Part shown: positions 1-64,000 of the stretch, piece by piece
Layout: every line of letters begins with the position of its first letter
How positions within the stretch are numbered: the stretch's first letter is position 1
NCBI GenBank assembly: GCA_946699065.1
Contig: CAMPDV010001733.1
Span: forward strand, 31,905 to 95,904
From: Loxodes magnus
Lineage: Eukaryota; Ciliophora; Karyorelictea; Loxodida; Loxodidae
Reading direction: 5' to 3'
Length of the DNA stretch: 64,000 bases
The notes under the pieces: generated by a model
The model's input: the letters and a program-made list of their open reading frames with translations, nothing else
Told to the model about the DNA's origin: nothing
Databases searched by the model: none
Translations under genes and position numbers: made by a program

Positions 1-13
1 AATAGCAAGTTAC

Positions 14-1085
14 TCAACTCGAAACTCTCCACTTTCTAATTGTCTGGTCCTTTCCTCCCGATACCAACCATCTATTGTCAACACTCAATGCTATAGAATG
101 TATATCATCTGTATGCCCTTACAAAGTCTATATACACTCACCTTTATCAAAGTTCCATATTTTGATTGTTTTATCCCATGAACCAGAAAATATTACACTT
201 GAATCAACACTTAACTGAATACTTGATACACCTCTTGCATGACCTTAAAGAGTACGAATACACTAACCAGAAGAGAAGTCCCATATCTTAATTGTCTTGT
301 CACCAGAACCTGATATTATATACCTGTTATCCTTAAACACTATCACCAATAAAAAATAACTTGAATGGCCAGTAAGAGTTCGCACAAGCTGACCAGTCTA
401 GAAATCCCAAATCTTTATAGTTTTATCACCAGATCCCGATATAATATATCTAGAGTCATAGGAGATTACTACCGATATAACTGCATTAGTATGACCCGTT
501 ATAGTTCTTTGGAGATTACCATTGTGGAAATTTCAGATCTTTATGGTTTCGTCACCAGATCCCGATATAATATATCTAGAGTCATAAGAGATTGCTACCG
601 AGTAAACATGAGAAGTATGCCCCGTTAAAGTTCTTATGAGAGCACCAGTCTATAAGTTTCAGATCTTTATGGTTTTGTCAGAAGATCCTGATACTAAATA
701 ACTAGAGTCTGGGGAGATTACTACCGATAAAGCATATGAAGTATGTCCCATTATAGCTCTTAGGAGAGTACCTGTCTGGAAATTCCAGATCTTTATCAAA
801 TTTTCGGGATATACTGAACCAGATACAATTCAATTCAGGTCACTTGATATAGCTGCCGATTACACAGGCTAAGTGTGACCAGTAAGGATTTAGTCTAAAA
901 AATATTAAAGAAATACCTTTACTTTGGTCATAACTGATTTTGTTTATTAACTTTTAGTAGCATAAATTGGGCAGAATTTCATACTTAAAATGAAGTAGAG
1001 ATATTTTCCCTAAAATGTGGCTTCTCGCTCTTAAGAGTTTTCTTAAAAAAATACTTTTAGTAAATTGCTTTTCTTTTTTCTCCAT
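14..1085 (-). CDS. WD40 hypervariable beta-propeller protein, copy 1
   Basis: Predicted propeller scaffold for protein binding, 349 residues, partner unknown. Read with UAR=Gln and UGA=Trp, the frame is intact after removing one 22-nt intron (895-916, starting GTATTT and ending TTTTAG). An N-terminal segment of about 55 residues (basic start, then [15 protein letters not shown]) precedes seven repeats of about 42 residues with GH and KIW landmarks. Repeat 1 is atypical, with PENLIKIW. The ATG at 1083-1085 gives MEKKEKQF, five codons shorter than most copies because one unit of a short duplication is missing. TGA at 14-16 directly after the last blade is taken as the stop. Signature turns are GHARGVSSI/GSWDKT in repeat 6 and GHTDDIHSI/GGKDQT in repeat 7. 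In repeat 5, GHSSYFLLV lacks the usual SV. It diverges from copy 2 across spacer 1. Confidence 0.88.
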
Positions 1086-1935
1086 TTTAATTTTTATAAC
1101 TTACTTCTTTAAATATTTAAATAAAGTAACTCAATTAATTTTACTTACTAAATTTCAATAAAATTAAACAATTTAATTATTTATTAAGCATACTTATAAA
1201 TATCTTCTTAAACATTGATTTTTCTATTTTTGTCTTAAAAAAAGACAAGATATTAAACTAATAGTGTACAAACTTTTACAATTTTAATTATTTTATATCT
1301 TTTTACTTTTAAATAAAAGGATAAGTTATTATATCAAAAGTTTTATAACGAAGAATTATATCCTTATTATAATAACTTTAATATGCATTTATTAGTTAAA
1401 ACTTATTTATGCTTTTAATCAAAGACTTTTAATAAGAAAAAATTATTTTTTTATAGACCCTTTTAAATGATAAATAAAGCATTACAATTTTTTTAAAATC
1501 TACTGTTATTAATTATTATTTTTCTCTTACATTTAATAAAAAAAATGATTTATTTAAGCTTTTTACTAATTAAATAAAATGTAATAAAATTGGGTTTCTT
1601 ATTAATTAGTTTGAATAAATATTAAAAAACATCAAATTATTTAAAACAAAGTATTTTTAGAAATTATAAGCTTTTTTAAGAAAGAAAGCATATTTTTACT
1701 ATCTTCTATTACTATTTTCTGAATTAATTGAAAAAGTAAACTTAACATAATATGCTTATTTGTAGTATGAGATAATATAAGTATTAGATTAGCTAGTATA
1801 AGTTATTTAGAACTATTCTAATAGATTATTATTTAATTTAATACATTTTATTAACCTACTATTATTCTATATCTTTCAGTTCCTAATCAGCAATTATACA
1901 TGATTTACTTTATAGCACATCATCATTTATTAATC
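1086..1935. repeat. left inverted-repeat arm of spacer 1 (WD40 copy 1 upstream region)
   Basis: Reverse-complement homologous to 7998-9190 and to the matching arms of the other two spacers. It should hold the promoter of WD40 copy 1, but in this AT-rich DNA I cannot single out a TATA or initiator site. A short inverted repeat around TTGTTTTAAGACAA is conserved in most arms. Near 1665 this arm lacks a segment of about 365 bp that the other arms carry. Confidence 0.75.
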
Positions 1936-4008
1936 TTATTACAAAAGATTAAAACATAAAAAGATAATATAGATAATTATAGAATTATTTGAAGCTAGGC
2001 ATTAAAATAAGCTAGATTTTTAGATTATTTATAATTTTCCTAATTTAAATTATATTTATATATTCCTTTTTATTAACTATCTTTTGTAATTAATTTTCGT
2101 TTGGAAAACTGACAAAAAGATACATTTTGTAAAATATTTAGTCTTAATTTATTTAAGTTTGTTTTAGTGAGTATAAGAATATATTAAATTTAAAGTATTA
2201 ATGATACTAGTTCTAAAAAAGCATTTAGGTAATTATATGTACTAAAATAAATAGTAAAGAGAAAACATTATTCTTTTAATAATTAAATAAAGAAAACCTA
2301 GCTTAAATCTTCTTTAGAGTCAATTATTTATATATCTAAAATTCTCTATTTATCTTAAAACCAAGTGCTTAATATATTATAGCCTCCTTTACTAACTCAC
2401 TTAATTATATTAACTCATAAAAACTTAAAAGAAAATTCCTTTTAACTGTATTTGGAAATATTCTAAGTACTTTAACTAGTTAAAGATAGGTTTAATTAGA
2501 GACTAATAAGAAATTTTCTTATTCTCTAGATAAAATATTTAATAAAGCTGTGATTGCATTTCTTATTAATGAAGAATAATATTTTAAATTAAAACAAGGA
2601 AAATTAATATTTTTCTATTTGTTTAATAAAAATTTAAAATAATTTATATAAAATCTCTTAATATTTTATAAAAAACCAAAGTAAATGCAAAATCATTAAT
2701 TAAATATAATTTAAAAATGTTAAGAAAATTTATAATTCTAAATGATATTATAAATAAATATTTAAATATTTTATTAATGTTTAGATAAAAAATATAATAA
2801 ATTATGTAATCTATATTTTAACTTAGAAATGTAGTAAAATATTTTTAAAAGTTAAATTAAAAATTATAAGGAAAACTTAAGAAATTAAATTTTTCTATAA
2901 AAAGAGAATATAAAATTTAATAATGATTTAAATATACTATCAGTTTTATTAAATTATTTATAAATATTACTAAAAGAAAAAATAAAGTATAAATTAATTA
3001 ATTAAAAAATTTAAAAAATTATAATTTAAAATTTTATATTTAACAATATTTGAGAAAAAGATAAATATTAAAGAATACAAATTTTATTAATCTAGCATCG
3101 ATTGACTTTTTAAATAAAGAAATTCAACAAAAAAATAATTATTCTTAGAAATTTTCAGTTTCAAAATATAAAAATGTTAAAAACGTTAAAAATGTTAAAA
3201 AATTCTCTAAATCTCAGATTTTTATAATCAGCCTATTCGAAGATAGTTTATTTTTACTATTTTTCATCCTTTATGGATGTATATGTGGTAAAAGTATTAA
3301 TTTTTTTACTAATTTCAAATTTTAATCTTCTGCTTAAGTGGAAACTTTTCAATATTTGAATAAATAAGTAAAAATTATTTAATTTTTTATTTTCTAAACT
3401 TAATATGAAATTAAGCTTAATTTTTTAAAAATAATTTTATTTAAATATTAGAATTCTAACTTTATATATTAAGTAAAGTAGCAAAATTAATTAAAATTTT
3501 GAATTAAAAGCATATTTATTTTTTAATTTTATTGATTAAAATATGCCTATAAATAAAATATGAAACTAGGAGTATTTTTTATTAAAAGGAGAGTTAAAGA
3601 TTGTCAAAGAACAATAGATTTACAAATAAAATAAGATTAAACTTTTTGATAAATTTGTATTAAGAAAATAAAATATAAATGATAGTAAATTTGAATATTA
3701 TTCTTACTTATTTAAAAATTTAATATTATTTAAATATTTTAATCTAAAATATAAATTTCTGGTAATTAAGTTTTATAAAAATTACTCATTTATAATTACA
3801 AATTATAAGCTAAAAATAATATTATTATAATAATAGTATTTATAATTTATTTACGTATCTTATATTTATTATTTTTATAAATTTAATTTCATAGAAAAAT
3901 AATTAATAGTAATTAGTATTTAATAATTAATGCAATTGTATCTAATTTATAATTAAAATCAAAGTTTTCTAATTCTATGTTTAAGACATCTTAAATAATT
4001 TTGTGAAA
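1936..4008. repeat. AT-rich spacer core, no gene seen
   Basis: Very AT-rich and homologous to 24990-27020 (same orientation) and, inverted, to 52585-54630. I find no convincing coding frame. Conserved islands include the stretch around 3225-3260 (TCAGATTTTTATAATCAGCC) and ATCGATTGA near 3098. Confidence 0.6.
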
Positions 4009-5589
4009 TCATTGTTAGAAATCCCTCAGTCCCTTTCTATCAGCACATGCTATCAAAAATTTACTAGATAAAATAAAAATTGGCTTTCTAGATTGATTTT
4101 GATTTATAGATACTTTTTATTTGAGTCTTATTTCCTAAACTGTTCTTATTCTCTACATTAAAGATCTTTCTCTAAATTATATTTTTCACTTCCCATTTAT
4201 TGAACTGAAGGCTGTAGCTCATTCAATGGTCTTTAATTATCTTACTTTGTCTATTTTTTGCCACTTTTGTAATGAATTAATGAGGCATTTCTTTATTTTG
4301 TGAAGATTATTCTGAATCCTCAAATTAAGAATTAAAACTGATTATAATATTTCCTATTTGTTTATTTTATACTTCTTAGATTTTACTTTTAGCAGGTATT
4401 TTATAGTGTTTTACACTTATTCTGCTGAGTTAGTCCTTTTTCTGTTTCAAATAAAAGTAATTTCTAATAGCTTGAGTAAATAATAAAGTCTTAAGATTTG
4501 ATTTTGGATATCTATTAATATCTTTTTGATTTATGACTTATACTTTCTTATTTACTAATAATCATAATTATTCTTATTTATTTGGTAAATCTAAAGTTCT
4601 AATTTTGAAATAGTTTCTCAATTAGTTTAGATGGAGATAAAATGTTAATGAAGATTTGATATTAAAATTTGAATAGTTCCCAGTTAATTGGTTTATTTCT
4701 TTAATTTAAATGAAATAAGAATCTTTCTTTTATTTAATTAAGATTTATATTAAATTAAAGATATTCAATTAATATATTTATTAATAGAAATACTTTTAGT
4801 TAAAAAGTCTTCTACTATTATTAATTTCCTTTTTCTTCAAATTATATTAACTCTCTTTATCTAAACTTGTGTCTTACTATTATTATTTTAATCCACTCCT
4901 TATTTCTAAATAAGATGATACTATCATTTTGCTCTAATGCTTTATAACTAAAACATTAAAATTTCAATATTATTAAAACATAACCAAGCAAACTAATCTT
5001 CTTATTCTAAATAATTCAATGAATGTTAAAGGTATTAGATAAATCAAGTTCACTTGAAGGCTTAAAACATTATTTCATATCTATAACTTGCTCCTAAACT
5101 CTTCCTTTTACCGTTTCTATTCCCTTTAGTTATTTTTGCTTTTTGGAGTTCTTGATGTTCAGACCAATGGAGAATTGACTTCTATAAAATGGTTGAATTT
5201 AAATTAGAAGTTTCAGATAAACTCTTTAATTAACTTAAATCCTTTTAAACATCTTATTTGGAATCTTCTTTTCTGCTTAAAAATAGTCTCTTTAAGTTAA
5301 GTGCTAGTATTTTTAAGAATTGATATCTCAGCATGATACCATTTAAGAATTTTAATTAGCTTGAAATTTACACTTTTAAGTTTTATTTAAATTAGGTTAT
5401 AATTATACATATTAGTGATATTAAAGTGTTCTCATCATAGTCTTCCTTTGTTACTTCTAATGTTTATATTATTCTATTAAGAATTAAATCTCTTCCTCAT
5501 TCTTGCAAGTTAACTGTTCACTACTTGCTTACAAATAGTATCGCAAAATGGTAAGTTTTACTGATTCTATAACTGATTTATAATGACAT
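4009..5589 (-). CDS. putative gene of unknown function in spacer 1
   Basis: One continuous minus-strand frame of 527 codons runs from ATG 5587-5589 to TGA 4009-4011, reading UAR as Gln and internal UGA as Trp. The product is basic and Gln/Lys/Asn-rich, with a strongly basic patch near residue 150 (KGNRNGKRK after HWSEHQELQ) and many amphipathic stretches. I recognise no family. Support is indirect: the plus strand is T-rich over exactly this interval, as it is opposite other coding regions, and the interval is unique to spacer 1. TGA is not depleted in the frame, and any frame is open under this code, so this may not be a gene. An upstream extension to about 5690 also reads as protein but has no ATG. 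Confidence 0.35.
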
Positions 5590-5713
5590 TTAATCTCTAG
5601 AGCTAATACAATTGTTTAGTAACTTTTATTAAGTTGATAATGATTTACTTGCTTCAATAAATTAAGGATTAGCTTTTCTTTTTTTTAATTAATTTAATTT
5701 AAAAATTAATAAA

Positions 5714-6454
5714 ATGTAAGTGTCTATTTATTAAAATAGAGCCAAGAAAAGAGTTCATAGTAACCCTTCATTACAGTCAAGTCTTAAATTATTCAAAATT
5801 AATCAAGTAATTTAACCTTTTTAAGTAAACAGAACATAGATAGTCCAAGACTCCAATTATTCAAAAAATTACCCTCAATATTTACCTATACAGCTAAACA
5901 TTCCTATACAAATATTGGAGATTAGATCAGAACTAAAATTTATAAAAGACGGAACTCTATAAAAAGTGTAATCATATGAAAAACAATCTATATTGCAAGA
6001 TGCATAAATAATAAAAGAGTAAGTATTTGTAAATTTAGAAAATATTAGAAGCATAAAGCTAATTAGAATCTTAATTAGTAAGATAATAACACTAATTAGT
6101 TCATCAATTGAACAAACTTTTAATCAAGAAACTAAAATTTATAATCAATCAGAGGAACATTAATTATTAAGGAAATTTAAGAAAATAAGCTAATACCTAT
6201 AGGTACTAATAGATAATAGCCTGCTTATATAAATTACTCTTCATTGACCTTCAAATTAATATCCTAAGATTTATTCTTAGATATTATATTTCTCAGCTGT
6301 TGGAATTTTTTAATGCAAAAATTATAAAGTTAAGAAATAGAAGAGCTATGAAAATGTACAAATTTAATTGAGAAACACTTAAGAAATAAAAAAATATGCA
6401 ATTAATTTTGTTAGAATAAACAAAGGCTAAAAATAAAATAAAATTTAGGCTTGA
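5714..6454 (+). CDS. putative gene of unknown function, divergent from 4009-5589
   Basis: The plus strand turns A-rich at 5700 and reads as a Gln/Ser/Lys/Ile-rich protein from ATG 5714 (MQVSIYQNRAKKRVHSN). A middle segment (about residues 85-160) is Glu/Gln/Lys/Ile-rich and could be helical or coiled coil. TGA at 6452-6454 is the first candidate stop, although it could be read as Trp. The start lies only 125 bp from that of the minus-strand gene, suggesting a shared promoter. No family is recognised. The call rests on strand composition and a low-hydrophobicity translation, and is weak because openness is uninformative in this code. Confidence 0.35.
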
Positions 6455-6520
6455 AAAAACTCTAAAGGTTTAAATAAGCCAAAGCACGCACTCAAAATTA
6501 TCATAGCATCTTTATAAATC

Positions 6521-7934
6521 TCAATTAGAGATCTAATTCTTGTTCTTTTAATTTTTGTTCGAATTTCTACAGTGATATATCGAATGTTAATTCTACTCAT
6601 TAGAAGCAAGTATTACTTGAATTTATGGTTATTAAACTTTTTTTCTAGTTTTCTTTTCATAGTTATGTTTATATTCAGCATGCATTATATTTCTTTTTCT
6701 TTTAGCGCTGATATCTAGCAGAAAAATTACACAAAATAACTTTATCAATAGATTTAGGCCTTCTTTTAATTTTATAGCATCTCAGTTTTTTTCTTAAATT
6801 TGACTTTTTATTATTGTTGTTTCTCTCATTTTATCTTTTGTTTTATTCTATTTATCTTTCCTAAAATTGTTTTAGGCAATAATTTTTAAGCTTTTGAAGG
6901 TAATTTTGCTCAAAATTGGAATGTAAAATTGCAGGTTTAACTTAAATATAATTTACTTAGTTATAAATTTTCTAGGTGTAATTTATTTTGGTTGATTTAA
7001 CGAAGTTCTTATTTTATTAGATTATAGATTTTCATTAGCTTTTAATCATATTATCCCTGTTATCCTTTTCTTGAATAATGTTTAACTAGCTTTAATTTTA
7101 TTGTTTAACAGCAACACCTAGTATGATTAAAAATGAGATCCTTAATTATATAGTAAAATAGCTTATAATAGAATAAATTGTTAGTCTTAGTTAAAGAAAT
7201 GTAAAGTGAGCTAAAGCTAAAGGCTTAATATTAAGAGAGATAGTAAATTTAGTATAAATAAGTAATTTTTAAAGATTTAATCCATAGCTATTATATAAGG
7301 TAGCCTGTTTTTAGTTGTTAGAAACTTAATTTTAGTTTGAAATAGATTTATTAAAATAATTAGAAACTTTAGTTTAGTTAATTTATAATGGTAGAAATCA
7401 GATTATGCTAATACAATTAAAGATAAGTGCTTAAAATAACATATTATTTTAGCTTATTATTGCCTTTTAATTAAGCATAATATATATAATTTTTTTTAAA
7501 TTTTTTTACGCTAAATCTGAGTTCTTAATTCATTTTTACTGTCTGTTAATCTTTTTTCACTTATCTTAGATTAAATTCAACTTTTCTCTAAAATTCCTCT
7601 TGTTTAGTTTCTATTTTTTTTGTTTAGTTAATTCATTATATAATAATGTATGTTCATTAGATCCCAAAAGATATTTGCCAATTACTTTTTAATTTGATAA
7701 AATTCTTTCAATGTATCTTTTCTTCCTTTTTTTAATATTTCTTTAATGTAATCTTTTACTATAAAGTCTATTTATTACTTCAGTTTTTCTTATTTATTAC
7801 GTATTCTCAGTAATCAAATTAGTAACTGCCTCATATATGTGTATTAGTTCAAAGTTTGATAGATCTATTAGTTCTAACCTGTTATTGAGGTAAATGTTAT
7901 ACAATTAAAATTTACATCTTTCTCTTTCTTCCAT
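6521..7934 (-). CDS. putative gene of unknown function with an interrupted homologue in spacer 3
   Basis: Minus-strand coding is suggested by a T-rich plus strand and by conservation with 48288-50100. From ATG 7932-7934 the protein begins MEERERCKFQLYNIYLNN, then a Leu/Ile/Glu-rich helical region (FELIHIYEAVTNLITE), then basic Lys/Gln-rich segments containing GSNEHTLLYNELTK. A further stretch near 6650-6850 reads in a different frame (MRETTIIKSQIQEK, then a hydrophobic patch, then ISAKRNIMYAEYKHN). The full interval is therefore not one open frame as I read it; an intron or frameshift is needed. TGA at 6521-6523 is a possible stop. No domain family is recognised. The spacer 3 copy is broken by a 530-bp insertion and loses its 3' end. 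Confidence 0.4.
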
Positions 7935-7997
7935 ATATTATTCTCATGTACTTATGATGGAGTTTCGTCTTATACTCCAATATTGCAGAATTTACAA

Positions 7998-9190
7998 ATT
8001 ATGATGTGCTATAAATCAAAACATGAAGTATTGCTGATTAGGAACCGAAAGATATAGAATAATAGTAGATTAATAAAATGTATTAAGAGTAAATAATAAT
8101 CTGTTAGATTAGTTTTAAATAGCTTATATTAGCTAATCTAATACTTATATTATCTCATACTACAAAGAAATATATTATGTTAAGTTTACTCTTTCTATTA
8201 ATTCAGAAAATAGTAATAGAAGATAGTAAAAATATGCTTTCTTTCTTAAAAAAGCTTATAATTTTATTTATATCAAACAAGTAATTTTAATAAAGAGAGT
8301 ATTAATAGTGGTAGCAATATAATTTATATTTGTATAGAATAATAGAAAAGAAGTAAGTGTAATATAAAGTAAAATAATTTAGGTATTATTAATTAGAAAT
8401 GATAATTACAAAAATAACATAAATAATAAATATAATATTAGTTTGCTATAAAAAGATAAAGTTATCTAAATTTATTTATTACATTTAGATATTTTGCTTA
8501 GAATCAACATTATAAGTAATAAATTATATTAGTTTATTATTATAAGAGAGACCTTTATAAATAAAAAGTTTTAATGAAATAGTAGTAAGAAAGTGGATAA
8601 ATAAAAGAGTTTATCTTATAAATTCTAAAAATACTTTGTTTTAAATAATTTGATGTTTTTTAATATTTATTCAAACTAATTAATAAGAAACTTATTTTAT
8701 TTCATTTTATTTAATTAGTAAAAAGCTTAAATAAATCATTTTTTTTATTAAATGTAAGAGAAAAATAATAATTAATAACAGTAGATTTAAAAAATGGCAA
8801 TATTTTATTTATTATTTAAAAGGGTCTACAACGAAATAATTTTTTCTTATTAAGAGTCTTTGATTTAAAGCACAAATAAGTTTTAACTAATAAATGTATA
8901 TTAAAGTTATTATAATAAGGATATAATTCTTCGTTATAAACTTTTGATATAATAATTTATCCTTTTATTTAGAAGTAAAAAAAAATAAAATAATTAAAAT
9001 TGTAAAAGTTTGTACACTATTAGTTTAATATCTTATCTTGTTTTAAGACAAAAATAGAAAAAATCAATGTTTAATAAGATATTTATAAATATGCTTAATA
9101 AATAATTTAATTGTTTAATTGTATTGAAATTTAGTAAGTAAAATTTATTGATTTAATTTAATTAAATTGAAGTAAGTTATAAAAATTAAA
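7998..9190. repeat. right inverted-repeat arm of spacer 1 (WD40 copy 2 upstream region)
   Basis: Reverse complement of 1086-1935 with indels. It contains the segment of about 365 bp (about 8262-8628) that the left arm lacks, bounded by CTTATAA-type short repeats. The arm ends at the WD40 copy 2 start codon, so the copy 2 promoter should lie here. Confidence 0.75.
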
Positions 9191-10274
9191 ATGGAGAAAA
9201 AACAAACGGAGAAAAAAGAAAAGCAATTTACTAAAATTATTTTTTTAAGAAAACTCTTAAGAGCGAGAAGCCACATTTTAGGGAAAATATCTCTACTTCA
9301 TTTTAAGTATGAAATTCTGCCTAACTTATGCTACTAAAAGTTAATAAACAATATCAGTTATGACCAAAGTAAAGGTATTTCTTTAATATTTTTTAGACTA
9401 AGTCATTACTGGTCACACTTCAGCTGTGCTATCGGTAGCCATATCAAGGGATCTAAATTGAATTGTATCAGGTTCAGCATTTCCTGAAAATTCGATAAAG
9501 ATCTGGAATTTCCAGACAGGTGCTCTCCTAAGAACTATAACAGGAAATAATTATGCTTTATCGGTAGTAATCTCCCCTGACTCTAACTACATTGTATCAG
9601 GATCTGGTGACAAAACCATAAAGATCTGAAATTTATAGAATGGTTCTCTCATAAGAACTTTAACGGGGCATACTTCTCCTATTACTTCGGTAGTAATCTC
9701 CTATGACTCTAGCTATATAGTATCAGGATCTTATGACACTACTATAAAGATCTGAAATTTCCACAATAGAACTCTCCTAAGAACTATAACGGGTCATACT
9801 AATGCAGTTATATCGGTAGTAATCTCCTATGACTCTAGATATATTATATCGGGATCTGGTGATACAACTATAAAGATTTGGGATTTCTAGACTGGTCAGC
9901 TTGTGCGAACTCTTACTGGGCATTCTGACTGAGTTTCATCGGTGATAGTGTCTAAGGATAATAGGTATATAATATCAGGTTCTGGTGACAGGACTATTAA
10001 GATATGGGACTTCTCTTCTGGTTAGTGTATTCGTACTCTTTAAGGTCACTCAAGTTCTGTATCAAGTATTCAGTTAAGTGTTGATTCAAGTGTTATCTTT
10101 TCTGGTTCAGGTTACAGAACAATCAAGATCTGGAACTTTGATAAGGGTGAGTGTATATAGACTTTACAAGGGCATAATTTAGATATACATTCTATAGCAT
10201 TGAGTGTTGATAATAGATGGTTGGTATCGGGAGGATTTGACAAGACGATAAGAAAGTGGAGCATTTCTAGTTGA
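9191..10274 (+). CDS. WD40 hypervariable beta-propeller protein, copy 2
   Basis: Intact after removal of the 22-nt intron 9375-9396: 1062 coding bases, 353 residues plus TGA at 10272-10274. It has a basic N-terminus (MEKKQTEKKEKQF), a conserved helical segment of about 45 residues, then seven WD40 repeats. Internal TGA codons fall at Trp positions: LNW in repeat 1, KIW in repeats 2 and 3, SDW in repeat 5. Repeat 2 has lost one codon and reads TGNNYALSV where other copies have TGHTxxxLSV. Variable turns include GSYDTT (repeat 3), GSGYRT (repeat 6) and GHNLDIHSI/GGFDKT (repeat 7). The last repeat ends KWSI where others have KWRV or KWRI. It is transcribed outward from spacer 1, toward the LINE relic. 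Confidence 0.9.
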
Positions 10275-10800
10275 GTAACTTGCTATTTGACTTAATTAAA
10301 TTTTACGATTAAAGATATAAGATTTTGGTAATGCATTTAAATGAATATTCAATGATAACTATGTTTTTTGTTATTTGAAATGTTTGCTTTATATATTTAT
10401 TTAAAAATTTGTTAGTATAATTAGAATTTGTAAATCTTTTTTTTAAATGGTATTTTGTAAAAATGAAAAAACTTATTTTTGTTTTAAGGAAAAATATTTG
10501 ATTTTAAAAATTTTAGCAAACTTTTTGTTGCTTTTTTATTTCAAGAAAAAAATTTGATAAGTTTAATTTTTTTGAAATGATAAAAAACAAAAGTTATTGT
10601 TTATGTTTTTGATAAAAATGCATTTTTTTACTTGGAATTAAAATTTTTTAAATTTGAATTTCTTTTCGAGTAAATGAAAAAACTAGTGATAAAATTTTTA
10701 AACTTTATAAGAATTTACTTAATTGAAAAGGATCTCAATTAAAAAGGAGAGAAAAGAAAGTAAAGAATGAAATTGTGAACAATTATTTTTTTATATTTTA
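10275..10800. other. WD40 copy 2 downstream flank
   Basis: The first bases after the stop match the other five copies (GTAACTTGCTATTTGACT), followed by very AT-rich DNA. This flank is shorter than those of copies 3, 4 and 6, having lost the C-free tract and the first of two recurrent CTACnAAAGATTTTCGG motifs. From about 10660 it rejoins the shared 180-bp block that precedes each retroelement region. No gene seen. Confidence 0.6.
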
Positions 10801-10845
10801 GCTCTGAGTCTTACACTACAGAAGATTTTCGGGATGGATAAATTA
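10801..10845 (+). repeat. recurrent CTCTGAGT...CTACnnAAGATTTTCGGGATGG motif
   Basis: One of nine copies in the window: also 21311-21351(-), 21792-21836(-), 32737-32780(+), 33220-33262(+), 44642-44690(-), 45205-45256(-), 57782-57830(+) and 58283-58325(+). Its orientation always follows the adjacent WD40 gene. It is richer in GC than its surroundings. It may be an element end, a 3' processing signal or a structured RNA; I cannot tell which. Confidence 0.6.
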
Positions 10846-10899
10846 AAAAAAAGGGTTAGAGTTTTGATAGATATAAAAATGTTTAACAATACTTTTTAA

Positions 10900-11165
10900 A
10901 TTAAGATATCAAAGATTAAGCTTATGAACTTCTTGACACATTGCTAAATAGGTTTGATGAGAATCAACATATACTGACGGGAGATTTCAACACCCTTTTA
11001 TAAGGTTTTGTAGACAATCCTGAAAATAATTTGATAATACATATAGATTATAAGAATTTCTCCTGCTAAATGTCCTTGAAATAATGAATGATAGTAACGT
11101 TAATACATGTATACAAAAGAAACTGTATAATTGTGGTTTAATGATTATTCATTATAAGCACCAGG
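10900..11165 (+). pseudogene. non-LTR endonuclease (EEP) domain fragment
   Basis: A short stretch reads DTLLNRFDENQHILTGDFN followed by LLQGFVDNPEN, the same as the region around GDFNAPLQDYGDNPNN in the full endonuclease at 14100-14350. GDFN carries an Asp and Asn of the exonuclease-endonuclease-phosphatase active site. The NETW and DHxSI parts are absent. The frame dissolves after about 11060, although nucleotide similarity continues. It is a truncated relic just ahead of the larger element, also present inverted at 44340-44610. Confidence 0.6.
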
Positions 11166-11178
11166 TTAAATTAAAAAA

Positions 11179-13735
11179 ATGGAAAATACTTAAAATTCAC
11201 TAGTTTTAACTAGCGACTCTTCTTTAATTGATTATTAAGAAGCTGCAAACTGATAGATCAAACACAGGCAGGTGCATAAAAACCTCCAAATAAAAGAAAA
11301 GGAGTTGATACAAATCAAATAAGTAAACATAATAATGGATTTATTTAGAAAATTACTAAATATCTGTAGTCAAAAACTATAAAATAAATTCTTACGCGTT
11401 CCACTGAAATCACTTCGAAATTCTCTTCATCGTGGACATCAATTTTGGGATCTATTGAAAGAAAAATAAACCTATAGGTAGAAAACTAGTTTAAACGCCT
11501 AAAATATTACCGCAGAAGATACAAAAAGATCATCCAAAAAATCTTAGAAAAATGAAGATATTATCTAAGACACTCCGATCTCTTAAGATAAGCTTTCAAA
11601 TCTGAATTAAATTTAAATAAAAATATCCTTTTACAATATAAAAAAAGTACATAAACTTAAGATTTATTTTTGAATAACAGTAATCAAATTAGATTAAATT
11701 GAATGTAATAAAAACAGTTAAAAGTAAGACAATAATATTATTTCTGTTAATTCAAAGTATCACTATTTATCTGATCTTTAGAATTAAAATAAACAACTAT
11801 AATAAAATGGTGGCCCGATAAATGCAATTCAAAATTAAGCAATTAATAATTCGTTTAATGAAATTTAATTTTTTTTAGGTATAAAAGTACTTAAATAGGA
11901 TATATAAAGACTAATAGATAAGAACTTTTTATTAAATGAAAAATTAGATAGTACAGAAACAAAATAGGAACTAGAAAAATAAACCTTGATAAATAACTAA
12001 GAATCATCAAAAGCATATTATAAAGCATATATTAATAAAATTAATTAGAAATACAAAAAAATTAGTTACTAAAATTTGCCTTATAATATTATTAGGAAAA
12101 GCTATTTAAAAATAATTAAATATTATAACAGATAAAAAATAACCTATTAATAATTTTAAAGTAGAAGATTAAACTGAACTATTTCATTAGATAATGTTAC
12201 TTATAAATAATATCTTTCTTTAGTAAAACATAATTAATAACTACTTTAGAACATTTTTCAATAAAGGTTTGAGAGAAATTAGTTTTCATTTTAATCCAAA
12301 GAGTAAATAAGAATTCACGAATAATCAGTATAAACAACTTATGTCAATTCTAAAGAGATAACTGTTTAAACAGATTTTATAATAAAATGTATTGAATAAA
12401 GAACTTAAACTAACAATAGAGTTTTTATAAATTAAGAAGCGTAAACGCAATAGATAAATTAGAAATGGATCAAACATAAACTGAAGAATCATTATTATAT
12501 TCAAAATAGGAATATTTAAAATAATAAATTTCATTCTACTAATAGTAATTTTCTGACAACAACACATTTGGTAACTACTTTAAGAAGTTTGATAATAAAA
12601 AACTAATATTGAACTTGAATTAAACTATATTTTTAATTATAATTAATAACTAAAATCTTAAAATTAAAAAGTAACTGATTAAGTATAAATATTATAAAGC
12701 TAACTTTAAATTTTGAAATTTGAATGAGAAAAGAAATATTCTTATAAATAGGATTTATGTAATAATCTTTAATAGAATCTATAACTTAAAGAATTGGATT
12801 ATTAAAGCATATTAAGTTCATTACATTTGTAAAAAATAAGTATATCCAAGAATTTAAAGATGCTTTCACATAAACAAAAATACCTTAACTATAGAATGAT
12901 TACACACAGGTTGAAATTTAATCCAGTGATTAAAAAATTCAAACAATTATTTAGAATTTAGATACGGCTACTGGAGCAAACCTACTACATTTGGATTAAA
13001 ATTTCCTAGTGCGACTTTATTGATTCTAAATACATAAAATTGTAGAAATAATATGATAAAATAAATGAGCAACTAATCAATTAAATCAAAGCTTTTGATA
13101 AAGTTGCATCAGAAAAATATACTTTAATGGAAAATCTGAAATAGAGCCAAATTTTAAAGTAGTAAATTTCTTCCAATTTAACATTTCTATCCATAAAATT
13201 CTGTGAATAATCTTTTTAGATTTTCAACAACTCTCATTCATAAAATCTAAAATAGGATACTTAAGAAATTCTTTGGAATAAGATTCTATAAATTAATTAA
13301 AGAGAAAATATCCAGATCCATATTTTCCATCTACTAAATAACATATCAATAAAATGGAACAAAATTAGGCTTTTATAAAAAATTACAATGTTAAAATAGC
13401 TAAGAGACTTTATAATATCTAACTTTTGAAGAAAAACTAGTTTCCAAACTATAATTTAAAGCAGATACGTTTTACTTGACTAAGAACTTGATAAAAGATA
13501 GATTGACAGTCAAGTAGTTAAAATTAACATTGATAAGAGATTATTAAAGATATATAGCTGAAAATATATCTATATTATAATTTAATTTTATGACTAAAAT
13601 AAATAACATTAAAAAAATATTCATCTTGAAATGAAGGGACAAAAAAAGAAATTTTAATTTATGAACCTGGGTTGAAAGGAGGAGGCTCTTAACTAAATCA
13701 GCAAAGAAAACAAATTATTTTAGATCGAAATAATC
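11179..13735 (+). pseudogene. ORF1-like region of non-LTR retrotransposon, coiled coil
   Basis: It lies directly upstream of the endonuclease, where non-LTR elements carry ORF1, the RNA-binding chaperone. From ATG 11179 (MENTQNSLVLTSDSS) the product is Lys/Gln/Asn-rich, with heptad-like stretches (QFFLGIKVLKQDIQRLIDK near 11870 and KVASEKYTLMENLKQ near 13110). I could not hold one frame throughout; a shift is needed near 12120. The inverted copy 41720-44306 differs by small indels, including an extra 5 nt near 43425. No RRM or zinc knuckle was found. ORF1 identity is inferred from position and composition. Confidence 0.45.
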
Positions 13736-15640
13736 AATAAAAAAGAAGTAGCGTCAATCAAATTAAGATTGGACATGTAACATAAAAGGATTAGCAAGTA
13801 AACTATATAAAGTAGAAGAATTCATAAGAGAAAATAGTATTGACATTTTTTCAATTAATGAAACTTGGTAAAAACAAGATTTCCATCCATTATTAATATA
13901 AGGTTATAGGACTTATTACAAAAATTCAGGAAAAGGAGGAGGTGTATGTCTAGTTATTAAAGAAGAACTCAGTAGTACTGAAGAAACTAATATAATTGAT
14001 GTATCCTAGAATCGATTTATCATAGCCAAACTAGATAATATATTTATTACGTCCAGTTACATGTCAGATAATAGCTAAAATGAGAACATAAAAGACCAAG
14101 CATATGATTATATTAATTTGCTACTTAATAATTCCCAAATAATCCACATATTCTAATGGGAGATTTCAATGCTCCCCTATAAGATTATGGAGATAATCCT
14201 AATAATGACTATGATAATACAAACAGATTCTAGGAATTTCTTATTCAGAAGTATCTTGAAATAGTAAATAATATGAACAGCAACACTTACATACATAAAG
14301 TAACATATTTTATGTATTGTAATGGCTATATTGTAATAAACAATCATCTGAATATTAATCAATTTGAAAACTTCTAGGCTTATTATAACTAACTATTTAC
14401 TGATCACATATCAATTAGGGTAAATTTTCTCTTGAACACAATTGTCTATTAGGACATAATTACTTTAGGAAAATATAAAATTAACAGGCTGGAAGGCCCT
14501 ATTGACAGATAGAAATATTAAGAATATTTTTTTGAAACTATAATGAATTTTTCAAATTGATAGGAATAATTTAGAGGATTAATACTCATGTATTAAACGC
14601 AATATATAATATAATGCAGATGAAATATTAGGTTCATTTATTCCAGACCCTAAATATAATAAACTTACAAAAGACCTCATAAAGAAGTATATTGAAGTTA
14701 AAAGAGCTAATCAAGTATATAAAGAAACTCACGCGTAGTTAGGAAGAATTAATTAATAAGTAATTCCCTTTTTAAGAACAATTGGTAAGAAGGATATTTA
14801 TAGAGAGATTAAGTAACAAGACTATCTGAATGTTACGAAATAGATATTAATAATTAGGAATATAATAGTAGCTTTAATACTTTTACAAAATATATTAAAA
14901 GTAAGATTCAACATAAATTTTATGAAGTAACTATTAAAAGACTAAAAGGAGGCCCACTGCAAAGTTATTTATAGAATAATTAGAATAATAATAATAATTC
15001 CCGTAAATTACCTATCCAAAACTAAATAAATAGTATCAAAAAGAAATAATTAGTATATACAAACTCAGAACCTAAAGTTACAACGTAAGGATCTTTAAGA
15101 CAGACATTATTTAGTTGAGAATTCCCATTGTATGTGTGGAGATTTTATTAATTTTAACATATTCTGGAATGCGATTGCTATATAGATATGTGAGAATAGT
15201 TAATAGCAAAAATTGGAAAATGCGAAATTAGAAAATTAATAACCTATGACCAAATTATATCAATTAATTTCCAAAAAACAAAGCAGAATACATTGATCTG
15301 CAAATTAAAATTTTCCATAGGATGTTACTTAAAAGGAGATTAGAATTATTCTAATTAGAAAAAAACTTATAATAAGAAAGTTCTGAGACTAAGGGGTAAA
15401 GAAGCGAAAGAGCAAGATAAAGATGAAGAGAATAATGAAAATAAGGAAGGAAAAGAAGAACAAGAAGAAAAAGATGAGCAAGTGGAAGATTAGAATGAAT
15501 AAACTGATGAAGAAGATAATATAGCTGAAGAAGAATATGAAGTAGAAAGTGTTTGAGTTGGAAAACTTTTAAAAAACATTATAACATCTTTAATTGAAGG
15601 AAGTAATTCCAACAATGAAAAGATGTCTCAAGACTCTTTT
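13736..15640 (+). pseudogene. non-LTR ORF2 relic: EEP endonuclease and tail, RT missing
   Basis: The endonuclease that would nick target DNA is recognisable: NETW near 13860, GGGVCLVIKEE near 13940, GDFNAP near 14162 and TDHISI near 14400. The inverted copy reads GHVNINGLASK at the start, the usual non-LTR N-terminus. This copy has lost one base there (near 13778) and another near 14130, which puts GDFN out of frame with NETW. After a linker (FIPDPKYNKLTKDL, then RANQVYKETH) the reverse transcriptase core is absent. Sequence jumps to a remnant of the C-terminal Cys motif (CMCG, near 15130) and then a highly acidic Glu/Asp/Lys/Gln-rich tail (15390-15540) ending VWVGKLLKNIITSLIEG. It is a dead, internally deleted element. 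Confidence 0.75.
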
Positions 15641-16033
15641 AGTTAAATTTAAATTTAAGAACAACATGTGTAAGAGAAAGATTTAGATTAGCTATCTATA
15701 AGTCATTAAATATTGCACTAGTGTTGGGAATAATAGTTGATTTTTACCTTTCATTATAATATCAGCAATGCTAGCTCCAATTTAACAAAAATAATTCTAC
15801 TTATAAAAAGATAAAAATTACACCATTTAATCTTTATTCTCAAAATCAGAGCAAAGAAATAAATCTGAAGTAAGATAAATATTTTAAAAAAATTAAGAAT
15901 TGCCAAGATAATCAAAACCTTGCTTACTTATGAATATTTGCAAATAGATATTATAATTGATAATTTCAAAGAGTTTAATAAGCATAGCAATATTTAAATA
16001 AAAAAATTTATTCTAAGAATACCTTTAAAGAAA
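15641..16033. repeat. 3' part of the LINE relic, shared with 28100-28490 and 39400-39790
   Basis: Near-identical sequence occurs at 28100-28490 (+) and inverted at 39400-39790. It ends abruptly at TTTAAAGAAATAAAGT, where the homology switches to the flank of the reverse-transcriptase element. Confidence 0.7.
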
Positions 16034-16938
16034 TAAAGTAATTGAATTATAGTTAAATATTTGATGTAAGTATAATTTTGTTATTATTAGGAAATGAATA
16101 ATAATGGCTTATATTTAAATTTGTTTAAACTGACAATTATAAAATAATTAATTTTACATAATTATGTTTAATTAAATTTATATAAATTAATAATTTATAC
16201 TTAACTTATAATAAAAGTTAGTTAAGATTATTATTATAATTACTTATATTACTTAGAACTAAAAATTATACATTCATTAAATTTATAATTATTGATAATT
16301 CTTTATTAATTTTATTTTATACAGTTATCTCTAAAGGTATGTTTAACTATATTTACTTTTTAATTCACTAAATTATTGTTTTAATTATTGTAGACATTAA
16401 TTATCAAATGAGAACTTTTATATTTTTATAATCTAGTAATCAAATGCTTATTGTTAACCAATTATTTAAAACTCTTATCAAAATTATGAAAAGCATCCTC
16501 TTTATTAGTTTTAAATTGATACAAAGATAATTAATTCTAGCATATAATTATTGAATTATTTTAGATTTTTGATATAGTATTTTTAATATTAATATCTTAC
16601 TATTATAAAGGATTATTTTAAACTATATTTTGCTATCATTTAGAATTTTATATTATTAAAGTAATAAAGCTAAAGTTTCCTTTGGTTTACTTAGAACTTC
16701 AATTCCTTTTAGATATTTCTTCCTTTATATTCTCTATGTTTTATTAATTATAGTTAAATAAAGAGTTATTTAAATGGCTTAGCAATTTAATTAGTTTTTA
16801 GAACCTAAATTTTAATATTTATTTATAAAAATGAATGCTATAAATTAAAGCTATTTAGTAATAATATTTAACTTTAATAAAAGAGTTATTGTATGAAACT
16901 GTTTATTTCAATTTTAAATTTTAAACTAAAATTATTTT
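16034..16938. repeat. AT-rich flank of RT element, copy B
   Basis: Reverse complement of 37631-38530 and 62691-63600. No gene seen. Confidence 0.65.
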
Positions 16939-19700
16939 TTGACATCTATAACTGCAAGAATTGCTTCAATTATAGACATTAGTAAATGTTTTTAATGCTT
17001 TTTAATATAATCTTGAACTCATCAATTTTTAATTACTCTTGTTATAGTCTCATCTTTTATTTCTCCATTTTTACTTTTTCCATTTCTAATCATTCTAATC
17101 TTCTTGATATAAGTTTCTTGTAAAATCTTTTTATTTAGAAATCTAAATATCTAAAATAAGACTTTAGAAAGGAGTTTATAAGTCCTTAATCATATATTAT
17201 AATGCGTCTTAAGTCATAATTCTCAATCTCTTATATTAGAATAGTATATACATTTCAAAATCTCCTCAAATGTACCATACTCTCCACATATACAGTAGGG
17301 ATTATCAATAGGATAATCAAGATCTTAAAGATCTTTTCTAAAATTAAAAGATTGGGTTCTAAGTTTATATATACTGATAATTTCTTGTCTAAATTATTTG
17401 TTCAACTTAGTGTAAGTAATTACTAAAAATTGGTTAAGATTACTAAACTGCTTAGTATATATTTTAGCTCTTAAACTTTTGAGTAGCTGTATTATACAAA
17501 TATTGTTCTTTTTTGACTCTTATATATTTAGTAAACATTTTTTAATTTGTACTAATCTTGGAATTCTACAGGGCGATACTATAGATGTCTGATAATCGCT
17601 AAACTTTATCATAGCATTGAAATCAAATTTTTCAGTTGGTAATGAAAAGAGAGCCTATTGTCGATGTTGGAAAATTAATGCTTTCTTATTTCATTTTATA
17701 ATAGAATTTAAAAAACTTTATTGTCATAATGTGTTTGAAAGATAACCAGTTTAAATCTATGAAACATAACTTATTAATTGCTGAAGTTGCTGCTTAAAAT
17801 GCTTTTCTTGAAATCATTCTCATACTTGATTCAATTCTATTCAAAACTCAAGTTATTCCTCTCTGAATACACCATGGTACTAGTTCTCTCCATATTCTGC
17901 TTTAGGTAATGTAAAAAGTTTGCATAAAGTTTTAAAATGCCAAGAAATCACATTCTTATATCTAATTAGTTAAAAAACTGCTTTTTTCATTGCAGCTAAA
18001 TACTTGAACGCGACTTCTTTACAATGAGGATTAAAATTCTTCTTCTAATGTAGCATTACATCTAAATATGTTACTTTTTCCTTTTAAATAATTGGTTAAT
18101 TATCTAATCATAAATTTAAATTTTATTATTTTTAATGTTTCTTTAAAATTTAGATGCATTCAGATTTGATAAATTTTATCTTTAATTGAGTTTATGTAAA
18201 AATGCTTACTTGTTTCATTTATTAACTCCTTCATCTACTTTGCAGTTTTGGAAAGAAGAATCAAATCATCTGCTCATCGTCTACGTGCGAAGCTAATACT
18301 CCAACCCTGGCATTTGAATCCCAATCAGGTATTTTTACTTTCCAAATATCTAATTACTATGTCATATGGTCCATGTGACTTTCCTTACATAACTCCATTG
18401 TTGTATTATAATGTTCTGATGTTCTTTCCTCTATTTTAAATGAAGAATTTAGGTTTTTGTAAAACGATTCTAAGGCTATTATTATTCCAAGTGGTAGTTT
18501 AACTCTCTTAAGTTAATCAAACAAAAGTCTTCTTTCTATTGAGTCAAACATTTTTTAAACATCTATCAGTGTTGCTATCAATTTAGTCTTACTTTTAGCA
18601 CTTTTCCGATAGTTATCAATTATTTGTTATATTATTCAAATTTATTAAGTTGCTTATCTAATTTTCATAAATCCCATTTATGTAGGGTGAATCAAATTTC
18701 TCTAATAAAGCAGATTGTATAGTCTTTTTGTTAAAGCTTTATCATATAGTTTTATAATAATATTAATAAGAGAAATAAGTAGTCAATTTTTCCAGTCATC
18801 TTTATTTCCTTTTTTAAATATTGGAATTACCGACAATGTATTTAATTCCTAAGGGATTCTTCCAAATCTTAACATATTATTCAGAAAAGAGTGAAGAATT
18901 ATTATCAAATATTATCCACCGTATTTCAGAAATTCACTTTTTATTCTGTCTGGACCAGCTGCTTTTCCATTCGTAATTTCTTTTATAATTTCTTGTATTT
19001 CTCGTATGGTAAAAAGATCAAATCCTTACAAATATGAGAGTTGATAATCTTTAATTTCTTAAATACTATCTTATATTTTATCTATTTTTTAATTACTAAG
19101 ATTTATTTATTATTTAGTTAAATTAGAATATTTGTTAAAAATCAATTCTCCCATGAATCAATGGATTTATTTTTGATTTCTTAATTAAAGTTCATTTAAT
19201 TTATTATTTTAGGCTTTTTAATTTTCTTAGTATGTGAAAATATTTCTTTAGCATCTCCATTTAGAAGTAAAAGTTTCTTTTTTGCTTTGTTTTTTCAAAC
19301 TTTCACAAATTAGACTTGAAGTCATTCAGAATGTTGTTTCACTTTTTCATGAAGATTAGTTACTTATTAGTTGATTCTTCCAGATATAATATGTGCTTCT
19401 TTATATACTGAGTTAGCCCTTTTAGGCGTACATATTTGTTAGTAAGATCTGGAGATATTTGTTATAACTTGAGTCTGGAATAAAGGATGGTAATGTTTAA
19501 TCAGCATTGTATTAGATGTTATTTTTGATAAATTTATATTAAACTTCAAGATTATCTTAATCTATCTAAAAGAATTCTAGATAAGTTTGCAGGAAAAATT
19601 CTAAATATTTTTGATGATATATTGCATCTTATAAGCTATTTATTTTATATTTCCTCAAATTCTTGCACATTTTCAATTAATCTCACATAAAATTAAGTTT
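16939..19700 (-). pseudogene. non-LTR reverse transcriptase relic, copy B
   Basis: Reverse complement, almost base for base, of 34863-37630; domain details are given there. On this strand the motif C codons (TGA GCA GAT GAT) lie near 18265-18276 and the C-terminal CICGEYG Cys motif near 17280. It carries the same frame break upstream of motif B as copies C and D, so all three derive from one already disrupted ancestor. The short open frame at 18248-18439 on the opposite strand is a shadow of this region. Confidence 0.75.
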
Positions 19701-21310
19701 TTTTTATAAATAAATTTGCAGAAAAAATGTTATTTTTAAGCTATAATATCATCTTATCACTGTTTATCTTATAAAAGAATAGTTTTAAGAATTAAGTTTT
19801 TATCTTTAAATATCTAGCAATTTTCAGTTGATATCATACTTTATGAATAAATATAATTACAATCTTTAAAACATCAATCAAATAGATAAATGAACAATAA
19901 ATAATGACTATTTAATTATAAAATGAATATGAAAACATTTTAATTTAATTTCTTGATAAGATATTTTAAATTTAAATAAGTGCTTAATCTTTTAAAAATC
20001 ATATTTATTAAACCACTTTAAATGTTTTTATGTTTATGAATATTTACTATCTTAAATTAAACAATACTATATTCTATATTAAAGCAAACCTTTATTAAAG
20101 GAATCCTTAAATTATAAATTATCATTTAGTTCTCTAATCATTTAGAATATAACAAAAATAATTCATTATTAAGCTTATTTGGGAAATTGTGTACTATTAG
20201 CATTATCGGCTTAGTAGAAACTTTGCTTTTTATTATGCTATATATGTTTCTTTTTATATTGTACGAAATATTTGCCATTTTTTATAGATATAATTATAAT
20301 AGTTATTAAATTACACTTTGTATATTATTTTAATTAATACAAAAGATTAAAGCTTTTAACCTTTTTTGATATAATTAAGGTATATTGATTTCTTAATTAT
20401 TTACACTTTCATTTTGGTAATTCTTATTATTTAATATTAGAATATCATTTTATTCTTATTTTAGATGCAAGTATAAGATAATTTACAAGAAACTTAAGAT
20501 TTTTATTATTTTCCATATATTCAAATTATTTATATACTTTACTAACAAATCCTTTTATATCATAAATAATCAATCTATTAAAAAAAAAAGCTTTCAGCTT
20601 TAATAAAATACCTTCATTAGGAATTCAAATTTTAAGATTAATAAATAAAATCTATTTTCTATATACATAGTAGATATATTCAAGTTGCTTTAAATCAGAA
20701 AGCTTATCTTTAAACCTATTCCTTTTAATATTACGAAATTAAAAAAATTTTGAAGAGAAAAAATACTTAATATAGCAATTTTTTCTTAAAAACTAATTTT
20801 TCTCTTCTAAATTAACATCTTTTCGCAAACTAAAAACAGATAGTTAGTCGTAGTAAGCTCTTTTCAAAACTCTTTTACTCATCTTTTCGATTTTTAATGT
20901 TTTTCTAATTATTATAATAAAGCAGAGTATTTTTAAACTTGATTAATAAATTTTTTGTTTCTATATTTTATATAGTTAGGTTAGATATATTATTTAGATC
21001 CTTGTTTAATTACTTTTTTTAGATTCTTTGTAAATTGGCCTAAAATTTATTATTACAGACGTATTGAACCTCATTTTTTCTATTTGATTGATCATATTTT
21101 TATAAAGAGATTTTTAAGCTCTTTTTAGATTAGTTATTTTTAAAAATTCGCAATATCTATTAAAAAGTTAGTTTTAAGCCCTCTTATAGAAAAATTTTTT
21201 ACTTATTTTGTTTCTTCCTAAAATTGTCATTTATTTTTTATCTTTACTTCTTAAAAGTCATTTAAAAAACTTTGCAAATCTTTTAAAATTCTATCCCTTT
21301 AAGAAAAGGA
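19701..21310. repeat. AT-rich region between RT relic and WD40 flank, copy B
   Basis: Inverted copy of 33264-34860 and 58326-59940, with very few differences over 1.6 kb. A few Lys/Phe-rich stretches appear in frame, but nothing I would call a gene. Confidence 0.55.
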
Positions 21311-22489
21311 TTTATCCACCTGAAAATCTTTTGTAGCGAATAACTCAGAGTGAAAAAAGGATAATATTTTCACGATTTCATGGTTTATTTTATTATATCT
21401 CCTTTTTTCTTGAGATCCTTTTCATTTAAGTAAATTCTTATAACATTAAAAATTTTTAAAGCGAATTTTTTCATTTACTCAAAAAGAAGCTCAAAATTAA
21501 AAATTGTATTTTTTCCAAAGCATAAACAATAATTTTTTATCATTTCAAAAATAATTTACCTTATCAAAAATATATTTTTAAATCAAAAACAAAAAATTGT
21601 GTTCAAAATTCTTCAAATCAAAATTTTTTTTTAATTTTTACAAAATACCATTTCAACAAAAAAAGATTTCCAAATTCTATTTTAATATAAAATTTTTTAA
21701 TTCCTATTTTTTTCTCAAAAATCTTTTATATTTGGAATTTTTTCTTGAAAATTTATTCCAATTTTAACATTTTTTATCCTGAAATAATTAAATTTATTCC
21801 ATGCCGAAAATCTTTGGTAGTACAAAACTCTGAGCAAAAAACAAATTTTTTATTTTCATGAAATTTAAACTCTAAACCTGAAGGATAAATAAAAAAACTT
21901 ATTATCAGAAAAATTAATTTTCCAATCGGAAACAAAAAATATTAAACATTAAATATTAAAATTTAATAATTATAATAAACACTAATAATTAATTATAATT
22001 AATAATAATAATAATTAATAATAAAAAACAAAATTTAATTTAAAATAAAATACTTAATTAAATTTTTAATTAATATTCAAAATTATAAACTAACTTTAAC
22101 CTTATAAATAATATTTTAATTACTTCACAAAAAAATCTAAAATTTAAACTCAACTTAAAATTTTTACTAAATCTAAAAATAAATCTATAAAATTTTATAA
22201 CATAAAATTAAACTTAAACTTATTTCATGTCTTCATTTAACAAAATTATATTTTAAATATTTTTAAATATTACCCACTTTAAATCAACATACCTAACTAA
22301 TTTCTATAACCTATATTACTCAACCTTTTTTTTAAATCAAGAATATTTAAGAATATACAACCTTTTAATAAATAAAGCTAACATTTCATATAACAAAAAA
22401 CATTATTACCATTCAACATTAATTTAAATGCATTACCAATATCTTATATTTTTAATCGTAAAATTTAATTAAGTCAAATAGCAAGTTAC
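21311..22489. repeat. WD40 copy 3 downstream flank with two recurrent motifs and a G-free tract
   Basis: It contains recurrent motifs at 21311-21351 and 21792-21836. From about 21925 to 22228 the plus strand has essentially no G, so the WD40 sense strand has no C. It is an inverted copy of 32078-33263. No gene seen. Confidence 0.65.
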
Positions 22490-23576
22490 TCAACTCGAAA
22501 CTCTCCATTTTCTTATCGTCTTGTCACTAGCTCCCGATACCAACCATCTATTATCAACACTCAATGCTATAGAATGTATTGATCTTGAATGCCCTTACAA
22601 AGTCTATATACACTCACCCTTATCAAAGTTCCAAATCTTGATTGTTTTATCAATTGAACCAGAAAATATTACACTTGAATCAACACTTAGCTGAATACTT
22701 GATACACCATCTACGTGACCTTGAAGAGTACGAATACACTAACCAGAAGAGAACTCCCATATCTTAATAGTCTTGTCACCAGAACCTGATATTATATACC
22801 TATTATCCTTAGACACTATCACTGATAAAACATAACCTGAATGCCCAGTAAGAGTTCGCACAAGCTGACCAGTCTAGAAATCCCAGATCTTTATAGTTTT
22901 ATCCCAAGATCCCGATATAATATATCTAGAGTCATAGGAGATTACTACCGATATAACTGAGTCAGTATGCCCCGTTATAGTTCTTAGGAGAATTCCATTG
23001 TGGAAATTTCAGATCTTTATGGTTTTGTCATGAGATCCCGATACTATATAGCTAGAGTCATAAGAGATTACTACCGAGAAAACTATAGAAGTATGCCCCA
23101 TTAAAGTTCTTATGAGAGAACCATTCTATAAATTTCAGATCTTTATGGTTTAGTCAGCAGATCCTGATACGATATAATCAGAGTCAGGGGAGATTGCTAC
23201 CGATAAAATAGTAAAAGTATGTCCTGTTATAGTTCTTTGGAGAGCACCTGTCTGGAAATTCCAGATCTTTATCAAATTTTCAGGATATACTGAACCTGAT
23301 ACAATTCAATTCAGGTCACTTGATATGGCTACCGATTACACAGGCTAAGTGTGACCAGTAAGGATTTAGTCTAAAAAATATTAAAGAAATACCTTTACTT
23401 TGGTCATGACTGATCTTATTTATTAACTTTTAGTAGCATAAGTTAGGCAGAATTTCATACTTAAAATGAAGTAGAGATATTTTCCCTAGTATGTGGCTTC
23501 TCGCTCTTAAGAGTTTTCTTAAAAAAATAATTTTAGTAAATTGCTTTTCTTTTTTCTCCGCTTCTTTTTTCTCCAT
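22490..23576 (-). CDS. WD40 hypervariable beta-propeller protein, copy 3
   Basis: Intact: 1087 bp minus the 22-nt intron (23371-23392) gives 355 codons including the terminal TGA at 22490-22492. It starts [13 protein letters not shown] at ATG 23574-23576, with the usual N-terminal segment and seven WD40 repeats. The start of repeat 1 (GHTQPVQSV, VYPENL) matches copy 1. Others are its own: GSADQT (repeat 2), [15 protein letters not shown] (repeat 3), GHSGYVLSV (repeat 5), [15 protein letters not shown] (repeat 6), GHSRSIHSI (repeat 7). Repeat 7 ends GASDKT, shared only with copy 6. TGA stands for Trp in repeats 1-3. It faces outward from spacer 2, opposite copy 4. Confidence 0.9.
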
Positions 23577-24989
23577 TTTAATTTTTATAACTTAATTCAA
23601 TAACCATTTAAATAAAATAACTCAATTAATTTTACTTACTTAATTTAAATACAATTAAACAATTAAATTATTTATTAAGCATACTTATAAATATTTTATT
23701 AAACATTGATTTTTCTATTTTTGTCTTAAAACAAAATAAGATATTAAACTAATAGAATACAAACTTATATAATTTTAATTATTTTATATCCTTTTACTTT
23801 TAAATAAAGGGATAAATTATTATTTCAAAAGTTTCTAACGAAGAATTTATATCCCTATTATAATAACTTTAATATGCATTTATTAATTACTACTTATTTG
23901 TGCTTTTAATCAAAGACTCTTAATAAGAAAAAATTATTTCTTTATAGACCCTTTTAAATGATAAATAAAATATTACCATTTTTTTAAAGCTATTGTTATT
24001 AATTATTATTTTTCACTTACATTTAATCAAAAAAATGATTTAGTTAAGCTATTTACTAATTAAAAAAATTAAATAAAGTAAGTTTCTTATTAATTAGTTT
24101 GAATAAATATTAAAAAACATCAAATTATTTAAAGTAAAGCATTTTTAGTATTTATAAGATAAATTCTTTTATTTATCCACTTTCTTACTACTATTTCATT
24201 AAAACTTTTTATTTATAAAGATCTCTCTTATAATAATAAACTAATGATTCTAAGCAAAATATATAAATGTAATAAATATAAGTAGTAGAAAGTAAATATT
24301 TAAACTAACTAGAAATGGTGTATCACTAATTTTATCTTACAATTATTAAATAGTAATATTTAATTTTATTATTAAAATAAGCTTTAATATGTTTAATTAT
24401 GTCTATTAAATACTTAATATTTTATCCTTTTAGCTTTATTAGTTATTAATTAATTTCTCTTTAATTTATAAAGATATTAGATTAGTTATAATTAATACAT
24501 TTAGATAACTTTCTATTTTTATACCAAACTAATATTATATTTATTATTTATGTTATTTTTGAAATTATCATTTTAAATTAATAATACCTAAATTATTCTA
24601 GATTATTTAAAGATAAAATCTTAATTCTATTATTCTATACTTATCCAAAAAACATAGTTACCACTATTAATACTCTCTTTCTTAAAATAAGTTGTTTGCT
24701 ATTAAGAAAATTATTAGTTTTTTAAGAAAGAAAATATATTTATAATATCTTCTATTACTATTTTCTGAATAATTAGAAAGAGTAGACTTAACACAATATA
24801 TTTCTTTGTAATAAGTATGAGATAATATAAGTATTAGATTAGCTAATATAAGTTATTTAGAACTATTCGGATAGATTATTATTTACTCTTAATATATTTT
24901 ATTAGTCTACTATTATTTTATATCTTACTGTTCCTAATCAACAATTCATCATGTTTTGCTTTATAGCACATCATAATTTATTAATCTTA
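23577..24989. repeat. left inverted-repeat arm of spacer 2
   Basis: Upstream region of WD40 copy 3, inverted relative to 29976-30990 and homologous to 1086-1935 and 47025-48230. It contains both variable segments: one of about 365 bp, and inside it one of about 235 bp (about 24265-24505) that is missing in spacer 1 and in the left arm of spacer 3. Confidence 0.7.
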
Positions 24990-27620
24990 TTACAAAAGAT
25001 TTAAACTTAAAAAGATCATATAGATAGTTATAGAACTATTTGAAACTTAGGCATTAAAATAAGCTAGACTTTTAGATTATTTATAATTTTCCTAATTTAA
25101 ATTATATTTATATATTCTTTTTATTAACTATCTTTTGTAATTAACTTTCGTTTGGAAAACTGATAAAAAGATACATTTTGTATAATATTTAGTCTTAATT
25201 TATCTAAGTTTGTTTTAGTGGGTATAAGAGTATATTAAATTTAAAGTATTAATGATACTAGTTATATAAAGCATTTAGGTAATTATATGTACTAAAATAA
25301 ATAGTAAAGAGAAAACATTTTTCTTTTATATAATTAAATAAAGAAAAGCTAGCTTAAATCTTCTATAGAGTCAATTATTCATATATCTAAAATCCTCTAT
25401 TTATCTTAAAGCCAAGTGTTTAATATATTATAGCCTCCTTTACTAACTCATTTAGTAATATTAATTCATAAAAACTTAAAAGAAAATTCCTTTTTACTTA
25501 ACTGTACTTGCAAATATTCTAAGTACTTTAACTAGTTAAAGATAGGTTTAATTAGAGACTAATAAGAAATTTTCTTATCCTCTAGATAAAATATTTAATA
25601 AAGCTGTGATTACATTTCTTATTAATTAAGAATAATATTTTAAATTAAAATAAGGAAAATTAATATTTTTCTATTTGTTTAATAAAAATTTAAAATAATT
25701 TATATAAATCTCTTAATATTTTATAAAAAACCAAAGTAAATGCAAAAAAATTAATTAAATATAATTTAAAAAATATTAAGTAAATATATAATTATAAATG
25801 ATATTATAAATAAATATTTTAAATATTTTATTATTGCTTAGATAAAACATATAATAAATTAAATAATCTATATTTTAACCTTAGAAATGTAGTAAAATAT
25901 TTTTAAAAGTTAAATTAAAATTATAAGGAAAACTTAAGAAATTAAATTTTTTTATAAAAAGAGAATATAAAATTTACTAATGATTTAATTGACACTATCA
26001 GTTTTATTAAATTATTTAAAAATATTACTAAAGAAAAATAAAGTATAAATTAATTAATTTAAAAAATTTAAAAAAATTATAATTTAAAACTTTATATTTA
26101 ACAATACTTGTGTCTAAGATAAATATTAAAGAAAAATTTTTTATTAATCTATCATCGATTGATTTTTTAAATAAAGTAATTCAACAAAAAAATAATTATT
26201 CTTAGAAATTTTCAATTTAAAAATATAAAAAATTAAAAACGTTAAAAATGTTAAAAAATTCTCTAACTCTCAGATTTTTATAATCAGCCTATTCGAGGAT
26301 AGTTTATTTTTACTATTTTTCACTGATTATTGATGTATATATGATACAAGTACTAATTTTTTTTTTATTTTCAAATTTTAACTTCTGCTTAAGTGGAAAC
26401 TTTTCAATATTTGAATAAATAAGTAAAAATTATTTAATTTTTTATTTTCTAAACTTAATATGAAATCCAGTTTCATTTTTTTAAAATAATTTAATTTATT
26501 TAAATATTAGCATTCTAGCTTTAAATGTTAAGTAAAGTAGCAAAATTAATTAAAATTTTGAATTAAAAGCTTATTTATTTTTTAATTTTATTGATTAAAA
26601 TATGAAATTAGGAGCATTTTTTTAAAAAGGAGAGTTACTGATTGTCTAAGAACAATAGATATACAAATAAAATAAGATTAAACATTTTGATAAATTTGTA
26701 TTAAAAAAATAAAATATAAATGATAGTAAATTTGAATATTATTCTTGCTTATTTAAAATTTAATATTATTTAAATATTTTAATTAAAATAAATATTTACG
26801 TTATTAAATTTTATAAAACTTACTCATCTATAATTACAAATTATAAGCTAAAAATAATATTATTATAATAATAGTATTTATAATTTATTTACATATCTTA
26901 TATTTATTATTTTTATAAATAATTTCATAGAAAAATAATTAATAATAATTAGTATTTAATAATTAATGCAATCGTATCTAATTTATAATTAAAATCAAAG
27001 TTTTATAATTCTAGGTTTAAGAGATTGGAAAATGCTAATTGTTTTTAATTAAAATAGGAAATTAAAATTACATAAGAAAAAATTATTTATTTATAAAATA
27101 AATAATATCAATAGAGTATAAATCCCTTCTTATTTTTAGTTTAAAATATCTCTTTCTATTAAAATTAATTTCTTAAACATTTTCGAAGAAATTAATTATA
27201 AAAATATCTTTTGTAATAAATTAAAAACTCTATCAAGTAGATAATTAATATTTATACTTTTATCGAAGAGAATTTCTTTCTAATTATATTATAGCAAGAT
27301 CTTATCATACTTTCAAATATATATAAAAATTAAAAAAAAATGAGACTAGCATTTTAAAGCCTTTGCATTATAAAAGATGTATTTTATAGATAGTAAATTT
27401 AAACAAGAAATTATAAAGTAAATAAAGAATAAAATAAATAATTTTACATCATGAATGGAGTTTTTTTATCTATTATAAAATCTTTAATTTCTCATTATAT
27501 ATTAAAATAATATATTTTTTATGTTTTATAAAATAGTTTTAATTTATTTTTCATTAAATTTAGTTTAACAAAATCTTAATAAATAAGAAATATTTAGATA
27601 TCAAATTAAAATATTTTGAT
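24990..27620. repeat. AT-rich spacer core, copy 2
   Basis: 24990-27020 matches 1936-4008; 27020-27620 matches 51930-52585 inverted. No convincing gene. Confidence 0.6.
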
Positions 27621-27640
27621 TTGTAAAACGAGACAGAATG

Positions 27641-27946
27641 TAACAAAAACAATCTTATTATTTTACTACTATCAAATATACTATTTACATATTTTTACTA
27701 ACAAACCTAAATAACTCATTTCAAATTACTTCTTATTCCTTAATTCTTTAATAACTTATATAATATCTATTTATTATTTAACATACAAATATTACATTCT
27801 ACTATTATAACAAAAACTATAACCTATTTTACTTCTACTAAATCCAAACCCATACCTAGTTATTAAATTATTCAAAACTAAATACCATTTACTTTATTCC
27901 TATTAATATCAAACCTGTACTCTAATTATTTCTATTTCTCAAATAA
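27641..27946. other. G-depleted tract unique to spacer 2
   Basis: No G occurs on the plus strand from 27641 to 27858, and only two occur up to 27946, although C is common. This is an extreme GC skew. No coding frame is evident. 27947-28099 is ordinary AT-rich DNA. Confidence 0.8.
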
Positions 27947-28099
27947 GAAAAAGAAGCAATAGTCTAAGGGTACTTCTAAAATTAAAATTTAGAAATTTAA
28001 AATGTTTGCTTCAAAGTTTCCTTCTTAATAAACCGTTACTTTAATTATTTGCTTTACTATAATGAAACATACTATTATTTCCTAAAATAGAATTTTAAC

Positions 28100-28755
28100 A
28101 TAAGAACAACATGTGTAAGAGAAAGATTTAGATTAGCTATCTATAAGTCATTAAATATTGCACTAGTGTTGGGAATAATAGTTGATTTTTACCTTTCATT
28201 ATAATATCAGGAATGCTAGCTACAATTTAACAAAAATAATTCTACTTAGTAAAAAGATAAAAATTACATCATTTAATCTTTATTCTCAAAATCAGAGCAA
28301 AGAAATAAATCTGAAGTAAGACAAATATTTTTTTAAAATTAAGAGTTGTCAAGATAATCGAAACCTTGCTTACTTATGAATATTTGCAAATAGATATTAT
28401 AATTGATGATTTCAAAGAGTTTGATAAACATAGTAATATTTAAATTAAAAAAAATTATTCTAAGAATGCCTTTAAAGAAATGAAGTCATATCAACAGCAA
28501 AAAGATTTGCTGATTTAATAAGAGATATATAAAACATTTTCTCTTTAATAATATACGCTAAATACAATAGACATCTAATTTAAGAAACTATTTCAATCTA
28601 AAAATTAATTACTTATCTTATAATTTTTAATATGAACGGAATCAACGATATATCAAAACTCAATTTAATAAAGTTTGCTTAAGTAGATTGGAATTTGATA
28701 CGTTTGAGCACATTTTCAAACGTAATCTTTTTAAAGATATTAAAAAAAATTTTAA
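28100..28755 (+). repeat. inserted copy of the LINE tail, with possible coding
   Basis: 28100-28490 matches 15660-16033 (QEQHVQERFRLAIYKSL and following). 28490-28755 matches the inverted 39123-39400, so this is the longer form of the element end. Several frames read as Gln/Lys/Asn-rich protein (for example KEMKSYQQQKDLL near 28480), and I cannot choose between them. Confidence 0.55.
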
Positions 28756-29669
28756 TAAACTTAAAATAAATATTATAATCATAAAGATTAAAAAAATGAA
28801 GCCCGTTTTTACCAAATAAAATAAGAAAGGTAAAAATTAATAAGAATATGAAGAGAAAAAGTAGAAACAATCAAAACCTAGGAAGAGAATGTCCACACCT
28901 CCAAAGTAATAAGAAACTCCAGTTGACTAAGATCTTTCATAAATTAATCTTAGTGAAGATCGAAATAGCATTGAATAACTTACAGAATTAGTAAAAAATT
29001 CGCTTAATGAGGTTAAAAAGCTTAAGGAGTAAAATCAAATATTGATAGAGAATAGTGAAAAAGTAGAAGATAGATTAATTAAATAAGAAAGAGAAATGGA
29101 TGCCTATTGAAATATTCAAACTGACTGCTCTTAGTAGATGTAGTAGACTCATGATCATAATTAATTAAATAAACAGAACGTGCATAATAGCCAGAACCAA
29201 TTGCGATATTGGGGCAAAATCAAATTTAAGAATAATTTTAAAACAATTAGCAAGGTTGTCAAATGGAAATTGAAAAAAGACCAAAAATTTATCAGAATAC
29301 AATGTAGAGTAGAAAGTGCTATTACTGCAAGAAAAAAGGACACTAATACAAATAGTGTAGAAATTTCTATGTATTCAAGAATGAATTTAATTAGAGAGTT
29401 AAGAGACTGACAGAAAGAATTTATATTACTGAGAGAGGATCTATTTATCAAATTAAAGAGACAAGCGCCAAAAGAATATTAGCAAGGTAGATGGATGAAA
29501 GATGGAGAGAGAAGAGAAATACAAGATTTAAGACAAGAAAAAATAGAAATGAAACAATAAACTTTTCTTTTTATTCACCAGATTATTCTGGTTGGAAAGA
29601 GGGAAATTGCTGAAAATCCAAGAAGACCTCTAAACAATTTTATCTATTATTAATATAAACTTAAAATAA
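28756..29669 (+). mobile_element. 900-bp insertion bounded by 14-bp direct repeats
   Basis: TAAACTTAAAATAA occurs at 28756-28769 and again at 29656-29669, exactly 900 bp apart. The homologous region at 39110-39123 (inverted) has a single copy with matching flanks on both sides, so it is the empty site. The segment carries one ORF. It could be a small mobile element with its target duplication, an IES-like germline segment, or a repeat-mediated deletion at the other locus. No terminal inverted repeats are obvious. Confidence 0.75.
28796..29560 (+). CDS. coiled-coil basic protein, ORF1-like, inside the 900-bp insertion
   Basis: The frame from ATG 28796 (MKPVFTKQNKKGK) is basic at first, with PRKRMSTPPKQQ. 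A clear coiled coil follows (SIEQLTELVKNSLNEVKKL, residues about 65-105), then a Gln/His-rich linker, then a basic domain with LRYWGKIKFKNNFK, VVKWKLKKDQKFIRI and RELRDWQKEFILLRE. TGA serves as Trp at 29107 (DAYW) and 29408 (RDW). The stretch 29180-29410 is free of all three stop triplets, which supports the frame. The layout resembles ORF1 proteins of non-LTR elements: coiled coil, then a nucleic-acid-binding domain. That assignment is inference. The end is uncertain; it may run on to about 29640. Confidence 0.65.
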
Positions 29670-29769
29670 TTAATGAAAAATAGTGTAAAAGACTTGTTTT
29701 ATATGACTAAACTATTAAATTAAATTAAAATTAAATTAAAAATTTTAAGGTTAATGGAGTGTTCCCTTA

Positions 29770-29930
29770 AAAGATCCATAATCCCCTGTATTACCTTTTA
29801 CAGGGTCTCGGACTCCCCGGTGTCTCCACCCAAGTTCACTTCCGAGCTTTCCGAACGGTCTTGGAGTTATCTTCTTACGTCATAATTAACCATCCGAGGA
29901 AGGATAAAACATGGTCAATTCATTTCAAAT
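29770..29930 (-). other. GC-rich block with 5S rRNA-like segments
   Basis: An island of about 160 bp much richer in GC than anything near it. On the minus strand, GACCGTTCGG...CTCGGAAGTGAAC resembles the loop C region of 5S rRNA, followed by ACTTGGGTGGAGAC resembling the 5S 3' half. The expected middle part is missing, so it is not a normal 5S gene. It could be a 5S-derived SINE or pseudogene. 29931-29975 holds nothing I can name. Confidence 0.3.
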
Positions 29931-29975
29931 CTTTTTCTAATTTCCTTATTTCCCTAGCATCTTCTTTAAAGATGA

Positions 29976-30990
29976 TATTGACTGATAATTACAAAAATAA
30001 CATAAATAATAAATATAATATTAGTTTGCTATAAAAATAGAAAGTTATCTAAATTTATTAATTATAACTAATCTAATATCTAAATTAAAGAGAAATTAAT
30101 TAATAACTAATAAAGCTAAAAGGATAAAATTTTAAGTATTTAATAGACATAATTAAACATATTAAAGCTTATTTTAATAATAAAATTAAATATTACTATT
30201 TAATAATTGTAAGATAAAATTAGTGATACACTATTTCTAGTTAGTTTAAATATTTACTTTCTACTACTTATATTTATTACATTTATATATTTTGATTAGA
30301 ATCAACATTAAAATAAATTATATTAGTTTATTATTTTAAGAGAGACCTTTATAAATAAAAAGTTTTAATGAAATAGTAGTAAGAAAGTGGACAAATAAAA
30401 GAGTTTATCTTATAAATTCTAAAAATAATTTTTTTTTAATAATTTGATGTTTTTTTATATTTATTCAAACTAGTTAATAAGAAACTTATTGTATTTCATT
30501 TCTTTTAATTAGTAAAAAGCTTAAAGAAATCATTTTTTTGATTAAATGTAAGTGAAAAATAATAATTAATAACAATAGCTTTAAAAAAATGGTAATGTTT
30601 TATTTATCATTTAAAAGGGTCTATAAAGAAATAATTTTTTATTATTAAGAGTCTTTGATTAAAAGCACAAATAAGTAGTAATTAATAAATGCATATTAAA
30701 GTTATTATAATAAGGATATAATTCTTCATTATAAAACTTTTGAAATAATAGTTTATCCCTTTATTTAAAAGTAAAAAGAAATAAAATAATTAAAATTGTA
30801 AAAGTTTGTACACTATTAGTTTAATATCTTATCTTGTTTTAAGACAAAAATAGAAAAATCAATGTTTAAGAAGATATTTATAAGTATGCTTAATAAATAA
30901 TTTAATTGTTTAATTGTATTGAAATTAAGTAAGTAAAATTAATTGAGTTATTTTAATTAAATAGTTATTGAAGTAAGTTATAAAATTAAA
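29976..30990. repeat. right inverted-repeat arm of spacer 2 (WD40 copy 4 upstream region)
   Basis: Inverted relative to 23577-24560 and homologous to 8380-9190 and 55030-56044. It carries the 235-bp variable segment (about 30055-30300). The copy 4 promoter should lie near its right end. Confidence 0.7.
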
Positions 30991-32077
30991 ATGGAGAAAA
31001 AAGAAACGGAGAAAAAAGAAAAGCAATTTACTAAAAGTATTTTTTTAAGAAAACTCTTAAGAGCGAGAAGCCACATTTTAGGGAAAATATCTCTACTTCA
31101 TTTTAAGTATGAAATTCTGCCTAACTTATGCTACTAAAAACTAATAAATAAGATCAGTTATGACCAAAGTAAAGGTATTTCTTTAATATTTTTTAGACTA
31201 AGTCCTCACTGGTCACACTTGATCTGTTTGGTCGGTAGCTATATCAAGTGACATGAATTGAATTATATCATGTTCTGGATATCCTGAAAATTCGATAAAG
31301 ATCTGGAATTTCCAGACAGGTTCTCTCCAAAGAACTATAACAGGACATAATTCTCATGTTAGATCGGTAGTAATCTCCCTTGACTCTAACTATATTGTAT
31401 CAGGATCTTGTGATTCAACTATAAAGATCTGAAATTTATAGAATGGTTCTCTCATAAGAACTTTAACGGGGCATACTTCTCCTATTACTTCGGTAGTAAT
31501 CTCCTATGAGTCTAGATATATTATATCGGGATCTGGAGGTAAAACCATAAAGATCTGAAATTTCCACAATGGAACTCTCCAAAGAACTATAACGGGTCAT
31601 ACTGATATAGTTAACTCGGTAGTAATCTCCTATGACTCTAGATATATTATATCGGGATCTTGGGATAAAACTATAAAGATTTGGGATTCCTAGACTGGTC
31701 AGCTTGTGCGAACACTTACTGGGCATTCGGACTGAGTTTCATCGGTGATTGTGTCTAAGGATAATAGGTATATATTATCAGGTTCGGATGACAGTACTAT
31801 TAAGATATGGGACTTCTCTTCTGGTTAGTGTATTCGTACTCTTTAAGGTCATGCAAGTGGTGTATTAAGTATTCAGTTAAGTGTTGATTCAAGTGTAATA
31901 TTTTCTGGTTCATGGGATAAAACAATCAAGATATGGAACTTTGATAAGGGTGAGTGTATATAGACTTTGTAAGGGCATACAGATGATATACATTCTATAG
32001 CATTGAGTGTTGACAATAGATGGTTGGTATCGGGAGGAAAGGACCAGACAATTAGAAAGTGGAGAGTTTCGAGTTGA
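30991..32077 (+). CDS. WD40 hypervariable beta-propeller protein, copy 4
   Basis: Intact: 1087 bp, intron 31175-31196 (22 nt), 354 residues plus TGA 32075-32077. It begins MEKKETEKKEKQF. Repeat 1 is GHTWSVWSV with SCSGYPENS, the only copy with Cys in that turn. The others are GHNSHVRSV/GSCDST (repeat 2), GHTSPITSV/GSGGKT (repeat 3), GHTDIVNSV/GSWDKT (repeat 4), GHSDWVSSV/GSDDST (repeat 5), GHASGVLSI/GSWDKT (repeat 6) and GHTDDIHSI/GGKDQT (repeat 7). Repeat 3 has Gly for the structural Asp. TGA encodes Trp in repeats 1-3 and 5. The 87-residue open frame on the opposite strand is a shadow of this gene. Confidence 0.9.
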
Positions 32078-33263
32078 GTAACTTGCTATTTGACTTAATT
32101 AAATTTTACGATTAAAAATATAAGATATTGGTAATGCATTTAAATAAATGTTGAATGGTAATAATGCTTGTAATTTTATGAAGTGTTTGCTTTATATATT
32201 TATTAAAAGGTTGTATATTCTTAAATATTCTTGATTTAAAAAAAAGGTTGAGTAATATAGGTTATAGAAATTAGTTAGGTATGTTGATTTAAAGTGGGTA
32301 ATATTTAAAAATATTTAAAATATAATTTTGTTAAATGAAGACATGAAATAAGTTTAAGTTTAATTTTATGTTATAAAATTTTATAGATTTATTTTTAGAT
32401 TTAGTAAAAATTTTAAGTTGAGTTTAAATTTTAGATTTTTTTGTGAAGTAATTAAAATATTATTTATAAGGTTAAAGTTAGTTTATAATTTTGAATATTA
32501 ATTAAAAATTTAATTAAGTATTTTATTTTAAATTAAATTTTGTTTTTTATTATTAATTATTATTATTATTAATTATAATTAATTATTAGTGTTTATTATA
32601 ATTATTAAATTTTAATATTTAATGTTTAATATTTTTTGTTTCCGATTGGAAAATTAATTTTTCTGATAATAAGTTTTTTTATTTATCCTTCAGGTTTAGA
32701 GTTTAAATTTCATGAAAATAAAAAATTTGTTTTTTGCTCAGAGTTTTGTACTACCAAAGATTTTCGGCATGGAATAAATTTAATTATTTCAGGATAAAAA
32801 ATGTTAAAATTGGAATAAATTTTCAAGAAAAAATTCCAAATATAAAAGATTTTTGAGAAAAAAATAGGAATTAAAAAATTTTATATTAAAATAGAATTTG
32901 GAAATCTTTTTTTGTTGAAATGGTATTTTGTAAAAATTAAAAAAAAATTTTGATTTGAAGAATTTTGAACACAATTTTTTGTTTTTGATTTAAAAATATA
33001 TTTTTGATAAGGTAAATTATTTTTGAAATGATAAAAAATTATTGTTTATGCTTTGGAAAAAATACAATTTTTAATTTTGAGCTTCTTTTCGAGTAAATGA
33101 AAAAATTCGCTATAAACATTTTTAATGTTATAAGAATTTACTTAAATGAAAAGGATCTCAAGAAAAAAGGAGGTATAATAAAATAAACCATGAAATCGTG
33201 AAAATATTATCCTTTTTTCACTCTGAGTTATTCGCTACAAAAGATTTTCAGGTGGATAAATCT
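32078..33263. repeat. WD40 copy 4 downstream flank, C-free tract and two recurrent motifs
   Basis: It is nearly identical to the inverted 21311-22489 and close to 57132-58325. The sense strand has no C from about 32345 to 32640. Recurrent motifs lie at 32737-32780 and 33220-33262. No gene seen. Confidence 0.7.
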
Positions 33264-34862
33264 TTTTCTTAAAGGGATAGAATTTTAAAAGATTTGCAAA
33301 GTTTTTTAAATTACTTTTAAGAAGTAAAGATAAAAAATAAATGACAATTTTAGGAAGAAACAAAATAAGTAAAAAATTTTTCTATAAGAGGGCTTAAAAC
33401 TAACTTTTTAATAGATATTGCGAATTTTTAAAAATAACTAATCTAAAAAGATCTTAAAAATCTATTTATAAAAATATGATCAATCAAATAGAAAAAATGA
33501 GGTTCAATACATCTGTAATAATAAATTTTAGGCCAATTTACAAAGAATCTAAAAAAAAGTAATTAAAAAAGGATCTAAATAATATATCTAACCTAACTAT
33601 ATAAAATATAGAAACAAAAATTTATTAATCAAGTTTAAAAATATTCTGCTTTATTATAATAATTAGAAAAACATTAAAAATCGAAAAGATGAGTAAAAGA
33701 GTTTTGAAAAGAGCTTACTACGATTAACTATCTGCTTTTAGTTTGCGAAAAGATGTTAATTTAGAAGAGAAAAATTAGTTTTTAAGAAAAAATTGCTATA
33801 TTAAGTATTTTTTCTCTTCAAAATTTTTTTAATTTCGTAATATTAAAAGGAATAGGTTTAAAGATAAGCTTTCTGATTTAAAGCAACTTGAATATATCTA
33901 CTATGTATATAGAAAATAGATTTTATTTATTAATCTTAAAATTTGAATTCCTAATGAAGGTATTTTATTAAAGCTGAAAGCTTTTTTTTTTAATAGATTG
34001 ATTATTTATGATATAAAAGGATTTGTTAGTAAAGTATATAAATAATTTGAATATATGGAAAATAATAAAAATCTTAAGTTTCTTGTAAATTATCTTATAC
34101 TTGCATCTAAAATAAGAATAAAATGATATTCTAATATTAAATAATAAGAATTACCAAAATGAAAGTGTAAATAATTAAGAAATCAATATACCTTAATTAT
34201 ATCAAAAAAGGTTAAAAGCTTTAATCTTTTGTATTAATTAAAATAATATACAAAGTGTAATTTAATAACTATTATAATTATATCTATAAAAAATGGCAAA
34301 TATTTCGTACAATATAAAAAGAAACATATATAGCATAATAAAAAGCAAAGTTTCTACTAAGCCGATAATGCTAATAGTACACAATTTCCCAAATAAGCTT
34401 AATAATGAATTATTTTTGTTATATTCTAAATGATTAGAGAACTAAATGATAATTTATAATTTAAGGATTCCTTTAATAAAGGTTTGCTTTAATATAGAAT
34501 ATAGTATTGTTTAATTTAAGATAGTAAATATTCATAAACATAAAAACATTTAAAGTGGTTTAATAAATATGATTTTTAAAAGATTAAGCACTTATTTAAA
34601 TTTAAAATATCTTATCAAGAAATTAAATTAAAATGTTTTCATATTCATTTTATAATTAAATAGTCATTATTTATATTTATCTATTTGATTGATGTTTTAA
34701 AGATTGTAATTATATTTATTCATAAAGTATGATATCAACTGAAAATTGCTAGATATTTAAAGATAAAAACTTAATTCTTAAAACTATTATAAGATAAACA
34801 GTGATAAGATGATATTATAGCTTAAAAATAACATTTTTTCTGTAAATTTATTTATAAAAAAA
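33264..34862. repeat. AT-rich region, copy C
   Basis: Same as 58326-59940 and the inverted 19701-21310. No gene I can support. Confidence 0.55.
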
Positions 34863-37630
34863 ACTTAATTTTATGTGAGATTAATTGAAAATGTGCAAGA
34901 ATTTGAGGAAATATAAAATAAATAGCTTATAAGATGCAATATATCATCAAAAATATTTAGAATTTTTCCTGCAAACTTATCTAGAATTCTTTTAGATAGA
35001 TTAAGATAATCTTGAAGTTTAATATAAATTTATCAAAAATAACATCTAATACAATGCTGATTAAACATTACCATCCTTTATTCCAGACTCAAGTTATAAC
35101 AAATATCTCCAGATCTTACTAACAAATATGTACGCCTAAAAGGGCTAACTCAGTATATAAAGAAGCACATATTATATCTGGAAGAATCAACTAATAAGTA
35201 ACTAATCTTCATGAAAAAGTGAAACAACATTCTGAATGACTTCAAGTCTAATTTGTGAAAGTTTGAAAAAGCAAAGCAAAAAAGAAACTTTTACTTCTAA
35301 ATGGAGATGCTAAAGAAATATTTTCACATACTAAGAAAATTAAAAAGCCTAAAATAATAAATTAAATGAACTTTAATTAAGAAATCAAAAATAAATCCAT
35401 TTATTCATGGGAGAATTGTACTTTTAACAAACATTCTAATATAACTAAATAATAAATAAATCTTAGTAATTAAAAAATAGATAAAATATAAGATAGTTTT
35501 TTAAGAAATTAAAGATTATCAACTCTCATATTTATAAGGATTTTATCTTTTTACCATACAAGAAATACAAGAAATTATAAAAGAAATTACGAATGGAAAA
35601 CCAGCTGGTCAAAACAGGATAAAAGGTGAATTTCTGAAATATGGTGGATAATATTTGATAATAATTCTTCACTCTTTTCTGAATAATATGTTAAGATTTG
35701 GAAGAATCCCTTAGGAATTAAATACATTGTCGGTAATTCCAATATTTAAAAAAGGAAATAAAGATAACTGGAAAAACTGACTACCTATTTCTCTTATTAA
35801 TATTATTATAAAACTATATGATAAGGCTTTAACAAAAAGACTATACAATCTGCTTTATTAGAGAAATTTGATTCACCCTACATAAATGGGATTTATGAAA
35901 ATTAGATAAGCAACTTAATAAATTTGAATAATATAACAAATAATTGATAACTATCGGAAAAGTGCTAAAAGTAAGACTAAATTGATAGCAACACTGATAG
36001 ATGTTTAAAAAATGTTTGACTCAATAGAAAGAAGACTTTTGTTTGATTAACTTAAGAGAGTTAAACTATCACTTGGACTAATAATAGCCTTAGAATCGTT
36101 TTACAAAAACCTAAATTCTTCATTTAAAATAGAGGAAAGAACATCAGAACATTATAATACAACAATGGAGTTATGTAAGGAAAGTCACATGGACCATATG
36201 ACATAGTAATTAGATATTTGGAAAGTAAAAATACCTGATTGGGATTCAAATGCCAAGGTTGGAGTATTAGCTTCGCTCGTAGACGATGAGCAGATGATTT
36301 GATTCTTCTTTCCAAAACTGCAAAGTAGATGAAGGAGTTAATAAATGAAACAAGTAAGCATTTTTACATAAACTCAATTAAAGATAAAATTTATCAAATC
36401 TGAATGCATCTAAATTTTAAAGAAACATTAAAAATAATAAAATTTAAATTTATGATTAGATAATTAACCAATTATTTAAAAGGAAAAAGTAACATATTTA
36501 GATGTAATGCTACATTAGAAGAAGAATTTTAATCCTCATTGTATAGAAGTCGCGTTCAAGTATTTAGCTGCAATGAAAAAAGCTGTTTTTTTAACTAATT
36601 AGATATAAGAATGTGATTTCTTGGCATTTTAAAACTTTATGAAACTTTTTACATTACCTAAAGCAGAATATGTAGAGAACTAGTACCATGGTGTATTCAG
36701 AGAGGAATAACTGGAGTTTTGAATAGAATTGAATCAAGTAGGAGAATGATTTCAAGAAAAGGATTTTAAGCAGCAACTTCAGCAATTAATAAGTTATGTT
36801 TCATAGATTTAAACTGGCTATCTTTCAAACACATTATGACAATAAAGTTTTTTAAATTCTATTATAAAATGAAATAAGAAAGCATTAATTTTCCAACATC
36901 GACAATAGGCTCTCTTTTCATTACCAACTGAAAAATTTGATTTCAATGCTATGATAAAGTTTAGCGATTATCAGACATCTATAGTATCGCCCTGTAGAAT
37001 TCCAAGATTAGTACAAATTAAAAAATGTTTACTAAATATATAAGAGTCAAAAAAGAACAATATTTGTATAATACAGCTACTCAAAAGTTTAAGAGCTAAA
37101 ATATATACTAAGCAGTTTAGTAATCTTAACCAATTTTTAGTAATTACTTACACTAAGTTGAACAAATAATTTAGACAAGAAATTATCAGTATATATAAAC
37201 TTAGAACCCAATCTTTTAATTTTAGAAAAGATCTTTAAGATCTTGATTATCCTATTGATAATCCCTACTGTATATGTGGAGAGTATGGTACATTTGAGGA
37301 GATTTTGAAATGTATATACTATTCTAATATAAGAGATTGAGAATTATGACTTAAGACGCATTATAATATATGATTAAGGACTTATAAACTCCTTTCTAAA
37401 GTCTTATTTTAGATATTTAGATTTCTAAATAAAAAGATTTTACAAGAAACTTATATCAAGAAGATTAGAATGATTAGAAATGGAAAAAGTAAAAATGGAG
37501 AAATAAAAGATGAGACTATAACAAGAGTAATTAAAAATTGATGAGTTCAAGATTATATTAAAAAGCATTAAAAACATTTACTAATGTCTATAATTGAAGC
37601 AATTCTTGCAGTTATAGATGTCAAAAAATA
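34863..37630 (+). pseudogene. non-LTR reverse transcriptase relic, copy C
   Basis: A 5'-truncated ORF2; the enzyme would copy element RNA into DNA at a nicked target. It starts in the linker (FIPDSSYNKY) with no endonuclease. RT landmarks follow in order: NGKPAGQNRIKGEFLKYGG near 35595, IPIFKKGNKDNWKNW then LPISLIN near 35735 (TGA in the NWxPISL Trp position), motif A IDVQKMFDSIERR near 36000, motif B GVMQGKSHGPY near 36166, motif C W-ADDLILLSKT near 36285 (TGA where Tyr or Phe is usual). A C-terminal Cys motif CICGEYGTFEEILKC sits near 37270. The frame shifts near 35130 and between motifs A and B. The ADD pair is intact. Copies B and D share the same breaks. Confidence 0.8.
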
Positions 37631-38530
37631 ATTTTAGTTTAAAATTTAAAATTGAAATAAACAGTTTCATACAATAACTCTTTTATTAAAGTTAAATATT
37701 ATTACTAAATAGCTTTAATTTATAGCATTCATTTTTATAAATAAATATTAAAATTTAGGTTCTAAAAACTAATTAAATTGCTAAGCCATTTAAATAACTC
37801 TTTATTTAACTATAATTAATAAAACATAGAGAATATAAAGGAAGAAATATCTAAAAGGAATTGAAGTTCTAAGTAAACCAAAGGAAACTTTAGCTTTATT
37901 ACTTTAATAATATAAAATTCTAAATGATAGCAAAATATAGTTTAAAATAATCCTTTATAATAGTAAGATATTAATATTAAAAATACTATATCAAAAATCT
38001 AAAATAATTCAATAATTATATGCTAGAATTAATTATCTTTGTATCAATTTAAAACTAATAAAGAGGATGCTTTTCATAATTTTGATAAGAGTTTTAAATA
38101 ATTGGTTAACAATAAGCATTTGATTACTAGATTATAAAAATATAAAAGTTCTCATTTGATAATTAATGTCTACAATAATTAAAACAATAATTTAGTGAAT
38201 TAAAAAGTAAATATAGTTAAACATACCTTTAGAGATAACTGTATAAAATAAAATTAATAAAGAATTATCAATAATTATAAATTTAATGAATGTATAATTT
38301 TTAGTTCTAAGTAATATAAGTAATTATAATAATAATCTTAACTAACTTTTATTATAAGTTAAGTATAAATTATTAATTTATATAAATTTAATTAAACATA
38401 ATTATGTAAAATTAATTATTTTATAATTGTCAGTTTAAACAAATTTAAATATAACCCATTATTATTCATTTCCTAATAATAACAAAATTATACTTACATC
38501 AAATATTTAACTATAATTCAATTACTTTAT
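37631..38530. repeat. AT-rich flank of RT element, copy C
   Basis: Same as 62691-63600 and the inverted 16034-16938. No gene seen. Confidence 0.6.
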
Positions 38531-39399
38531 TTCTTTAAAAACATATTTTAACTAAAACTATCCTTTAATATTATAAATGCTAAAACATTCAATTTTATCC
38601 TATCATTTTTATTATTTATATATATATCAACTATTATATTAGAAAGGCCCATATACCTTACAATTAATCAAATTAATTATAATTATTAAAATTATTTATT
38701 TTTATTTTTAAAAATTAATCATTTCAAAATCTTATTCACTATTTAAAACTTTAAATCATAAGTAATAATAATCAACTATAACACTTTAAATATTTAGACT
38801 TTATTCTATAATTATTGCCTTTCAACCATCCAAATTAACCTAAATTTAATAGTTTCTATATTTCATTCATGATTCTCTTTCACTCTCATCTTGACAAAGA
38901 ATTTTTTAGCTCATTAAATCTGTTAATGGGTTTTTAATATAATCTATTTTCTATTCACTTTAGTTCTTAAAAATCTCTAATGGTTTTCTAAATATTATTG
39001 ATGAAATATTTTTATGTACTTATCTAATTTAATTATCTTATCTTTTGTAAACTATTTATTAATATAGTTTAGTCATATAAAACAAGTCTTCTACACTATT
39101 TTCCATTAATTATTTTAAGTTTATTAAAAAATTTTAAAATATCTGTAAAAAGATTACGTTTGAAAATGTGCTTAAATATATCAATTCCTATCTACTTAAG
39201 CAAAGTTTATTGAATTGAGTTTTGATATATAGATGATTCAGTTCATATTAAAAATTATAAATATAAGTAATTAGTTTTTAGATTGAAATAGTTTCTTAAA
39301 TTGGATGTCTATTGTATTTAGCGTATATTATTAAAGAGAAAATGTTTTATATATCTTTTATTAAATCAACAAATCTTTTTGCTGTTGATATGACTTCAT
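38531..39399. repeat. junction region between RT flank and inverted LINE, with an empty insertion site
   Basis: 38531-38960 is repeated at 63597-64000. 39060-39399 is the inverted counterpart of 28490-28755 joined to 29656-29720, without the 900-bp insertion; the single TAAACTTAAAATAA lies at 39110-39123. Confidence 0.6.
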
Positions 39400-41690
39400 T
39401 TCTTTAAAGGTATTCCTAGAATAATTTTTTTTAAGTTAAATATTGCTATGCTTATCAAACTCTTTGAAATCATCAATTATAATATCTATTTGCAAATATT
39501 CATAAGTAAGCAAGGTTTCGATTATCTTGACAACTCTTCATTTTTAAAAAATATTTATCTTACTTCAGATTTATTTCTTTGCTCTGATTTTGAGAATAAA
39601 GATTAAATGGTGTAATTTTTATCTTTTTACTAAGTAGAATTATTTTTGTTAAATTGGAGCTATCATTGCTGATATTATAATGAAAGGTAAAAATCAACTA
39701 TTATTCCCAACACTAGTGCAATATTTAATGACTTATAGATAGCTAATCTAAATCTTTCTCTTACACATGTTGTTCTTAAATTTAAATTTAACTAAAAGAG
39801 TCTTGAGACATCTTTTCATTGTTGGAATTACTTCCTTCAATTAAAGATGTTATAATGTTTTTTAAAAGTTTTTCAACTCAAACACTTTCTACTTCATATT
39901 CTTCTTCAGCTATATTATCTTCTTCATCAGTTTGTTCATTCTAATCTTCCACTTGCTCATCTTTTTCTTCTTTTCCTTCCTTATTTTCATTATTCTTTTC
40001 ATCTCTATCTTTCTCTTCCGCTTCTTTACCCTTAGTCTCGGAACTTTCTATTATAAGTTTTTTTCTAATTCGAATAATTCTAATCTCCTTTTAAGTAACA
40101 TCCTATGGAAAATATTAATTTGCAGATCAATGTATTCTGCTTTGTTTTTTGGAAATTAATTGATATAATTTGGTCATAGGTTATTAATTTTCTAATTTCG
40201 CATTTTCCAATTTTTGCTATTAACTATTGTCACATATCTATATAGCAATCGCATTCCAGAATATGTTAAAATTAATAAAATCTCCACACATACAATGGGA
40301 ATTCTCAACTAAATAATGTCTGTCTTAAAGATCCTTACGAAAGTTGTAACTTTAGGTTCTGAGTTTGCATATACTAATTATTTCTTTTTGATACTATTTA
40401 TTTAGTTTTGGATAGGTAATTTAGGGGAATTATTATTATTATTCTAATTATTCTATAAATAACTTTGCAGTGGGCCTCCTTTTAGTCTTTTAATAGTTAC
40501 TTCATAAAATTTATGTTGAATCTTACTTTTAATATATTTTGTAAAAGTATTAAAGCTACTATTATATTCCTAATTATTAATATCTATTTCGTAACATTCA
40601 GATAGTCTTGTTACTTAATCTCTCTATAAATATCCTTCTTACCAATTGTTCTTAAAAAGGGAATTACTTATTAATTAATTCTTCCTAACTACGCGTGAGT
40701 TTCTTTATATACTTGATTAGCTCTTTTAACTTCAATATACTTCTTTATGAGGTCTTTTGTAAGTTTATTATATTTAGGGTCTGGAATAAATGAACCTAAT
40801 ATTTCATCTGCATTATATTATATATTGCGTTTAATACATGAGTATTAATCCTCTAAATTATTCCTATCAATTTGAAAAATTCATTATAGTTTCAAAAAAA
40901 TATTCTTAATATTTCTATCTGTCAATAGGGCCTTCCAGCCTGTTAATTTTATATTTTCCTAAAGTAATTATGTCCTAATAGACAATTGTGTTCAAGAGAA
41001 AATTTACCCTAATTGATATGTGATCAGTAAATAGTTAGTTATAATAAGCCTAGAAGTTTTCAAATTGATTAATATTCAGATGATTGTTTATTACAATATA
41101 GCCATTACAATACATAAAATATGTTACTTTATGTATGCAAGTGTTGCTGTTCATATTATTTACTATTTCAAGATATTTCTGAATAAGAAATTCCGGGAAT
41201 CTGTTTGTATTATCATAGTCATTATTAGGATTATCCCCATAATCTTATAGGGGAGCATTGAAATCTCCCATTAGAATATGTGGATTATTTGAGAATTGAT
41301 TAAGTAGCAAATTAATATAGTCATATGCTTGGTCTTTTATGTTCTCATTTTAGCTATTATCTGGCATGTAACAGGACGTAATAAATATATTATCTAGTTT
41401 GGCTATGATAAATCGATTCTAGGATACATCAATTATATTAGTTTCTTCAGTACTACTGAGTTATTCTTTAATAACTAGACATACACATCCTCCTTTTCCT
41501 GAATTTTTGTAATAAGTCCTATAACCTTATATTAATAATGGATGGAAATCTTGTTTTTACCAAGTTTCATTAATTGAAAAAATGTCAATACTATTTTCTC
41601 TTATGAATTCTTCTACTTTATATAGTTTACTTGCTAATCCATTTATGTTGACATGTCCAATCTTAATTTGATTGACGCTACTTCTTTTTT
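39400..41690 (-). pseudogene. non-LTR ORF2 relic, inverted and better-preserved copy
   Basis: Reverse complement of 13736-16033. The endonuclease is in one frame here: IKIGHVNINGLASKLYKV near 41680, then NETW, GGCVCLVIKE, NLLLNQFSNNPHILMGDFN near 41260, and TDHISI near 41015. This shows that the two one-base losses in the plus-strand copy are recent. After NFSNWQEQFRG the frame shifts before NADEILGSFIPDP. The RT core is missing as in the other copy. The acidic Glu/Asp-rich tail is encoded at about 39910-40050. Catalytic Asn, Glu, Asp and His residues of the EEP fold are all visible, but without RT the element cannot be autonomous. Confidence 0.75.
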
Positions 41691-41719
41691 ATTGATTATC
41701 TTGATCTAAAATAATTTGT

Positions 41720-44306
41720 TTTCCTTGTTGATTTAGTTAGAGCCTCCTTTCAACCCAAGTTCATAAATTAAAATTTCTTTTTTGTCCCCTCATTTCAAGA
41801 TGAATATTTTTTTAATGTTATTTATTTTAGTCATAAAATTAGATTATAATATAGAGATATTTTCAGCTATATATCTTTAATAATCTCTTATCAATGTTAA
41901 TTTTAACTACTTGACTGTCAATCTATCCTTTATCAAGTTCTTAGTCAAGTACAACGTATCTGCTTTAAATTATAGTTTAGAAATTAGTTCTTCTTCAAAA
42001 GTTAGATATTATAAAGTCTCTTAGCTATTTTAACATTGTAATTTTTTATAAAAGCCTAATTTTGTTCCATTTTATTGATATGCTATTTAGTAGATGGAAA
42101 ATATGGATCTGGATATTTTCTCTTTAATTAATTTATAGAATCTTATTCCAAAGAATTTCTTAAGTATCCTATTTTAGATTTTATAAATGAGAGTTGTTGA
42201 AAATCTAAAAAGATCATTCACAGAATTTTATGGATAGAAATGTTAAATTGGAAGAAATTTACTACTTTAAAATTTGGCTCTATTTCAGATTTTCCATTAA
42301 AATATATTTTTCTGATGCAACTTTATCAAAAGCTTTAAATGTTTAGTTGCTCATTTATTTTATCATATTATTTCTACAATTTTATGTATTTAGAATCAAT
42401 AAAGTCGCACTAGGAAATTTTAATCCAAATGTAGTAGGTTTGCTCCAGTAGCCGTATCTAAATTCTAAATAATTGTTTGAATTTTTTAATCACTGGATTA
42501 AATTTCAACCTGTGTGTAATCATTCTATAGTTAAGGTATTTTTTTTATCTGAAAGCATCTTTAAATTCTTGGATGTACTTATTTTTTACAAATGTAATGA
42601 ACTTAATATGCTTTAATAATCCAATCCTTTAAGTTATAGATTCTATTAAAGATTATTATATAAATCCTATTTCTAAGAATATTTCTTTTCTCATTCAAAG
42701 TTAAAAATTTAAAGTTAGCTTTATAATATTTATACTTAATCAGTTACTTTTTAATTTTAAGATTTTAGTTATTAATTATAATTAAAAATATTTATACTTA
42801 ATCAGTTACTTTTTAATTTTAAGATTTTAGTTATTAATTATAATTAAAAATATAGTTTAATTCAAGTTCAATATTAGTTTTTTATTATCAAACTTCTTAA
42901 AGTAGTTACCAAATGTGTTGTTGTCAGAAAATTACTATTATTAGAATGAAATTTATTATTTTAAATATTCCTATTTTGAATATAATAATGATTCTTCAGT
43001 TTATGTTTGATCCATTTCTAATTTATCTATTGCGTTTACGCTTCTTAATTTATAAAAACTCTATTGTTAGTTTAAGTTCTTTATTCAATACATTTTATTA
43101 TAAAATCTGTTTAAACAGTTATCTCTTTAGAATTGACATAAGTTGTTTATACTGATTATTCGTGAATTCTTATTTACTCTTTGGATTAAAATGAAAACTA
43201 ATTCCTCTCAAATTTTTATTTAAAAATGTTCTAAAGTAGTTATTAATTATGTTTTACTAAAGAAAGATATTATTTATAAGTAACATTATCTAATGAAATA
43301 GTTCAGTTTAATCTTCTACTTTAAAATTATTAATAGGTTATTTTTTATCTGTTATAATATTTAATTATTTTTAAATAGCTTTTCCTAATAATATTATAAG
43401 GCAAATTTTAGTAACTAATTTTATTTTTTTGTATTTCTAATTAATTTTATTAATATATGCTTTATAATATGCTTTTGATGATTCTTAGTTATTTATCAAG
43501 GTTTATTTTTCTAGTTCCTATTTTGTTTCTGTACTATCTAATTTTTAATTTAATAAAAAGTTCTTATCTATTAGTCTTTATATATCCTATTTAAGTACTT
43601 TTATACCTAAAAAAAATTAAATTTCATTAAACGAATTATTAATTGCTTAATTTTGAATTGCATTTATCGGGCCACCATTTTATTATAGTTGTTTATTTTA
43701 ATTCTAAAGATCAGATAAATAGTGATACTTTGAATTAACAGAAATAATATTATTGTCTTACTTTTAACTGTTTTTATTACATTCAATTTAATCTAATTTG
43801 ATTACTGTTATTCAAAAATAAATCTTAAGTTTATGTACTTTTTTTATATTGTAAAAGGATATTTTTATTTAAATTTAATTCAGATTTGAAAGCTTATCTT
43901 AAGAGATCGGAGTGTCTTAGATAATATCTTCATTTTTCAAAGATTTTTTGGATGATCTTTTTGTATCTTCTGCGGTAATATTTTAGGCGTTTAAACTAGT
44001 TTTCTACCTATAGGTTTATTTTTCTTTCAATAGATCCCAAAATTGATGTCCACGATGAAGAGAATTTCGAAGTGATTTCAGTGGAACGCGTAAGAATTTA
44101 TTTTATAGTTTTTGACTACAGATATTTAGTAATTTTCTAAATAAATCCATTATTATGTTTACTTATTTGATTTGTATCAACTCCTTTTCTTTTATTTGGA
44201 GGTTTTTATGCCCCTGCCTGTGTTTGATCTATCAGTTTGCAGCTTCTTAATAATCAATTAAAGAAGAGTCGCTAGTTAAAACTAGTGAATTTTAAATATT
44301 TTCCAT
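41720..44306 (-). pseudogene. ORF1-like region of non-LTR retrotransposon, inverted copy
   Basis: Reverse complement of 11179-13735, with ATG at 44304-44306. It differs from the plus copy by small indels, including 5 nt near 43425, and by a 62-bp tandem duplication at 42727-42850 that the plus copy lacks and that would disturb the frame. The product is Lys/Gln/Asn-rich with coiled-coil stretches. The 80-residue open frame at 42913-43155 on the other strand is antisense to this. Confidence 0.45.
42727..42850. repeat. 62-bp tandem duplication
   Basis: Two adjacent copies of a 62-bp unit starting TATTTATACTTAATCAGTTA. The corresponding plus-strand region near 12610-12690 has one copy, so the duplication arose after the two elements separated. 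Confidence 0.85.
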
Positions 44307-44339
44307 TTTTTTAATTTAACCTGGTGCTTATAATGAATA

Positions 44340-44610
44340 ATCATTAAACCACAATTATACAGTTTCTTTTGTATACATGTATTAACGTTACTATCATTCA
44401 TTATTTCAAGGACATTTAGCAGGAGAAATTCTTATAATCTATATGTATTATCAAATTATTTTCAGGATTGTCTACAAAACCTTATAAAAGGGTGTTGAAA
44501 TCTCCCGTCAGTATATGTTGATTCTCATCAAACTTATTTAGCAATGTGTCAAGAAGTTCATAAGCTTAATCTTTGATATCTTAATTTAAAAAGTATTGTT
44601 AAACATTTTT
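44340..44610 (-). pseudogene. non-LTR endonuclease fragment, inverted copy
   Basis: Reverse complement of 10900-11165; ILTGDFNTL is readable near 44505. It is a truncated EEP domain with neither NETW nor DHxSI, lying just upstream of the ORF1-like region. Confidence 0.6.
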
Positions 44611-44641
44611 ATATCTATCAAAACTCTAACCCTTTTTTTTA

Positions 44642-45940
44642 ATTTATCCATCCCGAAAAGCTTCTGTAGTATAAGACTCAGAGCTAAAATATAAAAAATA
44701 ATTGTTCACAATTTCATTCTTTACTTTCTTTTCTCTCCTTTTTAATTGAGATCCTGTTCAATTAAGTAAATTCTTATAAAATTTAAAAATTTTATCACTA
44801 GTTTTTTCATTTACTCGAAAAGAAATTCAAATTAAAAAAATTCTAATTTCAAGTAAAAAAATGCATTTTTATCAAAAACATAAACAATAACTTTTGTTTT
44901 TTATCATTTCAAAAAAATTAAACTTATCAATTTTTTTTCTTGAAATAAAAAAGAAACAAAAAGTTTGCTAAAATTTTTCAAATCAAATATTTTTCCTTAA
45001 AACAAAAATAAATTTTTTCATTTTTACAAAATACCATTTAAAAAAAATATTTACAAATTCTAATTATACTAAAAAATTTTTTAAATTTTATTTTTTTCAA
45101 AAATCATTTATATTTTGAATTTTTTTTGAAATTTTATTCCCTTTTTAGTTTTTTTATTCCGAAATCAAAAAATTTATTCCTATTTAGAATTTTTTATCCC
45201 GAAATGATTAAATTTATTCCGTGCCGAAAATCTTTGGTAGTGTAAAACGCTGAGCAAAAACAAATTTTTCATTTTTTGAGAAATTCATACTCTAAAATTA
45301 AAAAATATAAACTTACCATCAAAAAAATTAATTTTCCAATCGGAAACAATAAATATTAAACATAAAATTAAAAATTTTATACTAATAATAAATAATAATA
45401 ATAATAGTTAATAAAAATTAATAATAATTAATAATCAATAATAAATATCAATCAAAAAACAAAATTAAAAAAAAATTTAATTTAAAATAAAATAAAATAC
45501 TTAATTAAATTTTTTAATTAATAATCAAGATTATAAACTAACTTTAAACTTATAAATAATATTTTAACTACTTCACAAAAAAATCTAAAATTTAAACTCA
45601 ACTTGAAATTTTTACAAAATCTAAAAATAAATCTATAAAATTTTATAGAATAAAAAGAAACTTAAACTTATTATACGTCTTCTTTTAAAAAAATTATATT
45701 TTTAATATTTTTAAACATTACCACTTTAAATCAACATACCTCACTAATTTCTATAACCTATATAACTCAAACTTTTTTTTAAATCAAGAATATTTAAGAA
45801 TATACAACCTTTTAATAAATATATAAAGCAAACACTTCAAATAACAAAAAACATAGTTATCATTAAACATTCATTTAAATGCATAGCCAATATCTTATAT
45901 ATTTAATCGTAAAATTAAATTAAGTCAAATAACAAGTTAC
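44642..45940. repeat. WD40 copy 5 downstream flank
   Basis: It contains recurrent motifs at 44642-44690 and 45205-45256 (both minus) and an AT-rich, G-poor tract at 45340-45700. It is more diverged than the flanks of copies 3, 4 and 6. No gene seen. Confidence 0.6.
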
Positions 45941-47024
45941 TCAACTCGAAATCCTCCATTTTCTTATCGTATTGTCAAATCCTCCCGATACCAACCATCT
46001 ATTATCAACACCCAATGCTATAGAATTTATATCTAAAGTATGCCCTTACAAAGTCTATATACACTCACCCCTATCAAAGTTTCAAATCTTTATTGTTCTG
46101 TCACCAGAACCAGAAAAGATAACACTTGAATCAACACTTAACTGAATACTTGATACACTACCTGCATGACCTTAAAGAGTACGAATACACTAACCAGAAG
46201 AGAAATCCCATATCTTAATAGTACTCTCCCGAGAGCCAGATATTATATATCTAATATCCTTAGACACTAATACTTATTTTACATAGCTTGAATGCCCAGT
46301 AAGAGTTCTCACAAGCTGACCAGACTAGAAATCCCAAATCTTTATAGTTGTATCCCAAGATCCCGATATAATATATCTAGAGTCATAGGAGATTACTATC
46401 GATCTAACTATATCAGTATGTCCCGTTATAGTTCTTAGAAGAGTTCCATTGTGGAAATTTCAGATCTTTATAGTTGTATCTTCAGATCCTGATATAATAT
46501 ACTTAGAGTAAGGGGAGATTACTACCGAAGTAATAGGAGAAGTATGTCCCGTTAAAGTTCTTATGAGAGCACCAGTCTATAAGTTTCAGATCTTCATCGT
46601 GTTGTCACCAGATCCTGATACAATGTAGTTAGAGTCAGGGGAGATTACTACCGATAAAACATATGAAGTATGTCCTGTTATAGTTCTTTGGAGAGCACCT
46701 GTCTGGAAATTCCAGATCTTTATCGAATACTCAGGATATGCTGAACCTGATACAATTCAATTCAGGTCACTTGATATAGCTACCGAGTAAATAAATGAAG
46801 TGTCAGTAATGACTTAGTCTAAAAAATATAAAAGTAATACCTTTACTTTAGTCATAACTGATCTTATTTATTAGCTTTTAGTAGCATAAGTTAGGTAGAA
46901 TTTCATACTTAAAATGAAGTAGAGATATTTTCCCTAGAATGTGGCTTCTCGTTCTTAAGAGTTTTCTTAAAAAAATACTTTTAGTAAATTGCTTTTCTTT
47001 TTTCTCCGTTTCTTTTTTCTCCAT
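45941..47024 (-). CDS. WD40 hypervariable beta-propeller protein, copy 5
   Basis: Intact: 1084 bp minus intron 46819-46840 (22 nt) leaves 354 codons, ending at TGA 45941-45943; ATG at 47022-47024 (MEKKETEKKEKQF). It is the most diverged copy. Repeat 1 has lost one codon, so TGHT became TDT, followed by SFIYSV. Other turns are GSGDNT with MKIW (repeat 2), GSEDTT (repeat 3), GHTDIVRSI/GSWDTT (repeat 4), GHSSYVKQV/GSREST (repeat 5), GHAGSVSSI/GSGDRT (repeat 6) and GHTLDINSI/GGFDNT (repeat 7). In repeat 6 the KIW Trp is TGA where the other five copies have TGG, direct evidence that the two codons are interchangeable. Both codon losses seen in the family (copies 2 and 5) keep the frame. Confidence 0.9.
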
Positions 47025-48230
47025 TTTAATTTTTATAGCTTACTTAAATAACTATTTAAATAAAATAACTCAATGAATTTTACTTACTTAATTCAATAAA
47101 ATTAAACAATTAAATTATTTATTAAGCATACTTATAAATATCTTATTAAACATTGATTTTTCTATTTTTGTCTTAAAACAAAATAAGATATTAAACTAAT
47201 AGTGTACAAGCTTTTACAATTTTAATTATTTTATATTTTTTTACTTTTAAATAAAGGATAAATTATTATTTCAAAAGTTTTATAATGAAGAATTACATCC
47301 TTACTATAATAACTTTAATATACATTTATTTATTACTACTTATTTGTGCTTTAAATCAAAGACTCTTAATAAGAAAAACTTATTTCTTTATAGACCCTTT
47401 TAAATGATAAATAAAATATTACCATTTTTTTAAATATACTGTTATTAATTATTGCTTTTCACTTACATTTAATCAAAAAAATGATTTATTTAAGCTATTT
47501 ACTAATTAAAAAAAGTAAATAAAATTTAGTTTCTTATTAATTAGTTTGAATAAATATTAAAAAACATCAAATTATTTAAAACAAAGTATTTTTAAAATTT
47601 ATAAGATAAACTCTTTTATTTGTCCACTTTCTTACTACTATTTCATTAAAACTTTTTATTTATAAAGGTCTCTCTTAAAATAATAAACTAATATAATTTA
47701 TTACTTATAATGTTGATTCTAAGCAAAATATCTAAATGTAATAAATAAATTTAGATAACTTTCTATTTTTATAGCAAACTAATATTATATTTATTATTTA
47801 TGTTATTTTTGTAATTATCATTTCTAATTAATAATACCTAAATTATTCTAGATTATTTAAAGATAAAAACTTAATTCTATTATTCTATACAAATAGAAAT
47901 TATATTGCTACCACTATTAATACTCTATTTATTAAAATTACTTGTTTGATATTAAGAAAATTATAAGTTTTTTTAAGAAAGAAAGCATATTTTTAATATT
48001 TTCTATTACTATTTTCTGAATTAATAGAAAGAGTAAACTTAACATAATATGTTTCTTTGTAGTATGAGATAATATAAGTATTAGATTAGCTAATATAAGC
48101 TATTTAAAACTAATCTAACAGATTATTATTTACTCTTAATACATTTTATTAATCTACTATTATTCTATATCTTTCTGTTCCTAATCAGCAATACTTCATG
48201 TTTTGCTTTATAGCACATCATCATTTGTAA
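47025..48230. repeat. left inverted-repeat arm of spacer 3
   Basis: Upstream region of WD40 copy 5, inverted relative to 54630-56044. It contains the 365-bp segment but not the 235-bp segment (joined near 47740 at AATAAATAAATTTAGATAAC). Confidence 0.7.
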
Positions 48231-48535
48231 ATTCTGCAATACTGGAGTATAAGACGAAACTTCATCATAAGTACATGAGAATAATATATGGAAGAAAGAG
48301 AAAGATGTAAATTTTAATTGTATAACATTTGCCTCAATAACAGGTTAGAACTAATAGATCTACCAAACTTTGAACTAATACACATATATGAGGCAGTTAC
48401 AAATTTGATTACTGAATACGCAATCAATAAGAAAAACTGAAGTAATAAATAGATTTTATAGTAAAAGATTACATTAAAGAAATATTAGAAAAAGGAAGAA
48501 AAGATGCATTGAAAGAATTTTATCATATATTATTT

Positions 48536-49065
48536 TTTAAAACCGCCATAGTTGTTCGAAGGTGAACAGCAAGGTCATCTTCATCAGAGGTTGGGGAAGT
48601 TAAGTACCCATAATCGACTTTATGTCTTCCTCTGCTTTGGTTTGGCCTCGAGACATAAGATTCTTAGACCTTCGACATTGACTTGGCTTGGCTTCGTTTA
48701 TTTTTAATTCTGGAACGAAAAAGAAATAATATTGCGAGCTTCATCAGAGGTGGGGAATTTAAGTACCCATAATTGACACATGTCGGCCTCTGCTTTGGTG
48801 ATGCAATGAGACACAATCCTGCCATGTCCTTAAACCTCCAACAAGTATTAAAGATTACGAGTATTCTAAAATTATATCAGTATTGAACATTTTTATCAGT
48901 ACTGAATAATTATACCAGTATTGAACAAGGTTTATCAGTATCTGATAATTTTATCAGTAACAAACATTCTTGTCAGTATGAAACATTTTTTTAAAGAGCT
49001 GCGCACCAACGAGAGTGCTACGCGCTCTATAATCAAATTTATTTATTATTATTATTATTATAATA
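48536..49065 (+). mobile_element. 530-bp GC-rich insertion with two 5S-like units
   Basis: Absent from the homologous site in spacer 1 (near 7700). It has two diverged units starting CTTCATCAGAGG(T)TGGGGAA, each with a TAAGTACCCATAAT core and closed by CCTCTGCTTTGG, so CAGAGG and CCTCTG can pair. The first unit is preceded by CCGCCATAG...AAGGTGAACAGCAAGG. The order CCATA, AAGGTGAACA, CATCAGA, GGAAGTTAAG recalls the 5' half of 5S rRNA, but the 3' half does not fit. A 5S-derived SINE or a tandem small-RNA locus is possible. It ends in a TTATTATTATT run. GCGCACC...GCGCTC near 49010 is another GC-rich patch. Confidence 0.45.
48868..48995 (+). repeat. six degenerate 19-21 bp tandem repeats
   Basis: Consensus ATCAGTATTGAACATTTTT, inside the 530-bp insertion; units begin at each (A/G/C)TCAGTA or CCAGTA. 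The CAGTA core is kept while the second half drifts. Confidence 0.75.
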
Positions 49066-50189
49066 AAAAGTAATTGGCGAATATTTTTTTGGGATCTAAT
49101 GAACATACATTATTATATAATGAATTAACTAAATAAAAAAATAGAAACTAAGCAAGAGGAATTTTAGAAAAAAGTTGAATTTAATCTAAGATAAGTGTAA
49201 AAAAGATTAACAGACAGTAAAAATGAATTAATAACTCAGATTTAGCGTAAAAAAGATTTCGAATTAGTTAATTATATATATTATGCTTAATTAAAAGGCA
49301 ATAATAAGCTAAAATAATATGTTATTTTAAGCACTTATCTTTAATTGTATTAGCATAATCTGATTTCTACCATTATAAATTAACTAAACTAAAGTTTCTA
49401 ATTATTTTAATAAATCTATTTCAAACTAAAATTAAGTTTCTAACAACTAAAAACAGGCTACCTTATATAATAGCTATGGATTAAATCTTTAAAAATTACT
49501 TATTTATACTAAATTTACTATCTCTCTTAATATTAAGCCTTTAGCTTTAGCTCACTTTACATTTCTTTAACTAAGACTAACAATTTATTCTATTATAAGC
49601 TATTTTACTATATAATTAAGGATCTCATTTTTAATCATACTAGGTGTTGCTGTTAAACAATAAAATTAAAGCTAGTTAAACATTATTCAAGAAAAGGATA
49701 ACAGGGATAATATGATTAAAAGCTAATGAAAATCTATAATCTAATAAAATAAGAACTTCGTTAAATCAACCAAAATAAATTACACCTAGAAAATTTATAA
49801 CTAAGTAAATTATATTTAAGTTAAACCTGCAATTTTACATTCCAATTTTGAGCAAAATTACCTTCAAAAGCTTAAAAATTATTGCCTAAAACAATTTTAG
49901 GAAAGATAAATAGAATAAAACAAAAGATAAAATGAGAGAAACAACAATAATAAAAAGTCAAATTTAAGAAAAAAACTGAGATGCTATAAAATTAAAAGAA
50001 GGCCTAAATCTATTGATAAAGTTATTTTGTGTAATTTTTCTGCTAGATATCAGCGCTAAAAGAAATATAATGTATGCTGAATATAAACATAACTATGAAA
50101 AGAACTTCATAAAATTTTAAGTTTTTCTAGCTTAGATAATTATAAATTACATTAATTTATATGTAATTAAAAAAATGTCAAAACATCCG

Positions 50190-51078
50190 ATAGGGCTTCT
50201 TTGCCACCTCTTCAAAAGACATAAAAGAGGAGAGGAAGCGAGATGCCATTTCTTCTAACCTCACGTCTTTTCTTTAATTAGACAAACCTTTTTATCAGAA
50301 AAAAAACTAATAATAGACCTAACAACTTCCAAAGCCGGGCAAACGACAGAAACAAACTTGGTAAACTCCAAACACGAAGGAGGCCTCGAAGGTAGTAGGA
50401 GATGGTATTGCGTGACTAGGAACGATCTTTTGGCTTTAACTCTGAGCAATTTGATGTAGCGTAGTTTGCATTAAGGGTGGCGAACTTCAATGAAGAGATT
50501 TAAAAGTTGAAATACTAGAACAAAAACTCATTTTCAAGCCACAAAGAAAAGAATTAAATGGATGGGGATCGTATAGATGACTATGAACGCAAATGGATGC
50601 ATTCTTCAGCATCTAACACCATTAGGATAAAAACACAACTTAGCTGAGGGATTAAGTAGTGAAATAAGAATAGGAAATTCAACTCCTAAAAGAATCAAGA
50701 ATGGAATAGCTAAATACTGGATCGATCTCAATGATCGTCAAACCCTAAGCTTAATCTCAAATAAAACTAATTCTGATCAAGAAGAGATGCTTTCGCTTCT
50801 AAAACCAATAAAAGCTATATCGGAACTGTAAGAAGTTTCAATAGAAATAAAGGAATTTCTGATAAGCAAAGCGAACAGAAACAATTGGGCTGAACAAGAT
50901 TTTTTGCACGAGAATGGAAGTATGAACAAGAGGAAGAATATGGAGTTATAACCAAGCCCGACAGGAATGTAGAAAGGTAAAACTATTTAAAAAAATCGCG
51001 GATGGGAACGTGTAATCTTTCTGTTGCCCCAAGTATTTTAACGAACAGCGAAAAGCTTGAAGCGCTGTACTTTTGAGA
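50190..51078 (+). CDS. GC-rich putative coding region of unknown function
   Basis: About 900 bp of markedly higher GC content and A/G-rich plus strand, absent from the other two spacers. I favour the frame containing KLIIDLTTSKAGQTTETN, RRWYCVTRNDLLALTLSNL, KHNLAEGLSSEIRIG, AKYWIDLNDRQTLSLISN and EEMLSLLKPIKAISEL, because it holds a run of about 66 codons (50630-50830) without any stop triplet. The other two plus frames also read as plausible Lys/Gln-rich protein, so the frame is uncertain. No family is recognised. Composition unlike its neighbours suggests a recently arrived or functionally constrained segment. A small hairpin, CTCCttaataatGGAG, lies just after it near 51090. Confidence 0.4.
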
Positions 51079-51929
51079 GGGTAAAACTCCTTAATAATGG
51101 AGAAACAATTTTATATAATAATAATTACAAAACCTAATATTTGTTGTTTTTTCTAAAACTTTATAGTATAAAATGATTTAATTTTAAGTATGCGTTTTCT
51201 CCTCATTAATTCCAAATATATTTATTTTACTCCAAAAGTTAGAAGCTTTTATATAAAAAAGGATATCGGTAATACAAATGAAAAATTAAAATAGTACTAT
51301 TAAATAAACTATGAATTTCATTAAAACTTAATCATTCGATTCTAGTTGAGAAAAAAACCTTGATCTGATACTGTGATAAATAAGATTTTAGTCAAATTTT
51401 TCTTGATATAAAAAAATTTAAGTGAAAAAATAAGCAAAAAATAACTTTTCTAACTTTATTAAACATCAGAGTAATTTTTTAATAGAATATGACAGTTTGA
51501 AAGAAAATAATTTAAAAATATAGAAAAATAGATTTATTTAATAGTGAAGAAACTTAATTTATTGGAAGATATTCGCTAGAATTAAATTAATTGGAGCTTA
51601 AATTTTAAGTAATATAATTATGATATTAATAAGTTATTATGACAAGAATTTAACAAATATAAGATAATATTTAATCTAAAAGAATATGATAAATATTATA
51701 AATAAAACAATTTAATAATAAAATTATAACGAAGAAAAATGTATTGAAACAAATAAAAACTAAATATAAAATTTCACTATTAAAAATATTTAGAATCTAA
51801 TAATAAAAATTATAAATAAATAAGCATAAACAATAAAAATTATAAGAAATGAAAATGCTATTAAATATATTAAATAAGTTTAATATATTTTTTATATAGG
51901 ATACATAAATTTTATACTTTCTTTTATTT
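51079..51929. other. AT-rich region, nothing identified
   Basis: Ordinary AT-rich DNA after the GC-rich block, with no match seen elsewhere in the window and no supportable gene. Confidence 0.5.
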
Positions 51930-54629
51930 CTAATTATATCTTAAAATAATATTATATTTTTATTACATTTTTAATCATTTTACTAATTAAATATTTTAAA
52001 TTTGATATCTAAATTCTTTTTAATTTATAAATATTTTGCTAAACTAAAGTTATATGAAAAATTAATTAAAACTATTATATAAATATAAAAATATATTATT
52101 TAATATATAATAAGAAATTAAATATTTTTATAATAGATAAAAAGAATCTGATCATGATGTAAAATTGATTATTATATTCTTTATTTACTTTATAATTTCT
52201 TTGTTTAAATTTATTATCTATAAATACATTTTTTTACAATGCAAAGGCTTTAAAATTCTAGTCTCACATTTTTAATTTTTATATATATTTGAAAGTATGA
52301 TAACCACTTGCTATAATATAGTTAGAAAGAAATTCTCTTCGATAAAAGTATAAATATTACTTATCAACTTGATAGAGTTTTTAATTGATTGCAAAATAGA
52401 TTTTTATAATAAGTTTCGTCGAAAATGTTTAAAAAATGATTTTTAATAGAAAGGGATATTTTAAACTAAAAATAAGAAGGGATTTATACTCTATTGATAT
52501 AATTTATTTTATAAATTAATAATTTTTCCTTATGTACCTATTTTAAGTAAAAAAATAGCATTTTCCAGTCTGTTAAACCTAGAATTTGAAAACTTTGATT
52601 TTAATTATAATTAGTACAATTGCATTAATTATTAAATACTAATTATTACTAATGATTTTTCTATGAAATTTAATTTATAAAAATAATAAATATAAGTTAC
52701 GTAAATAAATTATAAAAAGTATTATAATAATATTATTTTCACTAATAATTAATAACTATAAATGAGTAAGTTTTTATATAATTTAATTACCAGAAATATT
52801 TTAATTAAAATATTTAAATAATATTAAATTTTAAATAAGCAAGAATAATATTCAAACTTCTATAATTTATATTTTATTAATAGAAATTTATCAAAAAGTT
52901 TAATTTCATTTAATTTATTTATTGTTCTTAGACAATCTTTAACTCTCCTTTTAATAAAAAATGCTCATGTTTCATATTTTTTTATTTATAGGCATATTTT
53001 AATCAATAAAATTAAAATATAAATATGTTTTTAATTCAAAACTTTAATTTATTTTGCTACTTTACTTAATATTCAAAGTTAGAATCTTAATATGGATATA
53101 AATTAAATTATTTTTAAAAACATTTAGCGGGATTTCATATTAAGTTTAGAAAAATAATTAGAAAATAAAAAATTAAATAATTTGTTTACTTATTTATTCA
53201 AATATTGAAAAGTTTCCACTTAAGTAGAAGTTTAAAATTTGAAACTAATAAAAAAATTAGTACTTGTACCATATATATATCCATAATCGATGAAAAATAG
53301 TAAAAATAAACTATTTTCGAATAGGCTGATTATAAAAATCTGAGATTTAGAGAATTTTTTAACATTTTTAATTTTTTATATTTTGAAATTGAAAGTTTCT
53401 AAGAAAAATTATTTTTTTGTTGAATTTCTTTATTTAAAAAGTCAATCGATGCTAGATTAATAAAATTTTTTATATTCTTTAATATTTATCTTTTTCTCAA
53501 ATATTGTTAAATATAAAATTTTAAATAATAATTTTTTTAATTTTTTAATTAATTAATTTATACTTTTTTTTCTCTTTTAGTAATTCTTTTAAATAATTTA
53601 ATAAAACTGATAGTATCAATTAAATAATTAGTAAATTTTATATTCTCTTTTTATAGAAAAATTTAATTTCTTAAGTTTTCCTTATAATTTTTAATTTAAC
53701 TTTTAAAAATATTTTACTACATTTCTAAGTTAAAATCTAGATTACATAATTTATTATATGTTTTATCTAAAAAATAATAAAATATTTAAATATTTATTTA
53801 TAATATCATTTAGAATTATATATTTTCTTAATATTTTTAAATTATATTTAATTAATTATTTTGCATTTACTTTGGTTTTTTATAAAATATTAATAGATTT
53901 TATATAAATTATTTTAAATTTTTATTAAACATAAAGAAAAATATTAATTTTCCTTATTTTAATTTAAAATATTATTCTTAATTAATAAGAAATGCAATCA
54001 CAGCTTTATTAAATATTTTATCTAGAGGATAAGAAAATTTCTTATTAGTCTCTAATTAAACCTATCTTTAACTAGTTAAAGTACTTAGAATATTTGCAAG
54101 TACAGTTAAAGTAAAAAGGAATTTTCTTTTAAGTTTTTATGAATTAATATAATTAAATGAGTTAGTAAAGGAGGCTATAATATATTAAACACTTTATTTT
54201 AAGATAAATAGAGGATTTTAGATATGTAAATAATTTACTCTAAAGAAGATTTAAGGTAGCTTTTCTTTATTTAATTATATAAAAGAATAATGTTTTCTCT
54301 TTATTATTTATTTTAGTACATATAATTACCTAAATGTTTTATAGAACTAGTATCATTAATACTTTAAATTTAATATATTCTTATACTCACTAAAATAAAC
54401 TTAGATAAATTAAGACTAAATATTTTACAAAATGTATCTTTTTATCAGTTTTCCAAACAAAAGTTAATTACAAAAGATAGTTAATAAAAAGAATATATAA
54501 ATATAATTTAAATTTAGGAAAATTATAAATAATTTAAAAATCAAATTTATTTTAATGCCTAAGTTTCAAATAATTCTATAACTATCTATATTATCTTTTT
54601 ATGTTTTAATCTTTTGTAATAAGATTAAT
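51930..54629. repeat. AT-rich spacer core, inverted copy in spacer 3
   Basis: Inverted relative to 24990-27620 and, over 52585-54630, to 1936-4008. It includes the conserved AATAGGCTGATTATAAAAA island near 53320. No gene seen. Confidence 0.6.
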
Positions 54630-56044
54630 AAATTATGATGTGCTATAAAGCAAAACATGTAGAATTGTTGATTAGGAACAGAAAGATATAGAATAATAGT
54701 AGACTAATAAAATGTATTAAGAGTAAATAATAATCTATTAGATTAGTTTTAAATAAAATATATTGCTAATCTGATACTTATATTATCTCATACTACAAAT
54801 AAGCATATTATGTTAAGTTTACTCTTTCAATTAATTCAGAAAATAGTAATAGAAGATATTATAAATATGCTTCCTTTCTTAAAAAAGCTTATAATTTTAT
54901 TTATATCAAACAACTTATTTTAATAAAGATAGTATTAATAGTGATAACTATGTTTTTTAGATTTGTATAGAATAATAGAATTAAGTTTTTATCTTTAAAT
55001 AATCTAGAATAATTTAGGTATTATTAATTAGAAATGATAATTACAAAAATAACATAAATAATAAATATAATATTAGTTTGCTATAAAAATAGAAAGTTAT
55101 CTAAATGTATTAATTATAACTAATCTAATATCTAAATTAAAGAGAAATTAATTAATAACTAATAAAGCTAAAAGAATAAAATGTTAAGTATTTAATAGAC
55201 ATAATTAAACATATTAAAGCTTATTTTAATAATAAAATTAAATATTACTATTTAATAATTGTAAGATATAATTAGTGATACACTATTTCTAGTTAGTTTA
55301 AATATTTACTTTCTACTACTTATATTTATTACATTTATATATTTTGCTTAGAATCAACATTAAAAGTAATAAATTATATTAGTTTATTATTATAAGAGAT
55401 ATCTTTATAAATAAAAAGTTTTAATGAAATAGTAGTAAGAAAGTGGATAAATAAAAGATTTTATCTTATAAATTCTAAAAATACTTTGTTTTAAGTAATT
55501 TGATATTTTTTAATATTTATTCAAACTAATTAATAAGAAACTTATTTTATTTCATTATTTAATTAGTAAAAAGCTTAAATAAATCATTTTTTTGATTAAA
55601 TGTAAGAGAAAAATAATAATTACTAGCAATAGCTTTAAAAAATTGTAATATTTTATTTATAATTTAAAAGGGTCTACAAAGAAATAATTTTTTCTTATTA
55701 AGAGTCTTTGATTAAAAGCACAAATAAGTAGTAATTAATAAATGCATATTAAAGTTATTATAATAAGGATATAATTCTTCATTATAAAACTTTTGAAATA
55801 ATAACTTATCCTTTTATTTAAAAGTAAAAAGAAATAAAATAATTAAAATTGTAAAATTTTGTACACTATTAGTTTAATATCTTATCTTGTTTTAAGACAA
55901 AAATAGAAAAATCAATGTTTAATAAGATATTTATAATTATGCTTAATAAATAATTAATTTGTTTAATTGTAATGAAATTGAGTCAGTAAAATTAATTGAC
56001 TTATTTTATTTAAATATTTATTGAAGTAAGTTATAAAAATTAAA
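54630..56044. repeat. right inverted-repeat arm of spacer 3 (WD40 copy 6 upstream region)
   Basis: Inverted relative to 47025-48230, but it contains both the 365-bp and the 235-bp (about 55105-55345) variable segments, so the two arms of one spacer differ. Confidence 0.7.
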
Positions 56045-57131
56045 ATGGTGAAAAAAGAAACGGAGAAAAAAGAAAAGCAATTTACTAAAATTATTTTTTT
56101 AAGAAAACTCTTAAGAGCGAGAAGCCACATTTTAGGGAAAATATCTCTACTTCATTTTAAGTATGAAATTCTGCCCAACTTATGCTACTAAAAGCTAATA
56201 AATAAGATCAGTTATGACCAAAGTAAAGGTATTTCTTTAATATATTTTAGACTAAGTCCTCACTGGTCACACATCACGTGTTTACTCGGTAGCCATATCA
56301 AGTGACCTGAATTGAATTGTATCAGGTTCGTACAACCCTGAAAATTCGATAAAGATCTGGAATTTCCAGACAGGTGCTCTCCAAAGAATTATAACAGGAC
56401 ATACTTTTACTATTTCATCGGTAGTAATCTCCCCTGACTCTAGCTATATAGTATCAGGATCTTCTGACTAAGCCATAAAGATCTGAAACTTATAGAATGG
56501 TGTTCTCATAAGAACTTTAACGGGGCATACTTCTCCTATTACTTCGGTAGTAATCTCCTATGACTCTAAGTATATTATATCAGGATCTGAAGACACAACT
56601 ATAAAGATCTGAAATTTCCACAATAGAACTCTCCTAAGAACTATAACGGGACATATTTATATAGTTATATCGGTAGTACTCTCCTATGACTCTAGATATA
56701 TTATATCGGGATCTGGTGATACAACTATAAAGATCTGGGATTTCTAGACTGGTCAGCTTGTGCGAACTCTTACTGGGCATTCTGACTGAGTTTCATCGGT
56801 GATTGTGTCTAAGGATAATAGGTATATATTAACAGGTTCGGATGACAGTACTATTAAGATATGGGACTTCTCTTCTGGTTAGTGTATTCGTACTCTTTAA
56901 GGTCATGCAAGAGGTGTATCAAGTATTGAGTTAAGTGTTGATTCAAGTGTAATATTTTCTGGTTCATGGGATAAAACAATCAAGATATGGAACTTTGATA
57001 AAGGTGAGTGTATATAGACTTTGTAAGGGCATACAGATGATATACATTCTATAGCATTGAGTGTTGACAATAGATGGTTGATATCGGGAGCTAGTGACAA
57101 GACGATAAGAAAGTGGAGAGTTTCGAGTTGA
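56045..57131 (+). CDS. WD40 hypervariable beta-propeller protein, copy 6
   Basis: Intact: 1087 bp minus intron 56229-56250 (22 nt) gives 355 codons ending with TGA 57129-57131. It starts MVKKETEKKEKQF; residue 2 is Val instead of Glu. It looks like a mosaic of the other copies. GHTSPITSV/GSEDTT in repeat 3 matches copy 5. GHSDWVSSV/GSDDST in repeat 5 matches copy 4. GHARGVSSI/GSWDKT in repeat 6 matches copy 1. GHTDDIHSI in repeat 7 matches copies 1 and 4 while its GASDKT matches copy 3. Own features are GHTSRVYSV with SYNPENS (repeat 1), GSSDQAIKIW (repeat 2) and GHIYIVISV (repeat 4). TGA is used for Trp in repeats 1-3 and 5. Confidence 0.9.
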
Positions 57132-58325
57132 GTAACTTGCTATTTGACTTAATTAAATTTTACGATTAAAAATATAAGATAATGGTAATGCATTTAAATG
57201 AATGTTGAATGGTAATAATGCTTGTAATTTTATGAAGTGTTTGCTTTATATATTTATTAAAAGGTTGTATATTCTTAAATATTCTTGATTTAAAAAAAGG
57301 TTGAGTAATATAGGTTATAGAAATTAGTGAGGTATGTTGATTTAAAGTGTTTATGCTTAAAAATATTAAAAATATAATTTTGCTAAATGAAGACTTAAAA
57401 TAAGTTTAAGTTTAATTTTATTCTATAAAATTTAATAGATTTATTTTTAGATTTTGTAAAAATTTCAAGTTGAGTATAAATTTTAGATTTTTTTGTGAAG
57501 TAATTAAAATATTATTTATAAGGTTAAAGTTAGTTTATAATTTTGAATATTAATTAAAAAATTTAATTAAGTATTTTATTTTAAATTAAATTTTGTTTTT
57601 TATTATTAATTATTATAATTAATTATAATTAATTATTATTATTTATTATTATTATTAAATTTTCATTTTTATGTTCAACATTTTACGTTTCTAATTAGAA
57701 TTTTTTTTTCTGATAGTAAGTTTTTTGAATTATGTTTCAATTTCAAAGCATAGATTTCATGAAAATGAAAAAAAATTTTTTTTGCTCAGAGTTTTGCACT
57801 ACCAAATATTTTCGGGACGGAATAAATTTCTTGATTTCGGGATAAAAAATCCTAAATAGGGATGCAATTTCAAGAAAAAATTCGTAATAAAAGATTTTTG
57901 AGAAAAAAAATAGGAATAAAAAATATTTTATATTAAAATAGAATTTGGAAATCTTTTTGTTGAAATGGTATTTTGTAAAAATAAAAAACATTTTTTTTGT
58001 TAGGAAAATTTTTTGATTTGAAGAATTTTGAACACAATTTTTTGTTTTTGATTTAAAAATATATTTTTGATAAGGTAAATTATTTTTGAAATGATAAAAA
58101 AAATTATTGTTTATGCTTTGGAAAAAATATAATTTTTAGTTTTGAGCTTCTTTTCGAGTAAATGAAAAAATTCACTTTGAAAATTTTTAATGCTATAAGA
58201 ATTTACTTAAATGAAATGGATCTCAAGAAATAAGGAGATATAATAAAATAAACCATGAAATCGTGAAAATGTTATCCTTTTTTCGCTCTGAATTATACGC
58301 TACAAAAGATTTCGGGATAGATAAG
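57132..58325. repeat. WD40 copy 6 downstream flank with two recurrent motifs
   Basis: Close to 32078-33263, with motifs at 57782-57830 and 58283-58325. The C-poor tract is present but interrupted by several C. No gene seen. Confidence 0.65.
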
Positions 58326-59939
58326 TCCTTTTCTTAAAGGGATATAATTTTAAAAGATTTGAAAAGTTTTTTAAATTACTTTTAAGAAGTAAAGATAAAA
58401 AAATAAATGACAATTTTAGGAAGAAACAAAATCAGTTAAAAAATTTTTCTATAAGAGGGCTTAAAACTAACTTTTTAATAGATATTGCGAATTTTTAAAA
58501 ATAACTAATCTAAAAAGAACTAAAAACTCTCTTTATAAAAATATGATCAATCAAATAGAAAAAATGAGGTTCAATACATCTGTAATAATAAATTTTAGAC
58601 CAATTTACAAAGAATCTAAAAAAGTAATTAAACAAGGATCTAAATAATATATCTAACCTAACTATATAAAATATAGAAACAAAAATTTATTAATCAAGTT
58701 TAAAAATATTCTACTTTATTATAATAATTAGAAAAATATTAAAAATCGAAAAGAGGAGTAAAAGAGTTTTGAAAAGAGCTTATTACAACTAACTATCTTT
58801 TTTTAGTTTGCGAAAAGATGTTAATTTAGAAGAGAAAAATTAGTTTTTAAGAAAAAATTGCTATATTAAGTATTTTTTCTCTTCAAAATTTTTTCTCATT
58901 TCGTAATATTAAAAGGAATAGCTTTAAAGATAAGCTTTCTGATTTAAAGCAACTTGAATATATCTACTATGTATATAGAAAATAGATTTTATTTATTAAT
59001 CTTAAAATTTGAATTCCTAATGAAGGTATTTTATTAAAGCTGAAAGCTTTTTTTTTTAATAGATTGATTATTTATGATATAAAAGGATTTGTTAGTAAAG
59101 TATATAAATAATTTGAATATATGGAAAATAATAAAAATCTTAAGTTTCTTGTAAATTATCTTATACTTGCATCTAAAATAAGAATAAAATGATATTCTAA
59201 TATTAAATAATAAGAATTACCAAAATGAAAGTGTAAATAATTAAGAAATCAATATACCTTAATTATATCAAAAAAGGTTAAAAGCTTTAATCTTTTGTAT
59301 TAATTAAAATAATATACAAAGTGTAATTTAATAACTATTATAATTATATCTATAAAAAATGGCAAATATTTCGTACAATATAAAAAGAAACATATATAGC
59401 ATAATAAAAAGCAAAGTTTCTACTAAGCCGATAATGCTAATAGTACACAATTTCCCAAATAAGCTTAATAATGAATTATTTTTGTTATATTCTAAATGAT
59501 TAGAGAACTAAATGATAATTTATAATTTAAGGATTCCTTTAATAAAGGTTTGCTTTAATATAGAATATAGTATTGTTTAATTTAAGATAGTAAATATTCA
59601 TAAACATAAAAACATTTAAAGTGGTTTAATAAATATGATTTTTAAAAGATTAAGCACTTATTTAAATTTAAAATATCTTATCAAGAAATTAAATTAAAAT
59701 GTTTTCATATTCATTTTATAATTAAATAGTCATTATTTATATTTATCTATTTGATTGATGTTTTAAAGATTGTAATTATATTTATTCATAAAGTATGATA
59801 TCAACTGAAAATTGCTAGATATTTAAAGATAAAAACTTAATTCTTAAAACTATTATAAGATAAACAGTGATAAGATGATATTATAGCTTAAAAATAACGT
59901 TTTTTCTGCAAATTTATTTATAAAAAAAACTTAATTTTA
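58326..59939. repeat. AT-rich region, copy D
   Basis: Direct copy of 33264-34860 with very few differences. No gene seen. Confidence 0.55.
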
Positions 59940-62690
59940 TGTGAGATTAATTGAAAATGTGCAAGAATTTGAGGAAATATAAAATAAATAGCTTATAAGA
60001 TGCAATATATCATCAAAAATATTTAGAATTTTTCCTGCAAACTTATCTAGAATTCTTTTAGATAGATTAAGATAATCTTGAAGTTTAATATAAATTTATC
60101 AAAAATAACATCTAATACAATGCTGATTAAACATTACCATCCTTTATTCCAGACTCAAGTTATAACAAATATCTCCAGATCTTACTAACAAATATGTACG
60201 CCTAAAAGGGCTAACTCAGTATATAAAGAAGCACATATTATATCTGGAAGAATAAACTAATAAGTAACTAATCTTCATGAAAAACTGAAACAACATTCTG
60301 AATGACTTCAAGTCTAATTTGTGAAAGTTTGAAAAAACAAAGCAAAAAAGAAACTTTTACTTCTAAATGGAGATGCTAAAGAAATATTTTTACATACTAA
60401 GAAAATTAAAAAGCCTAAAATAATAAATTAAATGAACTTTAATTAAGAAATCAAAAATAAATCCATTGATTCATGGGAGAATTGTACTTTTAACAAAAAT
60501 TTTAATCTAACTAAATAATAAATAAATCTTAGTAATTAAAAAATAGATAAAATATAAGATAGTATTTAAGAAATTAAAGATTATCAACTCTCATATTTAT
60601 AAGGATTTTATCTTTTTACCATACAAGAAATACAAGAAATTATAAAAGAAATTACGAATGGAAAACCAGCTGGTCAAAACAGGATAAAAGGTGAATTTCT
60701 GAAATATGGTGGATAATATTTGATAATAATTCTTCACTCTTTTCTGAATAATATGTTAAGATTTGGAAGAATCCCTTAGGAATTAAATACATTGTCGGTA
60801 ATTCCAATATTTAAAAAAGGAAATAAAGATAACTGGAAAAACTGACTACCTATTTCTCTTATTAATATTATTATAAAACTATATGATAAAGCTTTAACAA
60901 AAAGACTATACAATCTGCTTTATTAGAGAAATTTGATTCACCCTACATAAATGGGATTTATGAAAATTAGATAAGCAACTTAATAAATTTGAATAATATA
61001 ACAAATAATTGATAACTATCGGAAAAGTGCTAAAAGTAAGACTAAATTGATAGCAACACTGATAGATGTTTAAAAAATGTTTGACTCAATAGAAAGAAGA
61101 CTTTTGTTTGATTAACTTAAGAGAGTTAAACTATCACTTGGACTAATAATAGCCTTAGAATCGTTTTACAAAAACCTAAATTCTTCATTTAAAATAGAGG
61201 AAAGAACATCAGAACATTATAATACAACAATGGAGTTATGTAAGGAAAGTCACATGGACCATATGACATAGTAATTAGATATTTGGAAAGTAAAAATACC
61301 TGATTGGGATTCAAATGCCAGGGTTGGAGTATTAGCTTCGCACGTAGACGATGAGCAGATGATTTGATTCTTCTTTCCAAAACTGCAAAGTAGATGAAGG
61401 AGTTAATAAATGAAACAAGTAAGCATTTTTACATAAACTCAATTAAAGATAAAATTTATCAAATCTGAATGCATCTAAATTTTAAAGAAACATTAAAAAT
61501 AATAAAATTTAAATTTATGATTAGATAATTAACCAATTATTTAAAAGGAAAAAGTAACATATTTAGATGTAATGCTACATTAGAAGAAGAATTTTAATCC
61601 TCATTGTATAGAAGTCGCGTTCAAGTATTTAGCTGCAATGAAAAAAGCTGTTTTTTTAACTAATTAGATATAAGAATGTGATTTCTTGGCATTTTAAAAC
61701 TTTATGAAACTTTTTACATTACCTAAAGCAGAATATGTAGAGAACTAGTACCATGGTGTATTCAGAGAGGAATAACTGGAGTTTTGAATAGAATTGAATC
61801 AAGTAGGAGAATGATTTCAAGAAAAGGATTTTAAGCAGCAACTTCAGCAATTAATAAGTTATGTTTCATAGATTTAAACTGCTATCTTTCAAACACATTA
61901 TGACAATAAAGTTTTTAAATTCTATTATAAAATGAAATAAGAAAGCATTAATTTTCCAACATCGACAATAGGCTCTCTTTTCATTACCAACTGAAAAATT
62001 TGATTTCAATGCTATGATAAAGTTTAGCGATTATCAGACATCTATAGTATCGCCCTGTAGAATTCCAAGATTAGTACAAATTAAAAAATGTTTACTAAAT
62101 ATATAAGAGTCAAAAAAGAACAATATTTGTATAATACAGCTACTCAAAGTTTAAGAGCTAAAATATATACTAAGCAGTTTAGTAATCTTAACCAATTTTT
62201 AGTAATTACTTACACTAAGTTGAACAAATAATTTAGACAAGAAATTATCAGTATATATAAACTTAGAACCCAATCTTTTAATTTTAGAAAAGATCTTTAA
62301 GATCTTGATTATCCTATTGATAATCCCTACTGTATATGTGGAGAGTATGGTACATTTGAGGAGATTTTGAAATGTATATACTATTCTAATATAAGAGATT
62401 GAGAATTATGACTTAAGACGCATTATAATATATGATTAAGGACTTATAAACTCCTTTCTAAAGTCTTATTTTAGATATTTAGATTTCTAAATAAAAAGAT
62501 TTTACAAGAAACTTATATCAAGAAGATTAGAATGATTAGAAATGGAAAAAGTAAAAATGGAGAAATAAAAGATGAGACTATAACAAGAGTAATTAAAAAT
62601 TGATGAGTTCAAGATTATATTAAAAAGCATTAAAAACATTTACTAATGTCTATAATTGAAGCAATTCTTGCAGTTATAGATGTCAAAAAA
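59940..62690 (+). pseudogene. non-LTR reverse transcriptase relic, copy D
   Basis: Direct copy of 34863-37630 with only scattered substitutions and one-base changes; the domain description given for 34863-37630 applies. Motif A lies near 61065, motif B near 61232 and the ADD motif (preceded by TGA) near 61352. A one-base loss near 61880 (AACTGCTATC against AACTGGCTATC) and another near 62145 break frames that copy C keeps. It shares the older breaks with copies B and C. Confidence 0.78.
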
Positions 62691-64000
62691 TAATTTTAGT
62701 TTAAAATTTAAAATTGAAATAAACAGTTTCATACAATAACTCTTTTATTAAAGTTAAATATTATTACTAAATAGCTTTAATTTATAGCATTCATTTTTAT
62801 AAATAAATATTAAAATTTAGGTTCTAAAAACTAATTAAATTGCTAAGCCATTTAAATAACTCTTTATTTAACTATAATTAATAAAACATAGAGAATATAA
62901 AGGAAGAAATATCTAAAAGGAATTGAAGTTCTAAGTAAACCAAAGGAAACTTTAGCTTTATTACTTTAATAATATAAAATTCTAAATGATAGCAAAATAT
63001 AGTTTAAAATAATCCTTTATAATAGTAAGATATTAATATTAAAAATACTATATCAAAAATCTAAAATAATTCAATAATTATATGCTAGAATTAATTATCT
63101 TTGTATCAATTTAAAACTAATAAAGAGGATGCTTTTCATAATTTTGATAAGAGTTTTAAATAATTGGTTAACAATAAGCATTTGATTACTAGATTATAAA
63201 AATATAAAAGTTCTCATTTGATAATTAATGTCTACAATAATTAAAACAATAATTTAGTGAATTAAAAAGTAAATATAGTTAAACATACCTTTAGAGATAA
63301 CTGTATAAAATAAAATTAATAAAGAATTATCAATAATTATAAATTTAATGAATGTATAATTTTTAGTTCTAAGTAATATAAGTAATTATAATAATAATCT
63401 TAACTAACTTTTATTATAAGTTAAGTATAAATTATTAATTTATATAAATTTAATTAAACATAATTATGTAAAATTAATTATTTTATAATTGTCAGTTTAA
63501 ACAAATTTAAATATAAGCCATTATTATTCATTTCCTAATAATAACAAAATTATACTTACATCAAATATTTAACTATAATTCAATTACTTTATTTCTTTAA
63601 AACATATTTTAACTAAAACTATCCTTTAATATTATAAATGCTAAAACATTCAATTTTATCCTATCATTTTTATTATTTATATATATATCAACTATTATAT
63701 TAGAAAGGCCCATATACCTTACAATTAATCAAATTAATTATAATTATTAAAATTATTTATTTTTATTTTTAAAAATTAATCATTTCAAAATCTTATTCAC
63801 TATTTAAAACTTTAAATCATAAGTAATAATAATCAACTATAACACTTTAAATATTTAGACTTAATTCTATAATTATTGCCTTTCAACCATCCAAATTAAC
63901 CTAAATTTAAAACTTTCTATATTTCATTCATGATTCTCTTTCACTCTCATCGTCATTAAGAATTTTTTAGCTCATTAAATCTGTTTATGGGTTTTTAATA
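62691..64000. repeat. AT-rich flank of RT element, copy D, running off the window
   Basis: Matches 37631-38960 to the end of the window, so the repeat unit continues beyond it. No gene seen. Confidence 0.6.

What the first reader, a model, noticed from the sequence alone, without database searches (positions are those of the whole stretch)
9191..57131. Six WD40 genes vary mainly at two short clusters in each repeat
Seen: across 6 genes x 7 repeats the scaffold (SVxIS, SGS, TIKIW) is almost fixed. Changes concentrate on the 3-4 residues after GH and on the residues around Asp in SGSxDxT. Repeat 6, for example, reads [36 protein letters not shown] and GHAGSVSSI, with GSWDKT, GSGYRT, GSIDKT and GSGDRT. 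Known: in WD40 propellers these loops form the binding face. The HET-E/HET-D/HET-R NLR family of Podospora has 42-residue WD40 repeats that vary at such positions under positive selection. Inference: an equivalent recognition-repertoire family in a ciliate, which I do not know to have been described.
Basis: partly seen in the sequence, partly recalled or inferred. Interest (0 to 1): 0.93.

Follow-up and report, generated by a model that had tools for sequence, protein, structure and literature searches.

The report
Huge variable propeller-gene family in Loxodes
A free-living ciliate (most likely Loxodes magnus) appears to carry on the order of 1,500 copies of one small gene for a seven-bladed propeller protein whose top-face residues are being driven apart by natural selection, like a molecular-recognition repertoire, while the rest of the protein stays nearly fixed.

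Summary
Six two-exon genes (348-353 codons with stop; 28-nt intron; 7 WD40 blades; in-frame TAA/TAG=Q, TGA=W, TGA stop) lie at 14-1085(-), 9191-10274(+), 22490-23576(-), 30991-32077(+), 45941-47024(-), 56045-57131(+); the given range omits the first. The genome is 705.7 Mb, matching the 706-Mb Loxodes magnus MAC assembly (PMC11441545). An exon-1 signature occurs 1,542 times (alleles and duplicate contigs included), reversed control 0. At positions 7, 9, 25, 27 of each blade, published as positively selected in Podospora HET proteins and so fixed beforehand, dN/dS is 3.5 in the six copies and 3.1 in 51 copies; elsewhere 0.3. With a flank-derived mutation spectrum it is 2.0-2.2. These positions lie in the d-a and b-c loops of a confident propeller model. 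Copies are mosaics of blades. Unlike HET genes: no NACHT, 7 blades in every intact copy read, little exchange between blade positions, an orphan N-terminus. Best reading: a stand-alone recognition-propeller repertoire, probably for non-self; ligand, effector and expression are untested.

The parts
14..1085 (-). WD40 gene W1 (intron 895-922; 347 aa + TGA stop)
   Evidence: intact with TAA/TAG=Q, TGA=W
9191..10274 (+). WD40 gene W2 (intron 9369-9396; 351 aa + TGA)
22490..23576 (-). WD40 gene W3 (intron 23371-23398; 352 aa + TGA)
30991..32077 (+). WD40 gene W4 (intron 31169-31196; 352 aa + TGA)
45941..47024 (-). WD40 gene W5 (intron 46819-46846; 351 aa + TGA; one residue shorter at the first GH, in frame)
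56045..57131 (+). WD40 gene W6 (intron 56223-56250; 352 aa + TGA)
30991..31168 (+). exon 1 of W4: conserved 59-residue N-terminal segment (54-59 residues in the other five genes), no known domain, no database relative found
31197..32077 (+). exon 2 of W4: seven-bladed WD40 propeller, model with mean pLDDT 96.4, pTM 0.92
41238..41649 (-). fragment of a LINE endonuclease (Exo_endo_phos E=3e-12), interspersed; not part of the gene family
61002..61500 (+). LINE reverse-transcriptase-like fragment (RVT_1 E=0.015, below cut-off)

Best explanation
A large germline-encoded repertoire of stand-alone recognition propellers. Each gene makes a small protein, probably intracellular (I saw no signal peptide or membrane segment, but ran no predictor): a nearly invariant 59-residue N-terminal segment that could bind one common partner or self-associate, joined to a rigid 7-bladed WD40 propeller. 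Some 28-35 residues (positions 7, 9, 25, 27 and also 6 of each blade) are the variable binding surface. New specificities arise by point mutation at these codons and by homologous exchange of blades between paralogues, and selection favours novelty at the face while keeping the scaffold and N-terminus fixed. The likeliest target class is non-self or fast-evolving ligands (parasite, bacterial or viral proteins, or proteins of other Loxodes clones). Shown: copy number, gene structure, fold (predicted), selection at the a-priori positions, blade mosaicism. Inferred: that the face binds ligands, that the ligands are non-self, that the N-terminus passes on the signal.
For: dN/dS at HET positions 3.53 (bootstrap 2.08-7.38) in six window copies and 3.00 (2.02-4.76) in 39 unique copies; 3.09 (2.21-4.74) in 12 copies picked by an exon-1 pattern rather than by propeller similarity; 3.06 (2.21-4.53) in all 51. 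Rest of propeller 0.28-0.35; N-terminal segment 0.18. Mutation-spectrum-weighted values 2.18 (1.45-4.06), 2.01 (1.48-2.94), 2.04 (1.59-2.78) in 6, 12 and 51 copies. dS at the hot codons is close to that of the other WD40 codons (0.19 against 0.18 in six copies, 0.21 against 0.17 in 39), so these are not simply mutation hot spots. Placement in d-a and b-c loops. 48 distinct face codes in 51 copies; 28-35 five-residue codes per blade. Blade mosaics: L010 matches L009 in blades 1-5 (3 mismatches) and W3 in blades 6-7 (2 mismatches); neighbour-incompatibility test p=0.003. 1,542 exon-1 copies.
Against: No expression, protein, ligand or phenotype data. The N-terminus matches no signalling domain and no protein at E<=10. 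dN/dS uses pairwise counting, not a codon model on a tree, and columns rather than independent events were resampled. In the 12-copy pattern sample dS is higher at hot codons (0.31) than elsewhere (0.22). Position 6 alone does not clearly exceed 1 (0.92-1.24). Some other positions (8, 34, 38; 5 slightly) also score above 1 in the 39 copies, but with few synonymous differences and dN of 0.06-0.17 against 0.39-0.78 at the hot ones. Diversifying selection by itself does not say that the ligand is foreign.
Confidence: 0.6

Rival explanations
1. Diversified adaptors for the cell's own proteins: for example, the invariant N-terminus docks on one ubiquitin ligase or transport machine and the variable faces choose different endogenous clients or LINE-encoded proteins.
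For: A constant segment plus a variable WD40 face is the general layout of substrate adaptors (recalled); more than 30,000 repeat elements of this genome are classed as LINEs (PMC11441545).
Against: No F-box or other adaptor domain was recognised in the N-terminus (no dedicated test run). Fixed endogenous clients would not call for continuing diversification at the same codons of the blades in so many copies (inference).
Confidence: 0.2
2. Self/non-self recognition at mating (mating type or clonal incompatibility) rather than defence; a sub-case of the best explanation with a conspecific ligand.
For: HET-D/E recognise alleles of HET-C by a WD40 domain with the same four selected positions (passages of PMC1805685, PMC2873952, PMC12222747).
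Against: About 1,500 copies per assembly is far more than the 10 family members in Podospora; no strain comparison is available here.
Confidence: 0.15
3. A neutral amplification: the gene is carried along in a repeat unit of many kb and diversifies without function.
For: The gene lies in a larger shared unit: among 24 neighbourhoods the gene-spanning match reaches 2.7 kb or more upstream in 284, 4.0 kb or more downstream in 344 and both in 196 of 552 ordered pairs. Some copies are broken (3 of the 14 pattern-picked loci).
Against: Scaffold dN/dS 0.28-0.35 and N-terminus 0.18 require function over most of the divergence; face dN/dS above 2; 12 of 14 pattern-picked exon-2 frames intact.
Confidence: 0.03
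4. A gene of a selfish element that diversifies to escape host control.
For: High copy number over many contigs, LINE fragments around, inverted and direct copies of several kb.
Against: In the stretches scanned, Pfam found no other coding sequence beside the gene than LINE fragments (not every base nor every frame was scanned); the intron is present in the copies read, so they were not made by retroposition; selection is at a binding face.
Confidence: 0.07

Closest known systems
HNWD / HET-D, HET-E, HET-R NLR family of Podospora anserina (PMC1805685, PMC2873952, PMC12222747; passages read)
   Same: WD40 units with positive selection at the same four codons (7, 9, 25, 27; in the 2025 numbering 12, 14, 30, 32 by my shift of 5) at the interaction surface; gene family with exchange of sequence between members
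   Different: HET genes have HET and NACHT domains, 10 members, variable repeat number and repeats 80-100% alike within a gene by concerted evolution. Here: no NACHT, about 1,500 copies, 7 blades in every intact copy read, blades 57% alike within a gene (amino acids, blades 2-6), exchange almost only between equal blade positions (350 of 357).
Highly repetitive WD40 protein 2ymu and designed WRAP propellers
   Same: Closest solved structures by sequence and among the closest by fold, 44-46% identity in the fold alignments
   Different: Single proteins built of near-identical blades (recalled, and from the entry titles); here variation is between paralogues, not an internal repeat expansion.
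WDR5-like seven-bladed WD40 proteins
   Same: Fold (TM-score about 0.94)
   Different: WDR5 is recalled as a conserved chromatin protein; these are a hypervariable multigene family.

Membership tests
WD40 beta-propeller (PF00400) | repeats over the Pfam cut-off, seven-bladed fold | tested here: met
   7 stretches, 255.9 bits against cut-off 27; AF2 model of exon 2 with 28 strands, pLDDT 96.4; PDB matches
HNWD/HET-D/E/R fungal NLRs | diversifying selection at codons 7, 9, 25, 27 of each WD40 unit | tested here: met
   pooled over blades. Single blades are weaker: intervals include 1 for blade 3 (both sets), blade 7 in the six copies and blade 1 in the 39
HNWD/HET-D/E/R fungal NLRs | NACHT nucleotide-binding domain in the same protein | tested here: not met
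   N-terminal 67 residues: one sub-threshold match, zf-CCHC_4 E=0.016, at max E 1; upstream DNA is 15% GC against 35% in the CDS
HNWD/HET-D/E/R fungal NLRs | repeats over 80% identical within a gene (high internal conservation) | tested here: not met
   mean within-gene blade identity 57% amino acids (blades 2-6, 39 copies), 58% nucleotides (51 copies); the highest single pair is 81% and 89%
HNWD/HET-D/E/R fungal NLRs | variable number of repeats | tested here: not met
   seven blades in the 44 complete copies (348, 352 or 353 codons) and in the 12 intact pattern-picked ones; all 132 scored genome hits have open frames of 301-314 aa. Other copies of the 1,542 were not read
HNWD/HET-D/E/R fungal NLRs | exchange of units between any positions and loci | tested here: not met
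   350 of 357 blades are nearest to the same position in another copy; the 7 exceptions are between blades 2 and 3
HNWD/HET-D/E/R fungal NLRs | triggers incompatibility or cell death | not testable with these tools
   needs expression in cells
Loxodes (karyorelict) nuclear gene | translation table 27: TAA/TAG=Q, TGA = W or the only stop; short introns | tested here: met
   in-frame TAA, TAG and TGA at conserved Q and W positions of all six genes, TGA stop; 28-nt intron, short, but longer than the 93% at or below 25 bp reported; organism name itself inferred from assembly size

The most novel reading that the evidence does not exclude
A single-celled eukaryote keeps an anticipatory recognition repertoire of the order of a thousand different ready-made propellers, built combinatorially by shuffling blades between paralogues and tuned at about 28-35 face residues, all feeding one conserved orphan N-terminal segment: a protist counterpart to antibody or lamprey VLR repertoires, based on WD40 propellers without an NLR engine.
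Probability: 0.35. Interest if true: 0.96.

Novelty: new variant of a known kind. Interest (0 to 1): 0.87.

Why it matters
If the face binds non-self ligands, this would be one of the largest single-scaffold recognition families known to me, in a ciliate group where none was found described in the searches made. It would show that the positions used by fungal HET receptors were chosen again in an unrelated lineage, without the NLR machinery and without internal repeat homogenisation. It makes an open question testable: how do single-celled predators recognise parasites or kin? It also gives a natural library of propellers that share a scaffold and differ at the face, useful for binder design.

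Tried and rejected
Rejected: pseudogenes. The in-frame TGAs are at conserved Trp positions in all six copies and table 27 explains them. Rejected: neutral drift or mutation hot spot. Rejected: HET-style concerted evolution. Rejected: retroposed copies, as the intron is present. The zf-CCHC_4 match of the N-terminus (E=0.016) covers residues 31-48, which hold a single cysteine; treated as chance. A long single helix predicted for the N-terminus alone (pLDDT 88.8, pTM 0.50) is weak: an isolated 59-mer with six near-identical rows; a look at its hydrophobic pattern led nowhere. A NACHT search of the genome gave 31 matches over the cut-off, but the same search also rang in 11 of 14 control genomes (over the cut-off in 3), and none of the listed places is in the window. 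Rfam and tRNA scans of the window: nothing (the tRNA scan used the bacterial code). No whole-genome relatives are held, so no cross-species or strain comparison was possible. My flank-based rate is not a clean neutral standard: the 400 bp upstream is less diverged (0.066 in six, 0.074 in 39) than WD40 dS (0.19, 0.18), the 200 bp downstream 0.12 and 0.08, so dS is the main yardstick.

Copies dropped: of 45 copies found in the window and L009-L048, L036 was dropped before dN/dS for lack of a start ATG; L041 was never among them because its 5' splice site reads TT. 44 complete CDSs gave 39 unique ones. Of 14 pattern-picked loci L053 (frameshift) and L060 (frame lost part-way, splice donor GC) were dropped; L061, with a changed 5' splice site, was kept in the 12. 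Only the first 100 places of the 1,542 were listed, and I picked the 14 from them by hand, all with a perfect exon-1 match.
Full report
Where it is. The window is a 64-kb stretch of a contig of a genome of 705,730,643 bases in 7,843 contigs. That size and the genetic code point to the macronuclear assembly of the karyorelict ciliate Loxodes magnus (706 Mbp; table 27, UGA both stop and Trp; PMC11441545: abstract, parts 1 and 2 of 3 of Results, and passages read). The name is an inference; the tool gives none. GC is about 21% (base counts).

The genes. Six genes of one build lie in the window: exon 1 of 54-59 codons, a 28-nt GT-AG intron, exon 2 with seven WD40 blades, TGA stop. All three standard stop codons are read as sense inside them (TAA and TAG at conserved Gln, TGA at conserved Trp positions such as TIKIW). 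CDS GC is 35% against 15% in up to 500 bp upstream (means over 44 copies). The range given in the finding starts at gene 2; gene 1 is at 14-1085. Pfam finds WD40-type families in the protein (55 at E<=1, 25 shown); the N-terminus scanned alone has no match over a cut-off. With the search restricted to residues 1-60, 14 proteins among 5.8 billion shared words and none scored E<=10; only proteins of 0.55-1.75 times its length are candidates.

Copy number. The N-terminal query gave 150 scored of 2,787 candidates, identity 93-98%. A 36-nt exon-1 pattern with up to 3 mismatches occurs 753 + 789 = 1,542 times, and 0 + 0 times when read backwards. Alleles and duplicate contigs are included (contigs 1733/6321 and 940/7030 give equal coordinates), so the number of distinct genes is lower. 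Sampled copies are mostly distinct: 39 unique of 44 complete CDSs and 48 distinct face codes in 51 copies that were already non-identical.

Intactness. The 40 loci were chosen by similarity, so they are biased to intact genes: 38 complete, L036 without start ATG, L041 with a changed splice donor. A less biased set of 14 loci, picked by hand from the first 100 listed pattern places (13 contigs; all with a perfect exon-1 match), gave 12 intact exon-2 frames, one frameshift (L053) and one copy whose frame is lost part-way (L060); one more (L061) has a changed splice donor. So 11 of 14 look functional.

Where the variation is. Across 39 unique copies, entropy is highest at positions 7, 9, 25, 27 and 6 in most blades; exceptions are blade 6 (highest at 6, then 5 and 7, with 9 low) and positions 18 and 38 of blade 3. 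In the 12 pattern-picked copies the order, averaged over blades 2-7, is 7 (2.45 bits), 25 (2.36), 9 (2.33), 27 (1.98), 6 (1.65), then 5 (0.83). The set {7, 9, 25, 27} was fixed beforehand from Podospora: 'pairs of codons 7, 9 and 25, 27' (PMC2873952, passages); I matched its numbering to these units through the S-W-D-K residues of the het-E table in the same passage and a HET-E repeat recalled from memory. It ranks 2nd of 58,905 four-position sets. The later seven-position set 10, 11, 12, 14, 30, 32, 39 (PMC12222747, passages) becomes 5, 6, 7, 9, 25, 27, 34 after my shift by 5; the first six are the six most variable positions in the pattern sample, 34 is not among its first twelve.

Selection. 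NG86 pairwise, resampling columns: HET positions 3.53 (2.08-7.38) in the six copies, 3.00 (2.02-4.76) in 39, 3.09 (2.21-4.74) in the pattern sample of 12, 3.06 (2.21-4.53) in 51. Other WD40 codons 0.28, 0.32, 0.35, 0.33. N-terminal segment 0.18 in six and in 39. Weighted by the mutation spectrum of the flanks: 2.18, 2.01, 2.04 in 6, 12 and 51 copies, all bootstraps above 1, against 0.34-0.40 for the rest; 35 close pairs give 2.35. Results against: position 6 alone is 0.92-1.24; the six-position set 5, 6, 7, 9, 25, 27 in the window copies reaches only 1.37 (0.93-2.17) after weighting (1.60 and 1.48 in the larger sets, both clear of 1); blade 3 alone is 1.28 and 1.48 with intervals that include 1, as do those of blade 7 in the six and blade 1 in the 39; hot-codon dS in the pattern sample is 0.31 against 0.22 elsewhere.

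Structure. AlphaFold2 of exon 2 from six window sequences: pLDDT 96.4, pTM 0.92, 28 strands. Among the nearest solved structures are designed WRAP propellers, the PkwA WD40 domain 5yzv, the 2ymu repetitive propeller and WDR5. In all seven blades positions 6 and 7 fall in the d-a loop, 9 is the second residue of strand a, 25 and 27 are in the b-c turn, the placement PMC1805685 gives for HET-E (passages). The N-terminus alone is predicted as one long helix, pLDDT 88.8, pTM 0.50, too weak to build on.

How diversity arises. L010 matches L009 in blades 1-5 (3 mismatches) but W3 in blades 6-7 (2 mismatches), where it differs from L009 by 27. A two-parent mosaic improves the fit by 10 or more mismatches for 14 of 39 copies (no correction for choosing the best of many parents). 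My neighbour-incompatibility test gives p = 0.003, the smallest value 300 permutations allow, and linkage falls from r2 0.12 below 20 nt to about 0.05. Exchange keeps register: 350 of 357 blades have their nearest blade at the same position; the exceptions are between blades 2 and 3. If the blade codes seen in 51 copies assorted freely they would give 2.7e10 faces, an illustration only.

Genomic setting. In the window, genes alternate in orientation within blocks of several kb repeated in direct and inverted order at 84-97%. Among 24 neighbourhoods (window and similarity-chosen loci) the gene-spanning match reaches at least 2.7 kb upstream in 284, at least 4.0 kb downstream in 344, and both in 196 of 552 ordered pairs, so the gene is part of a larger repeat unit that is often interrupted. 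On contig 286 the nine listed copies all point one way; three of their eight spacings are 12.3-12.4 kb (by subtraction). The other recognisable coding remnants in the stretches scanned are LINE pieces. On ten contigs over 500 kb, 41 of 46 listed sites lie in the outer half (from the first 100 places; sites in a cluster are not independent): subtelomeric clustering, or assemblies breaking at the arrays.

Interpretation. The anatomy (constant segment + rigid scaffold + hypervariable face), the copy number, the selection at face codons and the blade shuffling fit a recognition repertoire. Non-self is the likeliest ligand class because endogenous clients would hardly keep the face diversifying in so many copies. 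This works like the sensor half of a HET receptor, but it is not a member of that family: NACHT, high internal conservation, repeat-number variation and cross-position exchange were tested and not met. Expression, ligand and output are unknown.

Noticed in passing
window 1-64000: Long near-identical inverted and direct repeats, e.g. 16007-17936 against 36627-38556 (99%, inverted) and 29983-38939 against 55035-64000 (97%, direct): the region is built of duplicated blocks in both orientations.
   Followed up: partly
window 41238-41649(-), 61002-61500(+), about 29310-29360(+): LINE remnants: endonuclease (E=3e-12), RT-like (E=0.015) and CCHC-like (E=0.14) pieces; the last two are below cut-off.
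   Followed up: partly
G000 contigs 104, 3, 256 and others: 31 NACHT (PF05729) matches over cut-off in the genome, several on contig 256: possible STAND or NLR-like genes of this ciliate; no link to the propeller family was looked for.
   Followed up: no
L058 and L061: L058 has blades 2 and 3 nearest to blades 3 and 2 of other copies, and L061 carries the same GHASFVRSVVIS stretch in blades 2 and 3: rare cross-position exchange.
   Followed up: partly
first 100 exon-1 pattern places, contigs over 500 kb: Copies concentrate towards contig ends (41 of 46 in the outer half; 8 of 10 contigs by median), suggesting subtelomeric arrays or assembly breaks.
   Followed up: partly
400 bp upstream of the genes: Upstream DNA is less diverged between copies (0.066-0.074) than synonymous WD40 sites (0.18-0.19): a conserved promoter or homogenisation.
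   Followed up: no
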